Position numbers and translations under genes: made by a program. The notes under the pieces were generated by a model. That model saw only the letters and a program-made list of their open reading frames with translations. It ran no database searches and was not told the DNA's origin. Below are positions 1 through 64,000 of a stretch of 64,000 nt of DNA, in pieces; position 1 is the first letter of the stretch, and each line of letters opens with the position of its first letter. This DNA is from Paramacrobiotus metropolitanus (Eukaryota; Tardigrada; Eutardigrada; Parachela; Macrobiotidae). Location of the stretch: positions 186,001 to 250,000 of the forward strand of contig NW_026570302.1 in the NCBI RefSeq assembly GCF_019649055.1, read 5' to 3'.

Positions 1-580
1 CTCACCTGCGCTGCGTCTTCTCGGCTGCTTCAGTTGTCTTCCATGTATGCCGTTTTGTCGAGCACGGGAATCATTGGGCAGTCTTCTCAGACTTCCCAAT
101 GCTTCCCATTTTTTTGTTGGGCAACGGCACAACATATATCGCTGAAAATTTACCAGTTACATACGAATGTTGTTTAGTACGAGGCCTGATTTTCTCGAAA
201 CCTTTCATTCACGCAGCAGGACGGTGTGGCCTTTGAATGCTCATGTCCCAAAAGGATGGTGACTCACACCATCTCGATTTTGGACTTCCGGTAGCACCGA
301 GTAGGTCAAAACCAACACGATCAGAAACTAGACCCGTTTTCACTCACATAGCCAAAAAGTTTTGTTAAAAAATTATTTTTTTGAAATTTGTTACTGAATT
401 AATAAGGTCACTTCTGGTGTGAGTAACCGTGCTAGTAGACGAAGTGTTAAAATACCCTCGGGTTATTTTTGACGGGTTGCCGCTTCGGGGTGCATGATCG
501 AAACCTGATGCAGGCGTGTTTATACTCGTACATCAGCTGATTATCTTGAATGAATCATCATGTTGTGGTTTGCTCTGCAG
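1..580 (+). other. probable intron of the cullin-1 gene, upstream of the first visible exon
   Basis: No coding segment is recognisable here. The stretch ends in a clean splice acceptor (TGCTCTGCAG, 571-580) directly before the first CUL1 exon, so it is most simply an intron whose donor lies outside the window. Where it begins cannot be told. Confidence 0.6.
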
Positions 581-2643
581 ACGTTGTGCGGCTTCGAGTA
601 CACCATCAAGCTGCAGCGCATGTTCCAGGACGTCAGTCTGAGCAAGGACTTGAACGAGGAATTCAAGCACAGCCCCGATCATAAGCGTCTGCCGGAGAAG
701 CTGGAGTTCACTCTGCAGATCCTCAGTAACGGCGCCTGGCCCTTCACGGAGAAGGTCAACCTCAGTCTTTCGGCCGAGGTAAATTATCAGAACAACTTCA
801 AGGTTTATTTAACATTGCGGATGATTGGGTCGATTTCGTATTTTTTGATTTTGTAAGATTTTTTAAATTTATTTGTTATAATTTTTTAATAATTGCGACA
901 CTGCATCCAACAGTTCATTGGCGTTATGTTCCAGTTTCCATTTTAATTTTTTTAGCCTTTTGTAATTTAGCGAATGGATCGGTAAAGTTCCATAGCACTT
1001 TATTTTAATTTATTTTCATTGTTTATATCTATGGTGGTTTTTTATGTTGTTATCATATTTCTTGAAGAATTGATTTTATTTTAATTAAATTTTGTGATGC
1101 ATTTTCGCTAGCCGTTTATTTTTATTTATTTTCATTGTTCATCTACAGTAATTTCTTATGTTAATAATATATTTCCTGAATAATTAATTTTATTCCAATA
1201 TAATCTAATCGTACATTCTGGTGATGCACTTTTTCGTTAGCAGGTTTTTATAATTTATTTTTCATTAATTTTGCCGTTTCGCAGCTGGAACGCCCGCTGA
1301 CGGTGTTCACCGACTTCTACCGCAACAAGCACGCCCAGCGCCGACTGCGCTGGCTGTACTCGGTGTCGCGTTGCGAAATGACCACGACCTGCTTCCCCAT
1401 GCGCCACATCCTGCAGGTGTCCACGTACCAGGCCGCCGTGCTGCTCTTGTTCAACGAGATGGACGCCGCCCGCATGGAGCAGCTGGCCACACTGGCTAAC
1501 GTCGAGATGGCGCTGCTCGTGCAGATCGTCATTCCGCTGGTCAAGAGTAAGATGTTGCTGACGGGGGAGGGCGCCGGCGACGTGGAGGAGAAGGATCTCC
1601 TCCCCGAGACGGAAGTGAAGCTCAATTTTGGCTTCCGCAGGTGGGTGTTCGGACGTGATATTGATTTTTATAATGAAATAATAGTTTTGGTATTTTCATT
1701 AGGTTTTGTTTCTCATCGGTAAATTTCTGGGAATAAAAAAGGCTCATGTTTTAACGGAAAGTATTAGTTTGTATTATTATAAATAACTTATAGTTATAGT
1801 TTCGCAAATATTTTGAGCATTTTTAAAAATTTATAAATTTGTATAAATTTACTTACACATAGTAATGTTTTTTTCTTGTACACGTGTAATTTATTAGTAA
1901 CATTGTGGGTTTGATAGTAATGTTGTGAAAATAAAAGTTACAGGAAATCAGTGGCTGTTTCCCATTTTCTGGCCAATATCTGGTGCTAACGGAATGTTTG
2001 ATTGAATACGGTTCTGTAGTAAGAAGATGCGCATCAACCTGAACATGCCGATGCGGGCCGAGCAGAAGCAGGAGGAGGAGGCCACGGCGCGCAACATTGA
2101 GGAGGACCGCAAGATTGTTATCCAGGCGGCGCTGGTGCGCGTCATGAAGATGCGCAAGACCCTCAAGCACCAGCAGCTCATCGCCGAGGTCCTCACCATC
2201 CTCTCCACCCGTTTCAAGCCCACAATTCCACTGGTTAAGGTCCGTATCCGCATTTATTTACCAAATATTCTACGTAATGTATAATCTGTTTCTTAAGAAT
2301 TTTTAAATGTTTTTAAAAATACCTTGACATGTTTTATTCGAATATTTTTAAATTCTTCGTTGTAAAAAATGATGTGTTTACAGGAAAATGAGCCGGATAT
2401 TAAAATAATGCTGTTGTGGATTTTTCTGACATTTTTTTGTTTTTTATTTATTTGAAAAATGCTGTAAATAAGTTAGATATCTGCATTGTCTTGTGTCCTT
2501 TTAATATTTTGTAAGGATTTTTCAAAAATATCTTGACACATTTTATTGGTTTTTTATTGCAGAAATGTATTGAGATTCTGATCGATAAGGAGTACATGAA
2601 ACGCGACGAAGAAGACCAAACCCAGTACAGTTATGTGGCGTAA
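581..2643 (+). CDS. CUL1: cullin-1, C-terminal part (SCF ubiquitin-ligase scaffold)
   Basis: The 3' end of a cullin-1 gene, the scaffold that joins SKP1/F-box adaptors at its N-terminus to the RBX1 RING protein at its C-terminus. Four exons are visible: 581-778, 1285-1640, 2020-2239 and 2563-2643, all with GT-AG junctions and matching phases, giving 284 residues. The first exon encodes [15 protein letters not shown], a CUL1 hallmark. The last two encode the winged-helix neddylation domain: [29 protein letters not shown] and a C-terminal YSYVA. The lysine in VMKMR (codon 2147-2149) corresponds to the NEDD8-acceptor lysine of human CUL1. The rest of the roughly 770-residue protein lies left of the window. 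Close identity to CUL1 over other cullins (KHQQL, FKP, end in YSYVA) makes the assignment firm. Confidence 0.95.
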
Positions 2644-2985
2644 GACTCAGCCGCGGCCTATTTGCCCAAGTAATCGCCGTGTTTTATGTTTTTAAGCGTA
2701 ATTTGTTTTCCCTTGTGGATGAATGACGTTTTGCATCAGCCATCATGTAATTTTGGACAAATATCTGGTTTTAAGACGGAAAAGAGAAGGATCGCATATT
2801 TTGTTCGGTATATATACTGTTTGCCTTGTGTTCACCTTTTTTTGGGCCATTTTGATCTCTCTTTCGTTGGAGATGAGAGTATTTTGACGATGTGGAGAAA
2901 CTGTCTTGTGTTTTACGCAGTTTTTGATCGCTTTTGATCTTAATCGGAAAATATTGGTATTTCTTTTGTCGGTTTTGGACAGCTG

Positions 2986-3002
2986 AATAAACGTTGAATA
3001 AA
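2986..3002 (+). promoter_or_regulatory. tandem polyadenylation signals of cullin-1
   Basis: Two AATAAA hexamers, at 2986 and 2997, lie about 350 bases after the CUL1 stop. They are likely poly(A) signals for that transcript, which would give a short 3' UTR. Confidence 0.5.
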
Positions 3003-3626
3003 AATCGAATAAGAGAAAAAGCGCTCGATTTTATTGCTGAATGAATGCTGGTTTTATTGCTTATTATGAAATTCGGGGATTTTGAAATTAAAATAAGCTT
3101 GCTGGATGCTCGTTCAATCTTTTTTTTAATAACAAACTAACAACGCAAGAATAATATTACTGATCATAATCAAAAATTACAGCGATTTTTTTAATAATAA
3201 AAAATTACTGAAGCAGTGATAAATTGATAACAGTTGTTAATTAATAATTTTAATACTCAATAATAATTATCAATAAACTTTCACTGCATTTATAATCTAT
3301 CTAGCAAAGATTATTATTTTCTTTTTCTGGCAGAATGGCAGCTGTTTAATAAATTCTGAATAAAAATTATTAAGGGAAGGATAGGCAAACATTTGTATTT
3401 GTTGAAGCTGGTATTTTTTCTGGTTCTTACAAAATTAATGTTTTGTTTTAAAATTATATTCATTTTAGGTAATTCACAAAATTTAAACTGGCTCTTTTAA
3501 ACAATTATAGAAGTATTCATTTTAATGTTTGTAAATTTTAGCGAGTTAATTGTCCATAACATGCATAAAACTTGCATTTATCCTATTCATCAGTCATCTA
3601 ACAAGTAACAAAGATTATGGCAATAA
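3003..3626. other. AT-rich convergent intergenic spacer
   Basis: Spacer between the 3' ends of the CUL1 gene (+) and the LU-domain gene (-). It is strongly AT-rich with no recognisable coding segment, and probably contains both 3' UTRs. Confidence 0.6.
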
Positions 3627-5004
3627 TTAAAACAATATAAACAAACCAACAGCATGCAAAACTGTTATTGGCAAAACAAATTGTAGAATTATTTTATCAA
3701 ATTTGCGACGTCGAAACGAAGGAGAATCATTTATCTCCTCTTCCTCCGTATCGCCGGGATAATTGTCCGGCGTGGTGGGCGGATAGGTGTACCGTTCGCG
3801 ATCCGTGCAGTAGGCCATGTCCGGCAGTTCCGGTGCCGGTTTGCCCCAGACACGCTGCAGATCGGCCAGATGCCAGCTGTTGCAGCAGTCGCTTTTACAC
3901 GCGCAGACCACCGTTTTTACCACGGTTTTCGGATACTCCACGGGATGCTTCGTCATAAACTTACCTGCAAATCTGCCACGTAATCACAAATTTTCCGGAG
4001 TAAAATTGGCACTGACGTCACAAAATAAAAATATTAAAAACAATAAATGTGTAAATGCATTTCACTAATATGCTAAATTAGATCCGACTATTTTAAAAAC
4101 TATGTAATTTCGTAACGAAATAATTTTTTAATACTGAATGCATAAATTTATTAATCTTATGGATGCATGTACTAACATACCATTAAATTCTTTTTGTACT
4201 CTCCAGGAATTTCTTTGCACGAGATAAATAAATCTTTAGTAAATCTTTAATCTTTAATTTATACAGAAATTAAACAAATATACTGAAGCTTAGAACAAAC
4301 AAATTTAAGAACATTAAAAATATTTCTGTAAAAAATTTGCTAAAGAAAATAAAAAAATATTTCTCCAGTATACTAACGCTTAGTTAAAATCTAATAAGTA
4401 ATGATTTAAAATCATTTCCCAGTTTGCCAGAATTTCACAGGCATTTAAATTAATGCATTTATGAAGCAAAGTCGTGATACTTCACAGAATAAAAAAGGCG
4501 AGTCAAATACCATGGAAAGAATGAAGTTAATTATAATAAAAATATTGTTAATAGTCACTGGAAGTAGCACTTGAGCATTGGCCATGTTCTAATGAAACGG
4601 AATAAAAAAGACGAAAAAAATTAAACTAAAAATTCAACGCAAATAACTATTTTTAAGCTATTACCATCTGCATATGACTCGCAATAGCGCGATTTCCCCG
4701 GCATGGCGCAGCTGCGCGTGATGGTGGCCGGGAAGTAGAAGCGGCCGTCGTCGCGCGGATCCGCGTAGGTGGCGTTGACGAGGCAGAACTCCTCGCGATT
4801 ATCACAGGTGCGGAAGGCTTTCGCCGTGCCAATCATCCGCTCCGTATCCTCACAGGCCATCTTGCTGGCCGGATCCCGAAAGTTGGGTCCGTGGCAGTAC
4901 AGACAGCGGATCTGCTGGCCCGTGACCTTTCGCGGTAGCATCGCCATGCTGAGCAGCATGCACCAGAGCATACACACTGCTGTCGTAATCCGTAGAACAC
5001 ACAC
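3627..5004 (-). CDS. GPI-anchored LU (Ly6/uPAR, three-finger) domain protein
   Basis: Two exons, complement(join(3627..3964, 4665..5004)), encode 225 residues; the junction restores a glycine codon (phase 1). The start is the first ATG, followed by a hydrophobic signal peptide (VCMLWCMLLSMAM). The mature part is cysteine-rich: CLYC near residue 34, spaced single cysteines, then CACKSDCCN near residue 140. This CxxC start and CC-N end is the pattern of LU/three-finger domains, including the quiver/sleepless type. The C-terminus is a hydrophobic run (LQFVLPITVLHAVGLFILF) after a charged hinge, as expected for a GPI-attachment signal, so the protein should sit on the outer cell surface. The intron (3965-4664, 700 bases) is AT-rich and empty. 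LU proteins modulate receptors and channels or act in adhesion; the partner here is unknown. Confidence 0.7.
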
Positions 5005-5935
5005 AACTACGTTTCTATAAGCATTAGTATATTAAAAAACTGCGCGTAGGATGAACTTAAATTCATCCCTGATTCGTTTTCAGGTATTATTTTTACGAAG
5101 CACCTTGCTCAGAAGTGTGCCCGAACACACGATGGAAATTTGATTTGAACGCGACTTATATAAATTACCCATAAATACTTAATTACTCGTAAGTCCTAAG
5201 TGAAGAATTTGAAAATGGTTTTTCGAAAACTGTATTTGATTGTTAATATTAAATTCACAAAATATAAAATAAAATTTGAATAGCGCAGATTTTATTTAGT
5301 TGCGTCGTCACTCTATACGCTGTTCGGTGATTCTACTCTGTATTTGGTAGAAGCAGAACAAACGCATACGTCAGGCGCTTCATTGAGTTTATTTTGTTAC
5401 GGTATATTATTGTACCTTGCACTGGGATTTCTGGTTCATGAACGAAATTTTTTAATGATTATGACAATGGTTGCTACGTATCGAAATACAAAATAATAAT
5501 ATTTTGTATTTCGGAAAATACAAAATATTTTTTTATATTTTGTATTTGCAATAATACTATATTATTGCAGTACCAGTAATACTCATATTATTTCAGCGGA
5601 CGAGAGCAGTGCTTCGACATGTACCGGTTATACTTGAATCGTTCCATTATTTTTGAATGAAAGACGGTATAAAAGTTAGCAATAAATATGATTATTTTCG
5701 TACAGAGATTGGTCAGAAAACAACACGTATTACAGTGTTAGTAATGCGGTTCTAACAGGCTTCCAACAGATCGATCGATTCAACAAACGCCAAATAGTTG
5801 AAGTAAAAATATTAAATTTAGCCTTCTAAGTTTTACGATATTAAAGAGCTTAATACACTAGAAAGCAGCTTGCACAGCCAAGAACTAGGAGGTGCTCGTT
5901 TCTGAATCAACACCCCTTATTCAATCCATTCCACA
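5005..5935. other. intergenic, AT-rich with small palindromes
   Basis: No gene is seen. It should contain the promoter of the LU-domain gene. Around 5485-5580 lie several short AT palindromes built on ATTTTGTATT and its complement. Confidence 0.5.
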
Positions 5936-6572
5936 TCATTTACAGACAATTTCGCTGCCGGAATTCCACACCGCTTTATTGGCATTGTCGTAGATTACCA
6001 GATTGCGGTCATCCTGGAACACCAGCCGACGTCCTCTGCCCGCTGTCTGACTGTTCCACACGGCTTTGTTGGCGATATCGTAGATCACCAGATTCCCGTC
6101 GGTCTGGAACACGGCCTGATCCCCGCGGCCGGCGGTATGGGTGTCCCACTTGGAACGACCGCTACCGTCGTAAATCACCAGATTGCCATCCGACTGGAAA
6201 TTCAACTGTCCCGCCCCCGATCCGAACTGTACCCGGCATTCGAAGTTGGCCGGGATCTTGTCGCCGCGGTTAAACGAGCAAGCCGCCTCCGATCGGCCTG
6301 AAATACACGAAAGGTCACCGCGACCGCATACAATTTCACAGAACAGAGACGTCAGATTATGAACGTTTTTCACCAATATTAATTTAATAATTTCTGTCTT
6401 GCAGCGATTCGTACGCTCCGGGATATACACGCATTTTAACTATTTAATCGAAAAAAATTAATAAATTAGAATAACAATACTTAGGATAATTACTACGTAT
6501 TTTCCTACCGGCAATTTGGCATGCGATCAGCCACACTTGGACGCCATAGAAAAACACCGATTTGTCCAGCAT
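5936..6572 (-). CDS. secreted bulb-type (mannose-binding) lectin, copy 1
   Basis: Two exons, complement(join(5936..6297, 6509..6572)), encode 141 residues; the junction completes a glycine codon. Exon 1 gives a signal peptide (VWLIACQIAG). Exon 2 is a single bulb-type (GNA-like) lectin domain with three QxDxNxVxY carbohydrate motifs: QSDGNLVIYD, QTDGNLVIYD and QDDRNLVIYD. All three sites keep the Q, D, N, V and Y contacts, so mannose binding is expected, and the protein is small and secreted. An unspliced frame runs further upstream through the intron, but the spliced form is preferred because the neighbouring paralogue has the same intron at the same place and phase. Known members act in defence or in binding microbial glycans; the role here is inferred. 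Confidence 0.85.
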
Positions 6573-7822
6573 TGTCGGTTTAAGCGAAAAATACGAGTAA
6601 CTCAGTAATTTGTTCGACACTTCTGTTCAGCAGCCCTTTCAAAATATTGTACATACATTTTTCCAGTTACACTACCCGAGTAGTGCTTTTATACTACCCA
6701 GCTGCGTTTGATGGTTCCGCTTCTGTAAAAATTTATACAGATTCCATATGTGAGTGACACACCTGTGCAATGAAACCAAGCGTTCAGACAATAAAATGCA
6801 CACACCGAATTCGTCGCCGTATGCCGGCAATTGACGTACGGAAATAATCCGCTATTGCCGTGAATCCTCATGCAGATGGCGCGTTATTTGTAGAATGCAC
6901 ATTATATATTCCTGTTATTTTTTTTACTGCAGCATGCTTGAGTCACTTAAGGCATGCAAAGTGTTTCTCATAAGCCGGGATTTTATGGGCTGCTTGCATA
7001 AAATGGTCGAACGGTTACCTCGAGTTCGAGCAAGTTGATTTTCGTTATAAAAATCCTGATAAGAAGACATTGTAGGTAATGTCGGATTGCATACCAAATA
7101 AATTAACTCAATTCAGGACCATGGAGTATTAAGTGCAAAAACAGATTGCTTTAGGGAAAAGATCCGGTACATGTTGCCAAATTCGGGTACATACACGAAA
7201 ACTTCCCCTTTCGCGCACTCCAAACACTTTTTGCATCGTTTTATTGCATTTTGTAGCCAAATGTTGTGTACGAGTATAAGTTGATGTGAAAGCTGAAAAC
7301 CGTTTGTGCACGCAAACATCGATCCGGTTGAAACTATTGCTAAATGGACAACATACCCAGATTGCGGAGTATTGTATACTGCCGCCCGTGTTAATTTTGG
7401 CTCTGGATTATTTACATTTTTTTAAATTCGAACATTTTTATTAGTGTAAATCAGCGCAGGCATGTTGTTATGTTATGTTAAGTATCCAATAAATTATTTA
7501 CATACATTATTTTGGCTTTTGCTTAATTAACATTGGATTTTGGCCGACTTGACGCTAGCACAAGATAACTGGAGCAGCGCTTCTAGTTTTAAGGAACAAA
7601 GTTAGGTTTATTTCTGTTGATCTGCATGATGTACTGAAGTATATGAAATAATCTATATATCAACCACATAAATATGTTATGTACAAAGTACAGTACTCGT
7701 ATAATCACTAAAGCACATAGATATTGTACAGATTATCTATACTTCTATAGTACTTAATAATTTTTTACCAGAAAGTTTTTGCCTTGTTACATTGCTGTCT
7801 TATATAATTAATTTGCAAGTCG
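6573..7822. other. spacer between the two lectin genes, with one dispersed-repeat arm
   Basis: No gene is supported. It should hold the promoter of lectin copy 1 and the 3' UTR of copy 2. About 180 bases at 7150-7330 match a repeat found at three other places in the window (listed separately). Confidence 0.5.
7150..7330 (+). repeat. foldback-family repeat arm (copy A)
   Basis: Shares an ordered set of blocks with copies at 18430, 34940 and 46131: an end like TTTAGGGAAA, then CCGGTACATG, GTACATACACG, TTCGCGCACTCCAA, GCATTTTGTAGCC and CGCAAACATCGATCCGG. Only one arm is recognisable here, so this is a solo or decayed copy. Confidence 0.6.
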
Positions 7823-8406
7823 TTATTTACAGGTGACGTAAGTTTTAGAATTCCAAACGGATTTGCTAGCGTTGTCGTAGATAACGAGGTTGCGGTCATT
7901 CTGGAAGACCAGGATGCGGCCCTTCCCTGCTGTATGACTATTCCACACGGCTTTCTCAGCAATATCGTAAATGACAAAATTCCCATCCGACTGGAACACG
8001 GCACGTTCAGCACGGCCCGCTGTACCGGTACTCCATTTGGCAAGGCCACTGCCGTCGTAAATCACCAGATTGCCGTCAGGCTGAAAGGTCAAGCGCCCGT
8101 ATGCCGAACCATACTGTACCCGACATTCGAAATTCACCGGAATACTCTCGCCCCGGTTGAATGTGCAGGACGCATTCGTCCGGCCTGAAGAGTTATGAAA
8201 GCAGATTGTAAAAGGTCACGACAAAGCCGAACGCACGCCAGAACCGAAACGCAGTAGAGACTGAGTTAGGTCACCGCAGATAATACTACATTTTTCTGCA
8301 GTTTACACAGTAAGTACAAAATCTATCAATTTTCCTTACCAAGAATTTGGCACGCGACTAGCCACAGTTGTACAGCAGTGACAATATATAGGGACGACGT
8401 AGCCAT
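7823..8406 (-). CDS. secreted bulb-type (mannose-binding) lectin, copy 2
   Basis: Paralogue of the lectin at 5936-6572, with the same strand, exon count and intron phase: complement(join(7823..8184, 8340..8406)), 142 residues. Exon 1 is a signal peptide (MATSSLYIVTAVQLWLVACQ). Exon 2, identical in length to the other copy (362 bases), carries QPDGNLVIYD, QSDGNFVIYD and QNDRNLVIYD. The middle motif has F where most have L, which is conservative. The cysteines at the domain start (NASC) and in FECRVQ, and the C-terminal VTCK, match copy 1. A secreted mannose-binding protein is expected. The pair arose by local tandem duplication with substantial later divergence. Confidence 0.85.
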
Positions 8407-9115
8407 TTTCCTTAGTTAAAAGTTAAAGCTGGAAATGTAGCATAATACAATTACTGCAGTTATGTATTGAAGGATGCGCCAGCCCTTATATTTATATGTA
8501 GAAAATAACGTGCCATACAGTGTATTTTGACGCGTTAAGCAAAATTATATCGTCGCATTATGCACGTAACCGGTGCCGTTATGTTTAAGAGGATTTTGAT
8601 TTTCGGTACATGGTAAGTGTGACCGTGGGTCAACGAAACCTAATGGAATTTATGTGTACCGTTTTTGAAGTCTTTATGCCAATTTTTAATAACAGTAACG
8701 AAATTTTATTTGTACCATACGTGCTTATGTAAATTTTCGTCTGTATTTGTTTAACATCCCATTTTGTTAAGTGTTGACCGGAAATGGGTCAATCGTTTTA
8801 CCTGACCCATAATTCTGCGGTTTATTGATTGATTGCTAATAACGGCTGGTGACCCCAACGGGGAAGCAAAGTGCCGATTTCATGTTGTACAGTTCGGAAT
8901 AAAAACGCTCATTTTAAAGTCATCATCTGACGACTGCAGTGCTGCAGCTCTAATACTGAATTATAAACAAGGACAGGAACTTAACTGTAAGCGATAAAAC
9001 AACATATAAAACAGTTTTACCTACTGAGTAGTCTTTCAGTCTTAAGCTGAATAATAAGTTGATCAGTATGTCCAGATGGTTTTAATTTCCGTAATTGTGA
9101 TATGTGCTAAAAACT
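8407..9115. other. intergenic spacer before the Harbinger element
   Basis: No coding segment is recognised. It probably contains the promoter of lectin copy 2. Confidence 0.5.
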
Positions 9116-9165
9116 AAGCGTGCATAATATCATTTTTTGCTCTTGTACGGTAGTTCTTTAATACT
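9116..9165 (+). repeat. 50-bp direct repeat, left copy, flanking the Harbinger genes
   Basis: Identical over 50 bases to 11995-12044 and in the same orientation. It begins AAGCGTGCATAATATC and ends TTCTTTAATACT. The flanking bases on both sides differ. Confidence 0.9.
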
Positions 9166-9441
9166 AGCCTATTTCAGATTGCACGGTTTGTGTTGAGTTC
9201 GGCTTCGGTTACATGTGGAACCTTCGGTTCCGGGTTGTTTTACGTCCGTTCGCGACGTTAGCAGCTGTAACCTAGCGTCGTGCTGTGACGCGTAAAAACT
9301 ATCCGCCCTACGCCGGATCTCTAAAACGGCATATGCTGAATGCCTATGGCATGTGCGTTTATTAGGCCCATGGTTCATTTTTCCTAAAACCATCGTTTTG
9401 CCCACTTTGCAGACAGCTATAACCATTTGTGGAACCCAAAT

Positions 9442-10338
9442 ATGTCTGTGGAACCGGAAGCACCGCAAGGGCCTTCACAAGAGAAGAACCCAGAGAAGCG
9501 CAAAAGGCATGTTTGGACGCACGACGAAGAGTGTGGAGTTCTTCGGTCTTACCGCTTCCACGCAGGATACAGCATCCAGACAAACAAAAGAGGCAAAATG
9601 TGGGAAGACATTTATGAAGAATGCAAGAAAGATGGTGTGGACCTGCATTCTCCACGGGCAATACGAGATCATGTCGCGACGATGATTGCCAAGTTCAAAA
9701 AAGACAATCCGAACTGGGAAAAGCTAACGGGAGATTCTGAAGACGGAAACTTTACCGAAAAAGAAATCCTTCTCCTGGAAATCTGTCAATTGGAAAAAGA
9801 GCACGCAAGGACCCAGGAAAAGGAGAAAACAGAAGCAGATCACAAAAGAGACCGTCATGAGCAGAAACTTATGTGTGCAGCCAAAAACAGCCGGAAAAAG
9901 CGAAAGCAGCGTGAGTGAAATATTGACTTTTTCATAATTAACCAGGAGGAATTTCAAGTAAACAGAAAACATAATCAGCGACATAAATATTTTACAGTGG
10001 AGCAAGAACCGGAGGAAGAACCTAACACCGACGATGAATTCAACGCGGCTGTCAACGCGACTCAGAAGGCAAAAGAATCAAAACCCAACAAAGAACGAAA
10101 AGGATCCTGGCAAGCAGCTGTTGCGGGATATTTCACCGATAAGCGGGATGAAAAGTTGGCTGATCGTAAACTGGAAGAGGCCAAGCTGGACATCGAACGC
10201 GAAAAACTTCGACTCGAAGAGAAACGACTTGATCTGGAATCGCGAAAACTGGATCAGACACTAAAAGATCGGGAAGCGCTGTACGAGAACAATCGCATGA
10301 TGGCGCAGATGGTAACTCGCTTCACGGAGAGACATTAA
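9442..10338 (+). CDS. Harbinger accessory protein, SANT/Myb-like with coiled coil
   Basis: Two exons, 9442-9910 and 9998-10338 (intron GTGAGT...TTTACAG), encode 269 residues. The start is the ATG at 9442; in-frame sequence before it lacks an ATG. Residues 20-100 form a SANT/Myb/MADF-like DNA-binding region (RHVWTHDEECGVLRSYRF, then KMWEDIYEECKKDGVDL and IRDHVATMIAKFKKDNPNW). An acidic stretch and a long charged coiled coil follow (residues 190-260, rich in LEEAKLD, REKLRLEEKRLDL). In PIF/Harbinger elements such a protein binds the transposase and the element ends and brings them into the nucleus. The gene faces the transposase tail to tail, with 274 bases between stops. Confidence 0.8.
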
Positions 10339-10612
10339 ATGGGCAAAATGTTTGTGAAAAGCGGTTAAATGTTTGTAATTTTTTCCCTAAATACTGCCGC
10401 AAATTTTGTAATTTTTGAGTTTTTTTGGTATGGGTTCTATCCAGAAAACTTTCTCATTTCCGGTTCGTGATTTGTAGATGTTGTTCCTGGAATCTCATTA
10501 TTTAGTATCGGTGTGTGTTTGTCGTTCCGCTGTGTGGTTGTGTTTTGCACTACATGTTTGCTTTCTCTACGGGTGAATAACAAGAACGGCACAAGTTTAT
10601 TTCCATTTTTCA

Positions 10613-11704
10613 TTAATCTTCATTAATCCTAACATTCCTCAGATATTCTTTTAAAGAAGGAGGATCGACTCCAAAATAAATTCCCGTTTGACTTCCATAG
10701 AGAGCAGTGTGACAGTTTGTTAGAATTGCAGCTACCAGAAAAAATTTGCCCACTGGCTGCATCAGCACTTTTAAATTCTTCGAGAAATCGACAAAAGCAA
10801 AATACTGCACAATTTTGTTAAATCCCCATTCTACACATATCCTGCACCTGCTCATATCTTCGTTGAACTGCTCTTGATCCTCCGGAAGTGGCGCCATGCG
10901 TCTTCGAAATGGTGCCTCAATGTATTCGTTTGATGGATAAGCAGGATCTCCGTATAAAATAAACTTTTTCCCAATTTCCACCATTTTTTCTCGGAGTTTA
11001 TCCATTAGGCCACTATCGGCGAGAATTCCTGCATCATGTCTTCTTCCTGGCCACGGACCGTCTAAATTCACGATCATGCCATTTGGAGCAACGACAGACT
11101 GGAAAATCATGCTGTGCATGCGATAGTGTGCATTCCAGACTACACGCTGCCCCTCAGAAGGCCTGCAAATCGGTCGCACAGTGCCATCGATATAGCCCCA
11201 AACGTTATCCAGGGGCGCCCCCTTGGCAAGGGCTGCATCAGCAAAGCCCTGCAAATCATCTCGTGTAAGCCAACACAAATCCAGGGTATTCAAGAGATGA
11301 ATGAAGTGGCAATAGATATGCTCAATAACCCAGTGGAAGGCCATACAAAGTTCCGTTATGGATCTGTGGAAGATTATTGTCAGATCTGTATAGCGACACG
11401 GATATGCTAGTCGACGGAGAAGAATGCACAGAGCTTCAGTTCCTTCGTAAATCGACCCGGATTCAGTACGCACCACATCCGGGATGAGCAGCTCCTTGCG
11501 CAATAATTCGATATCCTCGCGTTGGAATCTGAACCAGTCGACACACTGCTGATCAGGGATGTCTTGAAGAGCGAATTTCTTTCTGGCAGCCTTTTGCTCG
11601 GATTTTTCTTGGTTGTGGAACGCCAGAAAAAGCGCGATCTCTTCAGGTTCGAACTCATCCACGGCGATGACAGTTTGTAAAAATTTATTGAACGAATGGG
11701 CCAT
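10613..11704 (-). CDS. PIF/Harbinger DDE transposase (HARBI1-like nuclease)
   Basis: A single uninterrupted frame of 363 residues, close to the usual length of Harbinger transposases. The DDE_4 nuclease core is visible: first aspartate in GYIDGTVRPICRP (about residue 170), then PGRRHDAGIL, second aspartate in ILYGDPAYP (about 250), and the glutamate in CRICVEWGFNKI (about 290). The N-terminal third has the helical region found before the catalytic domain. All three acidic residues are present, so the enzyme could be active. It cuts and pastes the element together with its SANT-like partner at 9442-10338. Confidence 0.9.
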   Translation of the reverse strand: MAHSFNKFLQTVIAVDEFEPEEIALFLAFHNQEKSEQKAARKKFALQDIPDQQCVDWFRFQREDIELLRKELLIPDVVRTESGSIYEGTEALCILLRRLAYPCRYTDLTIIFHRSITELCMAFHWVIEHIYCHFIHLLNTLDLCWLTRDDLQGFADAALAKGAPLDNVWGYIDGTVRPICRPSEGQRVVWNAHYRMHSMIFQSVVAPNGMIVNLDGPWPGRRHDAGILADSGLMDKLREKMVEIGKKFILYGDPAYPSNEYIEAPFRRRMAPLPEDQEQFNEDMSRCRICVEWGFNKIVQYFAFVDFSKNLKVLMQPVGKFFLVAAILTNCHTALYGSQTGIYFGVDPPSLKEYLRNVRINED

Positions 11705-11994
11705 TATTTTAACAAATTTATTTGGAATATCAAGGACTGTTGGAGTAACTGCAGGAATACTGGCAGGGTTATAATTTTAAAAATTTTGTGCATAGAAGGA
11801 GTAATTATGATTTTCGTCTTGGTATTTATACCAATTTATGATGATTTACCGTGCATATTCGTGAGAATCAGTGGCACAATATTTTTGAATTTTTCTGGCT
11901 GATATTTCAGTGTTATTGTACGTCACTGCAGCTGTAAATCTGAGTGTTTCCGGTCGGAGTCGCGAGTATGTTACGGCGTACGGTCTACTGAACG

Positions 11995-12044
11995 AAGCGT
12001 GCATAATATCATTTTTTGCTCTTGTACGGTAGTTCTTTAATACT
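11995..12044 (+). repeat. 50-bp direct repeat, right copy
   Basis: Same 50 bases and orientation as 9116-9165. With that copy it brackets both Harbinger genes. Direct rather than inverted orientation is unexpected for this transposon class. Confidence 0.9.
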
Positions 12045-12615
12045 GTGGCGCCGTAGAAATGTTTTCTACATGGCACTTTCAGCGTCACTATTTGTAGTTC
12101 AATTATTTCTCTAAAAAAAACGAGGTGTTATTCAGAAAACAAAAAGTAAATATAAAATATTATCAGCTATCTTTTTAATACTATCACGTTAATCCTGATT
12201 AAGGGACAACTGTACAGTGTTTGCTAATGCGAGTGTAATAAATTATTACCGGTACGAGTACTTCATATGCTACTAAAACTGCCCAGTTTTATCTTTTTAT
12301 CAGCCTTTGTCAAAACGTTATCAGCCAGTCACAATCTCTTAGATGAAAATCGTGATAATAGATTACTTTCAAACCTCCACTTTGAGGTTGTAGTAAACTG
12401 AAGTACTTATGGGGACTGTAACTGACTTGTAATATCAGGCCACGTACTCTGTACATCATAAATCTCTTACTATCATCAGCCAGTCAACATAAATAATATT
12501 TGTTGACTACCTCAAGATCCTTTCTGACAGTATATCTGTACCATCAGCTGCTTGTGCACGAGTAGAAACGTCTTTTTTATTGCTTGATTAAGTACGTTCA
12601 ACCAAGGAAGCAAAC
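12045..12615. other. upstream region of the ferritin gene
   Basis: No coding segment. It should contain the ferritin promoter and 5' UTR. I looked for an iron-responsive element (CAGTGN loop with a C bulge and paired stem) and saw none: the one CAGTGT, near 12211, does not have pairing flanks. Confidence 0.5.
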
Positions 12616-14382
12616 ATGGGTGCTCCGGGAAATCTGAGTTTATGCCGTCAGAACTATCATGTGGAATGCGAAGCTGCGGTTAACCGCCAGATTAATATGG
12701 AACTAACCGCCTCGTATTTTTATTCGTCGTTGGTAAGTTGAATACAGTAAACTGAGACAGACAACTACTGATAATATGAATAATAATGACTAAACAGCAT
12801 ACGAGTTAACGAGAATATGTATCACACTCTAAATAAGCATTACCATACTCTAACATGTAAAATTTCTTATGTAACACGCGGTAGAATTTTTAATGCGTAT
12901 CTAACTGCATCTCGTCTTAACTAGAAGATATTATGATGTGATCAAATTACCACGAATTAGTCGCTATCTACGCTTCAAATATTAGTTTATGTGAAGTTAT
13001 TTGTTGTCGACAGCAGGGCTTCATGAAATAAACAAAACCAAAGAGGCGTCTCACGCAATAATTATTTGATATAACTATTTTTCTACGCGTGCTTGTAAAG
13101 GAATACGTGTACTTACATTATGAACATAAAGGGGATGCATATTACCGTAGTTATGATTGCTGTTGATTAATAATGATTGCTGTAAGCGAGATACTTGCAA
13201 TTGTGCATATTAATCTTGATTATTATTATTTTAATTATTATTGATTATGATTGCAATGTTGAATTTAGTCGGCATACTTCGATCGGGATGATGTTGCACT
13301 ACGTGGATTCGTCAAATACTTCAAGGATTGCAGCGATGCCGAACGCGAAGACGCCAGCAAGTTGATTCATTACCAGACACTTCGAGGAGGACGCCTGGTG
13401 CTGGGAGATATAAAGGTCAAACGTTTTACTGCAACCAGAATGCATGTTATAATAATCATTAATCAGACTCCGTAGTGATAACAGTTGATTAAAATCGCGG
13501 TCAGGCTCTGCACATGTCATGCGTGATAATAATCGGTGTGTTTGCACAATTACGATGTGGAGACGGGCAATCACAAATTATTATAATAACAAAACTGAAT
13601 TTAGAAAAAAATATTGTAAATTTATTAGCGCTCTTATGGCTGAAATACATAGCGCATACAAAATTCGCGGAAGTTTTCGTGATTCGTGATCATATTTTTC
13701 GACTTAACGGGGTAGTAATTTGATGTCATGAAAGTCACTGAAAATTACGAAAACTCCTGCACATTTTGCACGCCACAAAAATATATCTAAATTTTATTAT
13801 AAATATCGGTAGATGCTGCTTTTTACAGAGTCGTGTATCCAATGTTATAAATAGAAAAATAATCTGCAAATGATAAATTTCGGACAACAAACATGATTTG
13901 AATAGTTTCTGTTAATTACACTACGAATTACTAGAAAAATGACACTATACAATATGTCTGCGCTTTTTTAAAGAATTCAAATTTGAATTCGAATCCATAC
14001 GAAAAAATTCTTATTCTCACTGTGTTTTATTACTTAGAGAGCTGAACGTGATGAATGGGGTGTGGGACTGGACGCCATGCAGGCCAGTTTGGAAATGCAG
14101 CGCCGGATTAACGCGTCCCTCTTGGAACTGCAGGAAATTGCCGGGCGTCATAAAGATCCACACGTGCGTAATTGTTTTCCCTGTGTGTAACGCCCACTAT
14201 GCTGATCATGATATACGAGCCTCTTTATTATGCGACAGATGACGGACTTTTTGGAAGAGGAGTTTCTACGCGCACAAGCTGAACGGATGAAGAAGATGGC
14301 CGATCACATAACCAATCTCAAGCGCGTCGGTCCGGGCTTGGGTGAATACCAGTTTGACCATGTTGCGCTGCAAGAATCATGA
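12616..14382 (+). CDS. ferritin (heavy-chain type) with substituted ferroxidase ligands
   Basis: Four exons, 12616-12732, 13269-13415, 14038-14163 and 14239-14382, all phase 0, encode 177 residues, the normal ferritin length, with no signal peptide (cytosolic form). It forms the 24-subunit iron-storage shell; heavy chains oxidise Fe(II). Conserved blocks are [49 protein letters not shown] and [11 protein letters not shown]. Aligned to human FTH1, the ferroxidase residues Glu27, Tyr34, Glu62 and Gln141 are kept (E29, Y36, E64, Q143 here). His65 is Asp (D67, codon 13350-13352), Glu107 is Gln (Q109, codon 14098-14100) and Glu61 is Ala (A63). The centre therefore looks intermediate between heavy and light chains. 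Introns of 536, 622 and 75 bases contain nothing recognised. Confidence 0.93.
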
Positions 14383-14675
14383 ACCCTGATCCCGCTGCTA
14401 GTCTCTGCATCCCGTTCAAAAAGATGAATGTGATTCTGTCCCATTGTAATAACGACTGCTTACATTAACTTCCGGTTACAGTAGTGCTGTCCAAACGTTT
14501 AACGATAACTGACCAACACAGCATGTTGACTGACCATTGAAATGCTCCCTCTACTGCGTCTTTGACAAGATTCTAGTTATTTGTTTGAGCAGAGACCGTG
14601 TTAATATGCGTACCGGTTTCTTTGTACGTTTTTCACCGAATGTTCAGCATGTTATTTTGCGTTTAATTACCAGTA

Positions 14676-14681
14676 AATAAA
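14676..14681 (+). promoter_or_regulatory. polyadenylation signal of ferritin
   Basis: AATAAA about 295 bases after the ferritin stop, a plausible poly(A) signal. Confidence 0.45.
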
Positions 14682-16065
14682 TTACTAAAACTATAATTAC
14701 AGATTCGTATTCATCATATTTGTGCCTATGTACTTCATTGGCCTTTACCGGTATTAATGACTGTTATGCACCAATCACATTAAGAAACCAAAACGCAAAT
14801 TTTTAAAAAAAAATCAAGACATTGAATTTCAAATCACTCGCGTTATGCGCCGAGTTTATTTCGTAACCGACTTAGCGTGGCTATTGCACAAAGATTGAGA
14901 TACTGACTGTTCGGCAATAATGACGCGTCAGGTACTATGCACTTAACGACTGCTCAAGAAATTAATTAATAAATCAATAAACTAATCTATAACGTCAACA
15001 ATAATTGCTTTATACGATTTCCTGACTTATACGATGGCTTTCTGACGTAGGTGGCAAAAACGCGTACGTAGGCGCTGGCAGTGATTTCATGGATTCCTGA
15101 TCATCCATCTCATGGATATTTCCGATAGCTGTACAAAATTTGAGAAAATTTTATAATTCCGCAGATTTAGTAGTTTTCGTTCTTCATGTTTGCATTACTA
15201 TTATCTGAATAAATAATGTTTATATTTGTCATCTGATCAACCTCACATCCTCGGCAGCCATATTTTTGGCGTATATTCTTATGTTTCGTGTCGCGCTTGG
15301 AAGTCGCCGGTGCATACAGAAGCACACTGAATGGGTCATTGGCCAGTTGAGCTGCTGCTTGCTGTCACACGGGGACGACGAGGACGAAATACAATGAACG
15401 ACTAATCCGGTATTTCGTCATTTCAGCTGCAAGTCGTATCGCGTATTCTACGACGTCCATTTCCCGTTTTAACGAGCGTCATCTCCTGAGATTTCTATCC
15501 AATTTACGCTGTACCATTGCACGATGAAATGCTCATTGCTTCTTCCCTCATATAAAACCGTACAATAAAACCGTTCTGCCTGCGTTGATCGTCATCTTGC
15601 CCTTTACTTAAGACCACTTGCGTAAAAGTGCATCAAATGCCGTACATGAAAGTGCAAACCGAAATTTTGTTAATCAGTTTACGCCAGCAATAACCCCTAG
15701 CACTACTACTGGGAGTTTTTGGTGTTTTTATGCAACTGTTGTCGATTTCTTTCAAAAAAATCGATCTTTGTGATTTCTTTTGAAAAAAACACAAGCGTCT
15801 TAACGAGGTTATTAGTTATTGTACAAATTAAAATCCACTTAAAGACCTTCGCGACGCACCATCGACAGTTTTGTTTGGGGGAACACGCCTCGGCGCGCGC
15901 CACCACGGAGTTGTTATTCTTTTTGAATTTTTCCCAGACATTCACAGCTTGAGAAACCGTCCTCCTGTTCCTCTTCTCCATGCGGATTTCATTCCTTTCA
16001 GACGCTCGGATTACTCGATTACCCTCAATATTTTGTTTTTTAATGATTCGTTCTATTCTGCCAAA
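14682..16065. other. intergenic and 5' UTR of the Ig-domain gene
   Basis: No coding exon is recognised. Open frames around 15700-16060 run into the true first exon on + but show no domain. The region probably holds the promoter and 5' UTR of the gene starting at 16066. Confidence 0.5.
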
Positions 16066-19000
16066 ATGGCACAGCGGAGATTCTTAATTCTGTTTCAGAG
16101 TGTTTGCACGGCGACCTTGATCGTTATCGCAGGTAAGCCTCCTTTTCAAGCTGCTTGGCTGCGATACCCGCGATTCCCTGTACTAGTAATACTGTTTTAT
16201 TATGCAGCGCACAGTATTGGTAAAGTATTTGCGCGGAGTTGTGTAGACGTTTTCTTACGCTAGAGAATTCGTTTTGATACGATCTTCTACAACGGCGCCT
16301 GTGGGTGTTTCGTACCGTGAAAAAGGGAACTGTAATTTTTTTTATAATAATAGTGGCTTTGAAATTTCATCATCATGAGGATGAGACGATCAAGTGATCA
16401 GTGCGATTTTATAAGTGTCTGGCGGGGAGGACACCGAGTGACGCTAGCGCAAGCAGGTTATTGCGTCACATTGCGGGGTTCCGTCGTTTCTTGATTTTGT
16501 CTCGGTGTATTTTGCGTGTTCCTGGCAGGATACAGGACATCCTGTAGGGGAGTTTACTGTTTTTCACAGTCGATTCCATACCGTTGTCTACAAGCTGGCC
16601 ACCAGTTGATTTATTTGTAACTACCTGTTATTATTAACTTGTAGCAATTCAAAAATCGTATTTCTGCTGCTTTTCATGTTACAAAAATTCGTTTTTTCTT
16701 CTTTACACTTTAGTGACTTTACTAAAACTTCCACACTTCTTCGACAATAAATCGAAAGAGATTGTGGCTGCTTTTTGCGAACCTATATCAGACAATTAAA
16801 ATACCGGGAAAAACTAAAAAGGCGTGGAAGTTTGACTGAAAAAAAATGTCTTAGAAAAGTGTACAGCTGTACATCAGTACTCGTACGGTTCTTATTATGC
16901 AGCTGTGAGGTTTATGTGTTTTATTCCTTTTAAAAAGGGTTGTGTTGTGATACCGTAAATAGAAGATATCTGTGTTATGAAGGTATCAGTCAACCAGTAA
17001 AACGATACCGTTGTGAGATGACAATTTAATTACCAAAAATTTACTACTTTATTATTTAAAAAAACCGATTTATTTTTTTGCCTTTACAGCCGGGAAGATC
17101 ATCAGCCTGGTACCGCCTCCCCCGCCGGAAAGCGGGTATTATAATGTGGAAAACAAGGCTTACCTCTATCAGCACGGAGTGCTGATGACGTGTCCCTTGA
17201 ACGCCAGCGATGCGGCCGACGATGTCATCTGGGAACGGCGGTATTTTTGGGATAATCCCGACGGCAACTGGACGGATATCTCCATGCTGGCGACCAATAA
17301 GACGCAGTACAATCTCATCATTGATCCGGAGGCGGGCGGCTGGTATCGCTGCCGGTTACGAACAGGAGGAGATCCCGTCCGAGTTTTTGTTAACATCCTC
17401 TCGAGTATGCATCCAGGTTTAATTCATTAATTTTGTAAATTTATAAATTATAAATTACGTTTGGTAATTGTAGAATAATTATTGCTGAATTGTGTTATTT
17501 GTATATTATGCACCTCGAAATTTAGTTATCGATTTCGGTTTTTCGACATTTTCGCCAAAAGTTTATACCGCAGATTTTTTGATAACTTTATGGAATTTTA
17601 TAATAATAATAGTAATAATATTATTATTATTAAGTACTGCATGGTGCTGTATAGGTGTTCTTGCCGAATTCGTTGAAGTTACGGCAACAATTTTTTTATG
17701 GATTGTTGTATCAGCTTCCATGTTATAAAAATTCATACAGTTTAAACAAAATACAATGTGAAGTTTTTTAAATACAGTATTAATACTTTTTGATCGTTAC
17801 CGTGCATAGACAGACTGTGCTGTGAATAATTACAAAATTACTAACTGTAATTAATGTTTTTAGTTTTGTTGAATGTTTTGGTTTTTTCGCTACTCGTTTT
17901 TTCACATTGTGCTTTGCAGAGCAAATTTTGATGGCACAGAATGTGACCGCTAATAACGGCACAAAATCCGCTGTTCTCGCTTGCCAACAGAATCTGAATC
18001 CACCGCTGCCGCTGAAGTGGTACAATGCCAGCGGTGTACTGATTGCCAATGACACCGCCAAACGCGACAACGACAGCGGTCTCATATACGACGTGGGCAA
18101 TGCGACCAATGGCTATCGGCTGAGAATTACGGCGACACGTCGTTATCCGCTCTTCACCGGTGTCTATCGCTGCCAGCTGGAAGTGGACGGCAGGATTGTC
18201 GCTGGCCAGAATGTGTCGTATTACGGTAAATAATCCTGATGTGCACAATTAAATAGCTTTCCAGTCATAGTATTATTGCGGGATACGAATATTGCAATTA
18301 CGACATACTACTGAGTAGAAAATTACCAGATCGAGCAGTAATCATAAATAAAAGCTACAAAATAAGTTATATTAGAAAAATTTTGTAAACTATAATAGTT
18401 AAAAAATAAGCTAATAAAAAATACGCTGATAACCCAGAACTCCCGAGCGGACCGAAGCGTATGTTTGAGCGCAAAAACGGTTTTTTCAATTTTCCCGTGC
18501 CTACATATGCGTAAAGTCAGTAGCAGACCATATGGCTGCACAATGTCATAAAACGATGGAAAAAGTTTTTAAGATTGAACGAAAGCGCAAGTTCCGGTGC
18601 ATGTACGCGTATTCGATACCGTGTACCGGGTACTTTAAACCTGAAAGCACATATCAAACAAATTTAATTTATTGATTTTTCCTATGTAAAATGCATTTTC
18701 TGCTTACTAATGGGGGCTTATTACAACCTGAAACATTTAAAAAAAGGTCGAAATCATGAATATTTCTACTAAATGCAGTAATGACATACTCATTACTGTA
18801 GTATGTGCACTCAGATCGTTTCGTACATAATAACATGCATTGCGTTTTATTGATAATAGAAAGCAGGCGTTAAAACTCTGGCGCTGCGCCGATGTCTTTA
18901 ATAGCGATGTGAAAATTATGCGATAACGGTGTAGCTTATCTTACGTACAAGAACTTCTATTAAAATCCACAACCATTTAGCACATTGATAATAAAAATAA

Positions 19001-20424
19001 TTATGAAGAACATAACACTATAATAAAATCTAATATTTGGCGCGAAATTAAATCTTTCGAAAATGTGAAACACAGTTCTGTTGAAAGTTATTCCATCTCT
19101 TTACTTGTGCTTTACTCAGCCGCACCCGATGTGGAAATTCGCAACGGCACCACCCTGTCTAAGCGGCCCGTCTACCACGGCGCCAACTACAACCTTACTT
19201 GCTACTACCAATCGGAAACCGCTCACGCCAACGTCACCTGGAGGCACATCAACGCATCCAACGGGAACATCACCGAGTACGTTCACTATCGGAACGACAC
19301 GAACGCCACCGATGAGCGGGTCCGCTTTAGTATCGATGCGGCCTGGGAGGAGGAGACCCGGCAACACAATCAGACCGTGCTGACGTCCATCCTCACCATC
19401 AACAACGTGGCGCTCAGTGACGAAGGACACTACGAGTGTGTCGTCAGCAATCAGCACGGCAACGGCAGCTCCGTGACGCGTATTCGTGTTATCAGTACGT
19501 GTTGTTGATAAGTTGGCATCTGATAAGCTCATTTGTTTCCGAAAATTAATGTGCATAATTAGCACTGTTTGCTAGCGTATTTAAGTATTATTAAAATGGT
19601 TAACAGATATCCAGTAAAAACTCAAAATGAGAAAAAAAATTTAACTTACTATAATCAGCGATATTACAAACAAATTTATTTCAGATGTGTGTGGTTTGGT
19701 TTTCGAAAATTAACATTGATTTTTAAAACTTTTTCCTACCCAGTGGCGTATTTACGTATTATTAAACTTGTTAGCACATGTATACAGTAAATAAATCAGA
19801 ATTAGACTAATTTAATTTAATATAATCAGCGATATAAATTATTTCAAATTATTTAGTAATAACACTATTTTAATGTATATATAACAGTATATTACTTAAC
19901 AAGTAGAAAATTTCGAAGAGAAGAATTATTCCTAGGAGAAGAAATATCCACAAGAGAATAGAGATATTATTGTTGTTATTATTGCAACTATAGTAGCCAA
20001 ACCTCATTAGCGGATAATCTAATAGAGAAAGGAATTTTTGTGTTAATTTTGTAAATATTATGCTTTTTTTGGTTTGATTTTATGAGATAAAAATTACCCA
20101 ACGTAGGAATCGAATTAACTTAGTAGTAATGTAACTGGAAGGTTCAAAAACTCGAAAATATTGATGAATAGGTTTGAGTACTTTGGTACATGCTTTGTAC
20201 ATGACGAACTTGTAATTTAAATTACAGGTAAATATGCGGCGTTTTGGCCGTTCTTGGGAATGACCCTGTTTGCTCTGGTCGCCTGCCCGGCGATATTGTG
20301 CTACGAGAAGGTCCACCTGAAACGCCTACAAAAGGCCCGCGAACAACCGAGTCATACAGCGGCCACACAGCCGACCGCCATCACGAAAACCGTCATCCAC
20401 GAAGAAATCACAGTGCGCACATGA
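16066..20424 (+). CDS. three-Ig-domain membrane glycoprotein, basigin/neuroplastin-like
   Basis: Five exons, 16066-16132, 17090-17404, 17920-18225, 19120-19494 and 20228-20424, with each junction phase 1, encode 419 residues. Exon 1 is a signal peptide (RRFLILFQSVCTATLIVIAG). Exons 2-4 each encode one Ig domain with the paired cysteines and the YxC motif: MTCPLN...WYRCRL, AVLACQQN...VYRCQLE and YNLTCYYQ...HYECVV. Many N-x-S/T sites predict heavy glycosylation, most in Ig3. Exon 5 encodes a transmembrane helix starting FWPFLGM and ending CYEK, very like the WPFLGI...YEK membrane segment of basigin, then a short cytoplasmic tail. Basigin-family proteins chaperone monocarboxylate transporters and mediate adhesion. 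The glutamate normally inside the basigin helix is absent, so the assignment is family-level. Confidence 0.75.
18430..18645 (-). repeat. foldback-family repeat arm (copy D), in intron 3 of the Ig-domain gene
   Basis: Read on the minus strand it begins near TTTAAAGTACCCGGTACA and continues with blocks GTACATGCACCGGAA, TTGCGCTTTCG, TCGTTTTATGACATTGTG and GCAGCCATATGG, in the same order as the copies at 7150, 34940 and 46131. Only one arm is evident. Confidence 0.55.
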
Positions 20425-21097
20425 TTTTCTGATTTTTCTCCTTAATGTCGATGGTTTGTTATTTATTTGTTTTTTCACGCGATCGTGCAGACTCTTGTTG
20501 TTATTGTTCGCCTATACAGTTTGCTCAAGCTGGTGTGCATGCTCTTTTTTTGTGTTTAATGTTTTTCCCTTTTCTCCCGTTAACCGTTTTATATGTGTGG
20601 AAATTCTGTGTAAGAAGTGTGAAATGAGAAGCTATAGTAGACGATGCAGTTAATTGTGAAGAAAAATATTTGTTAAGTTGTGCCAGTTTCTCACTGATAG
20701 TCAGATTCACATCCGTGTGACGCGGGATCCAAGCCACATTTCACAAAAATTCTGTACGTGGACTACTTCTACTCGTAATAAGTGTGCATATTTATAAAAT
20801 AATAGTTACTCAGTATTCTTATTATTTCTGAAAAAGCACTTTGTTGGCGGTACTTTTAGTCTTTTACGGATAGCAGTTCAAAGAGAGAAGGCTTATGATG
20901 AAACTAACGGATTTAGAAAAAGCCGAGCATGACCTTTTTAACACCCAAACACAACCTTGATAACAACCATACATTAACCATTAGACAAACTACACAACAG
21001 CAAAAATACCTAACAAACTTCAAATTAATGTCTTCAAACTCGTCATCCGTCCGGTTATTTGCCACGCTTTGAACATCCTCCTAATGGCTATGGCTCC
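20425..21097. other. convergent spacer between the Ig-domain gene and the F-box array
   Basis: Contains the 3' UTR of the Ig-domain gene and probably that of array unit 1. Nothing else is recognised. Confidence 0.5.
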
Positions 21098-23664
21098 TCA
21101 GCGATCGAGAATAATATTCTTCAGTTTAAACAAGAAGTACAGTGCAATCGCCGACAGCTTCTCCAATTGTACATCCTTCAGACCGTCAACGCACCATTGC
21201 TTATTGCGGTGATGCGTGGATGGACGCGGGTCGGCGGACTGTGTTACACACAGTGCCTAAAACAGTCATGCAACTTGGATAACCATGAACATTATAAATA
21301 ATATTATATCGAGTATGTTTTCCTTTATATAGTATATACGTCTAGACTTTTAATAAGTATTGCATGTAAGTATAAACCGAGCACCGAAAACACGATTTAT
21401 AAAAAAAATTCACCGGTATATTACAGATTTATAACACGCACGATCCTTCACATTCAGCACCCGAAACCGCACTCACCCGACACACCCATCCCCGGTGAGC
21501 GTGGCTCTCATGAGCCCTTACGGACGCCAACCAAGCAGACCGAATATCCAGCTGTTTTTTGTTCGGCGCCGGCGTCCCTGTCGTCCCGGTCTCCAGGACA
21601 TCCCACACCGCGCAACCCACATCACCGCTCTGCGGCAACCGAACGTCGGGCATGCTAACCGACAGCCGAATCTCCTTCCTCTTGTCCACCTTCATATAAT
21701 CCAAATCGATAGAACAGTTGACCAGATGAACGGCATCACACGGCAGGTCACTGCATCCCGTAATAAAATCCACCAGGCGATAGTTCGGCGACGGAAACGG
21801 AGCATTGTTCTTCGCGTCAGCGCTGTCCTGATGCAAATAGCACCGGTCGTCCTCAGCATCCATGGTGTTGCTGAGCTGCAGCTGGAAGCGGATCCCCACG
21901 ACATGGATCGTTCGCAGTCTACTGCCTGTTTGATGCCCTGTATAGTGTATCATCTCCATCAGCTTTAGAAAATCTTCGGTACCCATCCACCGGCTTCGCC
22001 CGTCCACCACGATGTGCTGGGTGGATGGGCGGAGGCATTTGAAAATCGTTGCCGTCAGAAAATAATGCAGCTGGTTGCGCTTCGCGAGGTACTCGTGCTC
22101 CGGGGTAGGGTTGGTGATAAGGATGCAGGCCGTCAATACCGGTGATTCCAGAATACCGTTCCATGCAAAGCAGACGGTGCGCAATCCGGTCTGGGTCAGA
22201 GTGTCCAGATGAGAAAACACTTCCCCTAACACGGCTGACGAGAGCACTTTAACATTACCGATTTCCTTGCACTCCAGAGATCCAGTACGTATTGCGGCTG
22301 GCGCGGTAATGCCTCGTATATATGATGCCACTGCGATAAGACGATCAGCTACCATACCATTCTGAAAATGTTGATAGGATATAAAGCGGCAGAAACGGCA
22401 TAAGAATTAAGAAAACGCCATAAAGAAAAACGGCATAAGAATTTAACAAAGATACCGCATTTTACGAATTATACTAAATTAGTACTAAATTTTCGTAAGG
22501 CGTCGGGAGGGGACAATATGGCACAAGGACTACAGTATATTTCGGGCGAGGGGATGTGTACATTTTCGTTATAAATTGCTCCTCCAAAGCCATAGCGAAA
22601 GTGTATGTTTAGCGACGAAAACACAAGAAAACACTAAAGACGCTAACATTTCGCGAATGCTGCGCAAAAATCGTGCAAAAGAGATTTTGAAAAGTGAAAA
22701 CACGTCGTTCTTTAAAAGTTTAATCAGGTAACTGAGACACCGGGGGCAAGATTTTACGAGAGGACGAATTACTTGTAACTTGTAAGGGATAGGGGAGGGG
22801 GCTTTATTGCGGAGGGAGGAGAAGGGGGGGGGCATAAATTGACAAAATACGGTATTAAAAACATTTCTGTATCAGCACGCTTCCTTTGAGAACAATTTCC
22901 TGAGGGAAGAATGTGTCTGAGATTACCTCAAAGCAGTCCGTCTCTTTGTAATGACTTTGATGTCCATGTCGCCAAATGTACGGCACACGCCCGTCCACAA
23001 TGTCAAGGATGGAAAATCGTCCGACACCGTTATCCGTGTAACGATACGCTTTGCCCTTCAAGTGTTGGAGCAGTTGATCGACTCCGACATCATGACATTT
23101 TTTCGGTAACAACATACTAAACTTCTGGAAAATCCCGTCCGCAATCGGCTCCGGCCAAGCGGCCATGCCCTTTAACTGAAAGCCGCCACCATTCCCGCTG
23201 TCGACGTCTGCGGAGGGGGCTTCCCGGTCCACTATGGCCCACCATTTGGCCATGACCCTCCAACGCAGTCGCTGCAACGGAACCAGATCCATATGTTCCA
23301 TGTCGCCTTGCATCCATTGGGCCACGGCTACGCTGCTCGCCCCGTGACAAATCCCACGGTTCACATTGACGGCAACCGCGGGGAACCAGGCCCAGGGACC
23401 GGAGGGTGTCTCTCGCACCATTACTTCCAGGGGGATGCGCACATCGGGTGGGGTGTACGCATACGCATGGGCCAGTAGAAATTCATTCATCACGGAGTAG
23501 GCATTCTGGAAAATTCGGCCGAACGGGGTGAATTCGCGGCGCCGGTTGGGACAGAAGTCGATGAAGAGCCCGTTGTCAGCCACGTCCACCACCAAGCCGC
23601 TACGGAAGGTATCATCGTCACCCAAGACTTCGACGCGAGTGTTTTGCCAGTTGCCGTTAGACAT
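21098..23664 (-). CDS. array unit 1: Agenet/Tudor-like + F-box protein, intact
   Basis: Three exons, complement(join(21098..21256, 22361 down to 21477, 23664 down to 22927)), in phase 0, encode 593 residues. Exon 1 (residues 1-246) is the Tudor-like module: TRVEVLGDDDTFRSGLVVD, ADNGLFIDFCPN, then PLEVMVRETPSGPWAWFPAV and MDLVPLQRLRWR. Exon 2 (247-541) opens with an F-box, VLGEVFSHLDTLTQTGLRTV then CFAWNGILESPVL, followed by the family's conserved region (FLTATIFKCLRPSTQHIVV, DFITGCSDLPCDAVHLVNC). Exon 3 is the cap (QSADPRPST, QWCVDGLKDVQLEKLS). The start at 23664 is chosen because every unit begins at this place with M followed by about seven residues and then V-[DE]-V. The F-box should bind SKP1/CUL1; the substrate is unknown. 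The intron at 22362-22926 contains only unassigned sequence. Confidence 0.75.
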
Positions 23665-25212
23665 GGCTGCAAGCCTGGAACTAAAGAACATCCAGCCTCA
23701 GAACTTGTGAATATCCAATCGAAAAACTAAAGAAAATTTCTCCTGTTATCACCCTTCTGTAAGTAAATCCCCAGCCAAGAAGGGCTGACAGATTTAAATC
23801 TAGCGGTGAACACGAAACTTCTCACTTACAGCCTGTTTTCAGTCAAAACAAATGCTCATGACAGAAAACTTACTTATGTCTGCTTGTAATACAGTACTGT
23901 GGTGTAGTGTTGGGTAGTAAAAGTCCTCGCCAGTATACTTACTTTTACTATCTGCTTTTGGAAGTTTACTTATTTTTACTTACAATTTAAAATTTTTCGG
24001 GACTTTCACTTACTTTTACTTACTATTTCAATTTTCCCAAGGACATTTACTTACTAAATTAAAGTAAATTTACTAAATAAATGTAATTTAGCACTGAAAG
24101 TTTCGAATTACGTCAGTTTGAAAGCGCAACAAACTACTGAAAAGTAAAAATAGTGCAGATAAATTTCTCGTGAATTAATCGAGCTATAGCAGGTGCATAC
24201 TGAAAAGTACGTACTGTTGCTTTTGAGGGCGGCAGGCTGGCAGCCGACTAATGCGCACACTCACTTTACCTGCGAGTGGCGGTTCCTGATACGCCAATTT
24301 TACGTAACGCTGATAAAACGAATTAGTAAATAATTTAGTAAATGATTTTTATTTATTCAACGCTGAACCTTAATATTTACTTACTTTTTAAAATAGAGAG
24401 TGTCGACTTACAAGCAGAATGTCACAAGGAACCAAAGCTAATCGGCTCGATTTATCATAATGATATAATAAGGTGCAGTCTTTAATGAATGCGTTGCAAA
24501 ATAGCTACTGAGTACTCGTACAGTAGTGTTCAAAGCAGCTCAATTGGACCAGCTTAACTGACTGCTGCGCATACGTACACAAGACTAAGAGCAAGGCACT
24601 TCAATATCAGCTGCCACATCGTCGCTGTTCAGTGTTCAAGATTTCTGTTCCACTGAGCCATGCGCCGCTCCTGTGAATGGCGATGAGTCAGAGTGCTAGG
24701 TGCCCATGCGGCATTAGCGGGGAGATGTGAATTTGTGAAATCAAGATAAAAACCAAGAAGAAAGCTGTGGTAAAAAATATATGTCAAGTGTTAACAAATT
24801 TAAGGAGCATTGTGAACGGCGGCAGAAATGATTTCCACCCAAAGCGGACCGCGAGACACACTTTGTTAAGGTTCATTAAGCTAGAGTACTAAAATTTCCA
24901 TCCCGACTGCCCAAGTGGAAGATATTTGTAAAATTGTAATGCCCACCACTTTACAGGTTAAGTCAAACAATCACACATGGCACACATAACCAGTGACAAC
25001 TGACAATCAAAGAAGCTACAGTTACTGTACTGTACAGTTACTGTAAAACTACAGGTAATTCGGATCAGCAATCACCGCAACTTCGGTAAGAAATATTACT
25101 TCCCTAGCTATGGCAGAGTGAACAGCGGCAACATACAACACAATAAACACGTCAACAAAATATACTCGTAGAAATCAGAATACAGACAACGCTATGCATT
25201 GCAATACCGACG
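23665..25212. other. spacer between units 1 and 2, with a possible hAT-like remnant
   Basis: No coding segment. At 23912 the sequence TAGTGTTGGGTAGTAAAAG followed by TTACTTTTACTTAC-rich repeats resembles hAT transposon ends. Near 24940-24956, GCCCACCACTT is a partial inverted match. The pairing is imperfect and I found no clear 8-bp target duplication. Confidence 0.3.
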
Positions 25213-28200
25213 CTAAATATTCCATTCCTCGATAGAGTTCGCCAGGAGGATAAGAAAACGCAGCGTAATACGGGTCAGCTTGTCCAACTGCAGCTCTTGC
25301 AGTCCCTCCACGCACCATTTCTTCCCAGGGTAGTGCGACTGCGGCCGCGGATCCGATGACTGAGCTCCACAAAGTATCTGCAAAAGAAGGTGCTTCTTCA
25401 TAACCGTGCAAGAGGATTTTTCAGCTGCATCTCGTAGTTGTTCACCAGATCAGTCACGAGCGGGAACTTTTTAATGCACGGCATACTTCACAAAAAATTG
25501 TGACTTCGCCAGCTTCGTGCACTGCTGACCGTGAGTGTTTCTTAAAATTATTCAGCGAAAGCGGTTTTGATAAGAATAGCAAAGAGCTGCACTTACAGAC
25601 AAACACTTTATTTAAGCCACTGTGAATCCGTTTATGCGGTTCACGGTACATCCGTTTCTGAATTTTAAATTTTCATGCAAATAAACAAGAAGATTAAACG
25701 CGCTTCCTTGCTACTTAACAAAAGTCCGATGGTGAAGCATGGCTGCAAAATGTCCATATTGTTAATGCGGATGTAAGTACTGACGTACTGTATACTTTTT
25801 AAGCAACCATGTTGCGGAACTTGCGTCCAACTATTCTGACCATCTTACCAGTAGCCCAATATGACTGAAAATATTATCTGAAGCTGACCAGGCTATTTCT
25901 TATTTTGATTTTATTTTTCGCTCTGCGTTTTGATTAAATTAGGCCTGCGATCTGACCACGAAGCCGCAAAGTGATCTGGTAATTCTCGCTTCGGGTAATC
26001 GTAATCTTAACTGACTGGTGACCTTACATCCGTTTTCAACCTGAACAGCCGTGGAGCTCCCTCGAAGCGCTGAGTAAGTAATTCGAGTTGAGATGCTGTA
26101 AGAGCATCGGTTTATGGCGCTCCATGGGGCTTGGTGGATCGTTTAATCTGAAGACGATCCTCAACCTACATCATCTCACCTTGCACACTGCTTTCTCCCA
26201 CGCCAACCCCACTCGCGACGCTGCGTCTTTCTCCGAGATCACCCACGCTAAGAATTCAGACAATGTTCCCCGTTTCGCGTCACTAATCATCGGTAACCCC
26301 GCTTCCAGGACATTCCATATTGCATGCTCTAAACCATCGTCAACCATCAGCCGAACTGCAGGAATCCGGACAAACAGTCGACGAAGAGCTCTGTCAGGCG
26401 TTGCATTGACAAACAGGTCCGCCGATCCGCCGATCAATCGTATGGAATCGCACACAAATCCCCGAAAGATCGCAAGGAAATCCCGGATATGACCGGCATT
26501 AAGGCTACTGGGGACTGATTGGCTCCCGTCATCGTCATTATTCAGATGCAAGCCGCAGTCATTCTCCGCACGAAGGGCATAAACAAGATTAACTGGAATG
26601 AGCCAGCGGAAGCCCACAAGTGTCACCTCTTTCAATCGGATGTCGGAGTTGTTCTCCGCCACATGGCGTATCATATTCACCATTTTGAATAGCTCTTCGT
26701 CACCCACTCTCTGCCACCAGTCAACCACAACGAGGCTCTCGGTCGTGGAACGCAGACATTTGAAGATGGGCGCTGTCAGAAGATAATCCCGTCGTTCCGG
26801 ATCGTCACTGCTGTCAAAGCTCGTAATGACAATCGTAGTCGTCAGCAACGGTGAATCCAGAATACGATTCCATGTTGCACAGACAGCGCGTAAGCTTGTC
26901 CGCATCATTGTGTTCAGGTGGGGGAACACGTCCAGCCACAATTCCGGCGGCAGCGGCCCAAAGGCATCCGTGGTTTCGGAAATCTGGTCTGGCAGTTTTG
27001 AAAGGCCGATAATACGAGAAAACCATTCGGTTAACGGATGACGAAGCTTCCGAATTGGTTTCTATAAATCACAAGACAGGACTATAAATCACCAACCGGC
27101 GCTAAAACAAAAAATGTGCAACAGGAGCATCGAATGCGTATAAACTACGAGCCTGCCAGTGGCCCGCCATTTCGTCGGCGGAAATTCGCGAACAGACACG
27201 ATGTCGACCCGTCACACAGTCGAGCTAGCGTATTGCTACTCCCTAGATTTCCTAGATCTCCAAGTTATCTTAAGAGTTTTTTTCGGGTTTAGAATTTGCC
27301 TAGGTTTCTCAGTACTTTGTAGATTTCTTAAATATTTCTTCGATTTGGTAGTGTTCTTAGTTAGCTGGTTTTGATAGTTTACTGAGCCATAACGCTCGTG
27401 ACCGTCGATGTCGTGTTAGGGGACATAGTTTCGGTGGGCCAAATTTTCAGCACCAGGCTCCAACAGACAACTGCGCTCGTTAAACAATTTGCGTTAACAC
27501 GAAGCACCTACTCTTTTAACTGTACACTGTGCCGTCTGTGCGAAGTAGGTACTAACACGCATAAAGCTAAAACATGTATAAATTATAACAGTAATGTTTA
27601 CCGGATAATCTGGATATACTTCCTCTTCCTTCGGCGGCCCATAACCTCGCTCCAGATAATACAAGCTCCCATTCGAGACTTCCACAAGCGTAATGAACCG
27701 ACCATTCAGTTCGCATTCAGAGCGCAGCAGTTTGCGAAACTCCTTAATTGGTATCGAGGCAAGCTCATCCGGTACCTCGACGCTGCGCTTAACAAACGTC
27801 CATTTGCCCACGCGCTCGGCACCGATATACAGCCGATTCGGCATTATCTCCGAACGTGGCCGTCGGGTTTCAGTCCACCGTGTGCTCGGGATGGGCAAAC
27901 GAATACGCTTAACCGGAACGATATCAAAACGCACGAAATCGGTACCCCATCGGACCACTGCGGCATGAAACTGTCTGTACTGTTGAGCAGCACTGCGAGG
28001 CGGAATAACCATCTGCGCAGGAAACCAAGTCCATGGGCTTGAGGGACTCTCCCGCATCAAGACTTCCACGGTAGGGTGAGGTTCCTGCGATTCGGCCCAC
28101 ACAGCGGGCACGATGTCCTTGCTTAATGGATGTCGACGGTCCGAAAGGAAGACGCTGCTGTCGAAATGAAAGAAGCGGCGCCGTCCAGTGGGACAGAGAA

Positions 28201-28309
28201 AGTCAACGAAGAACCCGTTGTCAGCGACATCCACCACGCGCCCGTAGCGAACCAAGCCACCACCCACCACGACGTCAACGCTATTGCGTCGGTAGATTTC
28301 AGCAGTCAT
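25213..28309 (-). CDS. array unit 2: Agenet/Tudor-like + F-box protein, intact
   Basis: Three exons, complement(join(25213..25377, 26180..27061, 27602..28309)), all phase 0, encode 584 residues. Exon 1 (residues 1-236) carries NSVDVVVGGGLVRYGRVVD, NGFFVDFLCPTGRRRFF, VEVLMRESPSSPWTWFPA and a V-P-V-K-R-I-R block, then a small C-terminal subdomain (LVEVSNGSLYYLE). Exon 2 opens at the acceptor TTTATAG and encodes the F-box PLPPELWLDVFPHLN, RAVCATWNRIL, then FKCLRSTTESLVVV and a VWNVLEAGLPMISD-type end (here IWNVLEAGLP). Exon 3 has SHYPGKKWCVEGLQELQLDK. The F-to-cap intron (25378-26179) is long and empty. No disabling change is seen. Confidence 0.75.
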
Positions 28310-29322
28310 GACTGTTGAATGTAGAAAACTGAGAACAAGAAACTGAAGACAGCAGCGCGGAAGGCAACACCAATGAACGCTACGCTGGAGAAGATGAACC
28401 TGAAATTTTCTTCGTCTCGCTCCGGAAGTGAAACGACTGAAACTCCCAAGAAGTGAAACGACTGAAACTCCCAATCGACTGAAACAGCATCCGAAACAAA
28501 GTTGAGAACACTACTTACTACTTAGTATTAGTATAATTAATCGAAATTTGAAAAAACTCACAGTCGACCACAAATTCACAATCATTACTAGTAAGTAATT
28601 CATACATTGCTGAAAAATATCGTAACTGTGCACAGGGTGCGGTTGTAGTGTAGGTACGAATGCGAGACGGTTATTTCTTAAACAGAGTTCTACTTCTTAC
28701 TACTGTATAATTCTAGCAGCTGCCTGTCTGCAGAATTTGATGGGCGGTTGAGGTGGCGACAACGATATCCGGAGCTGTCAGGAAATTAAACGGTAATTGT
28801 ACAGGCGCATGCGCTGCAGCTATTGATCGAAAACTGTACGGTAATGGTACGGTACTTATGTCGCTGACTGACCTATAGCTAGTGAAGTAAAACGAAAGTA
28901 GCAGTAGTGCGGTCTCTCACTAACCTAAAGGGCTTTTTTTAACAGGCAGTAGTGGTAGCTTGGTCATTCACTGACGTGATTATGTGTATAATGGACAGTG
29001 AACGTTTTTCGGTCACCCACTATTCTAACGGGTTCTGTTATATGAATATGTTACATCCTGCACTGGTAAGTCAGATTGGTTATACCGCCACGTACAGGTA
29101 CAGGAAGTGTGCCGGGTTGAAACAACTTCAAAAATAAACAAAAGCAAAGAACAACATCATAAAACAAAACACAATAACTTCCGAAAAAAGGACAAAGCCA
29201 ATCTATAGCAGAGAGATTGCTCGTCGCAATATTCAACAATCTTCCCATGCCGATTGCGGACGCGTTATCTGTCCAATAGGCTTTCGTGTGTATTACGCGA
29301 ACCGTAACCATCTTTCTAGTCA
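28310..29322. other. spacer between units 2 and 3
   Basis: Contains the probable promoter of unit 2 and the 3' side of unit 3. No gene or repeat is recognised. Confidence 0.5.
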
Positions 29323-31565
29323 TCAATCATCATCGCTCTTCAAAAATTGATGAAAATAATCCGCCAGATCGATCAGGATGTCCAGCGCAATCGCAGACAG
29401 TTCACTCAGCTGGAGATCTTTCAGACCGTCAACGCACCACTCTTTGCCGCGGTAATGCGAGGATGGACGCGGGTCGGCTGACTGTGTCGCGCACAACGCC
29501 TACAAGGTAAAACCCAGATTTGACAGCCACCGTTTTCACAGCCAGCGCTACCGTTTCCGCATACAAAAACGTCATTTTGTCCCCGACCGAGGCTAGCGCC
29601 TACGATTCATGAGTTTGTGCGCAAACGCAATACGATTTGAAGAGAAAATTATTAGACGCAGATATTGCAGAACATAGCAAAACCGGTGACCCCACCTACC
29701 CTGCAAACCAGTCCCCGCTCCGCATCCAGGTTCTCCTTAGCAGTGACGCACGCCAACCACTCTCTTAGCATACGGTGCGTTTCCTCACAACGCTTCGGCG
29801 TGGATTTCTCCAGTGCTTCCCATGTCACGCTGCCCACATCGCCAATCAACGGCAGCCGAACCGCTGGCATCTCAAGCCACATCTGGATTTTTAACCACCC
29901 GTGTATCTTCGCATAAATCAGTTCCACGGTACAGTTAACTAGCTGAATGGCATCGCAGGGCAAATCGCCACAGCCTGCGATGAAATCGACAAGGCGATAG
30001 TTAGGCGAAGGAGCAGATGTACTTTTTTCCGCGTTATCACTGAGTCGATGCAGCGGACACTTATCATAGGAAAACTCATAATACTCCGCGTCCAGCGTGT
30101 TGCCGAACTGCAGTTCTAAGCGGAGCCCAACTAAATACATGGTTCGCAGTCGACTTCCAGTTTTCCTGCCAATGTAGTGTATCATCTCAGTCAGCTTCAG
30201 AAAATCGCCGGTATTCATCCACCCTTTGCGACCATCCACAACAATGTACTGTGTGGATTGGCGAAGGCATTTGAAAATAAGTAAAGCCAGAAAGTAATGC
30301 AGCTGCGTGCGATTAGCGGCATCATCTGTCTGACAGTTACTGTAAGGATTTGTGATAACGATAGAGGCCGTCAACTCAAGTGATTCCAAGATGTTGGTCC
30401 ATCCAGGACACACTCTACGTAATCCAGTTTGCGTCCTAATATCCAAATGGGAAAGCACTTCCAGCAACACAGAGGGCGTAAGCCAGCGGATATCATCGAA
30501 TTCCTTACGTTCCACAGAGAAATCACGTTCTTCGGTCATCAGCCCACGGATCTCTCGTACACGTGAGACTAACGCTTCATGGCATGCAGTGAGTTCGTAC
30601 TGGAAAATTCAAACCAATCTGGAAAACTGTTGTCAACAATAATCATAAACGGCAAAATAAGCATGAGAATGTTATCACTGCCCCATTTGAGCGAATTACT
30701 GAGGATTCGAAAGTTAAACCCTAGCTAACTGTTTTTGATAACACAAGTTTGCCCGGAGAAACGCCAATCGACAACGCATGGAATAGTTCTCACTTCTCAT
30801 ACAGTATTTCGCGGTTACCTCAAAGTGGGCATGGACATCTGGTTTCAGAGGCTCAGGCAGACGTGGCCAAATGTACAAAGCGTGTTGTCTCACTGCACCC
30901 ACGAACGAAACTAAACCGTAATCCAGCAATTTAATGCGAAACCCTTTGCCGTTAAAGTACCGGAGCACTTTGTCGATATCTACATCGCGGCAGTCTTCCG
31001 GAAACGGCAGTTTGAGCTTCTCGAATGTTCCTGGTTCGACTGGCTCAAACTGAGTGGCCAGTCTGCTCAAAAATCTGGAGTTACCGTTGTGCCGCTTGTT
31101 TGAACCCGAAGGCTGGACTGGAGCTCTTTGGCCAAAAGAGACCCTCCAATCGTTTGGCACTCTCCAACGCAGTCGCTCCAGCGGTACCACGTCCGTATGC
31201 GTCCCGTCCTGCACCCATTGCACAACTGCTACTCTGTATGCGTTGTGATGAATAAGGCGCGCCACATTGACGATTTCAGCTCGAAACCAAACCCAGGGAC
31301 CGGCGGGTGTTTCGGGCATCAGCACCTCCACGGGAATGGTCGTGCCGGGTTTGATGGAAGCGTACGCATCAGCCAGGTCCTTTTCCTTCAATGGTTTGAT
31401 ATTTAGGAAAATCCGGTCGAAAGGGATATACCGGCGTCGTTGGTCGGGACAAAAGAAATCGATGACGAGCCCATCTTTCGTCACGTCCACAACGCGTCCA
31501 GTACGAAACACATCATCGTCGCCCAAAACATCCACGCGCGTACGCCGACAAATGTTTCTGTACAT
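29323..31565 (-). CDS. array unit 3: Agenet/Tudor-like + F-box protein, intact
   Basis: Three exons, complement(join(29323..29499, 29700..30599, 30819..31565)), phase 0, encode 607 residues. Exon 1 (1-249): TRVDVLGDDDVFRTGRVVD, LVIDFFCPDQRRRYIPFD, VEVLMPETPAGPWVWFRA and DVVPLERLRWR. Exon 2 (250-549): F-box WLTPSVLLEVLSHLDIRTQT, RRVCPGWTNILES, then IFKCLRQSTQYIVVDG and DFIAGCGDLPCDAIQLVNC. Exon 3: SSHYRGKEWCVDGLKDLQL, with an acidic tail (KSDDD). Exon 2 begins at the second of two possible acceptors (30600/30601) because an in-frame stop precedes it. Exon 2 and the cap are closest to unit 1 (shared STQ-IVVDGR, ALCxTQSADPRPS), suggesting the two are recent duplicates. It is probably an SCF adaptor; the target is unknown. 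Confidence 0.75.
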
Positions 31566-33110
31566 CGCGGACGCTAAAAAGTATCCAGGCGTCAAACGTC
31601 TGATGGATAACCAACAATCGTTCAAAAAAGGGTAAATCAGTTACAGGTAGGTCGTAACGTCATAAAGTCCACGCTCTATTGTTACTGTATGACGAAGATG
31701 TCTTGCTAAACGGGATTATTCCGTGCAATTACATATTTTTTATCAGTCTGTAACTCTTTCACAGTCTCGCCATAACTTATCACTTCGCCAAGTCAGCCTT
31801 AACACTTGCAGTTGTCACCTATCAGTCGTCAATCAGCTGCAGACTGCCGTGATGCATAATACGGAAACTTACGAGAGTACGGAGACGTTGTTCACCTTTA
31901 GTTCGGAAAGCGCATAAAGCCCCGTGACACGATCAAGACAAACGCAAGTTATCCCGCATAAATACGAGTATGACGGAATGAAAAGACTTAATTCTTAATA
32001 CAGGAATTATTGGGAATACATATAATAATGTGCGCGTATGCGGAATGAAGAAAGCTGTATCGGCAATCTCACAGACTCTCACTTAACTAGAAGCGTGCAC
32101 AGTGGCAGTGCAGACTGCAAAGTAGGAGAAGGCCCCCCAGCAAGTCTGCTACAAATGCAGTCTGCTATTACTCAACTTGGACAACATCATGTTTTGCTTA
32201 CTGGCTACTGCTGATGCCAGCATCAGACGTGATCGGTTTTGCACGTACAAAAACACTTCGCCAGTAGTCATTTGTTTATGTCACTCTCTTATAGTGTGTT
32301 TTTTGTATGCCCCATTTCATATGGTGTACGCCTCATTTCACATAATGGTACATGGATGATCGGTGGCTCATATATTGCGGCCCTGCGGAATGCATAAAGG
32401 AACTAGTGAAAGTATGCAACGACTAGCTGGCAGTACAATTCCGTATCAGCCGTTTGACTTTGGAGAATGATAAGTGAGCGCACCTGCTACGCACACAGGT
32501 AGAATCAGCGTCATTTTAGCGCTTTTTTGGATCACATTAATTCTGAACAATATATTTCTTATTGGAAATTTCTTGAAGATATGTGTGTAAAAAACGTTAC
32601 CATAATATTGCCCAAGAAGATCATTTTATGGTATTAATTTCATTAAAACGATGATGTTTAGTATCTCAAAGGGAATGGCTCAATCCGACGGCGGCCCGAA
32701 CCGCCTTCGAAAGGTCTCTCGGCTATCTCCGACAATCGTTGGAATGTAATTTCGAAAAATCTAAATGCCGGGGCTTGGACCCATGCGCTCTATGCAACAG
32801 AAGCTATGTCGTGCCACTGACCAGGGTACATGTTCCGGGTCCAGAATCAGATAAATCACATTTTTTTTGCATTGTATATAACATAGTATACCATTGTACA
32901 TGCAAATACTGTAATTTAAAAATAGCTTCATCTGCAGAGGCTCAAAGGGGTGGCCAAACAAAATTAATCAGTACGTATTACACATGCACATACAGAGTAG
33001 TACCGTATTACAACGCACTAGCGAACAGACTGTTTCTATGAAACTAGTAAATCAGTACAGTTCCATGTTCTGCAGAAATGTACTAGACCAACATATCAGG
33101 ATTAATAAAA

Positions 33111-33163
33111 TATTGTGGTGCCAGGTGAAATCCGGATTTCACTTGGCAGTTGGCACCACAATA
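33111..33163. repeat. nested perfect inverted repeat (hairpin)
   Basis: A 13-bp arm, TATTGTGGTGCCA (33111-33123), has its exact complement at 33151-33163. Between them lies the 18-bp palindrome GTGAAATCCGGATTTCAC (33125-33142). It could be a tiny foldback element or a structured RNA; I cannot tell which. Confidence 0.8.
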
Positions 33164-33758
33164 ATTTCAGGTGCACAGCTTAAGACGACCCATTACAAAA
33201 TCCATTTTGTAGTTGCGATTCGTTGCGGTATTGCAAGAGTACACAGACGTACTACATGCTGCCATTACGTTTGCAAATCTAGATTTTGCATCCTGGATTG
33301 AATTGCATATTTGCGGCAGGGGTTACCTTTACAAGAATCCGCCATACCAGGCAAAATGGCAGGTATAACAGTTATTTCGCGGGTGAAAGAGTTGTTTAAC
33401 TAGACTAGGAACGATACTCTTTCCGCATTCTGCTGAGAAAGGTTCTGTTTTGGATAATAATAATCACTCGAATCCATCTGTCACACATACAATCTATTTT
33501 TTAAATTTTTTGTGTTTTGGGGGACGCCTTGTTGACCTTTGCAACTGACAATAGTTATCTAAGCGTGCTACAGTCGCGCAAAATTTGAAAATTCCTGATT
33601 TATTCTTAGGTTATCACTATATCACCCCTTTTCACCCCCGTTTTTATAGCCACCCCTTATCGCACCACGTTTAATACAAGCACACTTTTTTACAATTACG
33701 CCCTGTAGTTAAGTAAGAACACCATGCTTGCGGTTATGACAGCCTACAGGCACCCATT

Positions 33759-34167
33759 TCAGTGCCAGTTTTCAGGAATCTGCGATTTCTTTAAATTTAT
33801 GACCTCTCCAGTGGGCAAAATGACAATACCAACTGAAACGTTTGGATCTTTGATAGGAATTTCGTTGAGTACTGTACGTGATCTAACATTTCTACCGCAG
33901 TTCTGCAAACCTCGGTCGGTTATTTCCTCTTTGATGCCAGTGTTTGCGATATCGTCAACACTTAACACCAACAGCCTTGCCCGTCTTTTGCCCATTCAAA
34001 GTTGTACGGTTGTTAATGCCTTTAGCGACTTCTGGACTGATAGTTAACGACTTAATGAAACCATTGCTTTTTTTCTCCGCCAAGCTTACAGTTAGCCGTC
34101 GATTTTCTGGAAGCTTCTTCCACCTTTCCTGAATGAGCGGGTTGCTGTGACCCCGGACCGCAATCAA
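33759..34167 (-). pseudogene. possible decayed coding sequence, unidentified
   Basis: Two overlapping minus-strand frames (34167-33955 and 33995-33759) read like one protein broken by a frameshift near 33960-33995. They have ordinary amino-acid composition (KKLPENRRLTVSLAEKKS; RARLLVLSVDDIANTGIKEE; VGIVILPTGEVINLKK). I recognise no family. It may be a transposon relic or chance. Confidence 0.25.
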
Positions 34168-34729
34168 TAAAATACAGGATGTCGTCTTAAAAAAATTAAT
34201 AAAAGGCCTATAGTTAACGGGGTGTGGAAAGGGGGTGGCTATGGTGTCCTACTTATTATTATTATACAACAGCTGCAGGAGTATTGTGCTAGTGCATTGC
34301 AAAACAGTATATCTATATACAAAGTAGTACTGCGTACTAACTAATTTTTGCGGTGGTGTCATCTGGCGGCGTAGCACCTTCCTATGACTGATTCCATGAT
34401 GTTTCTAATATCGTCTCCTGAAGCGTACATGCTTCTAATCATGCGATTCCCGAATATGTGCAACAGTACAAGTATTTGTGTTGCTCAATTACAGCGTCCG
34501 CGCTTTTCGGAGACGGGATTGTACACACTTCACAACAATGACGGATTTATTAAAATAATAATAAACAATAACAATAATTAGGGGCTGTAAAAAGAATGCT
34601 CATTCGAAATCCATTTTTGGGACGTTGAGGTTATTTGATACAACAAAAAACAAATTCCGTCGAAAATCTCGCAAATCCGACGGAAATACTCCTTTCTGGA
34701 ATGCTAGTAGATATAGCCACGGGCGGATA

Positions 34730-37377
34730 TCATAACCTGTCGACATCTTTTGCCAGCTGCATGAGGAAGTGCAGCGCAATGCGTGACAACTTCTCCACCT
34801 GCAATCCTTGCAGCCCATCCACGCACCACTGTTTTCCGAGGTAATGCAATGAGGAGCGCGGATCAGCTGTCTGCGTCGCATGCAGCAACTGCAAAACGAC
34901 ACACTAAGTTGCACTTTTTTGATGATCACGTTGACATTATCAAGGGAAGTTACCCGGTACATAGGTTGAAATTCATGTACATCCACGGGAATTGCGCTTT
35001 CACATTTCCAAACAGTGTTTTGGACTGCTTTTTGACATTGAATAGCCAAAATATTTGTGTACATAGGCGTGAACTCCGTTTTCTCACGCAACATCCGGTT
35101 ACGGAGTTTTGAGGATGACAAAATCCCAAACCGTTTGCATGGATTCAAGTGTAACAAAAGTCTCATTAGGGACCTGATCTCCAATTTTTGCACGTACTTG
35201 CACATAAGCATGAAGATCGTTCTTACACCGGTCCAGACTTCCACGATTTCTTTCAAATTTAAATGATTTTTTCTAAATTTTGAAATCCATGTGAAAAGCA
35301 GGCTACAGCAGTGGATCGGTGCATTAACGATCTAGATCTTCATGGTTACGTATGAGCATTTAGTGCAAAGGAGGTCCATAATGAGACTTCTGGTACACCT
35401 GAATGTATTTGAACTTTTGGAAATTTGTTATTTTTAACCATACAACCGGATGCTTCGCGTGAAAAGGAGTTCACGCCCGTGTATAAAAATCATCCGGCTA
35501 CACATGTCAAAAAACAACCTAAAAGAGTGCTTGGAAGTGCGCGAAAGCGAAATTCCCGTGGATACATACGAAGTAAGTGCCATGTACCGGGTCACTTTCC
35601 TTAAAAAACCACCTTAAAAAACCACTGCACATTCTTAGAGTTCTGTCACACTTCACAGTTTACCCTGCAAGCCATTCTTTGGTAGTATCGAAACTTGCGA
35701 TCTTCGTCCGGCACATCCGTAATACGGGCCAACGACGTCCGCAGTCCGCGCAGCTGGTCCTCGCTCGGCATCGGCAAACCCGCCTCCAATGCTCCCCACA
35801 CCGCGCCGGCCAGATCATCGTTCACTGGAAGACGCGCAGCGGAAATCTGGACAGCAAGTTTAAACACGCCCGGCGCCAGGTTAAGCGATAATATAAAACG
35901 GCATCGGCTCAACCGTACCGCATCGCAGGGAAGACATCGACAGGCCGCAATAAACTCATCCAAGGAACTGTCCTCCCTGTCTCCTAGCCGGACGGCGGCC
36001 AGTACCGCTTCAGCAAGCTGCATCGTACATTGTGCCATCCTGTCGCTGCACTTGAAATTCACAACACAAGCATGGTGCACGAGATACACCTCGGACAAAT
36101 GCACTCTGGGAGTCGCTTCCTGAACATACCGCACTATATCCGTCATTTTCAGGAAACTACTCATTTGTCCGCAGTCACTGAACGGTGCCGGTGGGTTGGC
36201 CTGAATGAGGCGGCGCGTGGATGGCCGCAAGCATTTGAAGATAGGTGCAGTTAGATTGTAGTCACGCAGCTCCTGAGCATCCAGTTTCCGAGATCCCGTA
36301 ACGATGTTGGTAGTCAGCAGAGGGGACTGCATGATAGAAGCCCAGTCGGGGCACACACCGCGCAGTGAATTCTGCGTCAGCGTGTCGAGATGGGAGAACA
36401 CCTCCAGCCACACATCTACTGGCAATACACTAATATCGTCTGAACTGTCAAATTCCGTTGACGGAGATTTAGACATAGCCAAAACGTATGCAAGATACAT
36501 AGCGACCATATGCGGAAATTCTTCCATCCCCTGTAGCAAACACAATCTCGGAATGCAATAAAACTGTAGAGTGCTAGAAAGTAGAAACAAAGCAGACTGC
36601 AGTACTTACAGCTGATTGCCTCGCAAATTCTTCTTCGGCTTCTTCTAACTCATAGCACTTAAAGCGTCCTTCAAGATACCATAAAAATCCATCCCTGATA
36701 TCAACCAGTGCAATTTCCCTTTCGTTCGCATAGTTACAACAACGGAACTCATTCGCCAGCGTTTTCCGCAGATTATTTAAAGAAATCGACCAATATTTCT
36801 TCGCTAACTTAATTCGGTGCATCACGAAAGAATGCTTGTCAACTCGACTTCCTACACGATGGCTAAGGGTAACGCGGTGGCTAGAGCTCTGCATTGAAAC
36901 GCCGTATTCACTGCGAAATTCTCTCTGCTGTTGTTGGTTTTCAACCCTGCCCCACCAAGTCGTCGGAACTCTTGGACGGATTCGCGTAGCGGGTACGATG
37001 TCTGCACCTGACAAGTTGTTGCCCCAGTTGACGACAACGGCGTCGTACGACTCATGGTTTCTGCCACGCGCCAGATTGATCATTTCTGCAGGAAACCACT
37101 TCCATCGACTGGAACCAGACTCACGCATCAATACTTCCACGGGAATGAGCAATTGTGGATGGGCATACACACTAGCTATATCCATCCCGTACGGATGACT
37201 AGATCTCGTTGTCAAAAAGACATTGCTGTCAAAAGGAAAAAATCGACGTCGTCCCGTGGGACATAAGAAATCCACGAAAAACCCGTTGTCAGCCAGGTCT
37301 ATCACGCGTCCGTAACGCACTAGACCGTCGGCGCCCACAACATCCACGCTGTTTACTTGCAGGAGTCCGTTGAACAT
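34730..37377 (-). CDS. array unit 4: Agenet/Tudor-like + F-box protein, intact
   Basis: Three exons, complement(join(34730..34888, 35664..36530, 36610..37377)), phase 0, encode 597 residues. Exon 1 (1-256) starts MFNGLLQVNSVDVVGADG and has LVRYGRVIDLADNGFFVDF, GRRRFFPFDSNVFL, VEVLMRESGSSRWKWFPAEM, ADIVPATRIRPR and IALVDIRDGFLWYLEG. Exon 2 (257-545): F-box VLPVDVWLEVFSHLDTLTQN, RGVCPDWASIMQSPLL, then IFKCLRPSTRRLIQ and FIAACRCLPCDAVRLSRC. Exon 3: SSLHYLGKQWCVDGLQGLQV. The F-to-cap intron (34889-35663) hosts a foldback element. The Tudor-to-F-box intron is only 79 bases. It is closest to units 6, 8 and 10 in the Tudor module. Confidence 0.78.
34940..35606. mobile_element. foldback/MITE-like element with long inverted arms (copy B), in an intron of unit 4
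   Basis: The left arm (34940-35104) and the reverse complement of the right arm (35441-35606) share blocks in order: ACCCGGTACAT, ATCCACGGGAATT, CGCTTTC, a poly-T tract leading into TTTTTTGACAT, GGCGTGAACTCC and CATCCGGTT. The arms are about 165 bases and diverged; the middle (about 340 bases) encodes nothing recognised. It belongs to the same family as copies at 7150, 18430 and 46131. Confidence 0.7.
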
Positions 37378-38448
37378 AGTGAAATGTTACTAAAAAAGTT
37401 ACCGTGTTACCGTAAAAGCCTGCGAAAGGAGGCTCAAACGACAAAACTCAACAAAATTTGCGGACTATTGGACTAACAATAATATTATAAAAGCAAAACA
37501 GTGCTGAGTAAGAGTAAGTGAGCACTGTTAAGTACTTTGAACAATCTCGGCACGGCTGTGAACGGGTGAAATCGAAAGACGTGATTAAGCCACAAGGCAG
37601 ACTACGGTACGCTACGCCGTTGTGTAATGTACACAGAACCCAGTGCACTGAAGTTGACTGAACAGTGTACTTATGTACCAACCACCAAGCCGTCCGGAAT
37701 ATGATAAAAATTAATATGTGCAAAAAACACGGGCTTCACGTGCGTAATTTGCGGTTAGTTTCAAGGAATCTTCTTCGTTTTAAAATTTCCGCTCAATTTT
37801 ATATTTTACTATGCAGAATTTTCACGTTATAGTCTAGTCAAGTTTCGCTAAATGGTTTGTTAAAATCGCTAAGTTGCGTTATTATATTTCAAATTTGCAT
37901 AGGTCAAGTTTCGTCCAGTTTTCCAAAAGCGCTGAAAATTTGCGTTTCGCTACTAAAATCTTGACGATTTTCCAACTTCAATTTGAAAGCAGCTGCTTTT
38001 TTGAAAATTCACAACCCTGACACCCGTTGTACGGCTAAGTTTAGACTCCATAAAATAATTTTCTGGGGCATATTCCATAATTAGCGATGCGGCTAGATTC
38101 TAGAATAACCGGTAGGCTTACAGCCTTATATGAAGGATTATTTACCGCGTACATATAGTACAGATAACAAATATACTTAGTATATCAACTGTGGAGTTTG
38201 GAAAGGTGCGAAAACAATGCTAAAATAAGAGTTACAAGTAAGACAACAAGGATTGATAGCGTTAGCGCATAATAATTATGATAGTGAATCACTAACTCCA
38301 CGAGACTATTAACTAACTCCACGAGACTGTAATCACTATTAGTGATTACAGAATTACTGCATGCACGCATAATTAGTAATTATTAATAGTGATTACAGAA
38401 TTACTGCAGACGAAGCGCAGTTTTACAATCCTGCTGCGTGCCTCATTG
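37378..38448. other. spacer between units 4 and 5 with short local duplications
   Basis: No gene. Near 38290-38330 the phrase CTAACTCCACGAGACT is repeated. Near 38340-38410 AGTGATTACAGAATTACTGCA occurs twice within about 60 bases, recording small tandem duplications. Confidence 0.5.
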
Positions 38449-41400
38449 TCAGTCAGGAAAGTAATCATCAAGTATGTGCAGAGCTAATGGACTCAGCAGC
38501 GAGACATCCAAGTGCCTCAGGTCCACGCCCTCCCAGTGCTGCGGTTGGCCGTTAGGATGAACGCTGCTGAACCTGAAGAGCAAGAAAACCGCTGCGTTAT
38601 AACCACACTAAAAACGACACTTTTGCTTGTTAGCTCACAGGGTGAGGAACTGACGGATGCCGGTCCACTGATCGGGGTATTTCAGTGAGTAGTCCCAGCA
38701 CGAATGCCGCCACCTGACCTTTGCGTAGATCTTCCGACCAACGGCCGGACAGTTATTGTTGACGGCGGCGATGAAGCGTCGACTCTGCTCGGCTGGCGTC
38801 TCCGTGCAGCCGAAACGCAGAAACGGAATCCGCACATTCAAGTGGACTCTACCATCGTACGGCGTCTCCATCTTGCGGTCTTCTTCCAGCCAGGTCGTGT
38901 CGGCGCTGTCATTGTGCAATAGGACCCGGAGCAGTGAACAGCTTCCTGACGGAATGGACGCGGCGTAGTTGACGAGCAGCAGCTGTTCACATACGGATAA
39001 CCACGACGTCAGCTGCCGGCATTCGTACTGCCTCGTTGCAGCATCCCTGGTGATATTACTAAAAGCCTTTCCCTCATTTGTCTCCGGGTCATCTCCGCCA
39101 TTCTTGATGATGATCAGTGGCAGGCGGATGTCCCTCACTCGCAGAATGTTTGTGCTGTTTGATAAAGCCAGCCGGATATGGAACGCGTCAATGTCAAAGT
39201 GACGACCCTGTCTATCGTCCGTAAAGGTCACGCTGCGAGTGCGTTGCGAAGGGTAAACGTTCAGCAGTGTGACCAGTTTGTGCGCGAAACGGACATATCC
39301 GCCGGCGGCGAAAGGTCCTCCAGAACAGAGCGGACCGACATCGAGAACGAGGTGCTTGTCTGCTACGGGCTCGTGCAAAAGGGACCGCCACAGCGCGCAG
39401 ACCCTGCGGAAGAAGTGATAACCCAAGTTGTCTGCACGCATAGAATTAAAAACGAAACACGATTTTAATAGTCTAACCGGTGTATCCTGGTATAGCGAGT
39501 AATGATATCCAGATCATACAGAGTGCAGGCTAACACCGGAAGCGGCAGATCGTTGATGTTGGCCTCTTCGACATCTGCAAGAGCTGCACTTAATCACGCT
39601 ACCACTCTAAGCACGGTTCGGCTTTTTATTTTCAGACAGAAGAGTTTGTTCTAGATGGCTAATAATAAAATAATGATAATATTTTGATCGTTCTCGCCTT
39701 ATGCTCGCTTTAAATTAGTAGTTCAGTTTTTCTCTTCATTCTGCATTGCGACCTACAATAACTTCGTTAATTCTCGTGATTAAGAAGAATAATATGTAAT
39801 TTTGTAGTGCAATTAGACCGTTTTATGTGTGAACTGTACATACGCGGCATGCCGACATCGTACAGAGGAGTAACGGTAAACATAACCAAGCGATGTCGCG
39901 ATGCATAGTCACGAAATACAAGTACTGTAGTGGCTCGCACATCTTGTACCACAGAGTTGGTGTACGGGAAAAATGTGCATCCAATATACACACTCTAACC
40001 GGGCAAAACGCACGATTCCCAGTTGGCGTGCATTGATAAATTTCTGATGTTTCTCAACTTCTGGTCTGGAGAACCTTCTTGAATATTGTAAGGTACTTTA
40101 TTGGTCAAATCAATGCCTCAATACACCAATTTCAAGAAAAAAAAACACGCTAAACTATAACAGAAAAATTTCGTTCAGCTTATCCAGTCCTTCCATCGTG
40201 CCCAGCACTGACGCCGCATTTCCCCGTTGAATTTCTATGGACAATCGCTGCCGCAGAAATTCGTGCGAGCGTGCTTCTCCGGTGTGCTGCTGCAGTCTTT
40301 TTCCCAGTTCTTTGATGATGGCGATCGCCGACGGTCCCCACGGGCCCAGTGTTTCGAAGGCGATCGGGACGAATAGGTAGCGGCCAACCAGATAGGAATA
40401 TAGTCCTGATTTCCGTAACTCTGCTTGCATGGCGGCCGCTCCGGCTGTGGTGGAAGTGGCCTTGACATGTGAAAGCGCAACAGTGTCTACACAGGTCACG
40501 TCCCAAGCGAGGCATAATCCGCGTAATCTTGAATATTCGTTCAAGATTATGCCGCGAGGCATAATCTTGAATATTAAAAAAATTAGAGTTCTAATAATTA
40601 TTAATTAAATTTATGCTCAAAAGCAGCCATTAACTTAAATCTTTGCTGTCAGCTCGAATTCAAACACTGATTTGTTGTGGTTTTTGGGGTGCCCCTGCAG
40701 AGTGAGGGGTACGTTCAGCAATCAGCGTCAACATTCTACAGCTACAGAACAATTCGAGTTCTCAGATACAGAGCTTCTTTTCTAAGGTGAATTACAATTT
40801 TAAAGAAAATGTTTGATTCTGGACAGATTCAGAAGGAGAGTTCATCTTGAAGTCAAATCAAGCATTATTTCGTAGGCGTGCATTTTGCCCGGTTAGAGTG
40901 TGTATATTGGATGCACATTTTTCCCGTACACCAACTCTGTGGTACAAGATGTGCGAGCCACTACAGTAATACCGATATTCTATATATGATCGAGCAATGC
41001 AGCCGTATGCTGAACAAGGAGGTAATGCTCGTAGTATAAATGTTAGATTTCTTATGGACCACGTCGCATATTAAGTACAGAACGGTATGTAAGTACTCAG
41101 TTATGATGCACACATTATGTATCACGGACTGCTAATTTACCAGGGTAGCGTCACCGGTACCCCTCTGAGAAAAATTTCATTTTTTGCAGGATTGCAGAGT
41201 AACACTAGGGTATGCTTAAAAAATAGTTTCATCTGCCATGGTCAGTAGGGTGTGGCCAAACAGAATTTAGAAGTTAAAAATTTGCTATGTTATAGCTTAT
41301 GGCCATTGGCCAATGCATTGCTTCGTACTTTAAGCACATTTACGATTTGATACAAACCACTTCACTTGGTATCGTACGAGGCTTATGTACGCTGAGTGTT

Positions 41401-42678
41401 CTCGGCTTCGCGTTTCTGAAACGGGCTAGTAGATGACAGTTAATTATTTTTAATTTTGGAGAGGTGACGCTGCCCTGGTTAGTATGAAGGATTCTCGCGA
41501 GGAAGATGATGATATTATAATAAAAATATGATAGAAAAATAAGAATTTTATATTGTGGCTTTCAAAGGACATTGCGCATTCAGCCGGCTAAACGGTTAAT
41601 AGAATGCCGGACACGACTGTGTGAGCGATCAGGTATTAATTGAATAATAATGAATAACACTGAATAATAATGATAGCCAATACAGTAATAATTATCATCA
41701 CACAGTGAGTGATAGGAATGCGAGAAACACTGGTTAGTAAAGATAACAGAAAGAATATTTATTTTTAACGCACTGCGACTGGTCGGTAATCCATTACTCA
41801 CCAGGCTGAGTTGTGCCGGGTCCACGATTCCATGTGGTGATGATACCGGCGTCCAAAGATTTCGGATGAGCGAGGCAGTCCTTGCAAGCTTGCGTCAGGG
41901 ACTCTGCATTCCAAAACATACTGTGCCTGGCGGCGTCGCCGTGCAGCTCGGCGCAGACAAAGGTCACCTTATCGGTCCCCACTCGCGCGAACACCCGACA
42001 ACCCGCATTTAGCTCATATTCCAAATTGTGCGTCTGACAGTAGAGACGAATGCTGTTCTTCTTATCAAATTGTTCGAACCGTTCAAACCGACAACTATCG
42101 GTGCACACACGGTTATCACGGCCAAACGTAAAGCGGCACGTCAGCGCCAAATAATTGGGCAGGAAGTCCACTGAACGCAGCATATGCGCCTGATCGAAGG
42201 CAACTGTGTGCTTGTGGTATTCGAGTCCGTCAGGCCGGCTGAAAATGCTAAGATCTTGGCCAGGAACCGGCAGTCGGGCGGCAAACAACGAACGATGGAC
42301 GAAGGACAGGCTGGTTGCATCATTTGAATGGTCTTTATGCAGGCGCACTGCGAAGAAGATATCAAGCACGCTTCCGATGATCGTTCCGGGACGAAAAACC
42401 AGTGGGCCGTTTTCGGCATTGCGTACCGCCACCGGCAAGGGCGAGTCCGCATGTCGAAAGCTGCAAATGACAGTGTGTGGCCAGAGATGTTGGGAGTGGA
42501 TCCACTGGGCATTGACGGTGCCAGCGTCAAAGTCAACGAAGAAATTGTGACCGTCAACGTCCTGCACGTAGCCTAGCCACCACTGGTTATTGTCACGCCG
42601 CACCAGCACCGTGTTCCCGTAGTTCACTTCCCGGCGACCCGCGTATAATTGACGAAGGTACAAAGGTGCTGCGATCAT
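38449..42678 (-). CDS. array unit 5: divergent Agenet/Tudor-like + F-box protein
   Basis: Four exons, complement(join(38449..38572, 38639..39403, 39478..39574, 41802..42678)), encode 620 residues; junction phases 1, 2 and 2 all agree. Exon 1 (1-292) is a distant version of the Tudor-like module: NTVLVRRDNNQWWLGYV, VDGHNFFVDFDAG, PLPVAVRNAENGPLVFRPG. The F-box is split by a 74-base intron: INDLPLPVLACTLYDLDI then RVCALWRSLLHEPV. The last exon is a diverged cap, HWEGVDLRHLDVSLLSPL then ALHILDDYF, lacking the usual W-C-V-D. It differs from all other units in intron number and phase, so it may be an old branch of the family. The first intron contains a 1-kb inverted-repeat element. The exon joins are my inference; no base disables them. 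Confidence 0.6.
39923..40968. mobile_element. TA-flanked inverted-repeat element carrying a reverse-transcriptase tail
   Basis: Inverted repeats of 90 bases (39925-40014 and 40877-40966) match at all but one position. Both begin CTGTAGTGGCTCGCACATC at the outer edge and are bounded by TA, as in Tc1/mariner-type insertions. The interior carries a minus-strand retrotransposon fragment (40155-40562) and no transposase, so the element is non-autonomous. It sits in the first intron of unit 5. The near-identity of the arms points to recent activity or gene conversion. Confidence 0.85.
40155..40562 (-). pseudogene. C-terminal fragment of a retrotransposon reverse transcriptase polyprotein
   Basis: 135 residues resembling the C-terminal end that follows reverse transcriptase in many metazoan retroelement polyproteins: LCLAWDVTCVDTVALSHV, TTAGAAAMQAEL, FVPIAFETLGPWGPSA, GKRLQQHTGEARSHEFL, LSIEIQRGNAASVLGTM. 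The reverse-transcriptase catalytic part itself is absent. It lies wholly between the inverted repeats of the 39923-40968 element, as a captured or nested piece. An imperfect palindrome (AATCTTGAATATTC and its complement) marks its 5' edge near 40530-40570. Confidence 0.75.
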
Positions 42679-43527
42679 GTTGCTCGGAAATTAGCAGCCG
42701 CAACCGATTGCGTTCAAAGTCGCTCACCAAGGTTTACCGAAAACAGCTAAAAAGAGTAAAGACTTACGTAAATTTAATTCTGTTCCCAAAATGTACATGA
42801 GTTTCCAAAAACAGACCAGCGCTGAACTGCTAAAAAAAACAGTCTTTATTGCGACTTCCTTTCCCTATTACATAATTATAAAGTTAAGATTCGCAGGCAC
42901 GCAGGCCCGTGGCGCTATCATTTACGGTTGCGAAGATGTAACAAAATAAGTGTGTCAGGTAGACGATCGCGCTGGGGTCTATGCATAAAACCCAAAACCC
43001 ACGTAAAAATAACTAATTCTTGAAAACTTTATTACTAAAGTTAATATTAAGGAAAGAAAAAATTTAATAAGGAAGTGCTATTATAATTATATAATTAAAA
43101 CAGTGCGCAATAAAGGTAAAGTGGGAGAACATGTAGCAAGTCGAACCGCTATAACCATAGCATTTCACAACAATAAAATTCCATGTTTGCATCATTCATT
43201 AATCGAAAAAAATACATGGAGGCTGCCGTTTACTAGTAGCTGCTCTGTGCTCACTCGGAAAAAAAATTTACTTTTTATAAAAGGAGCAGCTGCGGCCAAA
43301 ATATTGTATCTGGTCGCGGAGCAAAGGGCACAAAAGGTTTATTCAATTGTGGGTCGGAAGGTCACCACTCACCAGTGTCTCCCGGCGTTAGGAGGAGATG
43401 CAGACGATAGTTCTTTAACTAGTTACCTAGCCGTGCCTTCACATTAGCCATTGACAATGACGCGCTTTCCGTCCACTGCTTTTTAAGCGGTTCAACTTGC
43501 GCAGCGGTACCGAACGATATAGCGTCA
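42679..43527. other. upstream region of unit 5
   Basis: Probable promoter side of unit 5. No gene or repeat is recognised. Confidence 0.45.
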
Positions 43528-44067
43528 TCAGGTAAACGACTTCACGAAGAATACACAGTCAGAACAGCAAGTGACAAAATGATTACAGAAATACTGCTGA
43601 GAAGTAGTTGAGTAAGAACTAGATTGTTCTGTTAGCTGCATTATATAGTTCGTAGCAGTAGCAGACATGTGACACCAATGTCTTCCGGGCAGTGCTGGTT
43701 TGAATATACAGATACAGGCAGGGAATGAAATACAACCTGAAAATTTAGCTGTATAAGACAGCATAATCCGTAATCCAAACTCTGTTACTGCTTGGAGGAG
43801 GAACACAATAACGACGCCGAGTATTCTTCGAAAGTTGGCAGTTAAGTCTGGTCCAGTATCCAACGGCCTTTTCATTCCCGTTTCAACAAAATAAATGTAT
43901 TGGCTTAATTTGGTGAGAACAAAGCTTAAGGCGCCAACAATCAACGACTGGCGAAAAAGATAGCACGTAGACAGACAGAGTCCGGACAAAGGCTTTCCTG
44001 TGTGGCCATAAATCTTAATCAATCTTACCTTGTCCATTTTACTCCCCCGTTGTCCGCGCTTATACAT
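43528..44067 (-). CDS. hypothetical membrane-type open frame
   Basis: One open frame of 179 residues from an ATG at 44067, with a second ATG at 44037. Two hydrophobic segments are visible (FRQSLIVGALSFVL about residues 38-52, and ILGVVIVFLLQAV about 81-93). I recognise no domain. The last third is serine/threonine- and cysteine-rich without pattern, and a GT near the middle of the frame (CAGGTTGTA) could be a splice donor, in which case only about the first 110 residues are coding. It may equally be a chance open frame in a gene-poor stretch. Confidence 0.25.
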   Translation of the reverse strand: MYKRGQRGSKMDKVRLIKIYGHTGKPLSGLCLSTCYLFRQSLIVGALSFVLTKLSQYIYFVETGMKRPLDTGPDLTANFRRILGVVIVFLLQAVTEFGLRIMLSYTAKFSGCISFPACICIFKPALPGRHWCHMSATATNYIMQLTEQSSSYSTTSQQYFCNHFVTCCSDCVFFVKSFT

Positions 44068-45902
44068 GGTGCGCTCTCGAGAGGAAAGTACAGTAATTGA
44101 ATTTGATTGAGGTATTGTTTCTCACTACTCCAGACTGATGCTAATCGGATAAAAAATACCGGGCGCGGGGCACAGTGGCCAAGAAAGTACAAAGATATGC
44201 ACCATAAATGCTTGATCGCAGTGATACGCGAATCCGCTTACTCTGGCATCGCTCCTCCCGCTCATAATTTGTTTAAAAATTTGGTTAATGCCTTTTTTCA
44301 AAGGAAATAAGTTCAGAGTGTTTCTTAGTCCATCCAGTGTATCTGTTTCCGTTCGATTTACATCACTTTTTCAGTTTGTTTCTCTTTCACACACTGTCGA
44401 AGCGAATGGTGACCTTCTTTTTATACGCCGGTTGTGCAGTTGCAGGATGCCGCAGATAACTAGTACCGATGTAAATTCAGTATCGACAGAGGCGGACAGA
44501 CCATTTTTGAATGCACTTCACAGTTCACAGTCACACCTAGAGTAGTTGGCTAAATAATACATAATTCAGTGTTTGTTGGCAACATACATTGAGACTAAGT
44601 TATGTATATAAATATTTAGCCAAGTAGATGTGCGACCTTGCGCTCCGAAAATACTGATGGCGAGTAAAAAATTCACCCAATCTGCGTATTCAATCTTGAT
44701 GCCCAGTTTGTTGACTTCTTACATATACAGCCCTGCCAAGCCAAGTGGGGGCAGTCAAAAAAATTCCTCAGTTTCTGTCACTAAAGTCTACATTTTTCTG
44801 TTATTTTTTCCCCGAATGTTCATGGTCTGCAGCATCTTTTACAATTATGTTTCTATGCAAAAAGCTGAGACACATGGAACAGGAATCAAATTTGAAGTTT
44901 TATATTTCTTGCAAAAATCGTGTTGCTTAATGAGAAATCTAAGCTTCAACTCAATAAAATTTTATAAATTATGGGAGGTTGAGAACTGCAAACTGATACC
45001 GAAGTTTTCTAAAGGTCTCTTCCTAGCTTCCGTTTACACAAAAACATTTCGCTCGAAATGAACAGTGTTCTAGGAAACCACATTCTACGGCAGGTCATTT
45101 CTAACATACATGTCTATGGGAGACTCAACTTGTTGTAAGGTCACCTCGAGCACGGATCACGCAAAGTAACTCTACTATACGGTAATGGACACCTTTTGGG
45201 TACCTCAACAGTTTTCGATAAATACTCTTTAAAGTTCCTATTTGTGAATTTCTTACAAGAGAATTTATTAGCATCCCAAAATTCCCTCCCACCCTATTCC
45301 CTTAATCACTTTCTGGCTACATAGTGGCACACCTAGGAGTTACAGTTGTATTGTCGGCAGATCCGTAATAAAAAGTTACCCTAGAAAATGGCAAAAATAA
45401 AAACAAAACGATGAGCACAAATATTTTTAAATTTGTTTTGTGCAACTGCCCCGACTTGGCTTGGCAGGGCTGTATTAATTGTTTTCATTTCTTCTTACTT
45501 TTTTTTGTATTTGTTCTTTTGTGGTATTGTTGGTTGTACTGTTTTCTCTTCGTAGTACATACAATTTAATACAAATGGCAAAATTACCATTACTGCCGAT
45601 CTGTGTAGTAATTATAACCAGTTTTAATAAAAGCATCTTTATTCCGCTAATCATAATCCAGCTGCAACCGGCTTCCCGCACCTCGTGCCTGCATAGGACT
45701 ATCATTTGGCAACAAAAGCAAATCGTTACGTAATATGTAAGCAAGCACTTCTAACGTTACACACTTCATCGAAGGTCCGAAACCAATCGGGAGAAACAGA
45801 ATCTGCCATCATCCTTCAAATGCAACGAAAGGTGCATTCGAATCTCGTTCCTGAGGCATCGCTCCTCATCCCAGCATCTCCATCCAATATCCCATATAAA
45901 TT
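44068..45902. other. spacer containing a TA-flanked MITE
   Basis: No gene is supported. The inverted-repeat element at 44726-45474 occupies most of the middle. The remainder shows nothing recognisable. Confidence 0.5.
44726..45474. mobile_element. MITE, Tc1/mariner-like, 745 bp between TA dinucleotides
   Basis: Terminal inverted repeats of 28 bases (44728-44755 and 45445-45472), beginning CAGCCCTGCCAAGCCAAGT and ending GGGGCAGT, differ at one base. Each is bordered on the outside by TA, the expected target duplication. Open frames inside are short and match no transposase, so this is a non-autonomous copy. Its ends differ from the 39923 element, so a second family is present. Confidence 0.85.
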
Positions 45903-46870
45903 TTAGTCCTCATAATGATATTGATAGACTACCCATAACTTGTCGATCTTCTTCGCCAGTTGAATCAGGAAATGCAGCACAACGCGTGACAACATCTTCA
46001 TCTGCAATCCCTGCAGACCATCCACGCACCACACCTTGCCGCGGTGATGCAACGAAGAACGCGGATCAGCTGTGTGCATCGCACACAAAATCTGCAGTTT
46101 GCAAGTCCACCATTTATAAAGCTTTTCGAATTAAGGAAAAGGGCCCGGTACATGTACATGGTATCAAAAATCGTATACATAGACTAAAATTTTAGCTCTC
46201 GCGCACTCCGATTCCCTTTTTTTAATGCTTTATGTCATTTTAAAGGACAAATGATTTGTATACATTGTTCTGAATACCGTTTGCACGCGCAACATCCGTT
46301 TGCCGAAAGGGGGTAAACTAAAATGGGCGAAAAGTTTAAATGCATTGTGGTGTACCAAAAGTCGGTTATTACCCGATCTTCTTGAAATTTTGCTGTACAA
46401 AGGCCATAAAGGCGAAAGTGAACTAATATCAGATTCAGAGCGTTTCTTTTCGTTTTAAAATAATTTTAAAAATTTTAAAATTACAGAAAAGGAAACTGGA
46501 GTGCGCGAAAGCGAAAGCTTTAGTACTTTTGACACCATGTAACGGGCCGTTTTCCTTAAAGCAGCAAGTGTTACACCAATGTGTCGTGTACATCCATCCG
46601 TATACTGTTTTTCCCGATAGCTTAGTTTGCACACCAGCTCCTGGTATTTCATTCGAAATTGAGGATCTTCGTAGTTATATGGATCAGCAATCCGGTCCAA
46701 AGACGTCAACAGAAATGCAGCTGGCTCTCACTCGGTCTCGGCAAGCCTGCCTCCAACGCTTCCCACATCGCACCATGGTTAGATCATCGTTAGGTATCAG
46801 GCGCGCTCTGGGCATACTTCAGTATCGGTCCTGCATCGGACAACAGCACCGGCAACAAAATCGTAAATGC
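45903..46870 (-). pseudogene. array remnant between units 5 and 6: cap exon plus decayed end of an F-box exon
   Basis: The cap exon (45903-46091) is intact: ADPRSSLHHRGKVWCVDGLQ and a long tail. Upstream only the last quarter of an F-box exon remains (about 46626-46870): pieces ARLIPNDD, MWEALEAGLPRPSESQLH and LLTSLDRIADPYNYEDP lie in different frames, so there are at least two frameshifts. The splice donor is also lost: TGCAAG-GT of intact units is TGCAAACT here (near 46625). The F-box and the Tudor-like exon are absent. The intron hosts a foldback element. The preserved end is closest to unit 10 (TSLDRIADP). Confidence 0.75.
46131..46560. mobile_element. foldback-family element (copy C) inside the array remnant
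   Basis: The left end, TTAAGGAAAAGGGCCCGGTA, is mirrored by the right end, GGGCCGTTTTCCTTAA (to 46560). Inner blocks CTCGCGCACTCC and its complement GGAGTGCGCGAAAG also pair. The left arm extends to about 46300 with the shared CGCGCAACATCCG block; the right arm is shorter (about 77 bases). Same family as the copies at 7150, 18430 and 34940. Confidence 0.7.
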
Positions 46871-47092
46871 CCCTAAAAGTTGATGTATCAGAGGAACAAC
46901 TTGTACAAACTTGTCCAATACTTATTCTAATTTAGAACATAATTATGAAATCGGTTATTAAAAACGCACTCTGGAACGATTCAGTAACATACTTCTATTT
47001 GAAAAAAAAGAAAAGGTGTCCTTTAAATCAGTTCCTTGATTTGATTTGATAGAAGCGGAACCCAGTCGAACATCCCGTCCAATTCACTCCTA
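46871..47092. other. short spacer before unit 6
   Basis: Nothing recognised apart from the probable 3' UTR of unit 6. Confidence 0.4.
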
Positions 47093-49104
47093 TTAGGGCA
47101 ATGATTGGGTGACGCACACGTCGTCGACGCCCTCCGCCCACTGCATGAGGAAATGCAGCGTAATGCGTGACAACTTCTTCACCTGCACTCCCTGCGGCCC
47201 TTCTACGCACCACGTTTTCCCGCGGTAATATAACGACGAGCGCGGATCAGCTGTCTGCGTTGCACACAAAATCTGGAATGATACACAAAGTTAGATTAGC
47301 GCGGCCGTATGCGTAGCATCACCAAAAAGAAGGCGAATTCGAATCTGAGTGCGGCGAAATGCCACACTGCCAGTTGTCCGAGTGCGAGGAAAACCATCTG
47401 CTGACAGCTAATGTTCTACTTTGTGCTCTTAGTTCTTGACTTCTTGTCACCTTGCAGAAAGTCTGCTGGAACCGTACAAACTGAGAATTAACATTCTGCG
47501 AATTAGTGACCCGCGCCAAAGTCGTTTTCAATCCACGCAACTGGACATCACTCGGCGCCGGCACACTCCCCTCCAACACTTCCCACACGGCGCTAGCAGA
47601 TCTTCATTCACGGTAAGCTGCATATCGGGTATCTTGATAACCAGACGAAGAAAATGTGCTGTCCCGTCGATCGACAACACAAAGAGGCACTGGTCCAGCC
47701 GGACAGTTTCGCACGGGAGAACGCGGCAGATGCTAATAAAATCACCCAGGGTCGTGGTGAAGACCGATTTGTGGGGAACGTTCGACGCCGCTTCTGGATC
47801 GTGCAGTGTACACTTATACCGCCACGTCCTGTCGCATCTGTCCACCAAACGGAGATAACAGGAATATCGCACCAGATGGAACGCCGTCAGCCGCACGCGG
47901 GGAATGTTTTCCTGGGCATACCGCACCATGTCCGTCACTTTGAAGAAACTACTCAGTTGTCCGTAGTCACTGCAGTTCGCCCACCGACGGGCTAGAATCA
48001 GACGACGAGTGGATGGTCGTAGGCATTTGAACACAGGAGACAACAGATTGTAGTCGCGTCGCTCTTGATCATCCATACTTCGAAGACCCGTAAAAATGTT
48101 GGTAGTCAGCAGCGGCGATTGCAAGATGGACGCCCGGGCTGTGCAAACGTTGCGCAGTGTATTCTGCGCCAGAGTGTCCAGATGGGAGAACACTTCCACC
48201 CACAGTTCCACCGGCAGCGCACTCAGATCGTCTGAAAAACCGCATTCCGGAGAGAAAGAACTAGGCAAACTGCAGGGAAGATTTTGGGCCACCCGCCGGT
48301 GAAACGCTACCATCTCCACCTGCAAAACAACAACCGAAAGTTGGAATAAACAGTGATAAAAATAGACAGCCCAGCAACTGCTTCTTTTACCTGGTCGAAC
48401 GAATAGATCTTGATGCGACGCTCAAGATACCACAAATACCCTTCCTTGATTTCCACCAATGAAATGTCCCCTCGTTTCAAACGGTTGTAAGAGTTGCCCT
48501 CATTCTCTAACCTTTTCCGCAGCTTTTGTAGTGAATTCGAGAAGCACTTCCTTGGCAACTTCAGCCGGCGCAGCGTAAATGAATCTTTTCCAACGCGTGT
48601 GCGTACAGGTGGACCCGAGTCCAGTACAGCCAGATCGTCATATGGCCCCACAGGATATTCCAGATTTTCAACCCCATCCCACCAAGTACCCGGGATTCTG
48701 GGGCGGATTCGCGTAGCGGGAACAATATCTGTACGAGTAAGGTTGTTGCCCCAGTTGACAACCGCGGCATTGTACCACTTGTGTCTTCTACCATGCGCCA
48801 AATTGACTATTTCCGCGGGAAACTACATCCATGGACTGTACAGAGTCTCGCGCATCAACACTTCCACGGGAAAAGTCGAGCGTTGTTGAGCATACATTAC
48901 AGCCATATCCATGCCGAATTGACCGCCATATCTCATCGCCAAGAAGACATTGCTGTCGAAAGGGAAGAAGCGACGTTGTCCAGAGGGACATCGGAGATCC
49001 ACGAAGGAACCGTTATTAGCCAGTTCTACCACGCGTCCGTAACGCACGAGACCATCAGCGCCCACAACATCTACGCTGTTACCTTGATGGATCCCGGAAT
49101 ACAT
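47093..49104 (-). pseudogene. array unit 6: Agenet/Tudor-like + F-box gene, broken by a stop and a frameshift
   Basis: All three exons are present: cap 47093-47272, F-box exon 47451-48319, Tudor-like exon 48391-49104. Exon 1 reads MYSGIHQGNSVDVVGADG, NGSFVDLRCPSGQRRFFPFD and VEVLMRETLYSPWM, then a TAG stop (codon 48825-48823) exactly where other units have the second tryptophan of W-x-W-F-P-A; the same frame then continues FPAEIVNLAHG to the donor. Exon 2 has an F-box, ALPVELWVEVFSHLDTLAQN, but near 47588-47600 one base is missing, moving the WEVLEGSVPAPSD end into another frame (exon length 869, not a multiple of three). The cap is intact (TWCVEGPQGVQVKKLS). Splice sites remain. It is likely a young pseudogene; assembly error at one site is possible but not likely at both. 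Confidence 0.75.
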
Positions 49105-50211
49105 GGTTGAAAACGCTGGATAGAATAAGACTGAGGAGCTTTTAAAAGGATGCTTGAAAACGGGCCCAAAACAGCACAGCGCAGTAAAAGTTCAGATTTT
49201 CAGAGTACGCATTTCTGAGACTTGGATATCGAAGCGAAACCTCTGTCATGTATTATCGTTCACGCACTGGAAAAATCCCGGGAAAATTCTGGGTAATGGT
49301 ATTGTTACTGGTAGACAGTGGTGGTGTTCTTAGCTGGCAGTGGTAATGGAACGTTTTTGGTACTGGTTGAGAACTTGAGTGGTAAATATAGTGGTACTTG
49401 TAGCAGGTACCGTAATGGTGCTTATGGTAGTGTTACAAGTAATCCCAGCGCCACCTGCACCCTGATAAAAAGTTACTGAAAGTAAACCTGGTCGTGTGTT
49501 TTTGTTAAACGAGAAAAATTTATCAAACCGATAAAATATAACAACTGGAAAGAAGAAAACAAACAGTTCGGCACTTGCTCCAAGCCCTCACAAAAGCTTA
49601 AGTACATTCTCAGCGGCTCCTTGTTTTTGCACTAACTTTTCCCGCTGATTTAAATGACCGCTGGTCAACGCTTGTAATGCTCATTTGAATGAATTATGTG
49701 GTGGTAAAGGAAGTTCATCGGTTTTTCCAAAGTTCCACGTACATTTTTATTCTACTGAGCGATGTTATTATGAAATAGCAGTTACAACGCCATTCATTTA
49801 ACATTTCCGATATCCGATAACCCATGCCGAAAGCCTTGCAATTTGGGCTGCAGTCTTCCATATTTTAAAAAAACATGGAAAAGGCCCTACTGTACTTCCG
49901 CTTCTTGCCGAACCTGCCGTGCCTGGCGCAAGATACTTTATCTGGATTAAACGAGATTTTACTGCTATAAACGCGTCACACAGTGTGGCTAGTTATGTTA
50001 CTGACATAAACTAGCTAGCGCTTAATCGGTTTTTGCTTTAAATAAAAGATCGCTATTTAAATATTAGTTGTAATTGAAAAATGGAAGAAGAAATAGACAT
50101 TCAGAGAACTGACAGTATTCCCAAAAATTAAATATATACATTCTTAACAACGACCTCTTATCGACGCGGCCCACGCAGAATAGCCCATAAGATCAGATCC
50201 TTGATGAAGCA
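49105..50211. other. spacer between units 6 and 7 with GGTA/GTGG-rich low-complexity DNA
   Basis: No gene. From about 49290 to 49450 the sequence is an irregular run of TGGTA, GTGGT and TACTGG repeats, a degenerate simple-sequence tract. Confidence 0.5.
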
Positions 50212-52127
50212 TTACCAGGCCAACGACAGCGAGTGAGCCGCCATCTTGTGTAGCTGCAGGAGGAAATGCTGGGTAACACTCGACAGTTTCTCCAGCTGCA
50301 AACCGTGCAGGCCGTCCACGCACCACTTTTTGCCGCGATAATGCGTCGACGGGCGCCGATCAGCCGACTGCATCGCACACAGCATCTGAAATCGTATTAA
50401 ACTATAATTAACTATTCATAGTCTATTTGTGTTATCGAAGCAGGAAATGAAGGTGCAGTCCGTAACTGCGAACGTACCGCACAGACGACTTTCTTGAGAT
50501 TGGACTCGTTTTTTTCTAAGGATTTCATACGGGCTGAGAGTTTCTGTAGCTCTCCGTCACTCGGTGGCAGCATCACGGCCTCCAGTGCATCCCACAATAC
50601 CCACTGGAAATCAGCACGAACTGGCAGTCGCGCTGTGGGAATTCTGATCTCAACACAAATTCTCCGTTCGCGACCAATGAATCCAGGAAAAAAACAGCAG
50701 CATGCTAAGCGAACAACGCAGTTCGCCATGAAGATAGTGCTACAAGGCAGACTGCTGCAGACAGCCATAAAGTCCTGCAGGCGATAAAAACCGGGCTCCA
50801 CATCCGCTTTTACCGTTACAGGTCCCGAACGATGCAGGAGACATTCGGATACACTGGCGCTGCTTATATTTTGGACGCCGCAGTCAATCTGCAGCTCGAA
50901 AGCGAAACGGCTCAGGCGCAGACTGGCCAGACGGAGTCCGGTGTGGTGCTGCGCCATATGATGGATCATACCACACAAACGCACCATATCCGCGGTGATC
51001 GGCCAGGATCTGTACTGGGACTGCGCCATCATAATGTGATGCGTGCCCGGCTGCAGGCGTTTGTACACCGTCGCCAAACATGAGAAATCGGCGAATCGGG
51101 ATCGGTCAAGACTGGTGTTTTGCGGATGATGATACGGGAACGCAGCATTGGTACATCCATGATCCTTTTCCACGCTGCGCATACCACTCGCAGTCCCGCC
51201 TGCGTCGCAGTGTCCAAGTGGGAAAAAACTTCCAGCCACAATTCTACCGGAAGCGCCATTTTGTCAAAGGCTGGCCGGGACGTATTTGAGAACCGAGACA
51301 TCCTAACCAGGTCCTCCTGGAAACCGGCGACGGCCGCCTGCCAATCGTGATCGAAATAATACACGAAATAGTACACGAAATAATACCGCTTTGAAACCGA
51401 CAGAATGCCTACTCCTTACCAAAAAATTCCAGTTTGTGGGATCACATTCATCAGAAAAATCTTGGTGGTAAACGTAGCCTAAACGGTCATCCACGATATC
51501 CACCAAAGCGGCCGTATAGTGGAAGAAATACCTTTCGTAGCTATTGAAACGCTTGATGAGCGCATCCGCTTCTTTGATGGTCACCGAGAATAATCCATCC
51601 AGCTGCACTGTACGCTTGAAAAAGGTCCATGGAGGGATGTGATCCTGAAGCTTATGCAAACTCCCGTTGTTTACTGCCGCCATACGGTGTGCCAGTCGAT
51701 CCCGATTCAGTGTAGTCTGCGCCGGCCAACGGATGCGTTCGATGGGGAGAAAATCTCTACAAGGTTCTCCGCTGCCGTTGGGTTTCCAATGGACCACGGC
51801 CCCTCCGTACTCCGGTTGCGGTATACCGCGTCCGAAATTGACCAATTCCCCAGGAAGCCAAATCCATGGACCATACTTTGTCTCCGGCACCAGGACTTCC
51901 ACAGGAACGGGGGAAAGCTGCTCATTGAACAGGCGAAACAGATCGGATTCCTTGAGCAGTTTCGGCCAAAAAAGCCTTTCAAATGGAACGTATTCACATC
52001 GCCGGTAGGGGCACAGCAGGTCGACGAAGACCCCGCTGTCCGCCACGTCCACCACGCGTGCGTACCGCATCATCGCATCGTCGTATAGAACGTCCACGCT
52101 GTAAGAGTTGCGCATCCCGCTAGGCAT
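50212..52127 (-). pseudogene. array unit 7: Agenet/Tudor-like + F-box gene with one frameshift
   Basis: Cap exon 50212-50385, F-box exon 50478-51337, Tudor-like exon 51420-52127. Exon 1 is open: SYSVDVLYDDAMMRYARVVD, GVFVDLLCPYRRCEYVPFE, VEVLVPETKYGPWIWLPGEL and FLPIERIRW. Exon 2 opens with MALPVELWLEVFSHLDTATQ and RVVCAAWKRIMDVP. Near 51075-51115 the frame shifts, after IIIRKT and before DFSCLATVYKRL, so the exon is 860 bases (not a multiple of three). It ends ALEAVMLPPSDGELQ. The cap is intact (STHYRGKKWCVDGLHGLQLE). Exon 1 and the F-box exon are closest to unit 9 on the other strand. A single sequencing error could explain the break, so a functional gene is not excluded. Confidence 0.65.
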
Positions 52128-52689
52128 GGTTGAGGGTGAGCGCGGAATGAACAATATTGTTTGGGTTCGGCGCAAATGGAGCACAGTGTGCACAAATGAG
52201 TACGAACCCGGAACCTCCAAGACACTAATCGCTCTTCCTTTTAAGGCTGCAATGGTTAGGCCAAATTCAAAGGAACAAAAATCGATGTGAAATAAAGGAA
52301 AGTACAGATAGTTGGCTATAAACCTACCGCAACGAAGTTTGAAATGCAAAACTACTCGCGCTTAGCACTGTCTCATTGCACTTGTCAACACTGCTTACAT
52401 TTAGTCTGGGACACAAAATTTTAAATTTCGAACATCTTTCGAAAGAAATGAATATTACAGCGAACGGATGCTTGGATGAGCTAATCTGCTATCCGAGCAA
52501 AGAGCTCATGCACAAGTGGGTGTACCCAGAAGTACCAGAAGCGAATATGACAGCAAGTTCGTACCACTTTGGGATTTACCAAGAGAAACTGAATTCAGAT
52601 GGAATTTTTCGAATTGCAAGCACGGATTCGTACAAAACTATCTCAAAAACCGGTTAAAACTGGAACAGAGAAATAAGAGAAGTTGAAAA
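52128..52689. other. upstream region of unit 7
   Basis: Probable promoter of unit 7. A 93-codon open frame on + (52376-52657) matches nothing known to me and is left unannotated. Confidence 0.45.
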
Positions 52690-53187
52690 ATTTACGGTAT
52701 CACTCCGTGCTTCGCCAACTGCGATGAGGTAAGGTAAGTATCCTTATGCGTAGCTTTATACGGCAAAATGTCACCTTGCGATGTGTTGTAAGTTTTGCAA
52801 TCTTAATAATCGACCTTGCCTTTCTTTTGTAAAATATTGAAGTTCGCGTTATCTTATGTAAATGTACAATAAAGGAATTATGCACATGCTTGAAATAAAG
52901 AAACTCCGAAGTTACAAGTTATCACAAATACGCAGAAGCAATTCCACAAATTAATACGTATATGCTGTTGCTACATAAAAGATGCTACAGATAATATCAA
53001 CATAATGTGCCGGCGCTATAATATAGCGTCATTCTCGTTCATTGCAAGCAATACACTTGTCTGTGGCTTAATCAACTAGATGCTTTAAACATTGATGTCG
53101 TAAAACTTCCGCCTGCGTTTTCGTTTCGGTTTTTGGTCGAGAGACTGATCCAGCACGAACTCTTCTGCGTCCACCGCCAGCTGTACG
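52690..53187. repeat. 498-bp tandem duplication, first copy
   Basis: Aligns almost base for base with 53188-53685 with an offset of 498 and a few percent differences. The copy includes the last part of the unit 8 cap exon (the end of the reading frame with its lysine/arginine-rich tail), so a dead partial cap lies at about 53078-53187. Confidence 0.9.
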
Positions 53188-53685
53188 ATTTACGGTATCA
53201 CTCCGCGCTCGCCAACTGCGATGAGGTAAGGTAAGTATCTTTTTGCGTAGGTTTAAACGGCAAAATGTCACCTTACGATGTGTTGTAAGTTTTGCAATCT
53301 TAATAATCGACCTTGCCTTTCTTTTGTAACATGTTGAAGTTCGCGTTATCTTATGTAAATGCATAATAAAGGAATTATACACATGCCTGAAATAAGAAAC
53401 TCCGAAGTTACAAGTTATCACAAATACGCGAAGCAATTCCACAAATTAATACGTATAAGCTGTTGCTACATAAAAGATGCTACAGATAATATCAACATAA
53501 TGTGCCGGCGCTATAATATAGCGTCATTCTCGTTCATTGCAAGCAATACACTTGTCTGTGGCTTAATCAACTAGATGCTTTAAACATTGATGTCGTAAAA
53601 CTTCCGCCTGCGTTTTCGTTTCGGTTTTTGGTCGAGAGACTGATCCAGCACGAACTCTTCTGCGTCCACCGCCAGCTGCACGAGG
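53188..53685. repeat. 498-bp tandem duplication, second copy
   Basis: Second copy of the unit above. It overlaps the 3' end of the unit 8 cap exon, so this copy is the one joined to the rest of the exon. Confidence 0.9.
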
Positions 53686-55692
53686 AAATGCAGTGCAATG
53701 CGTGACAACTTCTCCACCTGCAGCTCCTTCAGCCCGTCCACGCACCACTTCTTTCCCCGGTAATGCAGCGCCAAACGTGGATCCGCTGTTTGTGCCGCGC
53801 ATAGAATCTGGAAAACTAGCCCGCGTTAATAAACTTCCGAAGTCGAACATAAACATTTGAGTCGCTGCTCGTATTACGTAACAGTTGACACGTATAAATC
53901 CAACAGCAGATCATTCGCCGCTGCTTTTCGACTTTTAGACACTAGGGTAAGCTGTATTAGCGCGCTATCGAGTGCGGTTACCTAATAACTGTTGCAGCTG
54001 CTTCCGATGCAAATTTTCCTGACTGGTTAACTATTATTTTTATTTTTAAAATCTACAGTCGCTGCATTTATAATCTAACCGTGTTAGTGCGTGCGCTAAA
54101 AAAACATGAAAAACTTACGAACTTCGCCACATCTCACCTTACAAGCTAATTTGCAGTGGGTCATTCGGAGCCGAGAATCTTCGCTAAGTGAATAAGCGAT
54201 CCATGCCAAAAACTTGCTCAAAGTGAGGAGTTGATCATCACTCAGCACTAATAATCCCGCTTCCAACACTTCCCATACCGTGCTGGCGAAATTCTTACTG
54301 ATCAGCAGTGCTGCCCTGGGTACGTTGATAACCAGTTCCGCTTTGCTCAAACGGTCAAAGTACAATTTGACGCGGCACTCGATGAAATGGAGCGTATCAC
54401 ACGGTAGACCGCGGCACAATGCAATGAAATCCTTCAGAGGGACACTGGCGATGCTGGTTTCCTGTGCTTCCATTGCTGCCGCATTGGGATGATGCAAAGC
54501 GCAATCATCCCCAATTATCTTCTCGTCACTCTCCGTCAAGTCGAGGTTACATGTAAAGCGCACCAGACAGAACGCAGTCAAATGGATGTCAGAGTTCTGC
54601 GCTACAAATTGCATTATGGAAGATACTTGGAGAAACTCGCTCATGCACTCGCTGCGCTGCCGGGTCAGGATGATGCGCCGCGTGGATGGTCGTAAGCACT
54701 TGAAGACAGGCGACACCACGATGTAGTTGTCCCGCTTGCGGTTGAGCTCATGAAAACTTCCCGTAATTATATCAGTAGTTAGCAAAGGCGACTGCAGTAT
54801 GGCATCCCAAGCGGCGCACACCGGGCGCAGTGCGTTCTGCGTCAGCGTGTCCAGATGGGAGAACACTTCAGCCACAACTCCACCGGCAGCACACGGATAC
54901 CATTCATATCACCCAACTTCGCGGTCGATGAGCTGTATGTCTTAGCAGTCCGCAAGATGCGAGGAAGACATTCAATGAACGTTTCATGGAATTCTTTAAT
55001 TTCCTCCTACAAAACATTACATAAATTAAAAGACAACTGCAGCAAAACTAACCAAAATCTTACAGTGAGCTCGTCTCGTGTCTCGGATTCACTGCCATAA
55101 CGACGCCTAATATACCACAAAATTCCGTCCTTGACCTCCAGGAAAGAGACTTCCTGCTCGTCCAGTTCTTGACAATCGTACCATTCGCCACTGCGAATGT
55201 CCAATTTCCTGCGCAATTCATGAGCCGATACCGTGTGGAAGCGTTTTGGCAGCTGCAGGATGCGTTTGATAAAGGAAGTTCGGTCGACGCGCTCCGCATG
55301 AAGAACCGAGTTGTTAATTGTAGTCCACCAAGTCATCGGGGACTCTGCGGCGGAGACGTTCAACGGAGACGACTTCTGTACGAATAAAACCGTTGCCCCA
55401 CTTTACTACGGCTGCATCATCCCACCATCCGAGTTTCCTGCCGCCGCGTCATCTGGAACGATGCCGTCTCGCGTATCTGTCAACGATGCCGTCTGCATAG
55501 TAACGTCTTGTACTCGTTGCCAAAAATACATTGCTGCCGAAGGGGAAAAACCGGCATCGTTCGGGGCTACAGGCTACAGTGGAAATCCACAAAGAACCCA
55601 TTGTCAGCCAAATCCACCACACGTCCGTACTGAACCAGGCCGTCAGCGCTTACAATATCCACGCTGTTTGCTTGGTGGATTCCGCTCCACAT
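53580..55692 (-). pseudogene. array unit 8: decayed Agenet/Tudor-like + F-box gene with intact basic-tailed cap
   Basis: Cap exon 53580-53807, F-box exon 54138-55006, Tudor-like exon 55064-55692. Exon 1 starts well (MWSGIHQANSVDIVSADG, LADNGFFVDF) but meets a stop near 55575, where the frame shifts to CRFFPFGSNVFL; the PVEVL...W-x-W-F segment is deleted before AAVVKWGNGF. Exon 2 lacks one base within the F-box at 54873-54877, between VLPVELWL and EVFSHLDTLTQN. Its remainder is open (FKCLRPSTRRIILT, WEVLEAGLLVLSDDQL). The cap (LHYRGKKWCVDGLKELQVEK) carries a tail unique in the array, KPKRKRRRK, resembling a nuclear-localisation signal. Three lesions make loss of function likely. Confidence 0.75.
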
Positions 55693-56461
55693 AGTTTCAG
55701 ATTCGCTGGGACAGAATAAGAATAGGTAGTTTAACCAGAAAGTAAAATAGCAGTGCGATGCAATAAATATTATTAATTCTTGGGTAGCAACAAAATTTCG
55801 TTTTATGTGCTGAGTGATCTGGGCATGACATCCACAACGCGCACTAAACCATGCGGAAGCTAATTACTGTACCTCAAAATGCTATGGTGAAATAAAAAGA
55901 CAAGATTTTTGCGCAGTCTTTACTTGGTTAACGCCCACACAGCCGAGTGCCGAGAAACGCTCACTTTACGTGGTTGTGTCCAACGTCTGTTTTTATCGGG
56001 CAAGAAGCAAGTTATTCAGATACTCTCTGATTTGACTATTTGAGTAGGAGCGGCTCCCATTGGTTGTTGTACATTAAAACGCTGGTCAAATGGGAAGCTT
56101 GGTGGTCGCATGGCGGAGTTTGATGTACCACTTAAAGAAAAATAAAAAACGTACTCGTACTCAAGTACGAGTGCAATTATACGATTTACGACCATCTTGT
56201 GCAGCTCCTGATTTTATTATTGCTCTTCTTTAATCATTGCTTTACGATACGGTGTACAGTGAACTGTAAAGGTTTTACGCAGCTAGTTTTCTTCTTGTAA
56301 CGAACATTAGCTTTGGCTACCAATTGTTCGCTCGATTTGTGTTACTACTCGTATCGTTGATTTGGATTCCGCACATTTGTTTTCCACTGTGCACTGTAGT
56401 CCGTTGTGTTCGTCCTCCGCAGCAACTGCGCTTCCAGTTTTGTGGTCTAACGTCTTGTACT
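55693..56461. promoter_or_regulatory. head-to-head intergenic region between units 8 and 9
   Basis: Units 8 (-) and 9 (+) start 770 bases apart and diverge, so this stretch must hold both promoters or one bidirectional promoter. An in-frame leader upstream of the unit 9 ATG (56324-56461) lacks family similarity and is taken as 5' UTR. No specific element is recognised. Confidence 0.45.
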
Positions 56462-58391
56462 ATGTTCGACTCGTACAGGAAGCACCGTAACGCTGTGTAC
56501 ATTCTGGGCAGCGATCGGCGGATGCGCTATGGAAAAGTAGTGGACGTGGCAGATAACGGTCTCTTCGTCGATCTGCTCTGTCCAAACCGAGGACGTGAAT
56601 TTGTGCCTTTCGACAGCGTCTTCTCTCCCCGTACCACAAGTATACACGATACGGAGTTTTTTCTTGAACAAGAGCAGGTCATCGTCGCGGTGGAGATCTT
56701 GGTGCCGGAGACGCCATCGGGTCCGTGGATTTGGGTGCCGGGTGAAATGCGCTACGTGCGACGCAGTTGGCCTCATGCAGTGTGCGGAGGGGCCGTTGTC
56801 CACTGGCTGAGTCCGGACGCCGGGGTGTCGTACACCGACATGGTGTCTGCGAAACGCATTCGACCGCCTTGCGATGTGGCAGGTTATCTGCGGTTGGCTG
56901 AGTGCTCTAAAGCGGTGGATGAAGATGACGGCTACTGTTTCGATCCTGACAAACACCCTTTGTTTCGGGATCGCATCCGTCAGGGAAATTCATCCGGCGC
57001 GTTTATGACGCGCAGTGCGGACCTAGGCGAGAAATTCCGCTCGCTGACCACGGCAGAAGCCGCGTCGCTCATTAAACGGTTGAAAGGCTACGATATCGAC
57101 TTCTACTCTCCCGTTTTCGTGGTGGACCTCAAGGACGGGAAGTTGAAATATGTTTACCAGCTCCTTTGTAAAGAGATTTCCGATCAAAGATACACAGAGC
57201 AGATGATGGTAAGAGATGCTTCTTTACGGCAAAAGTTTTTCGGCAAAAGTAATAGGTGTTGAACGGTTTCAGAAAGCTATTGGCAATTTTCATCAGAGGT
57301 TGGTCGGCATCGTCAAGTATCTGACCGAGGAGACCCCGCGAATCGACGATGAGGTGGCGCTACCGGTGGAACTGTGGCAGGAGGTGTTTTCTCACCTGAA
57401 CACCGTAACGCAGACGATGTTGGGGCCCGTGTGTACAACGTGGAACCAGATCATGAATGCCCCGGTGCTGCGTTACACGATAGTTGTCCGCAACGACGAT
57501 TACTCCACAAGGGATTACGATTTTCTCAGTTTGGCGATGGTATACCAGCGCTTACGCGCCGGCACAAATCGCGTTATCATAACGAGCCCGAATGATCGCA
57601 GTTGGACGCTGGTGGACGGTGCGATGATGGTGGGCGACATGATGCATTATGTGGCTGCTCCAACCGGCCTGCGACTGCGGACCGTTCATCTGCGCCGCGT
57701 CAAACTGCAGTTGATGATTTACGGCGATGTCCCTAGCGCGTATATTACTGATCCACACCGTCATCACGCGTTTGTTGACACGCCCAAGCCAAGTACAGCG
57801 GAATCTTCACAATCCAGCTACCTGTGGATGGAGGAGTTCATTGCCGGGTGCCGCAGTCTGCCGTGTGACGCCATCCACATCGCGAATTGCCCCGTTACCT
57901 TGGTGTGCAGCTTTTTCCTGGAACCGGAGCACTGGAGAACGGCGGTCAAGTTTAAGAAGTTTGATGTTGAGATTAAAACCGGAATTCGTAGCGCGCGATT
58001 GCCGCTTGGCGGTGATTTCGGTTGCACATTGTGGGATGCTTTGGAAGCGGCACTGCCGTTTCCCGACGTGCAGGAGCTCCAAAATCTGCAGCAAAGGTTG
58101 GAAGAGCGCGGGAAAGAAACGGAGAACCAGAGAACAGCCGTCTGCAAGGTACAATTGCCAGTTGCAATGAGCTAAACCCTTTCGTTGTGTACGGCTTTGA
58201 CGGCAGTGTAAAATGTTTTTCTGCAGATGTTATGTGCGGTGCAGTCCTGCGATCCGCGTCCAACGACGCACTATCGCGGGAAGAACTGGTGCGTGGACGG
58301 CCTGGGAGATTTGCAGTTGGACAAATTGTCGCGCACGACTCTACACTTTCTCGTTGAAGTGCAGAAGAAAACGGTTCGGGAAAGATGGTGA
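56462..58391 (+). CDS. array unit 9: Agenet/Tudor-like + F-box protein, intact, plus strand
   Basis: Three exons, 56462-57208, 57273-58148 and 58227-58391, phase 0, encode 595 residues; introns are 64 and 78 bases. Residues 1-249: AVYILGSDRRMRYGKVVDV, ADNGLFVDLLCPNRGREFV, VEILVPETPSGPWIWVPGEM and MVSAKRIRPP. Residues 250-541: F-box at about 279-325 (ALPVELWQEVFSHLNTVTQ, GPVCTTWNQIMNAPVL), then YQRLRAGTNRVIIT, FIAGCRSLPCDAIHIANC and WDALEAALPFPDVQELQ. Residues 542-595: the cap, TTHYRGKNWCVDGLGDLQLD. The ATG at 56462 matches the start position of all other units. This is the cleanest unit and the best guide to exon borders. It is likely an SCF adaptor with a Tudor-type reader; the substrate is unknown. 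Confidence 0.82.
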
Positions 58392-58779
58392 CGTATGCGA
58401 TGACAGCACAATTTTTCTCCATATGTTGTCATGGGATGCTAGATTGTTTTTGTCAGGTTTTAGTTCTTTTTGATATCGAAAGTAAAGAATTAACTAGTTT
58501 GCATTTACTCCCCATTTTTATCTGATTCACTTTTTTTTCTTACAGTATATTATGTCTGTTTAGTTAACTAATCGCTATTCTGAGGGCCTGTCGTTTTGAT
58601 ATGGAGCCACACAACACATTTTCTGCTGGTTTTTCTAATAAATCAATCACTTATTAAATGCTACAACATTGTTACATAACTCAAAGTGCCGTAAACTTCT
58701 ACGAAACCATCAGCATAACCCGTTTCCGTTTCCACCTTCAACAGTTTTCTTAGCAGTTACAGTACACTGCGGTGTGTGA
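58392..58779. other. spacer between units 9 and 10
   Basis: Contains the 3' UTR of unit 9. The first third of the Tudor-like module expected for unit 10 is not found here in any frame. Confidence 0.5.
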
Positions 58780-61040
58780 TTTGGCCGACTGTGTGTTCAT
58801 AACACCGCCTACCTAACTTCCGATTCGCTGGCTGATGATGGGTTCTTCGTGGATCTGCGATGCCCCGCTGGACGACGCCGATTCTTCCCTTTCGACAGCA
58901 ATGTCTTCTTGACAATGACAATCAGCCACCTGTTCGGGATGCACACGGCTGAAATGTATGCCGCACAACAAGAGCTTTTTCCCGTGGAGGTGTTGATGCG
59001 CGAGACCCTGTCCAGTCCATGGAAGTGGATTCCGGCGGAAATGATCAATTTGGCGCGTGGCAGGGGGCATGAGTGGTACGAGGTCGCCGTGGTGAAATGG
59101 GGTGACCATCTGGCACGCACGGATATCGTTCCTGTCGACCGTATCCGCTTACGAATCCCGGAGACGTGGTGGAGCAAACATCAGCACCATGGAGGAAATG
59201 ATAGCTATCCTTTAATGGGCTCCATTCAGGGTGCGGCGAAACGCGTTGGAAAAGGGTTCATTTGTGATGAGCAAGATAAAGTGGGAGAAGGACTGTCCAA
59301 TTTCCGCCCAAGAACTGCAAAGAACACTGCAGACTACCCCGAATACTTCAAGAAATTCAACGAGCGTGAAATTGTTTTCCTGGAGATCAAAGATGGATTT
59401 TTGTGGTATCTTGAGCGCCGCGTCAAGGCCTTCATGGTACAAGACCGCGAAGAAACACCCGCTGTAAGTTCTGCCTCTATTTTCGCATTATGAATTTGCG
59501 TATGGGTCTCCAGTTGAGACGCGATGAAAAAATTGATTACATGATAATTTTTATTATTGTACAACTGTTATTAGTTTTTTATTTTGTATATGTTTTTTAT
59601 GCTCATGTGCTTATATGCGTACATCAATAAAAAATTATCAAGTTTGATAATGCAGAACAGCGCCGAGAATACCGTGCTTGTGGTGTCCGGTACGCGAATC
59701 CATATTGTGAAGTTCTCAAATCCGATAATCGTCGCAGTACTCTTCTACCTGCACTATTGTTGTTTAAAATTTCGGCGGTTTTTTTGCAGCAAGAGGCGGA
59801 AGCCGTGCCTCGTATGGCCCCTACATATCTTCCTGACCTCATGAAAAATTCCAGCCCGCCTCCCGCGGACTTGGACATTCTGGACGGCAGCCGTGTCCTG
59901 CCGATGGAATTGTGGCTGGAAGTGTTTTCCCATCTGGACACGTTAACGCAGAACAAACTGCGCAGGGTGTGCTCAGCATGGGATGCCCTTCTGCAGTCCC
60001 CTCTGCTGACGGCCAACGTAGTTACGGGATTTTCCGCAATGAGCGATATTGAGCGGCGCGATTACAATGTGACGTCTCCCGTATTCAAATGCCTGCGACC
60101 ATCTACTCGCCGCATCCTTCTTGTTAGTCGACCGAAAGATGGCATTCGAATGGCTGAGTTCTACAAGGTGATGGACATGATACGGTGTGTTCGGGAGAAC
60201 TCTCCTGGAGTTCTAACGGTAACGTTCTATCTGGTGCGGTATGAATGGCATTTCCGTTTGGTGGACTTGACCATGAACGACCGGTTGCCATGGTGTGATT
60301 GCACGTTGCATCATCCTCAAGTGGAAGTGGACCAGGAACCCGACGGGGATCAGTGCGGCAATGCCTTGGATGATTTTATTGCGACATGCCGACGTCTGCC
60401 GTGCGCTGCGATCCAGCTGAGCCAATGCCGTTTTGGATTGACGGTCGATGGGACGCTTAGTTGTCTGGCTATTAACATTCGCGGTGCGCGCCTGACAGTG
60501 GATGACGAATTCGCCAGCACGGTGCGGGAAGCCTTCGAAGCGAGCTTGCCGATACCGAGTGAGAAGCAACTGCATGATTTGATGACATCGTTGGACCGGA
60601 TCGCTGATCCACATAAATGCGAGGATCCTAAGTTTCGACGGAAGTACGAGAGAACGGTTTGCAAGGTACTAGTAGGCTGCTAAATTCCGCGATGTTCTCA
60701 CTTTTCACAATTCTCGCGTGAATTGAGAAGATCCCAAAACGGTGTTACTCATCGCAAAATGTTTCGTTTTTCTAGATGTACCGTACCGTCGTACCTTATA
60801 CTATCTGTTATCAGTTCGAAATATGTCAAATATGCTTTATCTTTCCAGCTTTTGTGTGCAACGCAGACAGCTGATCCGCGCTCGTCGCTGCATTACCGCG
60901 GACGAAAGTGGTGTGTGGATGGACTCGGGCGACTGCAGGTGGAGAAGCTGTCACGTATTACGCTGCACTTTCTTATCCAACTGGCGAAAAACGTCGACGA
61001 TTTCATAGCCAATCATCCGTTCCTTTGCTGCCAGGAGTGA
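58780..61040 (+). pseudogene. array unit 10: 5'-truncated Agenet/Tudor-like + F-box gene
   Basis: Exon 1 is open to its donor at 59463 (LADDGFFVDLRCPAGRRRFF, VEVLMRETLSSPWKWIPAEM, DIVPVDRIRLRIPETWW), but the N-terminal part with N-S-V-D-V and R-Y-G-R-V-V is missing. The frame goes back to a stop at 58777 with no ATG between it and the conserved part. Exon 2 (59790-60665, 876 bases, same length as in unit 9) is intact: VLPMELWLEVFSHLDTLTQN, RRVCSAWDALLQSPLL, FKCLRPSTRRILLV, TSLDRIADPHKCEDP. Exon 3 (60849-61040) is intact: SSLHYRGRKWCVDGLGRLQV. Either a 5' truncation killed it, an upstream non-homologous exon supplies a start, or translation begins at a later ATG (58915) without the first Tudor strands. 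Confidence 0.65.
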
Positions 61041-62678
61041 ACAACCTATGCGGCATATTCGACGGTGTTGTTCTGATGCGGGATACTTGACTCAGAAATA
61101 GATTTTCGTTATAAATGGTTTTTTACTGATGCTGTTTCTGTCGGACACTGGACAGTACCGGTTGATAGTTGCGGTGGAGTGTGCTTCATCTTGAGTTATT
61201 TATTGTATAACGGTCGATCCTTATGTGTGTAACACTGGTTGATGTTTTCTCTTATCAGAAAGTAGTTTACATTTAAATATCATTATCGGCAGCTGTGTCC
61301 TGGATGGCGAATTATTTTCATTCCGAATGAAATCATAAAAAGGTTTTGAATTCCCAATTTATTTGAGCACTTAACAGGCAGCCGCTCCGGCCAATCCTGC
61401 CATCGATGGGCGAAAAAACCCGGAAGCGGTAGTGAAGACGTTAAACCGTTTACTGATGCTCAGCACATCGACGACCAATCGATTGAAGAGGCTCAGGTTA
61501 TCCATACTGCAGTTTAAATCACCAGCCAAAAACGTTCACCTACATTTTGTCATCTTACACTCCATCGACTTCCACGAAGACGACAGCTAAAAAACCCACA
61601 AATCCCAAGAAAACTCAGAAACCTAAGAAAACTACGATGGTGCAGCTAGAAGCTAGTTAGGGGACTGTTCGACGAAGTGACGGTCGACAAATTTTCGTCG
61701 ATGAAATCGCGGGTCACACAAAAACGAGACACAACGAACAACAAGCCGATTTTCCGACTGGTAAACGTCGATTTTGACTTGGCCGTGGTGTGACCATGTG
61801 GGAAAATAACGTAAGGAAGTACGTATAAAACACATCACGCCCTTCTGTAACAAACATCGGCTCACTGTCCTCAACAAAAGTTACATCCTACAGTGGAACA
61901 ACGAATGTTCGACATTCTTTTGCCCACCCGTCTGTTAGGCTGACTGATCCTAATCTACCGCAATGTTCCATCAATGACATCCATGCAAAACGCGTGGCCT
62001 TTACGCAGCTTCTGTTTGTTGGCGGAAACAATGCCATTGCCTACTCGTAGTATCCAAGAGCTTGCAAAATCTTCGCCTGATTTAACGCACTCAAGTTTCG
62101 GCACATTGAGTTTCTTGCATGTCCACTTTTCAATATGGCTCCTGTTCAAAACATTGTTATCTTAAGTAGATTCGTTTTTGTTCTTGTCCTAGTGAAACAC
62201 CTTTGCGCGGCAATAATCTAAAAAGTTATCCCGATTTCTAAGCGAGTCCCGTTTTCAGAGCTAGTAATTATTACAAAGAAGTAAGTGGACCACGTTTTCG
62301 ACAACAAACTATAATGCACGCACCCGATCCTCTACAGAAATTCTCACGTTGCATTGTTGCAGCAATAACAGTTTTATTTTGGGATGAACTGACGGTTGCT
62401 TGATAAGTTTTCTTGCTATTTTTCTCTAATCCATTACGGTGGGAAAATAAGTACATATTAAATCATGTACAATATTTGCGATACGGATTCGGTTTATGAT
62501 TGTTGTATGTAACCGCTACCGAACATAACAAAACAATAAACAGAAGTATCATTCAGGATAATCAGAAGGATCGACAAAATCAACAAAAATAATAAAACTA
62601 ATTGAGATACAAGTAAAACAAATGTCATAATTAATAGAGATTCCACGGCCCTTTGCATAAACCTTCATGATCATATGC
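61041..62678. other. convergent spacer between units 10 and 11
   Basis: No gene. About 61560-61720 resembles, in reverse orientation, 27150-27310 (shared pieces like AAACCTAAGAAAAC, GACGGTCGAC and GCGGGTCAC), suggesting another old dispersed repeat. The rest is unassigned. Confidence 0.4.
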
Positions 62679-64000
62679 TTAGTAGTATAATCTAATCTTA
62701 TATCCCCTTAGAATTTCGGGCCCGAATCTGATCGGTTCCAGAGACTCCTTCAAGTCCGCCACCAGCTGAATGAGGAAATGCAGTGCAGTGCGCGACAAAT
62801 CCTGCAGCCGCAAACCCTCCAGTCCATCCACACACCAAATCTTCCCGCGGTAATACAACGAAGGACGGGGATCAGCTGTCTGTGTCGCACATAGGATCTG
62901 GAAAATTAAATCTATTTTTAGGTGTTTTCGGAATTTGGTTCAAAATGTTGACCGACATTTTATGGTGCATATGAAAACAAATGTACCGTTCTATCAGTTC
63001 ACGAATACTGCCGGATCTAACCAAATTGCCCAGAGCGTATTAGCGTACTATAATTGCAGATTTTATCGAAAGGTAATAATATTATTGACTGCAGTTTCAA
63101 CTTTCAGTAGCACTGTAATTTTTCTTATGGCACGTGTTTACAAACTGACTTTGACCGCTAAAACTTGAACGTTGAACTCTCCTCCATTATTTTCATAGTT
63201 TCGATAAGTGACTTTATATTCTTGCTAAGCCTACACTGCTACTAGCTTCCTCGAAGCGCAGACTAAGCAATTCAAATTGTGGTACTCTGTAGCAGCTTTA
63301 TTTTAAAGCCAGCAAAACATCCATATCTTTCGCAGCACCTCACCTTGCCTGCTAATCGGGGAAATATCACGCGGAACCGAGCTGCTTCAGGTCATACCGC
63401 GTATCGAAAACCCCAGCCACAAATCTGCTGAGTGCATGCATTTGCTCATCACTCGGTACCGGCAAACCCGCTTCCAACACTTCCCACACTGTACTCGCGA
63501 AATGCCCGTTTATGTTCAATGACGCTCCGGACATGTTGATAATCAGGCGAGAAAAGTTATCCAGACAGTCGACGTACAAATCCGCATTGCATCCGTAAAA
63601 CTGGATCGTGTCACAAGGAAGACGGGAGCATACGGCAGTGAAATCCCGGAGAAAAATGCTGTCTAGACTGGTCTCGCGTACCTCGCATTTCGCCGCGTTC
63701 GGATGATGCAGCGCACACTCGTCTCTGTCCATCATGTGGCTACTCAGGCAGAAATGGCATGGTACGCGCACTAGACAGAGTGCTGCCAAGGGGATGCCGG
63801 TGGTGCTCTGCGCCACGTGCTGCATTATGCCGATCACTTTGAAAAGGTCACCTACCCATTCCTCACGCAGCGAGGTCAGAATGATACGGCGCGTAGATGG
63901 TCGTAAACATCTGAAGATTGGAGATGTCAGAAGATAATCGTCCAGCTCAGAACTCTGCTCATCAAGGCTGCCCAGAACTAGGTTAGCTGTCAGCAAAGGT
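62679..64000 (-). CDS. array unit 11: F-box protein gene, partial at the window end
   Basis: The cap exon is 62679-62897 (PSLYYRGKIWCVDGLEGLRL, with a long tail). The F-box exon ends at a donor at 63344 (CAAG-GTGAGG) and runs off the window at 64000, so the F-box itself and the Tudor-like exon are not seen. Visible parts: FRCLRPSTRRIILTS, FTAVCSRLPCDTIQFYGC and WEVLEAGLPVPSDEQM. The main frame meets a stop at 63367, 23 bases short of the donor, while another frame (RFRVIFPRLAGK) reaches it. Either a one-base frameshift occurred near the exon end or this unit ends early and skips the cap. It is closest to unit 8 (both have CALHHPNAA). Confidence 0.6.

Follow-up and report, generated by a model that had tools for sequence, protein, structure and literature searches.

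The window analysed here, the whole 64,000-nucleotide stretch of Paramacrobiotus metropolitanus contig NW_026570302.1 (positions 186,001 to 250,000), carries eleven three-exon units between 21.1 and 64 kb, built on the pattern of a first exon resembling a tandem Tudor, a second with an F-box, and a short third one with the WCVDGL motif. This is the number counted in the sequence-only reading of the locus, which had also described a "remnant" at 38.6-42.7 kb that turns out to be a gene of a second subfamily. All three exons have open frames in five units (A, B, C, E, and I). Profile searches found the Tudor-like exon 1 in nine units (A, B, C, E, F, G, H, I, and J) and the F-box exon in ten, that of unit K being truncated where the window stops; the interval 46.4-46.9 kb shows no more of the F-box exon than an antisense trace, noticed by eye. 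The third exon, likewise proposed from the sequence as a recurrent element, is present in 11 copies (tblastn, E 6e-42 to 1.4e-16), with the next match at E 0.95. The features are as follows.

22858..23697, minus: unit A exon 1, tandem-Tudor-like; M at 23664
21432..22406, minus: unit A F-box exon, by profile
21113..21253, minus: unit A exon 3 (WCVDGL), by tblastn; phase-0 intron 2, 21476-21257
27497..28510, minus: unit B exon 1; M at 28309
26174..27061, minus: unit B F-box exon; F-box-like PF12937, 28.0 bits (cut-off 24.3)
25222..25377, minus: unit B exon 3, by tblastn; phase-0 intron 2, 26179-25378
30717..31640, minus: unit C exon 1; M at 31565
29655..30608, minus: unit C F-box exon; F-box PF00646, 21.7 bits (cut-off 20.5)
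29335..29496, minus: unit C exon 3, by tblastn; phase-0 intron 2, 29699-29500
36598..37377, minus: unit E exon 1, ending at phase-0 donor gct/GTAAGT
35649..36605, minus: unit E F-box exon frame; F-box PF00646, 29.4 bits (cut-off 20.5)
34739..34888, minus: unit E exon 3, by tblastn
41794..42690, minus: exon 1 of a second-subfamily member (C82:227866-228669, E 7.9e-53, 42% identity to L035)
38635..39513, minus: second exon of the same second-subfamily gene (VCALW...LL), homologous to the F-box exon
45936..46091, minus: exon 3 of the fragmentary 46-kb unit, by tblastn
48310..49191, minus: unit F exon 1, by profile; a stop codon separates its two pieces
47322..48421, minus: unit F F-box exon, by profile; frame change close to its end
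47120..47272, minus: unit F exon 3, by tblastn; phase-0 intron 2
51306..52361, minus: unit G exon 1; M at 52127
50415..51415, minus: unit G F-box exon, by profile, in two frames
50245..50385, minus: unit G exon 3, by tblastn
55010..55863, minus: unit H exon 1, by profile, in fragments
54099..54908, minus: unit H F-box exon, by profile
53634..53807, minus: unit H exon 3, by tblastn; phase-0 intron 2, 54137-53808
56462..57208, plus: unit I exon 1, ending at donor atg/GTAAGA
57213..58172, plus: unit I F-box exon frame, with its acceptor placed at 57272 or 57296 and its end near 58148
58227..58373, plus: unit I exon 3 (matched part), by tblastn
58780..59490, plus: unit J exon 1, by profile; Tudor 1 without its first strand
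59631..60680, plus: unit J F-box exon, by profile
60849..61037, plus: unit J exon 3, by tblastn
63370..63999, minus: unit K F-box exon, by profile, cut by the window end
62745..62897, minus: unit K exon 3, by tblastn

Several units are damaged: unit F combines a stop within exon 1 with a frame change in its F-box exon, unit G a frame change in its F-box exon, unit H a fragmented exon 1, and unit J a first Tudor domain lacking its first strand, while the 46-kb unit is fragmentary and unit K runs out of the window. These lesions may be genuine or may be errors of the assembly, which combines Nanopore and Illumina data. The pair at 38.6-42.7 kb does not belong among them and can be ruled out as a remnant: both of its exons are open, and it is a member of another large subfamily. 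Its second exon has no Pfam match and is not recognised as an F-box, and aligns by hhalign to the F-box exon with a score of 48.9 versus a maximum of 20.2 in 60 shuffles.

That the three exons are spliced into one mRNA is inferred, with no transcript data and many loci without intron fits. For intron 1, a scan for frame-keeping GT[AG]AG..AG introns of 35-160 nt gave phase-0 fits in three of nine window units (E, G, and I) and in eight of 19 loci outside the window (L005, L007, L008, L011, L012, L013, L019, and L022), only a phase-2 fit in L004, and no fit in the remaining loci and units. A second scan with another donor score again placed unit I in phase 0, gave unit F a 71-nt phase-0 fit ranked under phase-2 fits, and offered only weak fits in other phases for units C and G. 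Intron 2 could be fitted in phase 0 in five of nine units scanned (A, B, C, F, and H), and by eye in unit I, and was left unresolved in units E, G, and J. Two loci, L007 and L008, have single open frames of 564 and 575 amino acids, each spanning the Tudor and F-box modules; because they retain intron-like GT..AG sites, around frame-neutral stretches of 63 and 69 nt, they cannot be taken as intronless copies that prove a fusion.

The first exon had been likened to the tandem Tudor of FMRP/FXR proteins, a proposal that an absence of structural or profile similarity to Tudor folds would have refuted; profile similarity was recovered. A profile of 28 tandem modules (28 sequences), covering the exon-1 core, matched the FXR1, FXR2, and FMRP tandem Tudors in the PDB over its length (E 0.007-0.08), the sole match above FXR1 being uL24m, with a slightly better score. 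In hhalign, with L009 left out (27 of the 28 rows), the core aligned to FMRP with a score of 51.4 against a maximum of 19.0 in 150 shuffles, and alignments with crossed halves fell to chance level. Places corresponding to the pocket, lock, and contacts are kept (W93 in 28/28, W117 in 26/28, D125 in 26/28, and R133 in 27/28) and position 80 is acidic in all 28 modules; the FXR lock residue R47 is replaced, by F in 24/28. Weaker queries are less informative: none of the window's own exon-1 sequences has a Pfam match above any cut-off, Tudor_FRX1 (PF18336) included, phmmer with unit E exon 1 alone had no PDB match, and a profile built from 10 sequences of the whole exon 1 retrieved uL24m and HscB and no FXR protein. 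Among related exons elsewhere in the genome, L027 exceeds the Tudor_FRX1 cut-off of 25.9 with 30.5 bits and L043, which has an F-box exon, reaches 19.3 bits. No F-box is shown alongside L027. Agenet (PF05641), the other name given to this exon in the sequence-only reading, does not hold as a specific family, all Pfam matches being below the cut-off of 27 (unit E 15.6 bits, best in the genome 23.5 bits, and 5 of 28 members at E<=1, the best at E 0.016). For the rest of exon 1, a 22-column match to KH0 scored 19.3 versus a maximum of 16.2 in 150 shuffles; KH_9 was detected only in the genome's FMRP gene, and the search of the PDB was without a match, so that this gives no more than a hint of KH0 ancestry. 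That FMRP gene, at C5, has two KH_1 stretches and, by eye, an RGG box. The assignment of exon 1 to the FMRP/FXR-type tandem Tudors is supported by profile evidence, without a structure.

The F-box assignment of the second exon is borne out by matches to PF00646 above the cut-off of 20.5 in units E, C, and I, and to PF12937 in unit B; at E<=0.1, PF00646 is recognised in 26 F-box exons out of 28. Skp1 was matched at four places in the genome, and binding of the F-box to Skp1/Cul1 is inferred, with no binding data.

The family extends far beyond the window, and its expansion is larger than had been proposed: two non-overlapping subfamilies contribute at least 142 and at least 120 exons listed in the genome, the former figure representing 142 of 834 exon-1 candidates. 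In a first set of 20 loci, eight of which were picked for suspected fusion, 18 have an F-box exon downstream of exon 1 in the same orientation, as do all 19 loci of a second set, so that 37 of 39 loci chosen by exon 1 share order and strand. The two others, L014 and L016, have no F-box exon within the stretch examined, though for L014 an F-box is listed at a distance of 2.46 kb. Approached from the other side, only 22 of 150 F-box matches have an exon-1 match within 4 kb upstream among the matches listed (with one downstream in 4 and on the other strand in 3), because only 142 of the 834 exon-1 candidates are listed. Fifteen F-box matches were therefore sampled for an upstream Tudor module, and 13 of them have a tandem-Tudor-like ORF, whole or in part, compared with 0 of 909 control ORFs; in L068, L073, and L076 the match covers only the second Tudor onward (weakly in L073, E 8e-4), and in L077 it is split across two frames. 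This frequency of association makes the architecture relevant to the annotation of tardigrade genomes.

The two large exons evolve at different rates. In the close pairs tested, dN/dS is below 1 in both, at 0.26 and 0.28 for exon 1 and 0.49 and 0.57 for the F-box exon including the C-terminal region, about twice the exon-1 rate (one of ten F-box pairs, of <=55% identity, was dropped). The set A8, separately, leaves out the rows of L006, L009, and L011. Windows with dN/dS above 1 (1.05, 1.19, and 1.79) rest on few changes each. The Tudor exon is the constrained part and the F-box/C-terminal exon the faster-evolving part, against the expectation in the sequence-only reading.

What can be established by sequence comparison comprises the Tudor and F-box homologies, the exon order, the phase-0 fits where resolved, the abundance, and the rate contrast. 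We think it probable, with some reservation, that these units belong to a very extensive family of predicted SCF ubiquitin-ligase adaptors, in which an FMRP-type module used for docking stays constant and the substrate end varies. The complete protein would consist of an FMRP/FXR-type tandem Tudor, then an F-box, then a C-terminal region closed by the conserved WCVDGL cap. Its F-box would bind Skp1/Cul1, the conserved tandem Tudor would dock the ligase to one common class of partners, either methylated proteins or RNA-protein particles, and the variable region after the F-box would select substrates, with tandem duplication giving rise to new specificities. The docking step is suggested by analogy, since FMRP/FXR Tudors may bind such partners, and there are no data on methyl or RNA binding by this family.

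Alternatively, the tandem Tudor may itself be the substrate reader, so that methyl-marked proteins or FMRP-bound complexes are degraded and the C-terminal region is accessory. The near-invariant places of the Tudor 2 pocket would fit this, as would the binding of trimethyl-lysine peptides by the FXR1 and FXR2 tandem Tudors, placed in FXR Tudor 2 by NMR and docking in the available part of that report; however, the affinities are weak (Kd ~0.45-0.7 mM; PMC2970552), a conserved reader in hundreds of copies would mean one common substrate class, and the diversifying exon is the other one, which leaves this explanation unlikely though still worth keeping in view. The family may also have grown by birth-and-death drift, through duplications of little adaptive meaning that left most copies of small importance, much as genomic drift has been proposed for plant F-box genes (PMC3030570, available in part). 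Tandem clusters, the broken units of the window, and stops in 16 of the 142 listed exon-1 matches are consistent with this, but the other 126 have no stop within the match and both exons show dN/dS below 1 in the close pairs analysed, and we consider it doubtful. Some Caenorhabditis F-box genes act in selfish elements, including as antidotes. Members of the tardigrade family could likewise be antidotes or toxins in a genetic conflict, which the many recent copies and the toxin-antidote elements reported in C. tropicalis (PMC12680543, in the part available) might suggest, but this rests on no segregation data and no identified linked toxin and is very improbable. Least tenable is a block of separate genes that duplicate together and are not spliced to one another, which can point to the missing transcript evidence and intron fits but must contend with the phase-0 fits where resolved, the arrangement, constant in order and strand, of 37 of the 39 loci selected through exon 1, and the open frames of L007 and L008 across both modules.

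If the Tudor exon does encode a constant docking module, as we prefer, a more speculative extension, to which we give little weight, is that it serves as the invariant arm of hundreds of F-box adaptors, which would take the ligase to mRNPs, either translating or in stress granules, or to proteins with methyl marks, with the diversifying arm recognising changing targets such as viral or selfish-element proteins; this would amount to a variable, germline-encoded, ubiquitin-based surveillance at RNA particles. Large F-box expansions are already known in nematodes and plants with other partner domains, and a tardigrade family of this size built on a fragile-X-type tandem Tudor would show that a ubiquitin-ligase repertoire can be reached by a different route. 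Whether FMRP-type Tudors can act as an address to which protein degradation is delivered then becomes a testable question.

Among known systems, UHRF1 is a RING-type protein that is not known to carry an F-box. It resembles the predicted tardigrade adaptors in placing a tandem Tudor in a ubiquitin ligase, in an arrangement resembling that of FXR (PMC2970552, in part). No tardigrade F-box or Tudor-F-box family is described in the portions available of the literature searched (including PMC11191345 and PMC12062965). The FTH/FBA2 genes of Caenorhabditis are similarly numerous and lineage-specific F-box genes, in which dN/dS is mostly below 1 and the C-terminal regions evolve faster, but neither FTH nor FBA2 domains were found in 28 tardigrade members at E<=0.1, and the accessible text of that study makes no mention of Tudor domains (PMC8665587). 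The Caenorhabditis A2 F-box genes have also acquired an N-terminal domain, which there is a mariner-derived transposase HTH rather than a tandem Tudor (PMC12062965, in part). With FMRP, FXR1, and FXR2 the family shares two Tudor domains in the same order and length, the pocket, and most lock places, and differs in that the scanned exons of the family contain no match to KH1 or KH2, with an F-box exon there instead, and no more than a hint of KH0. SCF-Fbxo4, finally, also ties an F-box to fragile X proteins, but in that case FXR1 is the substrate of the F-box protein, as far as the available part of the report goes (PMC5688124), whereas in the tardigrade family the FXR-like module precedes the F-box.

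Taken singly, the first exons of the family give at best weak hints of what they encode: exon 1 of unit E, in the tandem array, scores 14.0-15.6 bits against Agenet, below the cut-off of 27, a phmmer search of the PDB with a single exon 1 returned zero matches, and a 10-row profile of the whole exon found only uL24m and HscB there, without FXR. A profile of 28 tandem modules, 7 from the window and 21 from elsewhere, was then searched against all PDB sequences and matched, by E, uL24m (0.002), FXR1 (0.0067), FXR2 (0.010), more uL24m (0.018), and FMRP (0.022-0.082). The FXR and FMRP matches span the whole module with the domains in order, as the sequence-only reading had proposed for exon 1; of its label 'Tudor/Agenet-like', the Tudor half is upheld by these profiles but the Agenet half is not, given the unit E scores. 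Aligned by hhalign, the family module matches the genome's own FMRP alone with 95.8% probability, and own plus human FMRP with a score of 51.4, whereas 150 column shuffles average 11.9 and never exceed 19.0 (27 rows); crossed Tudor halves are at chance, their scores being reached by 28 and 61 of 150 shuffles (27 rows). The FMRP gene itself, on contig C5, carries Tudor_FRX1, KH0, and two KH_1 stretches. Elsewhere in the genome, the related exon L027 reaches 30.5 bits to Tudor_FRX1 (cut-off 25.9) and also matches the family profile, with no F-box shown beside it, and L043, an exon-1 member with an F-box exon, has Tudor_FRX1 as its best Pfam match (19.3 bits). Past the second Tudor, 22 columns resemble the start of the FMRP KH0 (score 19.3; 150 shuffles never exceed 16.2), which may hint at a KH0-like continuation; KH0 was not found in the genome outside the FMRP gene, and a PDB search with the rest of exon 1 gave no match.

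Residues were carried over from FXR1 by profile alignments and a numbering offset counted from an assumed FXR1 start. The FXR1 study names Y95, W97, V66, and E104 as pocket residues, E6, R47, E65, and R112 as the inter-domain lock, and W78 as an interface contact (PMC2970552). By our mapping, the pocket places hold W at Y95 (26/28), D/E at E104 (27/28), and V at V66 (23/28), the lock places D/E at E6 (24/28), E/D at E65 (28/28), and R at R112 (27/28), and the contact place W at W78 (28/28). R47 is not kept, being F in 24 of 28, and the W97 place does not fall on a tryptophan by this count. Conservation reaches 90% or more at seven places of the second Tudor (L82, W93, P95, W117, D125, R131, and R133, as alignment columns), four of them named FXR pocket, lock, or contact places. 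The genome's own FMRP has, by eye, I at the Y95 place.

The family is large. Unit E exon 1 as query gave at least 142 listed matches on 37 contigs (834 candidates), 126 of the 142 stop-free within the match; a probe from the second subfamily, a separate group, gave at least 120 listed exons (124 rows, four exons split in two; 752 candidates), including window 41794-42690; the WCVDGL exon gave at least 150 (754 candidates) and the F-box at least 150 (1080 candidates), all four counts being lower bounds. Among the matches listed, the unit E-type and second-subfamily exons have no place in common. In the second subfamily, the second exon is a homologue of the F-box exon: with five sequences it scores 48.9, whereas 60 shuffles reach at most 20.2. 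Pfam recognised no F-box in the two scanned. Loci selected on exon 1 had an F-box exon within the fetched stretch in 18 of 20 cases (8 of the 20 picked for suspected fusion), and in 19 of 19 in a second set. In reverse, every tenth of the 150 listed F-box matches was sampled (n=15), and 13 had a whole or partial tandem-Tudor-like frame on the same strand within 3.2 kb upstream, 12 with E ≤1e-7 and one, L073, weak; L074 and L075 had none within that distance and strand. The same searches matched 0 of 909 control frames (from the left part of the window and from reversed copies of the loci). L046 (C35:52200-54300) and L045 (C195:8200-10300) lie on separate contigs, yet their exon 1 proteins share 99% identity (dS 0.054), reflecting either a recent duplication or an uncollapsed haplotype.

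Within the window, repeated exon pairs are visible from stop-to-stop frames and were then aligned. Eleven three-exon units had been claimed: tblastn with one WCVDGL exon finds 11 copies (E ≤1.4e-16, the following match only 0.95). By profile, nine units have exon 1 and 10 the F-box exon, and all three exons are open in five (A, B, C, E, and I). The remaining units have stops, frame changes, or absent parts, or run past the window edge; some of these lesions may be errors, since the published assembly was built from Nanopore and Illumina reads (PMC8277472). A first intron of 35-160 nt that keeps the frame from exon 1 into the F-box exon fits in phase 0 in three of nine window units (E, G, and I) and 8 of 19 outside loci, with only a phase-2 fit at L004 and none in the others. 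An alternative donor score again gave phase 0 in unit I, a 71-nt phase-0 fit ranking under phase-2 fits in unit F, and weak fits in other phases in C and G. For intron 2, there are phase-0 fits in five of nine units (A, B, C, F, and H) and, by eye, in I. Predicted exon joining is thus well supported where splice sites are clear and open elsewhere. At 52690-53683, a 495-base unit stands in two tandem copies with 96% matches, a recent duplication that reaches into the beginning of the unit H exon 3 match.

G+C, in 4-kb steps, is 0.38-0.43 left of the array (1-20000) versus 0.43-0.49 within (20001-64000). The frames to the left are as follows.

Frames left of the array
5936-6439 and 7823-8215 (-): a pair of frames in which the motif NLVIYD recurs, resembling mannose-binding B-lectin proteins
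9388-9918 (+): Myb/MADF-like frame adjoining the 387-aa frame
10613-11776 (-): 387-aa frame with the look of a Harbinger-type transposase
17017-19508 (+): by eye, several frames whose cysteines and tryptophans follow immunoglobulin-like patterns

The frames at 10613-11776 and 9388-9918 are perhaps a DNA transposon.

Among the copies tested, constraint falls on the Tudor exon and the second exon evolves faster. Five copies on contig C35, whose pairs are not independent, give dN/dS of 0.26 for exon 1 (10 pairs) and 0.49 for the F-box exon (nine pairs, one dropped); one pair on C267 gives 0.28 and 0.57. In these copies, the faster part of a family earlier called fast-evolving as a whole is the second exon, not the Tudor exon.

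F-box proteins recruit substrates for Skp1-Cul1. Trimethyl-lysine peptides are weak ligands of the FXR tandem Tudors (PMC2970552). Together with the sequence findings, these two points suggest that family members are SCF adaptors, in which the FMRP-type tandem Tudor would be a constant docking arm and the second arm would vary and choose substrates, an inference made without binding, structure, or expression data. With Skp1 itself matched at only four places in the genome, it seems to be the adaptors, not Skp1, that have expanded. In the open-licence PMC literature, as far as its text was available, we found no description of a tardigrade F-box or Tudor-F-box family; lineage-expanded F-box families are already known, and what we have not found described is this combination of modules. 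As in the family here, the C-terminal regions of Caenorhabditis F-box genes are reported to be less constrained (PMC8665587).
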